DNA from: Chamaelirium japonicum | Taxonomy: Eukaryota > Streptophyta > Magnoliopsida > Liliales > Melanthiaceae | NCBI GenBank assembly: GCA_947650365.1 | Contig: OX393551.1 | Coordinates: forward strand, 91,796,697 to 91,860,696 | Length of the DNA stretch: 64,000 nt | Direction: 5' to 3' | Part shown: piece after piece, positions 1-64,000 of the stretch | Position numbering within the stretch: the stretch's first letter is position 1 | Layout: each line of letters starts with the position of its first letter | Made by a program: the position numbers and the translations under genes | Notes under the pieces: generated by a model | Database searches by the model: none | Told to the model about the DNA's origin: nothing | Seen by the model: only the letters and a program-made list of their open reading frames with translations

Positions 1-1013
1 GAATGGATCGTACGAATGAAATAGAATGGATCGTACAAATGAATTAAAATATATTGTGCGAATGGATTAGAATGGATCATACAATTGAGTAAGAAAGGAT
101 TGTACGAATGAATTAGAATAGATTGTATGAATAAATTAGAATGGATCGTACGAATGAATTAGAATAGATTGTACGAATGAATTAGAATAGATTGTGCGAA
201 TGAATTAGAATGGATCGTACGAATGAATTGGAATGGATACATTCGTGCGAATGAATTAGAATGGATCGTATGAATGAATTAGAGTGGATACATTCGTACA
301 AATGAATTAGGATGGATCGTATGAATGAATTAGAGTGGATACATTCGTACGAATGAATTAGAATAGATTGTGCGAATGAATTAGAATGGATCGTACGAAT
401 GAATTAGAATGGATACATTCATGCGAATGAATTAGAATGGATCATACGAATGAATTAGAATGGATCGTATGAATGAATTAGAATGGATCGTGCGAATGAA
501 TTAGAATGGATCGTGCGAATGAATTAGAATGGATTGTACGAATGAATTAGAATGGATCGTATGAATAAATTAGATTGGATCGTATTAATGAATTAGAATG
601 GATCGTGCGAATAAATTAGAATGGATCGTACGAATGAATTAGAATGGATCGTTCGAATGAATTAGAATTGATTGTGCGAATGAATTTGAATGGACCGTAC
701 GAATGAATTAGAAAGGATAAATTCGTGCTAATGAATTAGAATGGATCGTATGAGTGTGAATGAATTAGAATGGATCGTGCGAATGAATTAGAATGGATCG
801 TACGAATGAAATAGAATGGATTCGCACGAATGTATCCATTCTAATTCAATGGATCGTGTGAATGAATTAGAATGGATCGTACGAATGAATTAGAATGGAT
901 CGTACGAAGGAATTAGAATGGATCGTTCGAATGAATTAGAATGGATCGTACGAATGAATTAGAATGGATTGTGCGAATGAATTAGAATGGATCGTACGAA
1001 TGAAATAGAATGG
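1..1013 (+). repeat. Satellite block, + orientation
   Basis: A + run rich in 28-bp units (ATACATTCGTGC form near 230, 290, 345 and 415). It is broken only by a one-unit reversed insertion at about 823-848. Positions 45-130 hold the four-unit marker cassette with GAGTAAG that recurs elsewhere in both orientations. Confidence 0.9.
823..848 (-). repeat. One-unit micro-inversion, recurrent type
   Basis: A single reversed 28-bp-type unit runs from GGATTCGCACGAATGTAT to CTAATTCAATGG, after which the array returns to +. The same insertion with the same two edges occurs at about 6009, 6372, 19800, 20163, 35769, 36372, 37237, 48222, 55634 and 55852. Identical edges mean that copies of one event were spread by duplication. 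Confidence 0.85.
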
Positions 1014-1349
1014 ATTCGCACGAATGTATCCATTCTAATTCATTCGTACGATCCATTCTAATTCATTCGCACGATCCATTCGAATTCATTCGCACGAATG
1101 TATCCATTCTAATTCATTCGTATGATCCATTCTAATTCATTCATACGAATGAATTAGAATGGATACATTCGTGCGAATGAATTAGAATGGATCGTACGAA
1201 GGAATTAGAATGGATAGTACAAATGAATTAGAATGGACACATTCGTGCGAATCCATTCTATTTCATTCGTACGATCCATTCTAATTCATCCGTACGGTAT
1301 GATTAGATCCATTCTAATTCATTCGCACAATCCATTCTAATTCATTCGC
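1014..1349. repeat. Short-block orientation mosaic
   Basis: Blocks are - 1014-1145, + 1146-1247 and - 1248-1349. The first opens with the GGATTCGCACGAATGTAT junction. The third opens with its reverse complement, ATACATTCGTGCGAATCC (here with GGACAC for GGATAC). The return to + at 1146 and 1350 passes through near-palindromes of the type ATTCNNACGAAT. Confidence 0.85.
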
Positions 1350-3006
1350 ACGAATGAATTAGAATGGATCGTACGAATGAATTAGAATGGATGGAATTAG
1401 AATGAATCGTACGAATGAATTAGAATGAATCATACCGTACGAATGAATTAGAATGGATCATACGAAGGAATTAGAATGGATCGTACGAATGAATTAGAAT
1501 GGATCGTACGAATGAATTTGAATGGATCGTACGAAGGAATTAGAATAGATCGTACGAAGGAATTAGAATGGATAGTACGAATGAATTAGAATGGATACCT
1601 TCGTGCAAATGAATTAGAATGGATCGTACGAATGAGTAAGAATGGATCGTACGAATGAAATAGAATGGATCGTATGAATGAATTAGAATGGATCGTGCGA
1701 ATGAATTAGAATGGATCGTACGAATGAATTAGAATAGATTGTGCGAATGAATTAGAATGGATCGTACGAAAGAATTAGAATGGATCATACGAATGAATTA
1801 GAATGGATCGTATGCATGAATTAGAATGGATCGTGCGAATGAATTAGAATGGATCGTACGAATGAATTAGAATGGATCGTACGAATGAATTAGAATGGAT
1901 CGTATGAATGAATTAGATTGGATCGTATTAATGAATTAGAATGGATCGTACGAATGAATTAGCATGGATTGAATTAGAATGGATCATACGAATGAGTAAG
2001 AATGGATCGTACGAATGAATTAGAATGGATCGTACGAATGAATTAGAATGGATCGTATGCATGAATTACAATGGATCGTACGAATGAATTAGAATGGATC
2101 GAGCGAATAAATTATAATGGATCATATGAATGAATTAGAATGGATCGTATGAATGAATTAAAATGGATCGTGCGAATAAATTAGAGTGGATCGTATGAAT
2201 GAATTAGAATGGATCGTACGAATGAAATAGAATGGATTGTACGAATGAGATAGAATGGATCGTACGAATGAATTAGAATGGATACATTCTAATTCATTCT
2301 AATTCATTCTAATTCATTCGTACGATCCATTCTAATCCATTCTAATTCATTCGTACGATCCATTCTATTTCATTCGTACGATCGTACGAATGAATTAGAA
2401 TGGATTGAATTAGAATGAATCGTACGAATGAATTAGAATGAATCATAACGTACGAATGAATTAGAATGGATCATACGAATGAAATAGAATGGATCGTATG
2501 AATGAATTAGAATGGATCGTGCGAATGAATTAGAATGGATCGTATGAATGAATTAGAATGGATCGTACGAATGAATTAGCATGGATTGAATTAGAATGAA
2601 TCGTACGAATGAATTAGAATGAATCATACCGTACGAATGAATTAGAATGGATCATACGAAGGAATTAGAATGGATCGTACGAATGAATTAGAATGGATCA
2701 TACGAATGAATTAGAATGGATTGTACGAATGAAATAGAATAGATCGTACAAATGAATTAGAATGGATTCATACGAATGAAGTAGAATGGATCGTATGAAT
2801 GAATTAGAAGGGATTCATACGAATGAAGTAGAATGGATCGTATGAATGAATTAGAATGGATCGTGCGAATGAATTAGAATGGATCGTATGAATGAATTAG
2901 AATGGATCGTATGAATGAATTAGAATGGATCGTAGTAATGAATTAGAATGGATCCTACGAATGAATTAGAATAGATTGTGCGAATGAATTTGAATGGATC
3001 TGGATC
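1350..3006 (+). repeat. Satellite block, mainly +
   Basis: The + run is interrupted by a - stretch at 2285-2383. That stretch opens with a collapsed CATTCTAATT repeat of about 10 bp, in three or four copies at 2286-2320. Collapsed 15-bp units (GGATTGAATTAGAATG) occur near 1390, 2405 and 2585. Each is followed by the unusual ATCATACCGTACG or ATCATAACGTACG spacer, marking repeated duplication of the same few units. Confidence 0.87.
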
Positions 3007-3016
3007 GTGTATCCAT
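2995..3016. other. Recurrent + to - junction K (example)
   Basis: The core GATCTGGATCGTGTATCC is asymmetric. Copies are near 2997, 7556, 11817 (variant), 17737, 49886 (variant), 52928, 54882, 56548 and 57594. The reverse complement, GGATACACGATCCAGATC, is near 6659, 7821, 20639, 53387 (variant), 54686 (variant) and 56328. Flanks match too: GATCCTACG on one side and ACGACCCATTC on the other, tens of bases from the join. Confidence 0.87.
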
Positions 3017-4233
3017 TCTAATTCATTCGTACGACCCATTCTAATTCATTCGCACGATCCATTCTAATTCATTCGTACGATCCATTCTAATTCATTCGTA
3101 CGATTCATTCTAATTCAATCCATTCTAATTCATTCATACGATCCATTCTAATTCATTCGTACGATTCATTCTAATTCATTCGCACGATCCATTCTAATTC
3201 ATTCATACGATCCATTCTATTTCATTCGTACGATCCATTCTTACTCATTCGTACGATCCATTCTAATTCATTTGCACGAAGGTATCCATTCTAATTCATT
3301 TGTACTATCCATTCTAATTCCTTCGTACGACCCATTCTAATTCCTTCGTACGATCCATTCTAATTCATTCACACGATCCATTCTAATTCATTCATACAAT
3401 CCATTCTAATTCATTCGTACGATCCATTCTAATTCATTACTACGATCCATTCTAATTCATTCGTACGATCCATTCTAATTCATTCATACGATCCATTCTA
3501 ATTTATTCGCACGATCCATTCTAATTCATTCATACGATCCATTCTAATTCATTCGTACGATCCATTCTATTTCATTCGTACGATCCATTCTAATTCATTC
3601 ATACGATCTATTCGTATCCATTCTAATTCATTCGTACGATCCATTCTAATTCATTCGTACGATCCATTCTAATTCCTTCGTACGATCCATTCTAATTCAT
3701 TCGTACGATCCATTCTAATTCATTCGCACGATCAATTCTAATTCATGCATACGATCCATTCTAATTCATTCGTACGATCTATTCTATTTCATTCGTACAA
3801 TCCATTCTTACTCAATCGTATGATCCATTCTAATCCATTCGCACAATCTATTCTAATTCATTCGTACGATCCATTCTATTTCATTCGTATGATTCATTCT
3901 ATTTCATTCGTACGATCCATTCTAATTCATTCGTACAATCCATTCTAATTCATTCGTACGATCCATTCTAATTCATTCATCCGATCCATTCTATTTCATT
4001 CGTACGATCCAATCTTACTCATTCGTACGATCCATCCTAATTCATTTGCACGAAGGTATCCATTCTAATTCATTCGTACGATCCATTCTAATTCATTCAT
4101 ACGATCCAATCTAATTCATTCATACGATCCATTCTAATTCATTCGCACGAATGTATCCATTCTAATTCATTCGCACGATCCATTCTAATTCATTCATACA
4201 ATCCATTCTAATTCTTTTGCACGAATGTAACCA
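3007..4233 (-). repeat. Satellite block, - orientation
   Basis: An uninterrupted - run opened by the junction GATCTGGATCGTGTATCC at about 2997-3014 and closed by a fold-back at CCATTAGAATGAATTAG (4230). Positions 3770-3855 carry the reverse complement of the GAGTAAG marker cassette. The open frame at 3745-3948 is a by-product of two stop-removing variants. Confidence 0.9.
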
Positions 4234-5430
4234 TTAGAATGAATTAGAATGGATCGTACGAATGAATTAGAATGGATCGTACGAATGAATTAGAATGGAT
4301 TGAATTAGAATGAATCGTACGAATGAATTAGAGTTGATACATTCGTGTGAATGAATTAAAATGGATAATACGAATGAATTAGAATGGATTGTATGAATGA
4401 ATTAGAATGGATCGTGCGAATGAATTAGAATGGATACATTCGTGCGAATGAATTAGAATGGATCGTATGAATGAATTAGATTGGATCGTATGCATGAATT
4501 AGAATGGATCGTGCGAATGAATTAGAATGGATCGTACGAATGAATTAGAATGGATCGAACGAATGAATTACAATGGATCGTACGAATGAGTAAGAATGGA
4601 TCGTATGAATGAATTAGAATGGATCGTACGAATGAATTAGAATAGATACATTCATGCGAATGAATTAGAATGGATCATATGAATGAATTAGAATGGATCG
4701 TTTGAGTGAATGCGAATGGATCGTGCGAATGAATTAGAATGGATTGTACGAATGAATTAGAATGGATCGTACGAATGAATTAGAATGGATACATTCGTGC
4801 GAATCCATTCTATTTCATTCGTACGATCCATTCTAATTCATTCGCACGATCCATTCTAATTCATTCATACGATCCATTCTAATTCATTCGTACAATCCAT
4901 TCTAATTCATTCGTACGATCCATTCTAATTCATTCGCACAATCTATTCTAATTCATTCGTACGATCCATTCTAATTCATTCGCACGATCCATTCTAATTC
5001 ATTCATACGATCCATTCTAATTTATTCGCACGAATGTATCTATTCCAATTCATTCGTACGATCCATTCTAATTCATTCGCACAATCTATTCTATTTCATT
5101 CGTACGATCAATTCTAATTCATTCGCACGTATCCATTCTAATTCATTCATACAATCCATTCTATTTCATTCGTACGATCCATTCTTACTCATTCGTACGA
5201 TCCATTCTAATTCATTCGTATGATCAATTCTAATTCATTCATACGATCCATTCTAATTCATTCACACGATCCATTCTAATTCATTCATACGATCCATTCT
5301 AATTCATTCGCACGATCCATTCTAATTCATTCGCACGATCCATTCTAATTCATTCATACAGTCCATTCTAATTCTTTTGCACGAATGTATCCATTCTAAT
5401 TCATTCGTACGATCCATTCTAATTCATTCG
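4234..5430. repeat. Paired + and - blocks
   Basis: + 4234-4798, then - 4799-5430. The switch is the standard ATACATTCGTGCGAATCC junction. The return to + at 5431 lies inside ATTCGTACGAAGGAATT, a near-palindrome centred on TCGTACGA. A TTTGAGTGAATGCG variant unit lies at 4701. Confidence 0.88.
4788..4812. other. Recurrent + to - junction J (example)
   Basis: The core ATACATTCGTGCGAATCC joins + to -. It has inverted arms GAATGGAT and ATCCATTC around ATTCGTGCGAAT, itself nearly palindromic. Copies lie near 1240, 4790, 9435, 10250, 15878, 16792, 22552, 24952 (variant), 28735, 32532, 37510, 38908, 43250, 52010, 55337 and 58050. Its exact inverse (GGATTCGCACGAATGTAT) lies near 1015, 13587 (variant), 14680, 18683, 27425, 31232, 44160, 45602, 48577, 51732, 53990, 58342 and 62636, and at each micro-inversion. 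Confidence 0.87.
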
Positions 5431-6662
5431 TACGAAGGAATTAGAATGGATCGTATGAATGAATTAGAATGGATCGTATAAATGAATTAGAATGGATCGT
5501 ACGAATGAATTACAATGGATCGTACGAATGAATTAGAATGGATCGTACGAATGAGTAAGAATGGATCGTACGAATGAAATAGAATAGATCGTATGAATGA
5601 ATTAGAATGGATACGTGCGAATGAATTAGAATTGATCGTACGAATGAATTAGAATAGATTGTGCGAATGAATTAGAATGGATCGTACGAATGAATTGGAA
5701 TGGATACATTCGTGCGAATGAATTAGAAAGGATCGTATGAATGAATTAGAATGGATCGTGCGAATGAATTAGAATGGATCGTACGAATGAATTAGAATAG
5801 ATTGTGCGAATGAAATAGAATAGATCGTACGAATGAATTAGAATGGATCGTACGAATGAATTAGAATGGATCGTATGAATGAATTAGAATGGATCGTGCG
5901 AATGAATTAGAATGGATCGTACGAATGAAATAGAATGGATTAGAATGAATTAGAATGGATCCTATGAATGAATTAGAATGGATCATACGAATGAAATAGA
6001 ATGGATCCGCACGAATGTATCCATTCTAATTCAATGGATCGTGCGAATGAATTAGAATGGATCGTACGAATGAATTAGAATGGCTCGTACGAAGGAATTA
6101 GAATGGATCGTACGAATGAATTAGAATGGATCGTACGAATGAATTAGAATGGATCGTACTAATGAATTAGAATAGATTGTGCGAATGAATTAGAATGGAT
6201 CGTACGAATGAATTAGAATGGATCGTACGAATGAATTATAATGAATTAGAATGGATCGTACGAATGAATTAGAATGGATCGTACGAATGAAATAGAATGG
6301 ATCGTATGAATGAATTAGAATGGATCGTGCGAATGAATTAGAATGGATCGTATGAATGAAATATAATGGATTCGCACGAATGTATCCATTCTAATTCAAT
6401 GGATCGTGTGAATGAATTAGAATGGATCGTACGAATGAATTAAAATGGATCGTACGAAGGAATTAGAATGGATCGTACGAATGAATTAGAATGGATCGTA
6501 CGAATGAATTAGCATGGATCGTACGAAGGAATTAGAATGGATCGTACGAATGAATTAGAGTTGATACATTCGTGTGAATGAATTAAAATGGATAATACGA
6601 ATGAATTAGAATGGATTGTATGAATGAATTAGAATGGATCGTGCGAATGAATTAGAATGGAT
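5431..6662 (+). repeat. Satellite block, +, with two micro-inversions
   Basis: A + run with recurrent one-unit reversed insertions at about 6009-6034 and 6372-6398. From about 5.9 kb it is collinear with 19.7-20.6 kb (offset about 13.79 kb), including both micro-inversions and the TAGAATGAATTAGAATGG irregularity. Confidence 0.87.
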
Positions 6663-7480
6663 ACACGATCCAGATCCATTCTAATTCATTCGCACAATCT
6701 ATTCTAATTCATTCGTAGGATCCATTCTATTTCATTACTACGATACATTCTAATTCATTCGCACGATCCATTCTAATTCATTCGTACAATCCATTCTAAT
6801 TCATTCGCACGATCCATTCTAATTCATTCATACGATCCATTCTAATTCATTCGCACGAATGTATCCATTCTAAATGAATTAGAATGGATCGTACGAATAA
6901 GTAAGAATGGATCGTGCGAATGAATTAGAATGGATCATATGAATGAATTAGAATCGATCGTATGAATGAATTAGAATGGATCGTGCGAATAAATTAGAAT
7001 GGATCGTATGAATGAATTAGAATCGATCGTACGAATGAATTAGAATGGATCATGCGAATGAATTAGAATGGATCGTGCGAATGAATTAGAATGGATCGTA
7101 CAAATGAAATAGAATGGATTGTACGAATGAGATAGAATGGATCGTACGAATGACTTAGAATGGATAATTCATGCGAATGAATTAGAATGGATCATACAAA
7201 TGAATTAGAATGGATTCATTCGTGCGAATGAATTAGAATGGATCGTACGAATGAGTAAGAATGGATCGTACGAATGAATTAGAATGGATTGAATTAGAAT
7301 GAATCGTACGAATGAATTAGAATGGATCGTATGAATGAATTAGAATGGATCGTACGAATGAATTAGAATGGATCGTACGAAGGAATTAGAATGGATCGTG
7401 CGAATGAATTAGAATGGGTCGTACGAATGAATTAGAATGGATCGTACGAATGAATTAGATTGGATCGTGCGAATGAATTA
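6640..7480. repeat. Segmental duplication, copy A (0.84 kb)
   Basis: This segment opens with the junction GGATACACGATCCAGATC (about 6659) into a - block at 6663-6872, then + from 6873. Rare markers (GAATCGATCG, GACTTAGAATGGATAATTC, CTAAATGAATTAG) recur in the same order 1162 bases downstream and 13,980 bases downstream. The three copies share the internal orientation switch, so it predates the duplications. Confidence 0.85.
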
Positions 7481-7801
7481 GAATGTATCGTAGTAATGAA
7501 ATAGAATGGATCCTACGAATGAATTAGAATAGATTGTGCGAATGAATTAGAATGGATCTGGATCGTGTATCCATTCTAATTTATTCGCACAATCCATTCT
7601 AATTCATTCATACAATCCATTCTAATTCATTCGTATTATCCATTTTTATCCATTTTAGAATGGATCGTGTATCCATTCTAATTCATTCGTATGATCCATT
7701 CTAATTCATTCATACGAATGAAATAGAATGGATCGTAGAAGGAATTAGAATGGATCGTACGAATGAATTAGAATGGATCGTGCGAATGAATTAGAATGGG
7801 T

Positions 7802-8642
7802 CGTACGAATGAATTAGAATGGATACACGATCCAGATCCATTCTAATTCATTCGCACAATCTATTCTAATTCATTCGTAGGATCCATTCTATTTCATTAC
7901 TACGATACATTCTAATTCATTCGCACGATCCATTCTAATTCATTCGTACAATCCATTCTAATTCATTCGCACGATCCATTCTAATTCATTCATACGATCC
8001 ATTCTAATTCATTCGCACGAATGTATCCATTCTAAATGAATTAGAATGGATCGTACGAATGAGTAAGAATGGATCGTGCGAATGAATTAGAATGGATCAT
8101 ATGAATGAATTAGAATCGATCGTATGAATGAATTAGAATGGATCGTGCGAATAAATTAGAATGGATCGTATGAATGAATTAGAATCGATCGTACGAATGA
8201 ATTAGAATGGATCATGCGAATGAATTAGAATGGATCGTGCGAATGAATTAGAATGGATCGTACGAATGAAATAGAATGGATTGTACGAATGAGATAGAAT
8301 GGATCGTACGAATGACTTAGAATGGATAATTCATGCGAATGAATTAGAATGGATCATACGAAAGAATTAGAATGGATTCATTCGTGCGAATGAATTAGAA
8401 TGGATCGTACGAATGAGTAAGAATGGATCGTACGAATGAATTAGAATGGATTGAATTAGAATGAATCGTACGAATGAATTAGAATGGATCGTATGAATGA
8501 ATTAGAATGGATTGTACGAATGAATTAAAATGGATCGTACGAAGGAATTAGAATGGATAGTGCGAATGAATTAGAATGGATCGTACGAATGAATTAGAAT
8601 GGATCGTACGAATGAATTAGATTGGATCGTATTAATGAATTA
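7802..8642. repeat. Segmental duplication, copy B
   Basis: Collinear with 6640-7480 at an offset of 1162. The - part is 7825-8034 and the + part follows. Between copies A and B (7481-7801) lies a small mosaic: + to 7566, - 7567-7712 with a 15-base + fold-back at 7654-7668, then + 7713-7824. Confidence 0.85.
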
Positions 8643-8870
8643 GAATGGATCGTACGAATGAATTAGAATGGATCGTATGAATGAATTAGAATGGATCGTA
8701 TGAATGAATTAGAATGGATCGTACGAATGAATTAGAATGGATCGTACGAAGGAATTAGAATGGATCGAACGAATGAATTAGAATGGATAGTGCGACTGAG
8801 TAAGAATGGATCGTACGAATGAATTAGAATGGATCGTACAAATGAATTAGAATGAATCATACGAATGAAT
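8643..8870 (+). repeat. Satellite block, +
   Basis: Ordinary + units after copy B. The block ends at GAATGAATTCGAATGTATCC (about 8866-8885), a switch also found at 22017-22036. Confidence 0.85.
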
Positions 8871-9813
8871 TCGAATGTATCCATTCTAATTCATTCATAC
8901 GATCCATTCTAATTCATTCGAATGAATTAGAATGGATTTGCACGAATGTATCCATTCTAATTCATTCATACGATCCCTTCTAATTCATTCGTACGATCCA
9001 TTCTTACTCATTTGTACGATCAATTCTAATTCATTCGCACGAATGAGTCCATTCTAATTCATTCGTATGATCCTTTCTAATTCATTCACATGAATGTATC
9101 CATTCTAATTCATTCGTACGATCCATTCTAATTTATTTGCACGATTGTATCCATTCTAATTCATTCATACGATCCATTCTAATTCATTCATACAATCTAT
9201 TCTAATTCAATCGTACGATCCATTCTACGATCCATTCTAATTCATTCGTACGTTCCATTCTTATTCATTCATACGATCCATTCTAATTCATTCGCACGAT
9301 CCATTCATATTCATTCGCATGATCCATTCTAATTCATTCATACGATCCATTCTAATTCATTCGTATGAATCCATTCTTACTCATTCGTACGATCCATTCT
9401 AATTCATTCGCACGATCCATTGAATTAGAATGGATACATTCGTGCGAATCCATTCTATTTCATTCGTACGATCCATTCTAATTCATTCGCACGATCCATT
9501 CTAATTCATTCATACGATCCATTCTAATTCATTCGTACGATCCATTCTAATTCATTCATACGATCCATTCTAATTCATTCGCACAATCTAGTCTAATTCA
9601 TTCGTACGATCCATTCTAATTCATTTGTACGATCCATTCTAATTCATTCGTATGATTCATTCTAATTCAATCCATTCTAATTCATTCCATTCTAATTCAT
9701 TCGCACGATCCATTCGCATTCACTCAAACGATCCATTCTAATTCATTCATACAATCCATTCTAATTCTTTTGCACGAATGTATCCATTCTAATTCATTCA
9801 TACGATCCATTCG
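8871..9813 (-). repeat. Satellite block, - orientation
   Basis: A - run with one-unit + islands at about 8920-8938 and 9421-9440. The second island is the ATTGAATTAGAATGGATAC island also present at 22537, 43234 (as GAAGTAG), 51998, 55327 and 58038. A reversed TTTGAGTGAATGCG variant lies at 9713-9731. The block ends in the TCGTACGA palindrome at about 9812. Confidence 0.87.
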
Positions 9814-10258
9814 TACGAATGAATGAGAATGGATACGTGCGAATGAATTAGAATTGTGAATTAGAATGGATCATACGAAGGAATTAGAATGGATCGTGCT
9901 AATGAATTAGAATGGATTGTGCGAATGAATTAGAATGGATCGTACGAATGACTTAGAATGGATCGTTCGAATGAATTAGAATAGATTGTGCGAATGAATT
10001 AGAATGGATCGTACGAATGAATTAGAAAGGATACATTCGTCCGAATGAATTAGAATGGATCGTATGAGTGTGAATGAATTAGAATGGATCGTGCGAATGA
10101 AGTAGAATGGATCATATTAATGAATTAGAATGGATCGTGCGAATGAATTAGAATGGATCGTACGAATGAGTAAGAATGGATCGTGCGAATGAATTAGAAT
10201 GGATTGTACGAATGAATTAGACTGGATCGTACGAATGAATTAGAATGGATACATTCGT
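9814..10258 (+). repeat. Satellite block, +
   Basis: A + run collinear with about 38.52-38.92 kb. Both hold an irregular AATTAGAATTGTGAATTAG or AATTAGAATTATGAATTAG join (about 9845 and 38530), followed by the same order of GACTTAG and GTTCG variants. The offset is about 28.7 kb. Confidence 0.85.
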
Positions 10259-11573
10259 GCGAATCCATTCTATTTCATTCGTACGATCCATTCTAATTCA
10301 TTCGCGCGATCCATTCTAATTCATTCATACGATCCATTCTAATTCATTCGTACGATCCATTCTAATTCATTCGTACAATCCATTCTAATTCATTCGTACG
10401 ATCCATTCTAATTCATTCATACGATCCATTCTAATTCATTAGCACAATCTATTCTAATTCATTCGTACGATCCATTCTAATTCATTCGCACGATCCATTC
10501 TAATTCATTCGCACGAATGTATCCATTCTAATTCATTTGTACGAATGTATCCACTCTAATTCATTCGTACGATCCATTCTAATTCGTTAGCACGATCCAT
10601 TCTAATTCATTCGTACGATCCATTCTAATTCATTTATACGATCCAATCTAATTCATTCATACGATCCATTCTAATTCATTCGTACGATCCATTCTAATTC
10701 ATTCGTACGATCCATTCTAATTTGTGCGAATGTATCCATTCTAATTCATTCGTACGATCCATTAGAATGAATCCATTCTAATTCATTCGTATGATCCATT
10801 CTAATTCATTCGATCCATTCTAATTCATTCGTACGATCCATTCTAATTCATTCTACTTCATTCGCACGATCCATTCTTTCATTCGTACGATCCATTCTAA
10901 TTCATTCATACGATCCATTCTAATTCATTCGCACAATCTATTCTAATTCATTCGTACGATCTATTCTAATTCATTCGCACGACCCATTCTAATTCATTTG
11001 TACGATCCATTCTAATTCATTCGTACGATCCATTCTAATTCCTTCGTACGATCCATTCTAATTCATTTGCACGATCCATTCTAATTCATTCATACGATCC
11101 ATTCTATTTCATTCGTATGATCCATTCTAATTCATTCGTACGATCTATTCTAATTCATTCGTACGATTCATTCTAATTCAATCCATTCTAATTCATTCGT
11201 ACGATCCATTCTTACTCATTCGCACAATCTATTCTTATTCATTCGTAAGATCCATTCTAATTCAATCGCACGATCCATTCTAATTCATTCATACTATCCA
11301 TTCTATTTCAATTGTACGATCCATTCTTACTCATTCGTACGATCCATTCTAATTCATTTACACGAAGGTATCCATTCTAATTCATTCGTACTATCCATTC
11401 TAATTCTTTCGTTCGATCCATTCTAATTCCTTCGTACGATCCATTCGGATACATTCGTGCGAATCCATTCTATTTCATTCGTACGATCCATTCTAATTCA
11501 TTCGCACGATCCATTCTAATTCATTCATACGATCCATTCTAATTCATTCGTACGATCCATTCTAATTCATTCG
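10259..11573 (-). repeat. Satellite block, - orientation
   Basis: A - run with tiny + islands at 10762-10771 and 11445-11460 (CGGATACATTCG). From about 10.75 kb it is collinear with 48.85 kb onward, and from 10.5 kb it carries the GTATCCACTC cassette described below. Confidence 0.87.
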
Positions 11574-14100
11574 TACGTATGAATTAGAATGGATACATTC
11601 CTGCGAATGAATTAGAATGGATCGTACGAATAAAATAGAATGGATCGTGCGAATGAATTAGAATGGATCATACGAATGAATTAGAATGGATCGTACGAAT
11701 GAATTAGAATAGATTGTGCGAATGAATTAGAATGGATCGGACGAATGAATTAGACTGGATTTGGATCGTACGAATGATTCATTCGATGAATGGATCGTAC
11801 GAATGAATTAGAATGGATCTGGATCGTTTATCCATTCTAATTCCTTCGTACGATCCATTCTAATTCTTTTCGTACGATCCATTCTAATTCATTCGCACGA
11901 TCCATTCTAATTCATTCGCACGAATATATCCATTCTAATTCATACGTACGATCTATTCTAATTCATTCGTACGATCCATTATAATTCATTCGCACAATCC
12001 ATTCTAATTCATTTGCACGATCCATTCTAATTCATTCATACAATCCATTCTAATTCTTTTGCACGAAGGTATCCATTCTAATTCATTCGTACTATCCATT
12101 CTAATTATCCGTACGATCTATTCTATTTCATTCGTACGATCCATTCTTATCGTACGAATGAATTAGAATGGATCGTACGAATGAATTAGAATGGATAGTA
12201 CGAATGAATTAGAATGGATACATTCATGCGAATGGATCGCACGATCCATTCTAATTCATTCGCACGATCCATTCTAATTCATTCATACGATCCATTCTAA
12301 TTCATTCATACGATCCATTCTAATTCATTCGTACGGATAAATGAATTTGGATTGTGCTAATGAATTAGAATGGATCGTACGAATGAATTAGAATGGATTG
12401 TGCGAATGAATTAGAATGGATCGTACGAATGAATTAGAATGGATCGTACGAATGAATTAGAATAGATCGTACGAATGAATTAGAATGGATCGTACGAAGG
12501 AATTAGAATGGATCGTACGAAGGAATTAGAATGGATAGTACGAATGAAGTAGAATGGATACCTTCGTGCAAATGAATTAGAATAGATCGTACGAATGAGT
12601 AAGAATGGATCGTACGAATGAATTAGAAAGGATCGTACGAATGAAATAGAATGGATGGTACGAATGAATTAGAATGGATCGTGCGAATGAATTAGAATGG
12701 ATCGCACGAATGTATCCATTCTAATTCATTTGTACAAATGTATCCACTCTAATTCATTCGTACGATCCATTCTAATTCATTAGCACGATCCATTCTAATT
12801 CATTCGTATGATCCATTCTAATTCATTTATACGATCCAATCTAATTCATTCATACGATCCATTCTAATTCATTCGTACAATCCATTCTAATTCATTCGTA
12901 CGATCGATTCTAATTCGTGCGAATGTATCCATTCTAATTCATTCGTACGATCCATTCTAATTCATTCGTACGAATGTATCCATTCTAATTCATTTGTACG
13001 AATGTATCCACTCTAATTCATTCGTACGATCCATTCTAATTCATTAGCACGATCCATTCTAATTCATTCGTACGATCCATTCTAATTCATTTATACGATC
13101 CAATCTAATTCATTCGCACGATCCATTCGCATTCACTCAAACGATCCATTCTAATTCATTCATATGATCCATTCTAATTCATTCGCACGAATGTATCCAT
13201 TCTAATTCATTAGCACGATCCATTCTAATTCATTAGCACGATCCAAATTCATTTACGAATGAAATAGAATAGATCGTACGAATGAATTAGAATCGATCGT
13301 GCGAATAAATTAGAATGGATCGTATGAATGAATTAGAATGGATCGTGCGAATGAATTAGAATATAGATCGTACGAATGAATTAGAATGGATCGTATGAAT
13401 GAACTAGAATGGATCGTGCGAATGAATTAGAATGGATCGTACGAATGAAATAGAATTGATCGTACGAATGGATCGTACGAATGAATTAGAATGGATCGTA
13501 CGAATGAATTAGAATAGATCGTATGAATGAATTAGAATAGATTGTACGAATGAATTAGAATGGATCGTACGAATGAAATAGAATGGATTCACATGAATGT
13601 ATCTATTCTAATTCATTCGTACGATCCATTCTAATTCATTCGAACAATCTATTCTAATTCATTCGAACGATCCATTCTAAGTCATTCGTACTATCTATTC
13701 TAATTCATTCGTACGATCCATTCTAATTCATTCGCACGATCCATTCTATTTCATTCGTACGGTTCATTCTAATTCAATTCATTCTAATTCATTCGTACGA
13801 TCAGTTCTAATTCATTCGTACGATCCATTCTAATTCATTCGTACGATTCATTCTAATTCAATCCATTCTAATTCATTCGTACGATCCATTCTAATTCATT
13901 CGTACGATCCATTCTAATTCCTTCGTACGATCCATTCTAATTCATTCGTACGAATCCATTCTATTTCATTCGTACGATCCATTCTAATTCATTCGCACGA
14001 TCCATTATAATTCATTCATACGATCCATTATAATTCATTCGTACGATCTATTCTATTTCATTCATACGATCCATTCTATTTCATTCGTACGATCCATTCT
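10750..14100. repeat. Long-range segmental duplication, copy 1 (about 3.3 kb)
   Basis: Irregular landmarks occur in the same order here and at 48.85-51.98 kb: the + island CGGATACATTC (11445 and 49492), TGATTCATTC(G/T)ATGAATGG (11777 and 49844), GTACGGATAAATGAATTTGG (12331 and 50422) and CCAAATTCATTTACGAATG (13244 and 51390). The offset drifts between about 38.05 and 38.15 kb, so several unit-scale indels have accumulated since the duplication. Confidence 0.85.
11574..13253. repeat. Orientation mosaic
   Basis: Blocks are + 11574-11828, - 11829-12149, + 12150-12237, - 12238-12333, + 12334-12703 and - 12704-13253. The first switch uses GATCTGGATCGTTTATCC, a variant of the CTGGATC junction. Two GTATCCACTC cassettes lie in the last block, about 250 bases apart. 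Confidence 0.85.
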
Positions 14101-14103
14101 AAT
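13254..14103. repeat. + then - block, three-copy segment
   Basis: + 13254-13590, - 13591-14103. The entry at CCAAATTCATTTACGAATG, the ATATAGATCG irregularity (about 13360), the CGAACGATCC variant and CTAAGTCATTCG recur at 45271-45720 and 51401-51850, in the same order. Confidence 0.85.
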
Positions 14104-15663
14104 TAGAATAGATTGTGTGAATGAATTAGAATGGATCGTACGAATGAAATAGAATTGATCGTATGAATGAATTAGAATGGATCGTACGAATGAATTAGAA
14201 TGGATCGTACGAATGAATTGGAATGGATTGAATTAGAATGAATCGTACGAATGAATTAGAATGAATCATACCGTACGAATGAATTAGAATGGATCATAGG
14301 AATGAAATAGAATGGATCGTATGAATGAATTAGAATGGATCATGCGAATGAATTAGAATGGATCGTATGAATGAATTAGAATGGATCGTGCGAATGAATT
14401 AGAATGGATCGTACGAATGAAATAGAATGGATTCGTACGAATGAATTAGAATGGATCGTACGAAGGAATTAGAATGGATCGTACGAATGAATTAGAATGG
14501 ATCGTACGAATGAATTAGAATGGATTGAATTAGAATGAATCGTACGAATGAATTAGAATGAATCATACCGTACGAATGAATTAGAATGGATCATACGAAT
14601 GAAATAGAATGGATCGTATGAATGAATTAGAATGGATCGTGCGAATGAATTAGAATGGATCGTACGAATGAATTAGAATGGATTCGCACGAATGTATCCA
14701 TTCTAATTCATTCGTACGATCCATTCTAATTCATTCGCACGATCCATTCTAATTCGTTTGTTTGAGTGTATGTGAATGGATTGTGCGAATGAATTAGAAT
14801 GGAATGAATTAGAATGGATTGAATTAGAATGGATTGAATTAGAATGGATCGTACGAATAAATTAGAATGGATCGTATGAATGAATTAGAATGGATCGTAC
14901 GAATGAGTAAGAATGGATCGTGCGAAGGAATTAGAATGGATTGTACGAATGAATTAGAATGGATCGTACGAATGAATTAGAATGGATCGTACGAAGGAAT
15001 TAGAATGGATCGTACGAATGAATTAGAATGGATCGTGCGAATAAATTAGAATGGATCGTATGAATAAATTAGAATGGATCGTGCGAATGAATTAGAATAT
15101 GGATCGTACGAATGAATTAGAATGAATCGTACGAATGAATTAGAATGGATCGTGCGAATGAAATAGAATGGATCGTACGAATGAAATAGAATGGATTCGC
15201 ACGAATGGATCGTATGAATGAATTAGAATGGATACATTCGTGCAAAAGAATTAGAATGGATTGTATGAATGAATTAGAATGGATCGTTTGAGTGAATGCG
15301 AATGGATCGTGTGAATGAATTAGAATGGAATGAATTAGAATGGATTGAATTAGAATGAATCATACAAATGAATTAGAATGGATCGTACAAATGAATTAGA
15401 ATGGATCGTACGAATGAATTAGAATAGATTGTGCGAATGAATTAGAATGGATCGTACGAATGAATTTGAATGGATCGTACGAATGAATTAGAATGGATCG
15501 TGCGAATGAATTAGAATGGATCGTACGAATGAAATAGAATGGATTCGCACGAATGAATTAGAATGGATCGTACGAATGAATTAGAATGGATACATTCGTG
15601 CACATGAATTAGAATGGAATGTACGAATGAATTAGAATGGATCGTAGAATGAATTAGAATGGA
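14104..15663. repeat. Segmental duplication spaced 4 kb, copy 1
   Basis: + 14104-14684, - 14685-14757, + 14758-15663. Landmarks shared with 18.36-19.5 kb: collapsed 15-bp units with ATCATACCGTACG, the TTTGAGTG unit next to GGAATGAATTAG (14757), GAATATGGATCG (about 15093) and TGCAAAAGAATTAG (15241). The offset is about 4.0 kb. Three consecutive 15-bp units lie at about 14797-14850. Confidence 0.85.
14797..14850 (+). repeat. Collapsed 15-bp unit run
   Basis: Three successive GAATTAGAATGGATT-type units occur where the eight bases holding CGTACG have been lost. Single copies of this collapse occur near 1390, 2405, 2585, 4300, 7290, 8450, 18530, 21375, 24630, 28435, 32210, 36520 and 63945, usually followed by ATGAATCGTACG. 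Confidence 0.83.
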
Positions 15664-16798
15664 TCCATTCTAATTCATTCGCACGATCCATTCGCACGAT
15701 CCATTCTAATTCATTCGTACGATCCAATCAAATTCATTCGTACTATCCATTCTAATTCCTTCGTACGATCCATTCTAATTCCTTCGTACGATCCATTCTA
15801 ATTCATTCGTACGAATCATTAGAATGGATCGTACGAATGAATTAGAATGGATCGTATGAATGAATTAGAATGGATACATTCGTGCGAATCCATTCTATTT
15901 CATTCGTACGATCCATTCTAATTCATTCGCACGATCCATTCTCACTCATTCGTACGATCCATTCTAATTCATTTGCACGAAGGTATCCATTCTAATTCAT
16001 TCGTACTATCCATCCTAATTCATTCGTACGATCCATTCTATTTCATTCGTACGATCCATTCTATTTCATTCGTACGATCCATTCTAATTCATTCGTACAA
16101 TCCATTCTAATTCATTCGTACGATCCATTCTAATTCATTCGCACAATCTATTCTAATTCATTCGAACGATCCATTCTAAGTCATTCGTACGATCCATTCT
16201 AATTCATTCGTACGATCCATTCTAATTCATTCGCACGATCCATTCTATTTCATTCGTACGATCCATTCTAATTCATTCGCACGATCCATTCTAATTCATT
16301 CATACAATCCATTCGAATTCATTCGCACGATCCATTCTAATTCATTCGTACGATCCATTCTAATTCATTCGTACGATCCATTCTAATTCATTCGCACAAT
16401 CTATACGTTCCATTCTAATTCATTCGTAAGATCCATTCTAATTCATTCGCATAATCTATTCTAATTGAATAGATTCTAATTAGAATGGATCATACGAATG
16501 AATTAGAATGGATCGTACGAAGGAATTAGAATGGATCATACGAATGAAATAGAATGGATCGTATGAATGAATTAGAATGGATCGTGGGAATGAATTAGAA
16601 TGGATCGTTCTAATTCATTCGCACGATCCATTCTAATTCATTCGCACGAATGTATCCATTTTAATTCATTCGTATGAATGAATTAGAATGGATCATACAA
16701 ATGAATTAGAATGGATACATTCGTGCGAATGACTTAGAATGGATCGTGCGAATGAATTAGAATGGATCGTACGAATGAATTAGAATGGATACATTCGT
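15664..16798. repeat. Fine orientation mosaic
   Basis: Blocks are - 15664-15811, + 15812-15882, - 15883-16478, + 16479-16606, - 16607-16672 and + 16673-16798. At 16455-16485 the - to + change is a nested fold-back in which CTATTCTAATT meets GAATAGATTCTAATTAGAAT, a small hairpin-like join. Confidence 0.83.
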
Positions 16799-18350
16799 GT
16801 GAATCCATTCTATTTCATTCGTACGATCCATTCTAATTCATTCGCACGATCCATTCTAATTCATTCATACGATCCATTCTAATTCATTTGTACGATCCAT
16901 TCTAATTCATTCGTACGATCCATTCTAATTCATTCGCTTAATCTATTCTAATTCATTCGTACGAATATATCCACTCTAATTCATTCATACGATCCATCCT
17001 AATTCATTTGTACGAATGTATCCACTCTAATTCATTCATACGATCCATTCTAATTCATTCGCACGAATGTATCCATTCTAATTCATTCGTACGATCCATT
17101 CTATCTCATTCGTACAATCCATTCTATTTCATTCGTAATCCATTCTAATTCATTCGCACGATCCATTCTAATTTATTCACACGATCTATTCTAATTCTTT
17201 CGCACGAATGTATCCATTCTAATTCATTCGTACGATCCATTCTAATTCATTCATACGATCCATTCTAATTCATTCGTACGATCTATTCTATTTCATTCGT
17301 ACAATCCATTCTTACTCAATCGTATGATCCATTCTAATTCATTCCCATGATCCATTCTAATTCATTCGTACGATCGATTCTAATTCATTCATACGAATGT
17401 ATCCATTCTAATTCATTCGTACGATCCATTCTATCTCATTCGTACAATCCATTCTATTTCATTCGTACGATCCATTCTAATTCATTCGCACGATCCATTC
17501 TACTCATTCGTACGATCTATTCTAATTCATTCGCACGAATGAATCCATTCTAATTCATTCGTATGATCCATTCTAATTCATTCGTACAATCCATTCTATT
17601 TCATTCGTACGATCCATTCTTACTCATTCATACGATCCATTCGTATCCATTCTAATTCATTCGTACGATCTATTCTAATTCATTCGTACGATCCTACGAA
17701 TGAATTAGAATAGATTGTGCGAATGAATTAGAATGGATCTGGATCATGTATCCATTCTAATTCATTCGTACGACCCATTCTAATTCATTCGTACGATCCA
17801 TTCTAATTCATTTGCACAATCGATTCTAATTCATTCGTACGATCCATTCTATCTCATTCGTACAATCCATTCTATTTCATTCGTACGATCTATTCTAATT
17901 CATTCGTACGATCCATTCTAATTCATTCGCACGATCCATTCTAATTCATTCGTACGATCCATTCGTACGATCAATTCTATTTCATTCGTACGATCCATTC
18001 TAATTCATTCGCACGATCCATTCTAGTTCATTCATACGATCCATTCTAATTCATTCGTACGATCTATATTCTAATTCATTCGCACGATCCATTCTATCTC
18101 ATTCGTACAATCCATTCTAATTCATTCGTACGATCCATTCTGATTCATTCGCACGATCCATTCTAATTCATTCGCACGATCCATTCTAATTCATTCGTAC
18201 GATCCATTCTAATTCATTCATACGATCCATTCTAATTCATTCGTACGATCCATTCTAATTCATGCGCACAATCTATTCTAATTCATTTGCACAATCTATT
18301 CTAATTCATTCGTACGATCCATTCTAATTCATTCGTACGATCCATTCTAA
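16799..18350 (-). repeat. Satellite block, mainly -
   Basis: A - run with a two-unit + insertion at 17693-17746 that begins GATCCTACGAATG and ends in the GATCTGGATCATGTATCC junction. A reversed GAGTAAG marker cassette is at 17275-17340. Positions 17961-18075 hold a landmark group (CGTACGATCAATTC, CTAGTTC, CTATATTC) repeated at 37.64 and 54.05 kb. Confidence 0.87.
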
Positions 18351-20642
18351 TTAGAATGGATACATTCGTACGATCGAATTAGAATGGATCGTACGAATGA
18401 ATTAGAATGGATCGTGCGAATGAATTAGAATGGATCGTACGAATGAAATAGAATGGATTCGTACGAATAAATTAGAATGGATCGTACGAATGAATTAGAA
18501 TGGATCGTACGAATTAATTAGAATGGATTGAATTAGAATGAATCGTACGAATGAATTAGAATGAATCATACCGTACGAATGAATTAGAATGGATCGTACG
18601 AATGAAATAGAATGGATCGTATGAATGAATTAGAATGGATCGTGCGAAAGAATTAGAATGGATCGTACGATTGAATTAGAATGGATTCGCACGAATGTAT
18701 CCATTCTAATTCATTCGTACGATCCATTCTAATTCATTCGCACGATCCATTCTAATTCATTCGCACGAATGTATCCATTCTAATTCATTCGTTTGAGTGA
18801 ATGCGAATGGATCGTGCGAATGAATTAGAATGGAATGAATTAGAATGGATTGAATTAGAATGGATTGTACGAATAAATTAGAATGGATCGTATGAATGAA
18901 TTAGAATGGATCGTACGAATGAGTAAGAATGGATCGTGCGAATGAATTAGAATGGATTGTACGAATGAATTAGAATGGATCGTACGAATGAATTAGAATG
19001 GATCGTACGAAGGAATTAGAATGGATCGTACGAATGAATTAGAATGGATCGTGCGAATAAATTAGAGTGGATCGTATGAATGAATTAGAATGGATCGTGC
19101 GAATGAATTAGAATATGGATCGTACGAAGGAATTAGAATGAATCATACGAATAAATTAGAATGGATCGTGCGAATGAATTATAATGGATCGTACGAATGA
19201 AATAGAATGGATTCGCACGATTGAATCGTATGAATGAATTAGAATGGATACATTCATGCAAAAGAATTAGAATGGATTGTATGAATGAATTAGAATGGAT
19301 CGTTTGAGTGAATGCGAATGGATCGTGCGAATCAATTAGAATGGAATGAATTAGAATGGATTGAATTAGAATGAATCGTACGAATGAATTAGAATGGATC
19401 GTACAAATGAATTTGAATGGATCGTACGAATGAATTAGAATAGATTGTGCGAATGAATTAGAATGGATCGTACGAATGAATTAGAATGGATCGTACGAAT
19501 GAATTAGAATGGATCGTATGAATGAATTAGAATGGATCGTACGAATGAATTAGAATGGATCGTACGAATGAATTAGAGAGGATACATTCGTACAAATAAA
19601 TTAGAATGGATCGTACGAATGAATTAGAGTGGATACGTTCGTGCAAAAGAATTAGAATGGATTGTATGAATGAATTAGATTGGATCATACGAATGAATTA
19701 GAATGGATCGTATGAATGAAATAGAATGGATTAGAATGAATTAGAATGGATCGTATGAATGAATTAGAATAGATCATACGAATGAAATAGAATGGATTCG
19801 CACGAATGTATCCATTCTAATTCAATGGATCGTGCGAATGAATTAGAATGGAACGTACGAATGAATTAGAATGGCTCGTACGAAGGAATTAGAATGGATC
19901 GTACGACTGAATTAGAATGGATCGTACGAATGAATTAGAATGGATCGTACTAATGAATTAGAATAGATTGTGCGAATGAATTAAAATGGATCGTACGAAT
20001 GAATTAGAATGGATCGTACGAATGAATTAGAATGAATTAGAATGGATCGTACGAATGAATTAGAATGGATCGTACGAATGAAATAGAATGGATCATATGA
20101 ATGAATTAGAATGGATCATGCGAATGAATTAGAATGGATCGTACGAATGAAATAGAATAGATTCGCACGAATGTATCCATTCTAATTCAATGGATCGTGC
20201 GAATGAATTAGAATGGATCATACGAATGAATTAGAATGGCTCGTACGAAGGAATTAGAATGGATCGTTTGAATGAATTAGAATGGATCGTACGAATGAAT
20301 TAGCATGGATCGTACGAAGGAATTAGAATGGATCGTACGAATGAATTAGAGTTGATACATTCGTGTGAATGAATTAAAATGGATAATACGAATGAATTAG
20401 AAGGGATTGTATGAATGAATTAGAATAGATCGTGTGAATGAATTAGAGTTGATACATTCGTGTGAATGAATTAAAATGGATAATACGAATGAATTAGAAT
20501 GGATTGTACGCATGAATTAGAATGGATCGTATGAATGAAATAGAATGGATCGTACGAATGTATTGGAATGGATCGTACGAATGAATTAGAATGGATCATG
20601 CGAATGAATTAGAATGGGTCGTACGAATGAATTAGAATGGAT
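18351..20642. repeat. Mainly + block; 4-kb-spaced copy 2 and 13.8-kb-spaced copy
   Basis: + 18351-18684, - 18685-18790, + 18791-20642 with micro-inversions at 19800-19825 and 20163-20188. Positions 18360-19500 repeat 14.1-15.5 kb. Positions 19.7-20.64 kb repeat 5.9-6.66 kb, but with about 190 extra bases (GTTGATACATTCGTGTG units near 20.34 and 20.45 kb doubled). Confidence 0.85.
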
Positions 20643-21330
20643 ACACGATCCAGATCCATTCTAATTCATTCGCACAATCTATTCTAATTCATTCATAGGA
20701 TCCATTCTAATTCATTACTACGATCCATTTTAATTCATTCGCACGATCCATTCTAATTCATTCGTACGATCCATTCTAATTCATTCGCACGATCCATTCT
20801 AATTCATTCATACGATCCATTCTAATTCATTCGCACGAATGTATCCATTCTAAATGAATTAGAATGGATCGTACGAATGAGTAAGAATGGATCGTGCGAA
20901 TGAATTAGAATAGATCATATGAATGAATTAGAATGGATCGTATGAATGAATTAGAATGGATCGTGCAAATAAATTAGAATGGATCGTATGAATGAATTAG
21001 AATCGATCGTACGAATGAATTAGAATGGATCATGCGAATGAATTAGAATGGATCGTGCGAATGAATTAGAATGGATCGTACGAATGAAATAGAATGGATT
21101 GTACGAATGAGATAGAATGGATCGTACGAATGACTTAGAATGGATAATTCATGCGAATGAATTAGAATGGATCATACGAATGAATTAGAATGGATTCATT
21201 CGTGTGAATGAATTAGAATGGATCGTACGAATGAGTAAGAATGGATCGTATGAATGAATTAGAATGGATTGAATTAGAATGAATCGTATGAATGAATTAG
21301 AATGGATCGTACGAATGAATTAGAATGGAT
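20620..21330. repeat. Segmental duplication, copy C
   Basis: The third copy of the 6640 segment. The - part is 20643-20852 and + follows from 20853. It matches 6661 onward at a constant offset of 13,980 through about 21330, including GACTTAGAATGGATAATTC and GGATTCATTCGTG. Confidence 0.85.
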
Positions 21331-22021
21331 CGTATGAATGAATTAGAATGGATCGTACGATTGAATTAGAATGGATTGAATTAGAATGAATCGTACGAAT
21401 GAATTAGAATGAATAATACCGTACGAATGAATTAGAATGGATCATACGAAGGAATTAGAATGGATCGTGCGAATAAATTAGAATGGATCGTATGAATGAA
21501 TTAGAATAGATCGTACGAATGAATTAGAATGGATCGTACGAATGAATTAGAATGGATACATTCGTGCGAATGAATTAAAATGGATCGTATGAATGAATTA
21601 GATTGGATCGTATGCATGAATTACAATGGATCGTGCGATTGAATTAGAATGGATCGTACGAATGAATTAGAATGGATCGAACGAATGAATTAGAATGGAT
21701 ACATTCGTGCAAAAGAATTAGAATGGATTGTATGAATGAATTAGAATTGATCGTGCGAATGAATTAGAATGGATCGTATGAATGAATTAGAATGGATACA
21801 TTCGTGCGAATGAATTAGAATGGATCGTATGAATGAATTAGATTGGACCGTATGCATGAATTAGAATGGATCGTGCGAATGAATTAGAATGGATCGGACG
21901 AATGAATTAGAATGGATCGAACGAATGAATTAGAATGGATCATACGAATGAGTAAGAATGGATCGTACGAATGAATTAGAATGGTTCGTACGAATGAATT
22001 ATAATGGATCGTACGAATGAA
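21331..22021 (+). repeat. Satellite block, +
   Basis: Continues the + run that began at 20853. It contains a local duplication of about 240 bases: GTATGCATGAATTA with ATCGAACG occurs at about 21610-21680 and again at 21850-21920. Confidence 0.83.
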
Positions 22022-23453
22022 TTCGAATGTATCCATTATAATTCATTCATACGATCCATTCTATCTCATTCGTACTATACATTCTAATTCATTCGTACGA
22101 TCCATTCTAATTCATTCGCACGATCCATTCTATCTCATTCGTACAATCCATTCTAATTCAATCCATTCTAATTCATTCGTACGATCCATTCTAATTCATT
22201 CGTACGATCCATTCAAATTCATTCGTACGATTCATTCTAATTACTTCGTACGATCCATATTCTAATTCATTCGCACGATCCATTCTAATTCATTCATACG
22301 ATCAATTCTAATTTATTCGCACGATCCATACTAATTAATTCGTACGATCCATTCTAATTCCTTCGTACGATCCATTCTAATTCATTCGTACGATCCATTC
22401 TAATTCATTCGTACGATCCATTCTAATTCCTTCGTACGATCCATTCTAATTAATTCGTACGATCCATTCTAATTCATTCGTACGATCCATTCTAATTCCT
22501 TCATACGATCCATTCTAATTCACTCGCACGATCCATTGAATTAGAATGGATACATTCGTGCGAATCCATTCTATTTCATTCGTACGATCCATTCTAATTC
22601 ATTCGCACGATCCATTCTAATTCATTCATACGATCCATTCTATTTCATTCGTACGATCCATTCTATTTCATTCATACGATCCATTCTAATTCATTCGTAC
22701 GATCCATTCTAATTCATTCGTATGATCCATTCTAATTCATTCGTACGATCCATTCTAATTCATTCGCACAATCTTTTCTAATTCATTCGTACGATCCATT
22801 CTAATTCATTCGTACGATCCATTCTAATTCATTCGTACGATCTAATCTAATTCATTCGTACGATCCATTCTAATTCATTCGCACGATCCATTCTAATTCA
22901 TTCGCACGATCCATTCTAATTCATTCATACGATCCATTCTAATTCCTTCGTACGATCCATTCTAATTCATTCGTACGATCCATTCTAATTCATTCGCACG
23001 ATCCATTCTAATTCATGCATACGATCCATTCTAATTCATTCGTACGATCCATTCTAATTCATTCGCACGATCCATTCTATTTCATTCGTATGATCCATTC
23101 TATTTCATTCGCACAGTCTATTCTAATTCATTCATACGATCCATTCTAATTCATTCGTACGAATGTATCAACTCTAATTCATTCGTACGATCGATTCTAT
23201 TTCATTCGCACGATCCATTCTATTTCATTCGTACGATCCATTCTAATTCCTTTGTACGATCCATTTTAATTCATTCGCACGATCCATTCTAATTCATTCA
23301 TACGATCCATTCTAATTCATTCGTACGATCCATTCTAATTCCTTCGTACGATCCAGTCTAATTCATTCGTACGATCCATTCTTACTCATTCGTACGATCC
23401 ATTCTAATTCATTCATACAATCCATTCTAATTCTTTTGCACGAATGTATCCAT
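22022..23453 (-). repeat. Satellite block, - orientation
   Basis: A - run with one + island at 22537-22560. The sequence around 22130-22300 (CTATCTCATTCGTACAATCC, then a collapsed unit, then CCATATTC) recurs at 39.39-39.55 kb, offset about 17.26 kb. It closes with the CCATTAGAATAAATTAG fold-back, as at 4230. Confidence 0.87.
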
Positions 23454-24962
23454 TAGAATAAATTAGAATGGATCGTACGAATTAATTAGAATGGATCGTG
23501 CGAATGAATTAGAATGGATCATATGAATGAATTAGAATGGATCGTATGAATGAATTAGAATGGATCGTGCGAATAAATTAGAATGGATCGTATGAATGAA
23601 TTAGAATAGATTGTGCGAATGAATTAGAATGGATCATACGAATGAAATAGAATGGATCGTGCGAATGAATTAGAATGGATCGTACGAATGAATTAGAATG
23701 GATCGTATGCATGAATTAGAATGGATCGTGCGAATGAATTAGAATGGATCGTACGAATGAATTAGAATGGATCGTATGAAGGAATTAGAATGGATCGTAT
23801 GAATGAATTAGAATGGATCGTGCGAATGAATTAGAATGGATTGTACGAATGAATTAGAATGGATCGTACGAATGAATTAGAATGGATCGTACGAATGAAT
23901 AAGAATGGATCGTACTAATGAATTAGAATAGATTGCACGAATGAATTAGAATGGATCGTACGAATGAATTAGAATGGATCGTATGAATGAATTAGACTGG
24001 ATCGTATTAATGAATTAGAATGGATCGTACGAATGAATTAGAAAGGATCATACGAAGGAATTAGAATGGATCGTACGAATGAATTAGAATGGATCGTACG
24101 AATAAATTAGAATGGATCATACGAATGAATTAGAATGGATCGTATGAATGAATTAGAATGGATCGTACGAATGAATTAGAATGGATCGTACGAATGAATT
24201 AAAATAGATTGTGCGAATGAATTAGAATGGATCGTGCGAATGAATTAGAATGGATCGTACGAATGAATTAGAATGGATCATGCTAATGAATGAATTAGAA
24301 TAGATCGTGCGAATGAATTAGAATGGATCGTACGAATGAGTAAGAATGGATCGTGCGAATGAATTAGAATGGATCGTACGAATGAAATAGAATGGATAGT
24401 TCGAATGAGATAGAATGGATCGTACGAATGAATTAGAATGGATACATTCATGCGAATGAATTAGAATGGATCATACGAATGATTTAGAATGGATTCATTC
24501 ATGCGAATGAATTTGAATGGATCGTACGAATGAGTAAGAATGGATCGTACGAATAAATTAGAATGGATTAAGTTAGAATGAATCGTACGAATGAATTAGA
24601 ATGGATCGTACGAATGAATTAGAATGGATTGAATTAGAATGAATCGTACGAATGAATTAGAATGAATCATACCGTACGAATGAATTATAATGGATCATAC
24701 GAAGGAATTAGAATGGATCGTACGAATGAATTAGAATGGATTGTACGAATGAATTAGAATGGATCGTACGAAGGAATTAGAATGGATCGTACGAAGGAAT
24801 TAGAATGGATAGTACGAATGAATTAGAATGGATACCTTCGTGCAAATGAATTAGAATGGATCGTACGAATGAGTAAGAATGGATCGTACGAATGAAATAG
24901 AATGGATCGTATGAATGAATTAGAATGGATCGTATGAATAAATTAGAATGGATACATTCGTG
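23454..24962 (+). repeat. Satellite block, +, left flank of the higher-order repeat
   Basis: A + run. From about 24.18 kb it matches the last part of the higher-order unit (27.96-28.74 and 31.74-32.54 kb). The marker TGCTAATGAATGAATT is at 24281, 28064 and 31838. Confidence 0.88.
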
Positions 24963-27900
24963 CGAATTCATTCTATTTCATTCGTACGATCCATTCTAAT
25001 TCATTCGCACGATCCATTCTAATTCATTCATACGATCCATTCTAATTCCTTCGTACGATCCATTCTAATTCATTCGTACGATCCAATCTAATTCATTCAT
25101 ACGATCCATTCTAATTCATTCGTACGATCCATTCTAATTCATTCGTACGATCCATTCTAATTCGTGCGAATATATCCATTCTAATTCATTCGTACGATCC
25201 ATTCTAATTCATTCGTACGAATGTATCCATTCTAATTCATTTGTACGAATGTATCCACTCTAATTCATTCGTACGATCCATTCTAATTCATTAGCACGAT
25301 CCATTCTAATTCATTCGTACGATCCATTCTAATTCATTTATACGATCCAATCTAATTCATTCGCACGATCCATTCGTATTCACTCAAACGATCCATTCTA
25401 ATTCATTCATATGATCCATTCTAATTCATTCGCACGATCCATTCTAATTCATTCGCACGATCCATTCTAATTCGTTCATACGATCCATTCTATTTCATTC
25501 GTACGATCCATTCTAATTCATTCGTACGATCCATTCTAATTCATTCGTAAGATCCATTCTAATTCATTCGCACAATCTATTCTAATTCATTCGTACGATC
25601 CATTCTAATTCATTCGCACGATCCATTCTAATTCATTCATACGATCCATTCTATTTCATTCGTACGATCCATTCTTACTCATTCGTACGATCCATTCTAA
25701 TTCATTTGCACGAAGGTATCCATTCTAATTCATTTGTACTATCCAATCTAATTCATTCGTATGATCCATTCTAATCCATTCGTATCCATCCTAATTCATT
25801 CGTACGATCCATTTTAATTCATTCGCACGAGTCATTCTAATTCAATCCATTCTAATTCATTCGTACGATCCGTTCTTACTCATTCGTACGATCCATTCTA
25901 ATTCATTCGCACAATCCATTCTAATTCAATCCATTCTAATTTATTCGTACGATCCATTCTTACTCATTCGTACAATCCATTCTAATTCATTCGCACAATC
26001 CATTCTAATTCATTTGCACGAAGGTATCCATTCTAATTCATTCGTGCGAATGAATTAGAATGGATCGTGCGAATGAATTAGAATGGATCGTGCGAATGAA
26101 TTAGAATGGATCGTACGAATGAAATAGAATGGATTGTACGAATGAGATAGAATGGATCGTACAAATGAATTAGAATCGATTGTGCGAATGAATTAGAATG
26201 GATCATACGAAGGAATTAGAATGGATCGTACGAATGAATTAGAATGGATCGTATGAAGGAATTAGAATGGATCGTACGAATAAATTAGAATGGATCGTAT
26301 GAATGAATTAGATTGGATCGTATTAATGAATTAGAATGGATCGTATGAATGAATTAGAATAGATCGTACGAATGAATTAGAATGGATACGAACGGATCGT
26401 ACGAATGAGTTAGAATGGATCTATTCTAATTCATTCATATGATCCATTCTAATTCATTCGTACGATCCATTCTAATTCATTCGCACGCTATTCTAATTCA
26501 TTCGTAGGATCCATTCTAATTCATTCGTACGATCCATTCTAATTCATAAGTACGATCCATTCTAATTCATTCGCACGATCCATTCTAACTCATTCATATG
26601 AATCCATTCTATTTCATTCGTACGATCTATTCTATTTCATTCGTACAATCTATTCTAATTCATTCATACGATCCATTCTAATTCATTCGTACGATCCATT
26701 CTAATTCATTTGCACGCTATTCTAATTCATTCGTAGGATCCATTCTAATTCGTTACTACGATCCATTCTAATTCATTCATACGATCCATTCTAATTCATT
26801 CGTACGATCCATTCTAATTCATTCGTACGATCCATGCTAATTCATTCGTACGATCCATTCTAATTCATGCGCACAATCTATTCTAATTCATTCGCACAAT
26901 CTATTCTAATTCATTCGTACGATCCATTCTAATTCATTCGTATGATCCATTCTAATTCATTCGCACGCTATTAGAATGAATTAGAATGGATCGTATGAAT
27001 GAATTAGATTGGATCGTATTAATGAATTAGAATGGATCGTACGAATGAATTAGAATAGATTGTACGAGTGAATTAGAATAGATTGTGCGAATGAATTAGA
27101 ATGGATCGTGCGAATGAATTAGAATGGATTGTATGAATGAATTAGAATGGATCGTGCGAATGAATTAGAATGGATCGTACGAATGAATTAGAATGGATCG
27201 TGCGAATGAATTAGAATAGATCGTATGAATGAATTAGATTGGATCGTATTAATGAATTAGAATCGATCGTACGAATGAATTAGAATAGATCGTACGAATG
27301 AATTAGAATGGATCGTACGAATGAATTAGAATGGATTGTACGAATGAATTAGAATGGATCGTATGAATGAATTAGAATGGATCGTGCGAATGAATTAGAA
27401 TGGATCGTATGAATGAAATAGAATGGATTCGCACGAATGTATCCATTCTAATTCATTCGTACGATCCATTCGAATTCATTCGTACAATCCATTCTAATTC
27501 ATTCGCACGATCCATTCTTACTCATTCGTACGATCCATTCTAATTCATTCGTACGATCCATTCTAATTCATTAATACGATCCAATCTAATTCATTCATAC
27601 GATCTATTCTAATTCATTCGCACGATCCATTCTAATTCATTCGTACGATCCATTCTAATTCATTCGCCCGATCCATTCTAATTCATTCATACAATCCATT
27701 CTAATTCATTCGCACGATCCATTCTAATTCATTCGCACAATCTATTCTAATTCATTCGTACGATCTATTCTAATTCATTCGCACGATCCATTCTAATTCA
27801 TTAATACGATCCAATCTAATTCATTCATACGATCCATTCTAATTCATTCTAATTCATTCGCATGAATTAGAATGGATTAGGATGGATCGTACGAATGAGT

Positions 27901-28744
27901 AAGAATGGATCGTACGAATGAAATAGAATGGATCGTATGAATGAATTAGAATGGATCGTACGAATGGATCGTACGAATGAATTAGAATAGATTGTGCGAA
28001 TGAATTAGAATGGATCGTGCGAATGAATTAGAATGGATCGTACGAATGAATTAGAATGGATCATGCTAATGAATGAATTAGAATGGATCGTGCGAATGAA
28101 TTAGAATGGATCGTACGAATGAGTAAGAATGGATCGTGCGAATGAATTAGAATGGATCATACGAATGAAATAGAATGGATTGTACGAATGAGATAGAATC
28201 GATCGTACGAATGAATTAGAATGGATACATTCATGCGAATGAATTAGAATGGATCATACGAATGAATTAGAATGGATTCTTTCGTGCGAATGAATTTGAA
28301 TGGATCGTACAAATGAGTAAGAATGGATCGTACGAATGAATTAGAATGGATTGAGTTAGAATGAATCGTACGAATGAATTAGAATGGATCGTACGAATGA
28401 ATTAGAATGGATCGTACGAATGAATTAGAATGGATTGAATTAGAATAAATCGTACGAATGAATTAGAATGAATCATACCGTACGAATGAATTATAATGGA
28501 TCATACGAAGGAATTAGAATGGATCGTACGAATGAATTAGAATGGATCGTACGAAGGAATTAGAATGGATCGTACGAAGGAATTAGAATGGATAGTACGA
28601 ATGAATTAGAATAGATACCTTCGTGCAAATGAATTAGAATGGATCGTACGAATGAGTAAGAATGGATCGTACGAATGAAATAGAATGGATCGTATGAATG
28701 AATTAGAATGGATCGTATGAATGAATTAGAATGGATACATTCGT
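24963..28744. repeat. Higher-order repeat of 3.78 kb, copy 1
   Basis: The internal order is - 24963-26044, + 26045-26420, - 26421-26969, + 26970-27428, - 27429-27860, + 27861-28744. The same six-block pattern follows in copy 2, about 3782 bases on, with the same switches (CATTCGTGCGAATGAATT, GGATCTATTCTAATTC, CGCACGCTATTAGAATG). By eye the copies differ at only a few percent of bases. Confidence 0.9.
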
Positions 28745-31700
28745 GCGAATCCATTCTATTTCATTCGTACGATCCATTCTAATTCATTCGCACGATCCAT
28801 TCTAATTCATTCATACGATCCATTCTAATTCCTTCGTACGATCCATTCTAATTCATTCGTACGATCCAATCTAATTCATTCATACGATCCATTCTAATTC
28901 ATTCGTACGATCCATTCTAATTCATTCGTACGATCCATTCTAATTCGTGCGAATGTATCCATTCTAATTCATTCGTACGATCCATTCTAATTCATTCGTA
29001 CGAATGTATCCATTCTAATTCATTTGTACGAATGTATCCACTCTAATTCATTCGTACGATCCATTCTAATTCATTAGCACGATCCATTCTAATTCATTCG
29101 TACGATCCATTCTAATTCATTTATACGATCCAATCTAATTCATTCGCACGATCCATTCACATTCACTCAAACGATCCATTCTAATTCATTCATATGATCC
29201 ATTCTAATTCATTCGCACGATCCATTCTAATTCATTCGCACGATCCATTCTAATTCATTCATACGATCCATTCTATTTCATTCGTACGATCCATTCTAAT
29301 TCATTCGTACGATCCATTCTAATTCATTCGTACGATCCATTCTAATTCATTCGCACAATCTATTCTAATTCATTTGTACGATCCATTCTAATTCATTCGC
29401 ACGATCCATTCTAATTCATTCATACGATCCATTCTATTTCATTCGTACGATCCATTCTTACTCATTCGTACGATCCATTCTAATTCATTTGCACGAAGGT
29501 ATCCATTCTAATTCATTTGTACTATCCAATCTAATTCATTCGTACGATCCATTCTAATCCATTCGTATCCATCCTAATTCATTCGTACGATCCATTTTAA
29601 TTCATTCGCACGATTCATTCTAATTCAATCCATTCTAATTCATTCGTACAATCCATTCTTACTCATTCGTACGATCCATTCTAATTCATTCGCACAATCC
29701 ATTCTAATTCAATCCATTCTAATTCATTCGTACGATCCATTCTTACTCATTCGTACGATCCATTCTAATTCATTCGCACAATCCATTCTAATTCATTTGC
29801 ACGAAGGTATCCATTCTAATTCATTCGTGCGAATGAATTAGAATGGATCGTGCGAATGAATTAGAATGGATCGTGCGAATGAATTAGAATGGATCGTACG
29901 AATGAAATAGAATGGATTGTACGAATGAGATAGAATGGATCGTACGAATGAATTAGAATCGATTGTGCGAATGAATTAGAATGGATCATACGAAGGAATT
30001 AGAATGGATCGTACGAATGAATTAGAATGGATCGTACGAAGGAATTAGAATGGATCGTACGAATGAATTAGAATGGATCGTATGAATGAATTAGATTGGA
30101 TCATATTAATGAATTAGAATGGATCGTACGAATGAATTAGAAGAGATCGTACGAATGAATTAGAATGGATACGAATGGATCGTACGAATGAGTAAGAATG
30201 GATCTATTTTAATTCATTCATATGATCCATTCTAATTCATTCGTACAATCCATTCTCATTCATTCGCACGCTATTCTAATTCATTCGTAGGATCCATTCT
30301 AATTCATTCGTACGATCCATTCTAATTCATAAGTACGATCCATTCTAATTCATTCGCACGATCCATTCTAACTCATTCATACGAATCCATTCTATTTCAT
30401 TCGTACGATCTATTCTATTTCATTCGTACAATCTATTCTAATTCATTCATACGATCCATTCTAATTCATTCGTACGATCCATTCTAATTCATTCGCACGC
30501 TATTCTAATTCATTCGTAGGATCCATTCTAATTCGTTACTACGATCCATTCTAATTCATTCATACGATCCATTCTAATTCATTCGTACGATCCCTTCTAA
30601 TTCATTCGTACGATCCATGCTAATTCATTCGTACGATCCATTCTAATTCATGCGCACAATCTATTCTAATTCATTCGCACAATCTATTCTAATTCATTCG
30701 TACGATCCATTCTAATTCATTCGTACGATCCATTCTAATTCATTCGCACGCTATTAGAATGAATTAGAATGGATCGTATGAATGAATTAGATTGGATCGT
30801 ATTAATGAATTAGAATGGATCGTACGAATGAATTAGAATAGATCGTACGAATGAATTAGAATAGATTGTGCGAATGAATTAGAATGGATCGTGCGAATGA
30901 ATTAGACTGGATTGTATGAATGAATTAGAATGGATCGTGCGAATGAATTAGAATGGATCGTACGAATGAATTAGAATGGATCGTGCGAATGAATTAGAAT
31001 AGATCGTATGAATGAATTAGATTGGATCGTATTAATGAATTAGAATGGATCGTACGAATGAATTAGAATAGATCGTACGAATGAATTAGAATGGATCGTA
31101 CGAATGAATTAGAATGGATTGTACGAATGAATTAGAATGGATCGTACGAATGAATTAGAATGGATCGTATGAATGAATTAGAATGGATCGTGCGAATGAA
31201 TTAGAATGGATCGTATGAATGAAATAGAATGGATTCGCACGAATGTATCCATTCTAATTCATTCGTACGATCCATTCTAATTCATTCGTACAATCCATTC
31301 TAATTCATTCGCACGATCCATTCTTACTCATTCGTACGATCCATTCTAATTCATTCGTACGATCCATTCTAATTCATTAATACGATCCAATCTAATTCAT
31401 TCATACGATCTATTCTAATTGATTCGCACGATCCATTCTAATTCATTCATACGATCCATTCTAATTCATTCGCACGATCCATTCTAATTCATTCATACAA
31501 TCCATTCTAATTCATTCGCACAATCCATTCTAATTCATTCGCACAATCTATTCTAATTCATTCATACGATCTATTCTAATTCATTCGCACGATCCATTCT
31601 AATTCATTAATACGATCCAATCTAATTCATTCATACGATCCATTCTAATTCATTCTAATAGCGTGCGAATGAATTAGAATGGATCGTACGAATGAATTAG

Positions 31701-32540
31701 AATGCATCGTATGAATGAATTAGAATGGATCGTACGAATGGATCGTACGAATGAATTAGAATAGATTGTGCGAATGAATTAGAATGGATCGTGCGAATGA
31801 ATTAGAATGGATCGTACGAATGAATTAGAATGGATCATGCTAATGAATGAATTAGAATGGATCGTGCGAATGAATTAGAATGGATCGTACGAATGAGTAA
31901 GAATGGATCGTGCGAATGAATTAGAATGGATCGTACGAATGAAATAAAATGGATTGTACGAATGAGATAGAATGGATCGTACGAATGAATTAGAATGGAT
32001 ACATTCATGCGAATGAATTAGAATGGATCATACGAATGAATTAGAATGGATTCATTCGTGCGAATGAATTTGAATGGATCGTACGAATGAGTAAGAATGG
32101 ATCGTACGAATGAATTAGAATGGATTGAGTTAGAATGAATCGTACGAATGAATTAGAATGGATCGTACGAATGAATTAGAATGGATCGTGCGAATAAATT
32201 AGAATGGATTGAATTAGAATGAATCGTACGAATGAATTAGAATGAATCATACTGTACGAATGAATTATAATGGATCATACGAAGGAATTAGAATGGATCG
32301 TACGAATGAATTAGAATGGATCGTACGAATGAATTAGAATGGATCGTACGAAGGAATTAGAATGGATCGTACGAAGGAATTAGAATGGATAGTACGAATG
32401 AATTAGAATGGATACCTTCGTGCAAATGAATTAGAATGGATCGTACGAATGAGTAAGAATGGATCGTACGAATGAAATAGAATGGATTGTATGAATGAAT
32501 TAGAATGGATCGTATGAATGAATTAGAATGTATACATTCG
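28745..32540. repeat. Higher-order repeat of 3.80 kb, copy 2
   Basis: Blocks are - 28745-29826, + 29827-30204, - 30205-30752, + 30753-31232, - 31233-31660 and + 31661-32540. The spacing of one marker to copy 3 rises from 3774 to 3797 near 32180-32220. The difference is exactly one 23-bp unit, gained next to a collapsed 15-bp unit. The join at 27860 (GCATGAATTAGAATGGATTAGG) differs from that at 31661 (TAATAGCGTGCGAATG). Confidence 0.9.
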
Positions 32541-34765
32541 TGCGAATCCATTCTATTTCATTCGTACGATCCATTCTAATTCATTCGCACGATCCATTCT
32601 AATTCATTCATACGATCCATTCTAATTACTTCGTACGATCCATTCTAATTCATTCGTACGATCCAATCTAATTCATTCATACGATCCATTCTAATTCATT
32701 CGTACGATCCATTCTAATTCATTCGTACGATCCATTCTAATTCGTGCGAATGTATCCATTCTAATTCATTCGTACGATCCATTCTAATTCATTCGTACGA
32801 ATGTATCCATTCTAATTCATTTGTACGAATGTATCCACTCTAATTCATTCGTACGATCCATTCTAATTCATTAGCACGATCCATTCTAATTCATTCGTAC
32901 GATCCATTCTAATTCATTTATACGATCCAATCTAATTCATTCGCACGATCCATTCGCATTCACTCAAACGATCCATTCTAATTCATTCATATGATCCATT
33001 CTAATTCATTCGCACGATCCATTCTAATTCATTCGCTCGATCCATTCTAATTCATTCATACGATCCATTCTATTTCATTCGTACGATCCATTCTAATTGA
33101 TTCGTACGATCCATTCTAATTCATTCGTACGATCCATTCTAATTCATTCGCACAATCTATTCTAATTCATTCGTACGATCCATTCTAATTCATTCGCACG
33201 ATCCATTCTAATTCATTCATACGATCCATTCTATATCATTCGTACGATCCATTCTTACTCATTCGTACGATCCATTCTAATTCATTAGCACGAAGGTATC
33301 CATTCTAATTCATTTGTACTATCCAATCTAATTCATTCGTACGATCCATTCTAATCCATTCGTATCCATCCTAATTCATTCGTATGATCCATTTTAATTC
33401 ATTCGCACGATTCATTCTAATTCAATCCATTCTAATTCATTCGTACGATCCATTCTTACTCATTCGTACGATCCATTCTAATTCATTCGCACAATCCATT
33501 CTAATTCAATCCATTCTAATTCATTCGTACGATCCATTCTTACTCATTCGTACGATCCATTCTAATTCATTCGCACAATCCATTCTAATTCATTTGCACA
33601 AAGGTATCCACTCTAATTCATTCGTGCGAATGAATTAGAATGGATCGTGCGAATGAATTAGAATGGATCGTGCGAATGAATTAGAATGGATCGTACGAAT
33701 GAAATAGAATGGATTGTACGAATGAGATAGAATGGATCGTACGAATGAATTAGAATCGATTGTGCGAATGAATTAGAATGGATCATACGAAGGAATTAGA
33801 ATGGATCGTACGAATGAATTAGAATGGATCGTACGAAGGAATTAGAATGGATCGTACGAATGAATTAGAATGGATCGTATGAATGAATTAGATTGGATCG
33901 TATTAATGAATTAGAATGGATCGTACGAATGAATTAGAATAGATCGTACGAATGAATTAGAATGGATACGAATGGATCGTACGAATGAGTAAGAATGGAT
34001 CTATTCTAATTCATTCATATGATCCATTCTAATTCATTCGTACAATCCATTCTAATTCATTCGCACGCTATTCTAATTCATTCGTTGGATCCATTCTAAT
34101 CCATTCGTACGATCCATTCTAATTCATAAGTACGATCCATTCTAATTCATTCGCACGATCCATTCTAACTCATTCATACGAATCCATTCTATTTCATTCG
34201 TACGATCTATTCTATTTCATTCGTACAATCTATTCTAATTCATTCATACGATCCATTCTAATTCATTCGTACGATCCATTCTTATTCATTCGCACGCTAT
34301 TCTAATTCATTCGTAGGATCCATTCTAATTCGTTACTACGATCCATTATAATTCATTCATACGATCCATTCTAATTCATTCCTACGATCCATTCTAATTC
34401 ATTCGTACGATCCATGCTAATTCATTCGTACGATCCATTCTAATTCATGCGCACAATCTATTCTAATTCATTCGCACAATCTATTCTAATTCATTCGTAC
34501 GATCCATTCTAATTCATTCGTACGATCCATTCTAATTCATTCGCACGCTATTAGAATGAATTAGAATGGATCGTATGAATGAATTAGATTGGATCGTATT
34601 AATGAATTAGAATGGATCGTATGAATGAATTAGAATAGATCGTACGAATGAATTAGAATAGATTGTGCGAATGAATTAGAATGGATCGTGCGAATAAATT
34701 AGAATGGATTGTATGAATGAATTAGAATGGATCGTGCGAATGAATTAGAATGGATCGTGCGAATA
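32541..34765. repeat. Higher-order repeat, copy 3, truncated
   Basis: Blocks are - 32541-33624, + 33625-34000, - 34001-34550 and + 34551-34765. The match stops at GTGCGAATAATTCATTCG (about 34758-34775), where a switch to - replaces the rest of the unit. About 59% of the unit is present. Confidence 0.88.
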
Positions 34766-35586
34766 ATTCATTCGTACGATCCATTCTATTTCATTCCTAC
34801 GATCCATTCTTACTCATTCGTACGATCCATTCTAATTCATTCGTACGATCCATTCTAATTCATTCGCACGATCCATTCTAATTTATTCGCACGATCCATT
34901 CTAATTCATTCATACGATCCATTCTAATTCATTCGTATGAATCCATTCTAATTTATTCGTACGATCCATTCTAATTCATTCATACGATCCATCCTAATTC
35001 ATTCGCACGAATGTATCCATTCTAATTCATTCGTACAATCCATTCTATTTCATTCGTACGATCCATTCTTACTCATTCGTACGATCCATTCGTATCCATT
35101 CTAATTCATTCATACGATCTATTCTAATTCATTCGTACGATCCATTCTAATTCATTAATACGGATTCATACGATCCATTCTAATTCATTCGTACAATCCA
35201 TTCTAATTCATTCATACGATCCATTCTATTTCATTCATACGATCCATTCTTACTCATTCGTACGATCCATCCTAATTCATTTGCACGAAGGTATCCATTC
35301 TAATTCATTCGTACGATCCATTCTAATTCAGTCATACGATCCATTCTAATTCATTCGTACGATCCATTCTATTTCATTCGTACGATCCATTCTAATTCAT
35401 TCGCACAATCTATTCTAATTCATTCATACGATCCATTCTAATTCATTCGTACGATCCATTCTAATTCATTCGTACGATCCATTCTAATTCATTCGCACGA
35501 ATGAATCCATTCTAATTCATTCGTACGATCCATTCTAATTCATATGATCCATTCTAATTCATTCGCACGATCCATTCTAATTGATT
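34766..35586 (-). repeat. Satellite block, - orientation
   Basis: A - run after the broken higher-order copy. Its end (CATATGATCC, then ATTTATAATGGATCG at about 35581) is repeated at 42570-42625 with the same following GTACGAAG, a duplication about 7.03 kb apart. Confidence 0.87.
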
Positions 35587-37519
35587 TATAATGGATCGTA
35601 CGAAGGAATTAGAATGGATCGTACGAATGAATTAGAATGTATCGTACGAATGAATTAGAATGAATTAGAATGGATCATACGAATGAATTAGAATGGATCG
35701 TACGAAGGAATTAGAATGGATCGTGCGAATGAATTAGAATGGATCGTACGAATGAAATAGAATGGATTCGCACCAATGTATCCATTCTAATTCAATGGAT
35801 CGTGCGAATGAATTAGAATGGATCGTACGAATGAATTAGAATGGATCGTATGAATGAATTAGAATGGATCGTGCGAATGAATTAGAATGGATCGTACGAA
35901 TGAAATAGAATGGATCGTACGAATGAATTAGAGTAGATTGTGCGAATGGATTAGAATGGATCATACGATTGAGTAAGAATGGATTGTACGAATGAAATAG
36001 AATAGATCGTACGAATGAATTAGAATGGATCGTATGAATGAATTAGATTGGATCGTGCGAATGAATTAGAAAGGATCGTACGAATGAATTAGAATGGATC
36101 GTACGAAGGAATTAGAATGGATCGTACGAATGAATTAGAATGGATCGTACGAATGAATTAGAATGGATACGAATGGATCGTATGAATGAATTAGAATGGA
36201 TCATATGAATGAATTAGAATGAATCGTACGAATGAGTAAGAATGGATCGTACGAATGAATTCTAATTCGTACGATCCATTCTAATCCATTCTATTTTATT
36301 CGTACGATCCATTCTTACGAATGAATTAGAATGGATCGTATGAATGAAATAGATTGGATCGTTCTAATCCATTCGCACGAATGTATCCATTCTAATTCAA
36401 TGGATCGTGCGAATGAATTAGAATGGATCGTACGAATGAATTAGAATGTATCGTACGAAGGAATTAGAATGGATCGTACGAATGAATTAGAATGGATCGT
36501 ATGAATAAATTAGAATGGATTGAATTAGAATGAATCGTATGAATGAATTAGAATGGATCGTACGAATGAATTAGAATGGATCGTATGAATGAATTAGAAT
36601 GGATCGTATGAATGAATTAGAATGAATCGTACGAACGAAATAGAATGGATCTTATGAATGAATTAGAATGGATCATGCGAATGAATTAGAATGAATCGTA
36701 CGAATGAATTAGAATGAATCGTACGAATGAAATAGAATGGATCGTATGAATGAATTAGAATAGATCGTGCGAATGAATTAGAATGGATCGTACGAATGAA
36801 TTAGAATGGATCGTACGAATGAATTAGAATGGATCGTATGAATGAATTAGAATGGATCGTGCAAATGAATTAGAATGGATCGTACGAATGAAATAGAATG
36901 GATCGTACGAATGAATTAGAATAGATTGTGCGAATGGATTAGAATGGATCATACGATTGAGTAAGAATGGATTGTACGAATGAAATAGAATAGATCGTAC
37001 GAATGAATTAGAATGGATCGTGCGAATGAATTAGAATGGATCGTACGAATGAATTAGAATGGATCGTACGAAGGAATTAGAATGGATCATACGAATGAAT
37101 TAGAATGGATCGTACGAATGAATTAGAATGGATACGAATGGATCGTATGAATGAATTAGAATGGATCGTATGAATGAATTAGAATAGATCGTGCGAATGA
37201 ATTAGAATGGATCGTACGAATGAAATAGAATGGATTCGCACGAATGTATCCATTCTAATTCAATGGATCGTGCGAATGAATTGGAATGGATCGTACGAAT
37301 GAATTAGAATAGATCGTACGAATGAATTAGAATGGATTGAATTAGAATGAACCGTACGAATAAAATAGAATGGATCGTGCGAATGAATTAGAATGGATCT
37401 TACGAATGAATTAGAATGGATCGTATGAATGACTTAGAATGGATCGTTCGAATGAATTAGGATAGATTGTGCGAATGAATTAGAATGGATCGTACGAATG
37501 AATTAGAATGGATACATTC
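35587..37519. repeat. Mainly + block with small reversals
   Basis: + with - pieces at 35769-35795, 36256-36315, 36361-36398 and 37237-37261. Two + marker cassettes (GATTGAGTAAG) lie at 35925-36010 and 36905-36990, about 990 bases apart, each followed by the GGATACGAATGGATCG irregularity (36170 and 37130). This is a local tandem duplication of about 1 kb. Confidence 0.86.
35925..36010 (+). repeat. Four-unit marker cassette Q (example)
   Basis: About 85 bases with private variants in fixed order: TTGTGCGAATGG, then ATCATACGATTGAGTAAG, then ATTGTACGAATGAAATAG. + copies are at about 45-130, 35925, 36905, 53800 (partial), 57040 and 63830. Reverse-complement copies are at about 3770, 17275 (partial), 52260, 54240 and 61080. 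These shared variants cannot arise by flipping single units. Confidence 0.87.
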
Positions 37520-38918
37520 GTGCGAATCCATTCTATTTCATTCGTACGATCCATTCTAATTCATTCGTACGATCTATTCTAATTCATTCATACGATCCAT
37601 TCTAATTCATTCGTACGATCCATTCTAATTCATTCGTACGATCCATTCGTACGATCAATTCTATTTCATTCGTACGATCCATTCTAATTCATTCGCACGA
37701 TCCATTCTAGTTCATTCATACGATCCATTCTAATTCATTCGTACGATCTATATTCTAATTCATTCGCACGATCCATTCTAATTCATTCATACGATCCATT
37801 CTAATTTATTCGCACGATCCATTCTAATTCATTCGTACGATCTATTCTATTTCATTCGTAAATGAATTTGGATCGTGCTAATGAATTAGAATGGATCGTG
37901 CTAATGAATTAGAATGGATACATTCGTGCGAATGAATTAGAATGGATCATATGAATGAATTAGAATGGATCGTTTGAGTGAATGCGAATGGATCGTGCGA
38001 ATAAATTAGATTGGATCGTATAAATGAATTAGAATGGATCGTACGAATGAATTAGAATGGATCGTGCTAATGAATTAGAATGGATCGTACGAATGAATTA
38101 GAGTGGATACATTTGTACAAATGAATTAGAATGGATACATTCGTACGAATGAATTAGAATGGATACATTCGCACGAATTAGAATGGATCGTACGAATGAA
38201 TTAGAATGGGTCGTACGAATGAATTAGAATGGATCGTATGAATGAATTAGATTGGATCGTATAAATGAATTAGAATGGATCGTACGAATGAGTTAGAATG
38301 GATCGTGCTAATGAATTAGAATGGATCGTACGAATGAATTAGAGTGGATACATTCGTACAAATAAATTAGAATGGATACATTCGTGCGAATGAATTAGAA
38401 TGGATCGTGCGAATGAATTAGAATAGATCGTACGAATGAATTAGAATAGATTGTGCTAATGAATTAGAATGGATCGTATGAATGAATTAGAATGGATCGT
38501 ACGAATGAATTAGAATGGATACATGCGAATGAATTAGAATTATGAATTAGAATGGGTCATACGAAGGAATTAGAATGGATCGTGCTAATGAATTAGAATG
38601 GATTGTGCGAATGAATTTGAATGGATTGTACGAATGACTTAGAATGGATCGTTCGAATGAATTAGAATAGATTGTGCGAATGAATTAGAATGGACCGTAC
38701 GAATGAATTAGAAAGGATACATTCGTGCGAATGAATTAGAATGGATCGTGCGAATAAATTAGAATGAATCGTATTAATGAATTAGAATGGATCGTGCGAA
38801 TGAATTAGAATGGATCGTACGAATGAGTAAGAATGGATCGTGCGAATGAATTAGAATGGATTGTACGAATGAATTAGAATGGATCGTACGAATGAATTAG
38901 AATGGATACATTCGTGCG
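37520..38918. repeat. - then + block
   Basis: - 37520-37859, + 37860-38918. The - part repeats the 17.96-18.1 kb landmark group. The + part at 37965-38500 (TTTGAGTG unit, GTATAAATG, CATTCGCACGAATTAG) is repeated at 43.48-44.02 and 61.9-62.5 kb. Its end repeats 9.83-10.26 kb. Confidence 0.86.
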
Positions 38919-40394
38919 AATCCATTCAATTTCATTCGTACGATCCATTCTAATTCATTCGCACGATCCATTCTAATTCATTCATACGATCCATTCTAAT
39001 TCATTCGTACAATCCATGCTAATTCATTCGTACAATCCATTCTAATCCATTCGTACGATCCATTCTAATTCATTCATACGATCCATTCTAATTCATTAGC
39101 ACAATCTATTCTAATTCATTTGTACGATCCATTCTAATTCATTCGCACGATCCATTCTAATTCATTCGCATGAATGTATCCATTCTAATTCATTTGTACG
39201 AATGTATCCACTCTAATTCATTCGTACGATCCATTCTAATTCATTAGCACGATCCATTCTAATTCATTCGTACGATCCATTCTAATTCATTTATACGATC
39301 CAATCTAATTCATTCATACGATCCATTCTAATTCATTCGTACGATCCATTCTAATTCATTCGTACGATCCATTCTAATTCATTCGCACGATCCATTCTAT
39401 CTCATTCGTACAATCCATTCTAATTCAATCCATTCTAATTCATTCGTACGATCCATTCTAATTCATTCGTACGATCCATTCTAATTCATTCGTACGATTA
39501 ATTCTAATTCCTTCGTACGATCCATATTCTAATTCATTCGCACGATCCATTCTAATTCATTCATACGATCTATTCTAATTTATTCGCACAATCTATTCTA
39601 ATTCATTAGTACGATCCATTCTAATTCATTCGTACGATCCATTCTAATTCATTCGTACGATCTATTCTAATTCATTCGTACGATCCATTCTAATTCATTC
39701 GCACTATCCATTCTAATTCATTCATACGATCCATTCTAATTCCTTCGTACGATCCATTCTAATTTATTCGTACGATCCATTCTAATTCATTCGCACGATC
39801 CATTCTAATTCATGCATACGATCATTCTAATTCATTCGTACGATCCATTCTAATTCATTCGCACGAACCATTCTATTTCATTCGTATGATCCATTCTAAT
39901 TCATTTGCACAATCTATTCTAATTCATGCATACGATCCATTCTAATTTATTCGTACGATCCATTCTAATTCATTCGTACGATCCATTCTAATTTATTCGT
40001 ACGATCCATTCTAATTCATTAATACGATCCAATCTAATTCATTCATACGATCCATTCTATTTCATTCGTACGATCCATTCTAATTCATTCGCACGATCCA
40101 TTCTAATTCATTCATACAATCCATTCTAATTCATTTGTACGATCCATTCTAATTCATTCACATGAATGTATCAACTCTATTTCATTCGTACGATCCATTC
40201 TAATTCATTCGTACGATCCATTCTAATTCATTCGTACGATCCATTCTAATTCATTCGCACGATCAATTCTAATTCATTCGCACAATCTATTCTAATTCAT
40301 TCGTACGATCCATTCTATTTCATTCGTATGATCCATTCTAATTCATTCGCACAATCTATTCTAATTCATTCATACGATCCATTCTAATTCATTC
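38919..40394 (-). repeat. Satellite block, - orientation
   Basis: An almost uninterrupted - run. It carries a GTATCCACTC cassette at about 39.18-39.3 kb and the 22.13-kb-like group at 39.39-39.55 kb. It ends at CATTCGTGCGAATGAG, the same near-palindromic return to + used inside the higher-order repeat. Confidence 0.88.
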
Positions 40395-41876
40395 GTGCGA
40401 ATGAGTAAGAATGGATCGTACGAATGAAATAGAATGGATCGTGCGAATGAATTAGAATGGATCGTACGAATGAATTAGAATAGATTGTGCGAATGAATTA
40501 GAATGGATCGTATGAATGAATTAGAATGAATGAATTAGAATGGATCGTATGAATGAATTAGAATGAATAAATTAGAATGGATCGTATGAATGAATTAGAA
40601 TGGATCGTACGAATGAATTAGAATGGATCATACGAATGAGTAAGAATGGATCGTACGAATGAAATAGAATGGATCGTATGAATGAATTAGAATGGATACG
40701 TGCGAATGAATTAGAATGGATCGTGCGAATGAATTAGAATGGATCGTACGAATGAATTAGAATCGATCGTACGAATGAATTAGAGTTGATACATTCATAC
40801 GAATGAATTAGAATGGATCGTATGAATGAATTAGAATAGATTGTGCGAATGAATTAGAATGGATTGTACGAATGAATTAGAATGGATAGTACGAATGAGA
40901 TAGAATGGATCATACGAATGAATTAGAATGGATCATATGAATGAATTAGAATGGATCGTACGAATGAAATAGAATGGATCGTATGAATGAATTAGAATAG
41001 ATCGTACGAATGAATTAGAATGGATCGTACGAATGAATTAGAAAGGATACATTCGTACAAATGAATTAGAATGGATCGTACGAATGAATTAGAGTGGATA
41101 CATTCGTACAAATGAATTAGAATGGATCGTACGAATGAATTAGAATAGATACATTCGTGCGAATGAATTAGAATGGATCATATGAATGAATTAGAATGGA
41201 TCGTGCGAATGAATTCATGCGTACGAAGGAATTAGAATGGATCGTACGAAAGAATTAGAATGGATAGTACGAATGAATTAGAATGGATACCTTCGTGCAA
41301 ATTAATTAGAATGGATCGTACGAATGATTAAGAATGGATCGTACGAATGAAATAGAATGGATGGATACCTTCGTGCAAATGAATTAGAATGGATCGTACG
41401 AATGAGTAAGAATGGATCGTACGAATGAAATAGAATGGATCGTACGAATGAATTAGAATGGATACATTCGTGCGAATGAATTAGAATGGATCGTATGAAT
41501 GAATTAGAATAGATTGTGCGAATGAATTAGAATGAATCGTACGAAGGAATTAGAATGGATCGTACGAATGAATTAGAATGGATCATGCGAATAAATTAGA
41601 ATGGATCGTATGAATGAATTAGAATGGATCGTGCGAATGAATTAGAATATAGATCGTACGAAGGAATTATAATGAATCGTACGAATGAATTAGAATGGAT
41701 CGTACGAATGAATTAGAATGGATCGTACGAATGAATTAGAATGTATTGAATTAGAATGGATTGTACGATTGAGATAGAATGGATCGTGCGAATGAATTAG
41801 AATGGATCGTACGAATGAATTAGAATGGATTCTACGAATGAGATAGAATGGATCGTATGAATGAATTAGAATGGAT
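40395..41876 (+). repeat. Satellite block, +
   Basis: A + run with collapsed GAATGAATGAATTAG units near 40520-40570, an irregular GAATTCATGCGTACG join at 41213, and two CCTTCGTGCAAAT units near 41290 and 41370. It ends in a bare fold-back, GGATTCTAATTCATTTG (41873). Confidence 0.88.
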
Positions 41877-43445
41877 TCTAATTCATTTGTACGATCCATT
41901 CTAATTCCTTCGTACGATCCATTCTAATTCATTCGTACGATCCATTCTAATTCATTCGTACGATCCATTATTACTCATTCGTTCGATCCATTCTAATTCC
42001 TTCGTACGATCCATTCTAATTCATTCGTACGATCCATTCTAATTCCATCGTACGATCCATTCTAATTCATTCGTACGATCCATTCTAATTCATTCGTACT
42101 ATTCGTGCGAATGAATTAGAATAGATTGTGCGAATAAATTAGAATGAATTAGAATGGGTCGTACGAATGAATTAGAATGGATCGTATGAATGAATTAGAA
42201 TGGATTGTATGAATGAATTAGAATGGATCGTTTGAGTGAATGTGAATGGATCGTACGATCCATTCTTACGAATGAATTAGAATGGATCGTACGAATGAAA
42301 TAGATTGGATCGTTCTAATTTATTCGTATGAATGTATCCATTCTAATTCATTCGTTCGCACGATCGTGCGAATGTATCCATTCTAATTCATTCGTACGAT
42401 CCATTCTAATTCATTCATACGATCCATTCTAATTCATTAGCACAATCTATTCTAATTCATTCGTACGATCCATTCTAATTCATTCGCACGATCCACTCTA
42501 ATTCATTCGCACGAATGTATCCATTCTAATTCATTTGTACGAATGTATCCACTCTAATTCATTCGTACGATCCATTCTAATTCATATGATCCATTCTAAT
42601 TCATTCGCACGATCCATTCGAATTCATTCATAATGGATCGTACGAAGTAATTAGAATGGATCGTACGAATGAATTAGAATGGATCGTACGAATGAACTAG
42701 AATGAATTAGAATAGATCGTACGAATGAATTAGAATGGATCGTACGAATGAAATAGAATGGATCGTATGAATGAATTAGAATGGATCGTACGAATGAATT
42801 AGAATGGATCATATGAATAAATCCATTCTAATTCCTTCGTACGATCCATTCTAATTCCTTCGTACGATCCATTCTATTTCATTTGTACGATCCATTCTTA
42901 TTCATTCGTACGATCCATTCTAATTCATCCGCACAATCTATTCTAATTCATTCGTACGATCCATTCTAATTCATTCGCACGATCCATTCTAATTCATTCG
43001 CACAATCTATTCTAATTCATTCGTACGATCCATTCTAATTCATTCGCACGATCCATTCTAATTCATTCATACGATCCATTCTATTTCAGTCGTACGATCC
43101 ATTCTAATTCATTCATACGATCCATTCTAATTCATTCGTACGATTCATTCTAATTCAATCCATTCTAATTCATTCGTACGATCCATTCTTACTCATTCGT
43201 ACGATCCATTCTAATTCATTCGCACGATCCATTGAAGTAGAATGGATACATTCGTGCGAATCCATTCTATTTCATTCGTACGATCCATCCTAATTCATTC
43301 GCACGATCCATTCTAATTCATTCATACGATCCATTCTATTTCATTCATATGATCATTTCTAATTCATTCGTACGATCCATCCTAATCCATTCTAATTCAT
43401 TCGTACGATCCATTCTAATTCATTCATACGATCCATTCTAATTCG
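41877..43445. repeat. Fine orientation mosaic
   Basis: - 41877-42103, + 42104-42252, mixed single units 42253-42312, - 42313-42612, + 42613-42820, - 42821-43445 with a + island at 43234-43258. The join CGATCCATTCTTACGAATG with ATTGGATCGTTCTAAT (42250-42320) also occurs at 36308-36370. Confidence 0.83.
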
Positions 43446-45606
43446 TTTGAGTGAATGCGAATGAATTAGAATGGATCGTTTGAGTGAATGCGAATGGATC
43501 GTGCGAATGAATTAGATTGGATCGTATAAATGAATTAGGATGGATCGTACGAATGAATTAGAATGGATCGTGCTAATGAATTAGAATGGATCGTACGAAT
43601 GAATTAGAGTGGATACATTCGTACAAATGAATTAGAATGGATACATTCGTACAAATTAGTTAGAATGGATCGTACGAATGAATTAGAATGGATACATTCG
43701 CACGAATTAGAATGGATCGTACGAATGAATTAGAATGGATCGTACGAATGAATTAGAATGGATCGTATGAATAAATTAGATTGGATCGTATAAATTAATT
43801 AGAATGGATCGTACGAATGAATTAGAATGGATCGTGCTAATGAATTAGAATGGATCGTACGAATGAATTAGAATGGATACATTCGTACAAATGAATTAGA
43901 ATGGATACATTCGTGCGAATGAATTAGAATGGATCGTGCGAATGAATTAGAATGGATCGTACGAATGAATTAGAATAGATTGTGCTAATGAATTAGAATG
44001 GATCGTATGAATGAATTAGAATGGATCGTACGAATGAATTAGAATGGATTGTATGAATGAATTATAATGGATCATACGAATGAATTAGAATGGATCGTAT
44101 GAATGAATTAGAATGGATCGTGCGAATGAATTAGAATGGATCGTACGAATAAAATAGAATGGATTCGCACGAATGTATCCATTCTAATTCATTCATACGA
44201 TCCATTCTAATTCATTTGTACAATCCATTCTAATTCATTCGCACGATCCATTCTTACTCATTCGTACGATCCATTATAATTCATTCGCACGATCCATTCT
44301 AATTCATTAATACGATCCATTGTAATTTGTTCGCACGATCCATTCTAATTCATTCACATTCATACGATCCATTCTAATTCATTCGCACGAATGTATCCTT
44401 TCTAATTCATTCGTACGATCCATTCTAATTCATTCGCACAATCTATTCTAATTCATTCGAACGATCCATTCTAAGTCATTCGTACGATCCATTCTAATTC
44501 ATTCGCACAATCCATTCTAATTCATTAGCACGATCCATTCTAATTCCTTCGTATGATCCATTCTAATTCACAATTCAAATTTATTCGCATGTATCCATTC
44601 TAATTCATTCGTACGATCCATTCTAATTCATTAGCACAATCTATTCTAATTCATTCGTACGATCCATTCTAATTCATTCGCATGATCCATTCTAATTCAT
44701 TCGCACGAATGTATCCATTCTAATTCATTTGTACGAATGTATCCACTCTAATTCATTCGTACGATCCATTCTAATTCATTAGCACGATCCATTCTAATTC
44801 ATTCGTACGATCCATTCTAATTCATTTATACGATCCAATCTAATTCATTTATACGATCCATTCTAATTCATTCGTACGATCCATTCTAATTCATTCGTAC
44901 GATTCGTGCGAATGTATCCATTCTAATTCATTCGTACGATCCATTCTAATTCATTCGTACGAATGTATCCATTCTAATTCATTTGTACGAATGTATCCAC
45001 TCTAATTCATTCGTACGATCCATTCTAATTCATTAGCACGATCCATTCTAATTCATTCGTACGATCCATTCTAATTCATTTATACGATCCAATCTAATTC
45101 ATTCGCACGATCCATTTGCATTCACTCAAACGATCCATTCTAATTCATTCATATGATCCATTCTAATTCATTCGCACGAATTTATCCATTCTAATTCATT
45201 CGCACGAATGTATCCATTCTAATTCATTAGTACGTTCCATTCTAATTCATTAGCACGATCCAAATTCATTTACGAATGAAATAGAATAGATCGTACGAAT
45301 GAATTAGAATGGATCGTGCGAATAAATTAGAATGGATCGTATGAATGAATTAGAATGGATCGTGCGAATGAATTAGAATATAGATCGTACGAATAAATTA
45401 GAATGGATCGTATGAATGAACTAGAATGGATCGTGCGAATGAATTAGAATGGATCGTACGAATGAGATAGAATTGATCGTACGGATGGATCGTACGAATG
45501 AATTAGAATGGATCGTACGAATGAATTAGAATGGATCGTATGAATGAATTAGAATAGATCGTACGAATGAATTAGAATGGATCGTACGAATGAAATAGAA
45601 TAGATT
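43446..45606. repeat. + , - , + blocks
   Basis: + 43446-44166, - 44167-45270, + 45271-45606. Positions 43.48-44.58 kb are collinear with 61.9-63.06 kb at an offset near 18.4-18.5 kb, including the irregular AATTCACAATTC join (about 44565 and 63042). Two GTATCCACTC cassettes lie 250 bases apart (44719 and 44969). Confidence 0.86.
44710..44860 (-). repeat. Recurrent cassette P (example)
   Basis: About 130-150 bases on the - strand: TTTGTACGAATGTATCCACTC, read as TTTGTACG then AATGTATCCACTC, followed by CATTAGCACG and CATTTATACGATCCAATC. Near-complete copies start at about 10530, 12728, 12985, 25230, 29015, 32815, 39190, 44719, 44969, 50875 and 51135. Shortened ones are at 42530, 60600 and 63190. 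The 12728/12985, 44719/44969 and 50875/51135 pairs are tandem, about 250 bases apart. Confidence 0.84.
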
Positions 45607-47412
45607 CGCACGAATGTATCCATTCTAATTCATTCGTACGATCCATTCTAATTCATTCGCACAATCTATTCTAATTCATTCGAACGATCCATTCTAAGTC
45701 ATTCGTACGATCCATTCTAATTCCTTCGTATGATCTATTCTAATTCATTCATACGATCCATTCTAATTCATTCGTACGATCCATTCTAATTCATTCGTAC
45801 GATCTATTCTAATTCATTCGTACGATCCAATCTAATTCATTCATACGATCCATTCTAATTCATTCGTACGATCCATTCTAATTCATTCGTACGATCCATT
45901 CTAATTCGCGCGAATGTATCCATTCTAATTCATTCGTACGATCCATTCTAATTCATTCATACGATCCATTCTATTTCATTCGTACGATCCATTCTTACTC
46001 ATTCGTACGATCCATTCTAATTCATTTGCACGAAGGTATCCATTCTAATTCATTCGTACTATCCATTCTAATTCCTTCGTATGATCCATTCTAATTCCTT
46101 CGTACGATCCATTCTAATTCATTCGTACGATCCATTCTAATTCATTCGTACGATCCATTCTAATTCCTTCGTATGATCCATTATAATTCATTCGTACGGT
46201 ATGATTCATTCTAATTCATTCGTACGATTCATTCTAATTCAATCCATTCTAATTTATTCGTACGATCCATTCTAATTCATTCGTACAATCCATTCTAATT
46301 CATTCGTACGATTCATTCTAATTCAATCCATTCTAATTCATTCGTACGATCCATTCTTACACATTCGTACGATCCATTCTAATTCATTCGCACGAATGAA
46401 TCCATTCTAATTCATTCGTATGATCCATTCTAATTCATTCGCAGAATGTATCCATTCTAATTCAATCGTACGATCCATTCTATCTCATTCGTACAATCCA
46501 TTCTATTTCATTCGTACGATCCATTCTAATTCATTCGCACGATCCATTCTTACTCATTCATACGATCCATTCTAATTCATTCGCATGATCCATTCTAATT
46601 CATTCCGCATGATCCATTCTAATTCATTCGTACGATCCATTCTAATTCATTCGCACGATCTATTCTAATTCATTCGTACGATCCATTCTAATTCATTCGT
46701 ACGATCCATTCTAATTCATTCATACGATCCATTCTAATTCATTCATAGGATCCATTCTAATTCATTCGTACGATCCATTCTAATTCATTCGTACGATCCA
46801 TTCTAATTCCTTCGTATGATCCTTTCTAATTCATTCATACGATCCATTCTAATTCATTAATACGATCCAATCTAATTCATTCGTACGATCCATTATAATT
46901 CATTCGTACGATCCATTCTAATTCATTCGCACAATCTATTCTAATTCATTCGTACGATCCATTCTAATTCATTCGTACGATCCATTCTATTTCATTCGTA
47001 CGATCCATTCTAATTCATTCGTACGATCCATTCTAATTCATTCGCACGATCCATTCTAATTCATTCATACGATCCATTCTAATTCCTTCGTACGATCAAT
47101 TCTAATTCATTCGTACGATCCATTCTAATTCATTCGCACGATCCATTCTAATTCATGCATACAATCCATTCTAATTCATTCGTACGATCCATTCTAATTC
47201 ATTCGTACGATCCATTCTATTTCATTTGTATGATCCATTCTAATTCATTCGCACAATCTTTTCTAATTCATTCATACGATCCATTCTAATTTATTCGCAC
47301 GATCCATTCTAATTCATTCATACGATCCATTCTAATTCATTCATATGATCCATTCTAATTCATTCGCACGATCCATTCTAATTCATTCGTACGATCCATT
47401 CTAATTCATTCT
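45607..47412 (-). repeat. Satellite block, - orientation, long
   Basis: About 1.8 kb of uninterrupted - units, opened by the GATTCGCACGAATGTATCC junction. It includes the collapsed GTACGGTATGATTCATTC group near 46195, also seen near 1290 and 60913. It closes with the fold-back ATTCATTCTAATGGATAC. Confidence 0.9.
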
Positions 47413-48579
47413 AATGGATACATTCATGCAAAAGAATAAGAATGGATTGTATGAATGAATTAGAATGGATCGTACGAATGAGTAAGAATGGATCGTACGA
47501 ATGAATTAGAAAGGATCGTACGAAGGAATTAGAATGGATCGTACGAATGAATTAGAATGGATCGTATGAATGAATTAGAATGGATCGTGCGAATGAATTA
47601 AAATGGATCGTACGAAGGAATTAGAATGGATCGTACGAATGAATTAGAATGGATCGTGCGAATGAATTAGAATCGATCGTACGAATGAATTAGAGTTGAT
47701 ACATTCGTACGAATGAATTAGAATGGATCGTGTGAATGAATTAGAATAGATTGTGCGAATGAATTAGAATGGATCATACGAATGAAATAGAATGGATCGT
47801 GCGAATGAATTAGAATGGATTGTATGCATGAATTAGAATGGATCGTGCGAATGAATTAGAATGGATCGTACGAATGAATTAGAATGAATCGTACGAAGGA
47901 ATTAGAATGGATCGTATGAATGAATTAGAATGGATCGTGCGAATGAATTAGAATGGATCGTACGAATGAATTAGAATGGATCGTACGAATGAATTAGAAT
48001 GGATCATACGAATGAATTAGAATGGATCATACTAATGAATTAGAATAGATTGTGCGAATGAATTAGAATGGATCGTACGAATGAATTAGAATGGATCGTA
48101 CGAATGAATTAGAATGAATTAGAATGGATCGTACGAATGAATTAGAATAGATCGTATGAATGAATTAGAATGGATCGTGCGAATGAATTAGAATGGATCG
48201 TACGAATAAAATAGAATGGATTCACACGAATGTATCCATTCTAATTCAATGGATCGTGCGAGTGAATTAGAATGGATCGTACGAATGAATTAGAATGGAT
48301 CGTACGAAGGAATTAGAATGGATCGTACGAATGAATTAGAATGGATCGTACGAAGAAATTAGAATGGATCGTACGCATGAATTAGAATGGATCGTGCGAA
48401 TAAATTGGAATGGATCGTATGAATGAATTAGAATGGATCGTGCGAATGAATTAGAATATGGATCGTACGAAGGAATTAGAATGAATCGTACGTACGAATT
48501 AGAATGGATCGTACGAATGAGTAAGAATGGATCGTGCCAATGAATTAGAATGGATCGTACGAATGAAATAGAATGGATT
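47413..48579 (+). repeat. Satellite block, +
   Basis: A + run with the recurrent micro-inversion at 48222-48248. GAATATGGATCG (about 48460) is followed by a shortened CGTACGTACGAATT join at 48488. Confidence 0.88.
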
Positions 48580-51500
48580 CGCACGAATGTATCCATTCTA
48601 ATTCATTCATACGATCCATTCTAATTCATTCGTACGATCCATTCTAATATCTTCGTATGATCTATTCTTATTCATTCGCACAATCTATTCTAATTCTTTC
48701 GTACGATCCATTCTAATTCATTCGCACGATCCATTCTAATTTATTCATACGATCCATTCTAATTCATACGTACGATCCATTCTAATTCATTCGTACGATC
48801 CATTCTAATTCGTGCGAATGTATCCATTCTAATTCATTCGTACGATCCATACGAATGAATCCATTCTAATTCATTCGTATGATCCATTCTAATTCATTCA
48901 TACGATCCATTCCAATTCATTCGTACGATCCATTCTAATTCATTCTAATTCATTCGCACGATCCATTCTTTCATTCGTACGATCCATTCTAATTCATTCG
49001 TACGATCCATTCTAATTCATTCGCACAATTTATTCTAATTCATTCGTACGATCCATTCTAATTCATTCGTACGATCTATTCTAATTCATTCGTACGATCC
49101 ATTCTAATTCATTCGCACGATCCATTCTAATTCATTCATACGATCCATTCTATTTCATTCGTACGATTCATTCTAATTCATTCGTACGATCCATTCTAAT
49201 TCATTCGTATGATTCATTCTAATTCAATCCATTCTAATTCATTCGTACGATCCATTCTTACTCATTCGCACAATCTATTCTTATTCATTCGTACGATCCA
49301 TTCTAATTTATTCGCACGATCCATTCTAATTCATTCATACGATCCATTCTATTTCATTTGTACGATCCATTCTTACTCATTCGTCCGATCCATTCTAATT
49401 CATTTGCACAAAGGTATCCATTCTAATTCATTCGTACTATCCATTCTAATTCCTTCGTACGATCCATTCTAATTCCTTCGTACGATCCATTCGGATACAT
49501 TCATGCGAATCCATTCTATTTCATTCGTACGATCTATTTTAATTCATTCGCACGATCCATTCTAATTCATTCATACGATCCATTCTAATTCATTCGTACG
49601 ATCCATTCTAATTCATTCGTACGATCCATTCTAATTCATTCGTACGTATGAATTAGAATGGATACATTCGTGCAAAAGAATTAGAATGGATTGTACGAAT
49701 GAATTAGAATGGATCATACGAATGAATTAGAATGGATCGTACGAATGACTTAGAATGGATCGTTCGAATGAATTAGAATAGATTGTGCGAATGAATTAGA
49801 ATGGATCGGACGAATGAATTAGACTGGATCCGGATCTTATGAATGATTCATTCTATGAATGGATCGTACGAATGAATTAGAATGGATCTGGATCGTTTAC
49901 CCATTCTAATTCCTTCGTACGATCCATTCTAATTCATTCGTACGATCCATTCTAATTCATTTGCACGATCCATTCTAATTCATTCGCACGAATGTATCCA
50001 TTCTAATTCATACGTACGATCTATTCTAATTCATTCGTACGATCCATTCTAATTCATTCGCATAATCCATTCTAATTCATTTGCACGATCCATTCTAATT
50101 CATTCATACAATCCATTCTAATTCTTTTGCACGAAGGTATCCATTCTAATTCATTCGTACTATCCATTCTTATTATCCGTACGATCTATTCTATTTCATT
50201 CGTACGATCCATTCTTATCGTACGAATGAATTAGAATGGATCGTACGAATGAATTAGAATGGATAGTACGAATGAATTAGAATGGATATATTCATGCGAA
50301 TGGATCATACGATCCATTCTAATTCATTCGCACGATCCATTCTAATTCATTCGCACGATCCATTCTAATTCATTCATACGATCCATTCTAATTCATTCAT
50401 ACGATCCATTCTAATTCATTCGTACGGATAAATGAATTTGGATCGTGCTAATGAAATAGAATGGATCGTACGAATGAATTAGAGTGGATTGTGCGAATGA
50501 ATTAGAATGGATCGTACGAATGAACTAGAATGGATCGTACAAATGAATTAGAATAGATCGTACGAAGGAATTAGAATGGATCGTACGAAGGAATTAGAAT
50601 GGATAGTACGAATGAAGTAGAATGGATACCTTCGTGCAAATGAATTAGAATGGATCGTACGAATGAGTAAGAATGGATCGTACGAATGAATTAGAATGGA
50701 TCGTACGAATGAATTAGAATGGATCTTACGAATGAATTAGAATGGAACGTATAGATTGTGCGAATGAATTAGAATGGATCGTACGAATGAATTAGAATGG
50801 ATCATACGAATGAATTAGAATGGATCGTGCGAATGAATTAGAATGGATCGCACGAATGTATCCATTCTAATTGATTTGTACGAATGTATCCACTCTAATT
50901 CATTAGTACGATCCATTCTAATTCATTAGCACGATCCATTCTAATTCATTCGTACGATCCATTCTAATTCATTTATACGATCCAATCTAATTCATTCATA
51001 CGATCCATTCTAATTCATTCGTACGATCCATTCTAATTCATTCGTACGATCCATTCTAATTCGTGTGAATGTATCCATTCTAATTCATTCGTACGATCCA
51101 TTCTAATTCATTCGTACGAATGTATCCATTCTAATTCATTTGTACGAATGTATCCACTCTAATTCATTCGTACGATCCATTCTAATTCATTAGCACGATC
51201 CATTCTAATTCAATCGTACGATCCATTCTAATTTATTTATACGATCCAATCTAATTCATTCGCATGATCCATTCGTATTCACTCAAACGATCCATTCTAA
51301 TTCATTCATATGATCCATTCTAATTCATTCGCACGAATGTATCCATTCTAATTCATTAGCACGATCCATTCTAATTCATTAGCACGATCCAAATTCATTT
51401 ACGAATGAAATAGAATAGATCGTACGAATGAATTTGAATGGATCGTGCGAATAAATTAGAATGGATCGTATGAATGAATTAGAATGGATCGTGCGAATAA

Positions 51501-51735
51501 ATTAGAATATAGATCGTACGAATGAATTAGAATGGATCGTATGAATGAACTAGAATGGATCGTGCGAATGAATTAGAATGGATCGTACGAATGAAATATA
51601 ATTGATCGTACGAATGGATCGTACGAATGAATTAGAATGGATCGTACGAATGAATTAGAATGGATCGTATGAATGAATTAGAATAGATCGTACGAATGAA
51701 TTAGAATGGATCGTACGAATGAAATAGAATGGATT
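48580..51735. repeat. Long-range segmental duplication, copy 2, mosaic
   Basis: - 48580-49645 (island at 49491-49506), + 49646-49896, - 49897-50217, + 50218-50306, - 50307-50426, + 50427-50849, - 50850-51400, + 51401-51735. From 48.85 kb the block order and landmarks follow 10.75-13.6 kb. Its first 1 kb is also shared with 58.35-59.65 kb (ATGATCTATTCTTATTC at 48658 and 58428). Confidence 0.86.
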
Positions 51736-54402
51736 CGCACGAATGTATCCATTCTAATTCATTCGTACGATCCATTCTAATTCATTCGCATAATCTATTC
51801 TAATTCATTCGAACGATCCATTCTAAGTCATTCGTACGATCCATTCTAATTCATTCGTACGATCCATTCTAATTCATTCGCACGATCCATTCTATTTCAT
51901 TCGTACGGTTCATTCTATTTCAATCCATTCTAATTCATTCGTACGATCCATTCTAATTCATTCGTACGATCCATTCTAATTCTTTCGCACGATCCATTAA
52001 ATTAGAATGGATACATTCATGCGAATCCATTCTATTTCATTCGTACGATCCATTCTAATTCATTCGCACGATCCATTCTAATTCATTCATACGATCCATT
52101 CTAATTCATTCATACGATCCATTCGTATCCATTCTAATTCATTCGTACGATCCATTCTAATTCATTCGTACGATCCATTCTAATTCATTCGTACGATCCA
52201 TTCTAATTCATTCGCACGATCCATTCTAATTCATTCATACGATCCATTCTAATTCATTCGTACGATCCATTCTATTTCATTCGTACAATCTATTCTTACT
52301 CAATCGTATGATCCATTCTAATCCATTCGCGCAATCTATTCTAATTCATTCGTACGATCCATTCTATTTCATTCGTACGATCCATTCTAATTCATTCGTA
52401 CGATCTATTCTAATTCATTCATCCGATCCATTCTAATTCATTCGCACGATCCATTCTAATTCATTCGCATGATCCATTCTAATTCATTCGTACGATCGAT
52501 TCTAATTCATTCATACGATCCATTCTAATTCATTCGCACGAATGTATCCATTCTAATTCAATGGATCGTGCGAATGAATTAGAATTCATTCTAATGGATC
52601 ATATGAATGAATTAGAATGGATCGTACTAATGAATTAGAATAGATTGTGCGAATAAATTAGAATGGATCGTATGAATGAATTAGAATGGATCGTGCGAAT
52701 GAATTAGAATATGGATCGTACGGAGGAATTAGAATGAATCGTACGAATGAATTAGAATGGATCGTACGAATGAATTAGAATGGATCATACGAATGAATTA
52801 GAATGGATTGAATTAGAATGGATTGAATTAGAATGGATTGTACGAATGAGATAGAATGGATCGTGCGAATGAATTAGAATGGATCGTACGAATGAATTAG
52901 AATAGATTGTGCGAATGAATTAGAATGGATCTGGATCGTGTATCCATTCTAATTCATTCGTACGACCCATTCTAATTCATTCGTACGATCCATTATAATT
53001 CATTCGCACGATCCATTCTTATTCATTCGCACGATCCATTCTAATTCATTCGTACGAATTGATCGTATGAATGGATCGTACGAATGAATTAGAATGGATC
53101 GTTCGAATGAATTAGAATGGATCGTATGAATGAATTAGAATGGATCGTAGTAATGAATTAGAATGGATCGTGCGAATGAATTAGAATGGATCGTACGAAT
53201 GAAATAGAATTGATCCTACGAATGGATCGTATGAATGAATTAGAGTGGATCATTCGAATGAATTAGAATGGATCGTATGAATGAATTAGAATGGATCGTA
53301 GTAATGAATTAGAATGGATCGTGCGAATGAATTAGAATGGATCGTGCGAATGAATTAAAATGGGTCATACGAATGAATTAGAATGGATACACGATCCTGA
53401 TCCATTCTAATTCATTCGCACAATCTATTCTAATTCATTCGTAGGATCGTATGAATGAATTAGAATAGATCGTACGAATGAATTAGAATGGATACGAATG
53501 GATCGTACGAATGAGTAATAATGGATCGTACGAATGAAATAAAATGGATTGTACGAATGAATTAGAATGGATCATACGAATGAATTAGAATGGATTCATT
53601 TGTGCGAATGAATTAGAATGGATCGTACGAATGAGTAGAAAGGATCGTGCGAATGAATTAGAATGGATCGTACGAATGAAATAGAATGGATTGTACGAAT
53701 GAGATAGAATGGATCGTACGAATGAATTAGAATGGATACATTCATGCGAATGAATTAGAATGGATCATACGAATGAATTAGAATGGATTCATTCGTGCGA
53801 ATGAATTAGAATGGATCATACGATTGAGTAAGAATGGATTGTACGAATGAAATAGAATAGATCGTACGAATGAATTAGAATGGATCGTACGAATGAATTA
53901 GAATAGATCGTATGAATGAATTAGAATGGATCGTTTGAGTGAATGCGAATGGATCGTGCGAATGAATTAGAATGGATTGAATTAGAATGGATTCGCACAA
54001 ATGTATCCATTCTAATTCATTCGTACGATCCATTCTAATTCATTCGTACGATCCATTCGTACGATCAATTCTATTTCATTCGTACGATCCATTCTAAGTC
54101 ATTCGCACGATCCATTCTAGTTCATTCATACGATCCATTCTAATTCATTCGTACGATCTATATTCTAATTCATTCGCACGATCCATTCTAATTCATTCAT
54201 ACGATCCATTCTAATTTATTCGCATGATCCATTCTAATTCATTCGTATGATCTATTCTATTTCATTCGTACAATCCATTCTTACTCAATCGTATGATCCA
54301 TTCTAATCCATTCGCACAATCTATTCTAATTCATTCATACGATCCATTCTAATTTATTCGCACGATCCATTCTAATTCCTTCGTATGATCCATCCTAATT
54401 CG
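51736..54402. repeat. Orientation mosaic
   Basis: - 51736-52559 (island at 51998-52020), + 52560-52938, - 52939-53056, + 53057-53390, - 53391-53446, + 53447-53992, - 53993-54402. Reversed marker cassettes are at 52260-52345 and 54240-54325, and a + cassette is at about 53800-53865. A tiny palindromic insertion, GAATTCATTCTAATGG, is at 52582. Confidence 0.84.
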
Positions 54403-54744
54403 GATCGTGCGAATGAATTAGAATGGATCGTATGAATGAATTAGAATAGATACATTCGTGCAAATGAATTAGAATGGATCGTACGAATGAGTAAGAATGG
54501 ATCGTGCGAAGGAATTAGAATGGATAGTACGAATGAAATAGAATAGATCGTACGAATGAATTAGAATGGATCGTATGAATGAATTAGAATGGATCGTGCG
54601 AATGAATTAGAATGGATCGTATGAATGAATTAGAATGGATTCATACGAATGAATTAGAATGGATCGTATGAATGAATTAGAATGGATACATGATCCAGAT
54701 CCATTCTAATTCATTCGCACAATCTATTCTAATTCATTCGTAGG
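54403..54744. repeat. + then short - block
   Basis: + 54403-54688, then - 54689-54744, opened by a GGATACATGATCCAGATC junction and closed within two units at GTAGGATCGTGCG. The same truncated - fragment lies at 53391-53446. Confidence 0.84.
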
Positions 54745-55633
54745 ATCGTGCGAATGAATTAGAATGGATATATTCGTGTGAATGAATTAAAATGGATAAT
54801 ACGAATGAGTAAGAATGGATCGTAGAATTAGAATGGATCGTATGAATGAATTAGAATAGATTGTGCGAATGAATTAGAATGGATCTGGATCGTGTATCCA
54901 TTCTAATTCATTCGTACGACCCATTCTAATTCATTCGTACGATCCATTCTAATTCATTCGCACGATCCATTCTAATTCATTCGCACGATCCATTCTAATT
55001 CATTCATACGATCCATTCTACTTCATTCATATGATCCACTCTAATTCATTCGTACGATCCATTCTAATGGATTCGTAGTATCCATTCTAATTCATTCGTA
55101 CTATCCATTTTAATTCCTTCGTACGATCCATTCTAATTCATTCATACAATCCATTCTAATTCTTTTGCACGAACGTATCCACTCTAATTCATTCGTACGA
55201 TCCATTCTAATTCATTTGTACGAATGTATCCTTTCTAATTCATTCGTACGATCCATTCTAATTCATTCGTACGATCCATTCTAATTCATTCGTACAATCA
55301 ATTCTAATTCATTCGCACGATCCATTGAATTCGAATGGATACATTCGTACGAATCCATTCTATTTCATTCGTACGATCCATTCTAATTCATTCGCACGAT
55401 CCATTCTAATTCATTCATACGATCCATTCTATTTCATTCGTACGATCCAATCTAATTCATTCGTACGATCTATTCTAATCCATTCGTATTCATTCGCATG
55501 GATTGAATTAGAATGGATCATACGAATGAATTAGAATGGATCGTACGAATGAATTAGAATGGATCGTACGAATGAGTAAGAATGGATTGTGCGAATGAAT
55601 TAGAATGGATCGTACGAATGAAATAGAATGGAT
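54745..55633. repeat. Segmental duplication spaced 2.7 kb, copy 1
   Basis: + 54745-54892, - 54893-55499 with a one-unit + island at 55327-55350, then +. It repeats at 57.44-58.34 kb. The offset is 2689 at the left and 2712 after one extra 23-bp unit in the second copy (near 57550). Confidence 0.87.
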
Positions 55634-57435
55634 TCGCACGAATTTATCCATTCTAATTCAATGGATCGTGCGAATGAATTAGAATGGATCGTACGAATGA
55701 ATTAGAATGGATCGTACGAATGAATTAGAATGGATTGTACGAATGAATTAGATTGGATCGTACGAATGAAATAGAATGGATCGTATGAATGAATTAGAAT
55801 GGATCGTGCGAATGAATTAGAATGGATCGTACGAATGAAATAGAGTGGATTCGCATGAATGTATCCATTCTAATTCAATGGATCGTGCGAATGAATTAGA
55901 ATGGATCGTACGAATGAATTAGAATGGATCATACGAATGAATTAGAATAGATCGTACGAATGAATTAGAATGTATCGTACGAATGAATTAGAAAGGATAC
56001 ATTCGTACAAATGAATTAGAATGGATCGTACGAATGAATTAGAGTGGATACGTTCGTGCAAAAGAATTAGAATGGATTGTATGAATGAATTAGAATGGAT
56101 CATACGAAGGAATTAGAATGGATAGTACGAATGAATTAGAATGAATACTACGAATGAATTAGAATGGATCGTACGAATGAATTAGAGTGGATCATATGAA
56201 TGGATTAGAATGGATCGTATGAATGAATTAGAATGGATCGTACGAATGAATTAGAATGGATCGTGCGAATGAATTAGAATGGATCGTACGAATGAATTAG
56301 AATGGGTCATACGAATGAATTAGAATGGATACACGATCCAGATCCATTCTAATTCATTCGCACAATCTATTCTAATTCATTCGTATGATCCATTCTAATT
56401 CATTCATACGATCCATTCTAATTCTACGATCCGTTCTTACTCATTCGTATTATCCATTTTAATTCATTCACACGAATGTATCCATTCTAATTCATTCGCA
56501 CGATCCTACGAATGAATTAGAATAGATTGTGCGAATGAATTAGAATGGATCTGGATCGTGTATCCATTCTAATTCATTCATACGATCCATTCTAATTCAT
56601 TACTACGATCCATTCTAATTCATTCATACGATCCATTCTAATTCATTCGTACGATCCATTCTAATTCATTCGCACGATCCATTCTAATTCATTAATACGA
56701 TCCATTCTAATTCATTCGTATGAATCCATTCTAATTCATTCATACGATCCATTCTAATTCATTCGCACGATCCATTCTAATTCATTCATACGATCCATTC
56801 TAATTCATTCGTACGATCTATTCTATTTCATTCGTACAATTCATTCTAATTCATTCGCACGATCCATTCTTACTCATTCGTACGATCCATTCTAATTCAT
56901 TTGCACGAATGTATCCATTCTAATTCATTCATATGATCCATATTAATTCATTCGCATGATCCGAATTAGAATGGATCATACGAAGGAATTAGAATGGATC
57001 GTGCGAATAAATTAGAATGGATCATATGAATGAATTAGAATATATTGTGCGAATGGATTAGAATAGATCATACGATTGAGTAAGAATGGATTGTACGAAT
57101 GAAATAAAATAGATCGTACGAATGAATTAGAATGGATCGTGCGAATAAATTAGAATGGATCGTATGAATGAATTAGAATGTATCGTGCGAATGAATTAGA
57201 ATATAGATCGTATGAATGAATTAGAATGGATCGTATGAATGAACTAGAATGGATCGTGCGAATGAATTAGAATGGATCGTACGAATGAAATAGAATTGAT
57301 CGTACGAATGGATCGTACCAATGAATTAGAATGGATCGTACGAATGAATTAGAATGGATACATTCGTGCGAATCCATTCTAATTCAAATGGATAATACGA
57401 ATGAGTTAGAATGGATTCGTGCGAATGGATACATT
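55634..57435. repeat. Orientation mosaic
   Basis: + to 56330 with micro-inversions at 55634-55660 and 55852-55877, - 56331-56506, + 56507-56558, - 56559-56961, + 56962 onward with a tiny reversal at 57369-57385. The two-unit + piece at 56507 is bounded by GATCCTACG and GATCTGGATCGTGTATCC, like the one at 17693. Confidence 0.84.
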
Positions 57436-58344
57436 TGTGCGAATGAATTAGAATGGATACATTCGTGTGAATGAATTAAAATGGATAATACGAATGAGTA
57501 AGAATGGATCGTAGAATTAGAATGGATCGTATGAATGAATTAGAATGGATCATACGAATGAATTAGAATAGATTGTGCGAATGAATTAGAATGGATCTGG
57601 ATCGTGTATCCATTCTAATTCATTCGTACGACCCAATCTAATTCATTTGTACGATCCATTTTAATTTATTCGCACGATCCATTCTAATTCATTCGCACGA
57701 TCCATTCTAATTCATTCATACGATCCATTCTAATTCATTCATATGATCCACTCTAATTCATTCGTACGATCAATTCTAATTCATTCGTAGTATCCATTCT
57801 AATTCATTCGTACTATCCATTCTAATTCCTTCATACGATCCATTCTAATTCATTCATACAATCCATTCTAATTCTTTTGGACGAACGTATCCACTCTAAT
57901 TCATTCGTACGATCCATTCTAATTCATTTGTACGAATGTATCCTTTCTAATTCATTCGTACGATCCATTCTAATTCATTTGTACGATCCATTCTAATTCA
58001 TTCGTACGATCCATTCTAATTAATTCGCACAATCCATTGAATCAGAATGGATACATTCGTGCGAATCAATTCTATTTCATTCGTACGATCCATTCTAATT
58101 CATTCGCACGATCCATTCTAATTCATTCATACGATCCATTCTATTTCATTCGTACGATCCAATCTAATTCATTCGTACGATCCATTCTAATCCATTCGTA
58201 TTCATTCGCATGGATTGAATTAGAATGGATCGTACGAATGAATTAGAATGGATCGTACGAATGAATTAGAATGGATCGTACGAATGAGTAAGAATGGATC
58301 GTGCGAATGAATTAGAATGGATCGTACGAATGAAATAGAATGGA
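57436..58344. repeat. Segmental duplication spaced 2.7 kb, copy 2
   Basis: + to 57603, - 57604-58212 with a + island at 58038-58062, + 58213-58344. It differs from copy 1 by scattered substitutions and one extra unit. After the shared GGATT(C/T)GCACGAAT switch the two copies diverge: copy 1 returns to + after one unit, copy 2 stays -. Confidence 0.87.
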
Positions 58345-61317
58345 TTTGCACGAATGTATCCATTCTAATTCATTCATACGATCCATTCTAATTCATTCAT
58401 ACGATCCATTCTAATTTCTTCGTATGATCTATTCTTATTCATTCGCACAATCTATTCTAATTCATTCGTACGATCCATTCTAATTCATTCGCACGATCCA
58501 TTCTAATTCATTCATACGATCCATTCTAATTAATTCGTACGATCCATTCTAATTCATTCGTACGATCCATTCTAATTCATTTGCACAATCTATTCTAATT
58601 CATTCGTACGATCCATTCTAATTCATTCGCACGATCCATTCTAATTCATTTTGCACAATCTATTCTAATTCATTCGTACGATCCATTCTAATTCATTCGC
58701 ACGATCCATTCTAATTTATTCGTACGATCCATTCTATTTCATTCGTACGATCCATTCTATTTCATTCGTACGATCCATTCTAATTCATTCGTACGATTCA
58801 TTCTAATTCAATCCATTCTAATTTATTTGTACGATCCATTCTTACTCATTCGTACGATCCATTCTAATTCATTCGCACGAATGAATCCATTCTAATTCAT
58901 TCGTATGATCCATTCTAATTCATTCGTACGATCCATTCTAATTCATTCGTACGATCCATTCTAATTCATTCTAATTCATTCGCACGATCCATTCTTTCAT
59001 TCGTACGATCCATTCTAATTCATTCGTACGATCCATTCTAATTCATTCGCACAATCTATTTTAATTCATTCGTACGATCCATTCTAATTCATTCGCACGA
59101 TCCATTCTAATTCATTCGCACAATCTATTCTAATTCATTCGTACGATCCATTCTAATTCATTCGCACGATCCATTCTAATTCATTCATACGATCCATTCT
59201 ATTTCATTCGTATGATCCATTCTAATTCATTCGTACGATCCATTCTAATTCATTCGTACGATTCATTCTAATTTAATCCATTCTAATTCATTCGTACGAT
59301 CCATTCTTACTCATTCGCACAATCTATTCTAATTCATTCGTACGATCCATTCTAATTCATTCGCACGATCCATTCTAATTCATTCATACGATCTATTCTA
59401 TTTCATTTGTACGATCCATTCTTACTCATTCGTACGATCCATTCTAATTCATTTGCACGAAGGTATCCATTCTAATTCATTCGTACTATCCATTCTAATT
59501 CCTTCGTATGATCCATTCTAATTCCTTCGTACGATCCATTCGGATACATTCGTGCGAATCCATTCTATTTCATTCATACGATCCATTCTAATTCATTCGC
59601 ACGATCCATTCTAATTCATTCATACGATCCATTCTAATTCATGCGTACGATCCATTCTAATTCATTCGTACGATCCATTCTAATTCATTTGCACAATCTA
59701 TTCTAATTCATTCGTACGATCCATTCTAATTCATTCGTACGATCCATTCTAATTCATTCGCACAATCTATTCTAATTCATTCGTACGATCCATTCTAATT
59801 CATTCGTACGATCCATTCTAATTCATTCGTACGATCCATTCTAATTCATTCGCACAATCTATTCTAATTCATTCGTACGATCCATTCTAATTCATTCGTA
59901 CGATCCATTCTAATTCATTCGCACAATCTATTCTAATTCATTCGTACGATCCATTCTAATTCATTCGCACGATCCATTCTAATTCATTCGCACAATCTAT
60001 TCTAATTCATTCGTACGATCCATTCTAATTTATTCGTACGATCCATTCTAATTCATTCGTATGATTCATTCTAATTCAATCCATTCTAATTCATTCGTAC
60101 GATCCAGTCTTACTCATTCGTACGATCCATTCTAATTCATTCATACGATCCATTCTACGATCCATTCTAATTCATTCGTACGTTCCATTCTAATTCATTC
60201 GCACGAATGTATCCATTCTAATTCATTCGTACGATCCATTCTAATTCATTCGTGCGAATCCATTCTATTTCATTCGTACGATCCATTCTAATTCATTCAC
60301 ACGATCCATTCTAATTCATTCACACGATCCATTCTAATTCATTCGTACGATCCATTCTAATTCATTCGCACGATCCATTCTAATTCATGCATACGATCCA
60401 TCCTAATTCATTACTACGATCCATTCTAATTCATTCGTACGATCCATTCTAATTCCTTCGTATGATCCATTCTAATTTATTCGCACGATCCATTCTAATT
60501 CATTCGTACGATCCATTCTATTTCATAAGTACGATCCATGCTAATTCATTCGCACGAGTGTATCCATTCTAATTCATTCGTACGATCTATTCTAATTCAT
60601 TTGTACGAATGTATCCACTCTAATTCATTCATACGATCCATTCTAATTCATTCGTACGATCCATTCTAATTCATTGGCACGATCCATTTTAATTCATTCG
60701 TACGATCCATTCTATTTCATTCATACGATCCATTCTAATTCATTCATACGATCTATTCTAATTCTTTCGCACGAATGTATCCATTCTAATTCATTCGTAC
60801 GATCCATTCTAATTCATTCGTACGATCTATTCTAATTCATTCGTACGATCCATTCTTATTTATTCGCACGATCCATTCTAATTCCTTTGTATGATCCATT
60901 CTAATTCATTCGTACGGTATGATTCATTCTAATTCATTCGTACGATTCATTCTAATTCAATCCATTCTAATTCATTCATACGATCCATTCTAATTCATTC
61001 ATACGATCCATTCTAATTCATTCGTACGATTCATTTTAATTCAATCCATTCTAATTCATTCATATGATCCATTCTAATTCATTCATACGATCTATTCTTT
61101 TTCATTCGTGCAATCCATTCTTACTCAATCGTATGATCCATTCTAATCCATTCGCACAATCTAGTCTAATTCATTCGTACGATCCATTCTAATTCATTCG
61201 TACGATCCATTCTAATTCATTCGCACGATCTATTCTAATTCATTCGTACGATCCATTCTAATTCATTCGCACGATCCATTATAATTCATTCATACGATCC
61301 ATTCTAATTCATTCGTA
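58345..61317 (-). repeat. Longest single-orientation run, -
   Basis: Nearly 3 kb of - units with only short islands at about 59530-59546 and 60250-60256. The first 1.3 kb repeats 48.58-49.6 kb. The stretch 59.69-60.0 kb is the most homogeneous in the window and shows a three-unit sub-period. It ends in the ATTCGTACGAATGAG palindromic switch. Confidence 0.9.
59690..60000 (-). repeat. Three-unit (69-bp) local higher-order repeat
   Basis: A CACAATCT unit alternates with two (once three) standard units: markers lie at 59692, 59761, 59853, 59922 and 59991, steps of 69, 92, 69 and 69. The intervening units are almost invariant, which indicates recent local amplification. Confidence 0.88.
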
Positions 61318-62637
61318 CGAATGAGTAAGAATGGATCGTACGAATGAAATAGAACGGATTGTACGAACGAATTAGAATGGATACATTCGTGCGAATGAAT
61401 TAGGATGGATCGTATGAATGAATTAGAATGGATCGTACGAAGGAATTAGAATGGATCATACGAATGAATTAGAATGGATCGTACGAATGAATTAGAATGG
61501 ATCGTGCGAATGAATTAGAATGGATCATACGAATGAATTAGAATGGATCGTATGAATGAATTAGAATGGATCGTACGAATGAGTAAGAATGGATCGTATG
61601 AATGAAATAGAATGGATCGTACGAATGAATTAGAATGGATACATTCGTGCGAATGAATTAGAATGGATCATATGAATGAATTAGAATGGATCGTTTGAGT
61701 GAATGCGAATGGGGCGTACGAATGAATTACAATGGGTCGTACGAATGAATTAGAATGGATCGTACGAATGAGTAAGAATGGATCATACGAATGAGTAAGA
61801 ATGGATCGTACGAATGAATTAGAATGGATCGTACGAATGAATTAGAATGGATACATTCGTGCGAATGAATTAGAATGGATCATATGAATGAATTAGAATG
61901 GATCGTTTGAGTGAATGCGAATGGATCGTGTGAATGAATTAGATTGGATCGTATAAATGAATTAGAATGGATCGTACGAATGAATTAGAATGGATCGTGC
62001 TAATGAATTAGAATGGATCGTACGAATGAATTAGAGTGGATACATTCATACAAATGAATTAGAATGGATACATTTGTACGAATGAATTAGAATGGATCGT
62101 ACGAATGAATTAGAATGGATACATTCGCACGAATTAGAATAGATCGTACGAATGAATTAGAATGGATACATTCGCACGAATTAGAATGGATCGTACGAAT
62201 GAATTAGAATGGATCGTACGAATGAATTAGAATGGATCGTATGAATGAATTAGATTGGATCGTATAAATGAATTAGAATGGATCGTACGAATGAATTAGA
62301 ATGGATCGTGCTAATGAATTAGAATGGATCGTACGAATGAATTAGAGTGGATAAATTCGTACAAATGAATTAGAATGGAAACATTCGTGCGAATGAATTA
62401 GAATGGATCGTGCGAATGAATTAGAATGGATCGTACGAATGAATTAGAATAGATTGTGCTAATGAATTAGAATGGATCGTATGAATGAATTAGAATGGAT
62501 CATACGAATGAATTAGAATGGATTGTACGAATGAATTAGAATGGATCGTACGAATGAATTAGAATGGATCGCATGAATGAATTAGAATGGATCGTGCGAA
62601 TGAATTAGAATGGATCGTACGAATGAAATAGAATGGA
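61318..62637 (+). repeat. Satellite block, +
   Basis: A + run containing an internal duplication spaced about 210 bases (TTTGAGTG units at 61691 and 61903). From 61.9 kb on it repeats 43.48 kb and 37.97 kb, including the short CATTCGCACGAATTAG units (twice here, 62112 and 62168). Confidence 0.89.
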
Positions 62638-63675
62638 TTCGCACGAATGTATCCATTCTAATTCATTCGTACGATCCATTCTAATTCATTCGTACAATCC
62701 ATTCTAATTCATTCGCACGATCCATTCTTACTCATTCGTACGATCCATTCTAATTCATTCGCACGATCCATTCTAATTCAATAATACGATCCATTCTAAT
62801 TCATTCGCACGATCCATTCTAATTAATTCACACTCATACGATCCATTCTAATTCATTCGCATGAATGTATACTTTCTAATTCATTAGTACGATCCTTTCT
62901 AATTCATTCGCACAATCTATTCTAATTCATTCGAACGATCCATTCTAAGTCATTCGTACGATCCATTCTAATTCATTCGCACAATCCATTCTAATTCATT
63001 AGCACGATCCATTCTAATTCCTTCATATGATCTATTCTAATTCACAATTCTAATTCATTCGCACGTATCCATTCTAATTCATTCATACGATCCATTCTAT
63101 TTCATTCGTACGATCCATTCTTACTCATTCATACGATCTATTCTAATACATTCGTACGATCCATTCTAATTCATTCGTACGATCCATTCTAATTCATTTG
63201 TACGAATGTATCCACACTAATTCATTCATACGATCCATTCTAATTCATTCGCACGAATGTATCCATTCCAATTCATTCGTACGATCCATTCTAATTCATT
63301 CGCACAATCTATTCTAATTCATTCGTACGATCAATTCTAATTCCTTCGTACGATCCATTCTAATTCATTCGTACGATCCATTCTAATTCATTCGTACGAT
63401 CCATTCTAATTCATTCGCACGATCTATTCTAATTCATTCGTACGATCCATTCTAATTCATTCGCACGATCCATTCTAATTCATTCATACGATCCATTCTA
63501 ATTCATTCGTATGATCCATTCTAACTCATTCGTACGATCCATTCTAATTCCTTCGTACGATCCATTCTAATTCATTCATACGATCCATCCTAATTCATTC
63601 GCACGAATGTATCCATTCTAATTCATTCGTACAATCCATTCTATTTCATTCGTACGATCCATTCTTACACATTCG
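62638..63675 (-). repeat. Satellite block, - orientation
   Basis: Opened by GGATTCGCACGAATGTAT. Its first 430 bases repeat 44.17-44.6 kb (ATTCACACTCATACG, CGAACGATCC, CTAAGTC, then AATTCACAATTC). It ends at ACACATTCGTACGAATGAATT, a palindromic return to +. Confidence 0.89.
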
Positions 63676-64000
63676 TACGAATGAATTAGAATGGATCGTA
63701 TTAATGAATTAGAATGGATCGTGCGAATGAATTAGAATGGATCGTACGAATGAATTAGAATAGATTGTGCGAATCAATTAGAATGGATCGTACGAATGAA
63801 TTAGAATGGATCGTACGAATGAATTAGACTAGATTGTACGAATGGATTAGAATGGATCATACGATTGAGTAAGAATGGATTGTACGAATGAAATAGAATA
63901 GATCGTACGAATGAATTAGAATGGATCGTATGAATGAATTAGAATGGATTGAATTAGAATGAATCGTACAAATGAATTAGAATGGATCGTACGAATGAAT
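63676..64000 (+). repeat. Satellite block, +, runs off the window
   Basis: + units with a GATTGAGTAAG marker cassette at 63830-63905 and a collapsed 15-bp unit near 63945. The array is cut by the window edge, as it also is at position 1. Confidence 0.9.

Follow-up and report, generated by a model that had tools for sequence, protein, structure and literature searches.

The points at which a 23-bp satellite changes strand in the 64,000-nucleotide stretch of DNA analysed here (the window) are not independent of one another, and many of them are a few sequences that have been copied over and over. The strand-switching mosaic itself is real and was confirmed. Judging from the published description, the window is very probably part of the Chio1/Chio2 centromere-unit array of Chionographis japonica or of a very near relative and, because the satellite matches that description, the orientation mosaic is already in print. 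Added here to the published mosaic are the non-independence of the switch points and the copied junctions.

The satellite and its strand mosaic

The 23-bp satellite GAATGGATCGTACGAATGAATTA fills the window and changes strand about every 560 bp; a tandem period of 23 bp was also found for bases 1-12000. The 23-bp unit GGATCGTACGAATG is present in 728 exact copies, while the 28-bp unit GGATACATTCGTGCGAATG, which differs from the 23-mer by a 5-bp insertion and an A to G change, is present in 37 exact copies distributed over both strands. The 9-mer TTCGTACGA occurs 514 times on the + strand and 501 times on the - strand, and the monomer holds a self-complementary 8-bp palindrome, TCGTACGA.

Strand blocks were called by a two-strand, 23-position Viterbi decoding with a varied switch prior. 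At a prior of 1e-4, with short blips counted, 143 blocks are obtained (31,676 bp on + and 32,324 bp on -), decreasing to 113 at 1e-6 (mean 566 bp) and to 111 at both 1e-8 and 1e-12 (mean 577 bp), with a + strand total of 31,745-31,780 bp at priors from 1e-6 to 1e-12. Laxer priors give 157 and 171 blocks, and merging of blocks shorter than 30 bp gives 115 blocks with a mean of 557 bp; across the 111-143 block calls the mean block length is 0.45-0.58 kb. The minimum identity of a block to the consensus is 0.81 among the 143 blocks, in a decoding model without a state for foreign DNA. Simulated unidirectional arrays (n=3; 8% substitutions, 1% indels) were each decoded as 1 block.

A preliminary description of this DNA had given about 114 blocks of about 560 bases, with 31.4 and 32.6 kb in the two orientations, and these figures lie within a few per cent of the values obtained by decoding. 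Placing the consensus on both strands, the check proposed there, gives 111-113 blocks at strict settings, with 31.7 kb on + and 32.3 kb on -. The near 50:50 split is borne out, but it is no oddity, because alternation alone predicts it: shuffled alternating blocks give 32,277 +/- 2,602 bp on +. An exponential fits the lengths of the 129 blocks of at least 30 bp (KS p = 0.27) and, with no departure from it, 560 bp is a mean and not a period. To call such an array unusual is fair for short-unit satellites generally, but for the Chio satellites the intermixing of forward and reverse arrays has already been published (PMC10264360; PMC12722358).

Recurrence of the switch junctions

The 142 junctions of the 143-block call fall into 26 phase classes. 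The three largest classes of head-to-head junctions hold 39, 12, and 7 (58 of 71), where 3.1 per class would be expected if they were uniform. The tail-to-tail junctions are more varied, the three largest classes taking in 37 of 71 and the whole set being spread over 15 phase classes, and therefore repeated origins are possible there.

The recurrence of the junctions rests on core searches and phase classes, and not on loose clustering. The head-to-head junction J1 (GAATGGATTCGCACGAATGTATCCATTC) has 41 copies in the window at up to 2 mismatches, 36 of which lie at called junctions (23 one way and 13 the other) and 5 away from them; along the array, the 41 copies change orientation 20 times. 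This count was preferred to that at 3 mismatches (74) because the wider search also catches 28-bp units. The second head-to-head junction, J2 (GAATGGATCTGGATCGTGTATCCATTC), has 15 copies in a search allowing 3 mismatches, none of which has more than 2; 9 lie one way and 6 the other, with 10 orientation changes. The tail-to-tail junction T1 has 18 copies at up to 2 mismatches, 12 and 6 by orientation. Representative copies are given in the table.

Features of the window, with positions counted from its first base
Feature	Position	Strand	Remarks
23-bp satellite array, Chio1-like, with interspersed 28-bp Chio2-like units	1..64000	.	111-143 alternating strand blocks; Viterbi decoding
J1 head-to-head junction GAATGGATTCGCACGAATGTATCCATTC, exact example	814..841	+	core search
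T1 tail-to-tail junction CCATTCTAATTC/AATGGATCGTG	836..858	+	just after J1, giving a 13-bp inverted blip
J2 head-to-head junction GAATGGATCTGGATCGTGTATCCATTC, exact example	2992..3018	+	core search
J1, exact opposite-orientation copy	4783..4810	-	core search
J2, exact opposite-orientation copy	6655..6681	-	core search
Higher-order repeat copy 1, 3,783 bp	24955..28737	+	six blocks 1087/381/550/470/416/879; 96.5% to copy 2
Higher-order repeat copy 2, 3,797 bp	28738..32534	+	blocks 1087/381/550/493/407/879
Higher-order repeat copy 3, partial	32535..34764	+	blocks 1087/381/550/212; 98.9% to copy 2 over 2,230 columns
Inverted near-copy of 50848-52541	36719..38389	-	4 called junctions inside
Tail-to-tail junction centred on monomer palindrome TAATTCATTCGTGCGAATGAGTAA	40385..40408	.	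one of 15 in phase class
Segment with inverted near-copy at 36719-38389	50848..52541	+	96.0% over 1,694 bp; 3 called junctions inside
Inverted near-copy of 56677-57387	53977..54687	-	two called junctions inside
Segment with inverted near-copy at 53977-54687	56677..57387	+	97.0% over 711 bp; two called junctions inside

The surroundings of the junctions recur with them. The variant GAAATAG adjoins 23 of the 36 J1 copies versus 141 of all 1,749 sites, a figure that counts these 23 as well, and 27 of 74 in the wider 3-mismatch set. Within 0-50 bp of J1, 33% of the flank pairs have at least 95% identity, versus 8.7% of random pairs; only this high tail is enriched, with a mean identity of 0.857 that is not above the background mean of 0.869. 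Beyond 100 bp the mean is below background, in part because the flanks run into the next block. If 60 bp of flank to either side is grouped at 95%, two clusters take in 32 of the 39 J1-class junctions and a single cluster takes in 10 of the 12 J2-class junctions; lengthening the flanks to 100 bp splits the J1 class into 16 clusters. The phase class centred on the monomer palindrome accounts for 15 of the 71 tail-to-tail junctions, in 8-12 flank clusters. Loose single-linkage clustering left 3 head-to-head and 7 tail-to-tail singletons and chained unlike junctions together into families of 62 and 38, the sizes of which were discarded. Given that many switch junctions are homogenised copies, some 110 switches do not mean some 110 inversions.

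Near-identical segments and the probable origin of the switches

Near-identical non-redundant segments number 175 in direct and 150 in inverted orientation. They were counted among the 6,000 longest of 13,989 candidate matches, with stricter trimming, self-overlapping direct pairs dropped and matches above 2,500 bp skipped, so that the largest higher-order matches are uncounted. Matches of at least 500 bp and at least 92% are 13 direct and 14 inverted, with overlapping ones kept, and random 230-bp runs have an identity of 0.851 across strands versus 0.849 within + blocks. The higher-order repeat appears as a direct match of 27870-34764 to 24077-30967 at 96.8%. The preliminary claim that inverted copying or inversion is frequent is upheld by the inverted segments and by a likeness across strands equal to that within + blocks. 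That it is frequent relative to homogenisation does not hold, given that many junctions are homogenised copies.

Junctions are spanned by 31 of the 175 direct and 21 of the 150 inverted segments. Segment ends lie near a junction in 76 of 350 direct and 76 of 300 inverted cases, a small excess over the 16% expected, which indicates that some switches may have formed at the ends of copying. In a first end test (at least 300 bp and 93%), a junction lay close to 63 of 78 ends of inverted matches and to 23 of 32 ends of direct ones. This result was set aside as an artefact, since a BLAST match runs on through monomers of background likeness and ends only where it meets a switch.

No special symmetry of the arms was found at the 83 of 114 merged-block junctions with arms of at least 100 bp, where the mean identity of 0.852 equals background, and there is thus no trace of recent fold-back. 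The two equal 1,484-bp blocks at 38909-40392 and 40393-41876 were rejected as a palindrome, being only 85.0% identical, which is background. Three head-to-head sites are symmetric, of which two (12237 and 50307) coincide with called junctions, and with so few the commonest junctions are not accounted for by a hairpin origin.

The recurrence of junctions in both orientations and the near-equal direct and inverted paralogy, found alongside the higher-order repeat, point to an array in which fewer founding switches were probably multiplied by copying in either orientation. The founding inversion junctions would be well fewer than the present switches (26 phase classes for 142 junctions, and a single class may combine separate origins), and copying or exchange inside the array, direct or inverted, would have involved junction-bearing segments ranging from about a hundred bp to several kb. 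For the recombination pathway at work, the candidate routes that we infer are unequal exchange, as the 3.79-kb higher-order repeat would suggest, inversion between blocks of opposite orientation, or inverted-register gene conversion, and homogenisation would carry the switches along. The palindrome TCGTACGA may perhaps be where founding tail-to-tail switches arose, through a hairpin and by fold-back or template switching.

It is unlikely that the junction modules have instead been kept by selection, as hairpin or cruciform inverted repeats that would aid centromere chromatin in the manner considered for the inversion sites of Tribolium madens. Two junction types dominate the head-to-head switches, as in the T. 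madens satellite TmSat1, for which a function is suggested by its authors (PMC13081366), and centromeric satellites are said typically to carry dyad symmetries. Nonetheless, neutral copying explains the recurrence, the same authors concede that distribution and exchange may account for the preservation (PMC13081366), and the CENH3-positive arrays of the sister species Chamaelirium luteum are consistently oriented (PMC12722358). The same doubt applies to J1 and J2 as putative dedicated holocentromere inversion modules, which would spread both ways through break-provoking hairpins or centromere-chromatin loading; if this were true, they would maintain strand mixing in the Chio array, whereas the sister genus remains one-way.

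The earlier reading, in which the switches go back to about 110 independent events (inversions or inverted insertions) that had separate breakpoints and outpaced homogenisation, is slightly less probable still. It agrees with the many switches, with the exponential-like block lengths, and with the spread and the singletons of the tail-to-tail junctions and the few head-to-head singletons, but not with junction sequences that recur in both orientations with a linked variant, nor with a six-block pattern that is repeated in the higher-order repeat.

Relation to Chio1/Chio2 and to other satellites

Chio1 and Chio2 of the holocentric C. japonica, for which 100 centromere units are reported, have monomers of 23 and 28 bp that differ by a 5-bp indel and one substitution (PMC10264360), and TTCGTACGA is the 9-mer named for Chio (PMC12722358). 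The window is alike in its dominant 23-bp monomer and rarer 28-bp variant with this same difference, in the 9-mer, in the intermingling of the variants, in the mixture of forward and reverse arrays, and in its higher-order repeats; no difference was found, the two being set side by side by description and not by consensus letters. For Chio, a figure legend describes an 8-bp dyad symmetry through which adjacent monomers could pair (PMC10264360). The exact 8 bp meant appear only in the figure; in the window the 8-bp palindrome of the monomer is TCGTACGA. Block counts or an analysis of junction sequences for Chio were not seen in the available part of PMC10264360.

The collections searched for homologues hold prokaryotes, viruses, and plasmids. 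One exact 24-mer had no match in genome_contigs or viral_contigs, 3,783 of the window's 64,000 bases had none among plasmids, Rfam gave no family at gathering score, and a text search of the literature with six 13-mers matched no satellite paper. These results, and a match to Chio that is by description rather than letter for letter, would suit a satellite of some unrelated organism that is Chio-like by chance, but this is very unlikely given that the 23/28-bp pair with its exact 5-bp indel and one substitution, the common 9-mer, and the orientation mixture all agree. Least credible of all is that inverted chimeras or misjoins made the switches: satellite arrays are hard to assemble, but long reads are much longer than the blocks of about 560 bp, and the junctions recur at fixed phases with private substitutions. 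The same mixture is also reported for the C. japonica assembly obtained from HiFi reads with hifiasm (PMC10264360).

Among other satellites, Chama of C. luteum, from the sister lineage, has the 9-mer TTCGTACGA in common with the window but differs in its 60-bp monomer and consistently oriented arrays (PMC12722358). TmSat1 and TmSat2 of T. madens, with their macro-dyad symmetries, also switch at a few conserved inversion-site sequences, as at J1 and J2 here, a likeness in the way of working for which no sequence relation is claimed; they differ in having units based on about 110 bp and subarrays of several kb, mostly two per array (PMC13081366). Two near-symmetric subarrays of that size were not found in the window, where more than 100 blocks averaging 0.56 kb lie in 64 kb. 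For human BSat and HSat, which are of other sequence, a mosaic inversion structure inside the satellite array is likewise mentioned (PMC9186530).

Orientation switches are countable, heritable marks within an otherwise uniform satellite. Because a small set of junctions is met again and again, facing either way, these junctions are usable as tracers of satellite copying within and between the centromere units of C. japonica, for which the one-way arrays of the sister species (PMC12722358) provide a natural contrast.

Strand blocks and identity of the satellite

A two-strand, 23-position Viterbi model built on the consensus GAATGGATCGTACGAATGAATTA divided the whole window into 143 strand blocks when the switch prior was 1e-4. 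Laxer switch priors led to 157 and 171 blocks, stricter ones (1e-6, 1e-8 and 1e-12) to 113, 111 and 111, with mean lengths of 566-577 bp, and merging blocks of less than 30 bp to 115 blocks with a mean of 557 bp. The strands carry 31.7 kb (+) and 32.3 kb (-) at the prior of 1e-4. All three simulated one-way arrays of similar divergence, used as a control, were decoded to one block each. The preliminary description had counted about 114 alternating blocks of about 560 bp, with 31.4 and 32.6 kb per strand, and had proposed aligning the consensus on both strands; the block count (111-143), mean length (557-577 bp) and strand totals proved correct. The block lengths are broadly distributed and exponential-like (KS p = 0.27, n = 129 blocks of at least 30 bp), and 560 bp is the mean of this broad distribution. 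Shuffled alternating blocks place 32,277 +/- 2,602 bp on the + strand, and the near-equal halves are therefore what alternation alone yields.

Judged by the published description, the 23-bp monomer is probably that of the centromeric satellite Chio of Chionographis japonica (PMC10264360), a species named Chamaelirium japonicum in the NCBI taxonomy. The 9-mer TTCGTACGA, reported in PMC12722358 as common to Chio and the satellite of the sister species, occurs 514 times on the + strand and 501 times on the - strand. A text search of the literature with six 13-mers of the monomer found a single paper, which concerns a baculovirus. A 28-bp variant, GGATACATTCGTGCGAATG, is present in 37 exact copies, on both strands. 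Compared with GGATCGTACGAATG, it carries a 5-bp insertion and has G for A at one position. The insertion, ACATT, converts ATCGTGCGAAT to the near-palindrome CATTCGTGCGAATG in 28-bp units on both strands and, judging from the letters alone, the variant may have been born by template switching at a hairpin.

Across the window, transitions at the two CpGs of the monomer reach 9.7% and 18.3% for C to T, and 9.1% and 5.4% for G to A. Such values agree with the high mCpG described for Chio repeats, as methylated DNA would show. Variation is nevertheless greatest between the two CpGs, at a non-CpG position with 25.2% A to G, the same base that distinguishes the 28-bp form.

Recurrent switch junctions

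The 142 junctions called at the prior of 1e-4 comprise 71 head-to-head (+ to -) and 71 tail-to-tail (- to +) switches. Summing the two monomer positions at each junction modulo 23 defines 23 possible phase classes, for which a uniform expectation is 3.1 junctions per class. Head-to-head junctions occupy only 11 of these, the top three holding 39, 12 and 7 junctions, and tail-to-tail junctions occupy 15 (the three largest with 15, 14 and 8). One head-to-head core, J1 (GAATGGATTCGCACGAATGTATCCATTC), has 41 copies at up to 2 mismatches; 36 of these lie at called junctions, 23 facing one way and 13 the other. A second core, J2 (GAATGGATCTGGATCGTGTATCCATTC), has 15 copies (9 versus 6 by orientation). 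Given that a head-to-head junction stays head-to-head on the other strand, the finding of the asymmetric J1 and J2 in both orientations indicates that the junction itself was inverted or inversely copied. Along the array, orientation changes 20 times among the 41 J1 copies and 10 times among the 15 J2 copies. The variant GAAATAG (for GAATTAG) adjoins 23 of the 36 J1 copies versus 141 among all 1,749 sites of this kind (binomial p = 6e-17, descriptive only because the copies are not independent). Several inverted blips, in which J1 is followed immediately by the recurrent tail-to-tail sequence T1, look like a copied template-switch scar.

Within 50 bp of the junction, flanks reach at least 95% identity in 33% of 1,240 comparisons for J1 and 31% of 200 for J2, versus 8.7% of random 50-bp pairs. 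Pairs in like and in opposite orientation are equally similar (0.858 and 0.856 for J1). On the other hand, the J1 mean over this distance (0.857) is not higher than the random mean (0.869); more than 100 bp out, flank means drop below the random mean, at least in part because the flanks enter the next block. Clustering at 95% over 60 bp on either side sorts the 39 J1-class junctions into 8 clusters (the two largest of 21 and 11) and the 12 J2-class junctions into 3 (largest 10); over 100 bp, the numbers rise to 16 and 8 clusters, respectively. It follows that the common module is short, at about 100 bp, and that the copying is old or of small tracts.

Copying within the array

In a self-comparison at 500 bp or more and at least 92% identity, 13 matches are direct and 14 are inverted, with those that overlap retained. 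In the higher-order repeat, six strand blocks repeat with equal or nearly equal lengths, and some inverted pairs take switches along.

Repeated and inverted features in the window
Feature	Coordinates	Identity	Remarks
Higher-order repeat, ~3.79 kb, direct	24.1-34.8 kb (24955-34764)	96.5% and 98.9%	Two complete copies plus part of a third; largest self-match
Inverted pair	50848-52541 with 38389-36719	96.0%	3 and 4 called junctions within
Inverted pair	56677-57387 with 54687-53977	97.0%	2 and 2 called junctions within
Close inverted near-copies	4802-5941, 30686-31726, 43459-45150	96-98%	Spacing ~80-570 bp
Inverted blips, 12-13 bp	836-848, 6021-6032, 6386-6397, 19812-19823, 20177-20188 and others		J1, then immediately T1

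Stricter trimming of the longest 6,000 of 13,989 candidates, with matches above 2,500 bp excluded, left 325 non-redundant segments (175 direct, 150 inverted; mean identity 96%), which together cover 51,023 of the 64,000 bases. Junctions are spanned by 31 of the 175 direct and 21 of the 150 inverted segments. Segment ends lie near a junction in 22% (direct) and 25% (inverted) of cases versus 16% by chance, meaning that the majority fall within blocks, as homologous exchange or conversion tracts predict. Random 230-bp runs are as similar across strands (0.851) as inside + blocks (0.849). The close inverted near-copies are candidates for recent local inverted duplications.

Origin of the mosaic

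The mosaic is best explained by a reduced number of founding switches and two-way copying. The founding switches would have been well below the present number, and would then have been multiplied through copying in both directions; candidate pathways, from this one window, are inversion between opposite blocks, inverted-register conversion and break-induced copying. The preliminary description had taken the pattern to suggest frequent inversion or inverted copying relative to homogenisation. The frequency is supported by the 150 inverted versus 175 direct segments, but the idea that it outpaces homogenisation finds no support, because homogenisation itself spreads many of the switches.

As to how founding switches formed, the sole and weak hint is a palindrome: the top tail-to-tail class (15 junctions) centres on the self-complementary core TCGTACGA. 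This class falls into 8-12 flank clusters depending on the threshold, and the switch may therefore have more than one origin. With up to 3 mismatches allowed, the symmetric head-to-head form is found at three sites, of which two, 12237 and 50307, coincide with called junctions.

The strand switching is real and was known in outline before, given that the strand mixture of Chio arrays is already published and their orientation is described as frequently alternating in PMC12722358. In satellites of Tribolium madens, conserved inversion sites have been described, and two types predominate in TmSat1 (PMC13081366); human BSat and HSat arrays are said to have a mosaic inversion structure (PMC9186530). 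No analysis of Chio junction sequences was found in the accessible text of the Chio papers or in a listing of papers that name Chio1, the Chio satellite or Chio repeats, most of which concern other subjects. The modest interest of this window is that its switch points recur.
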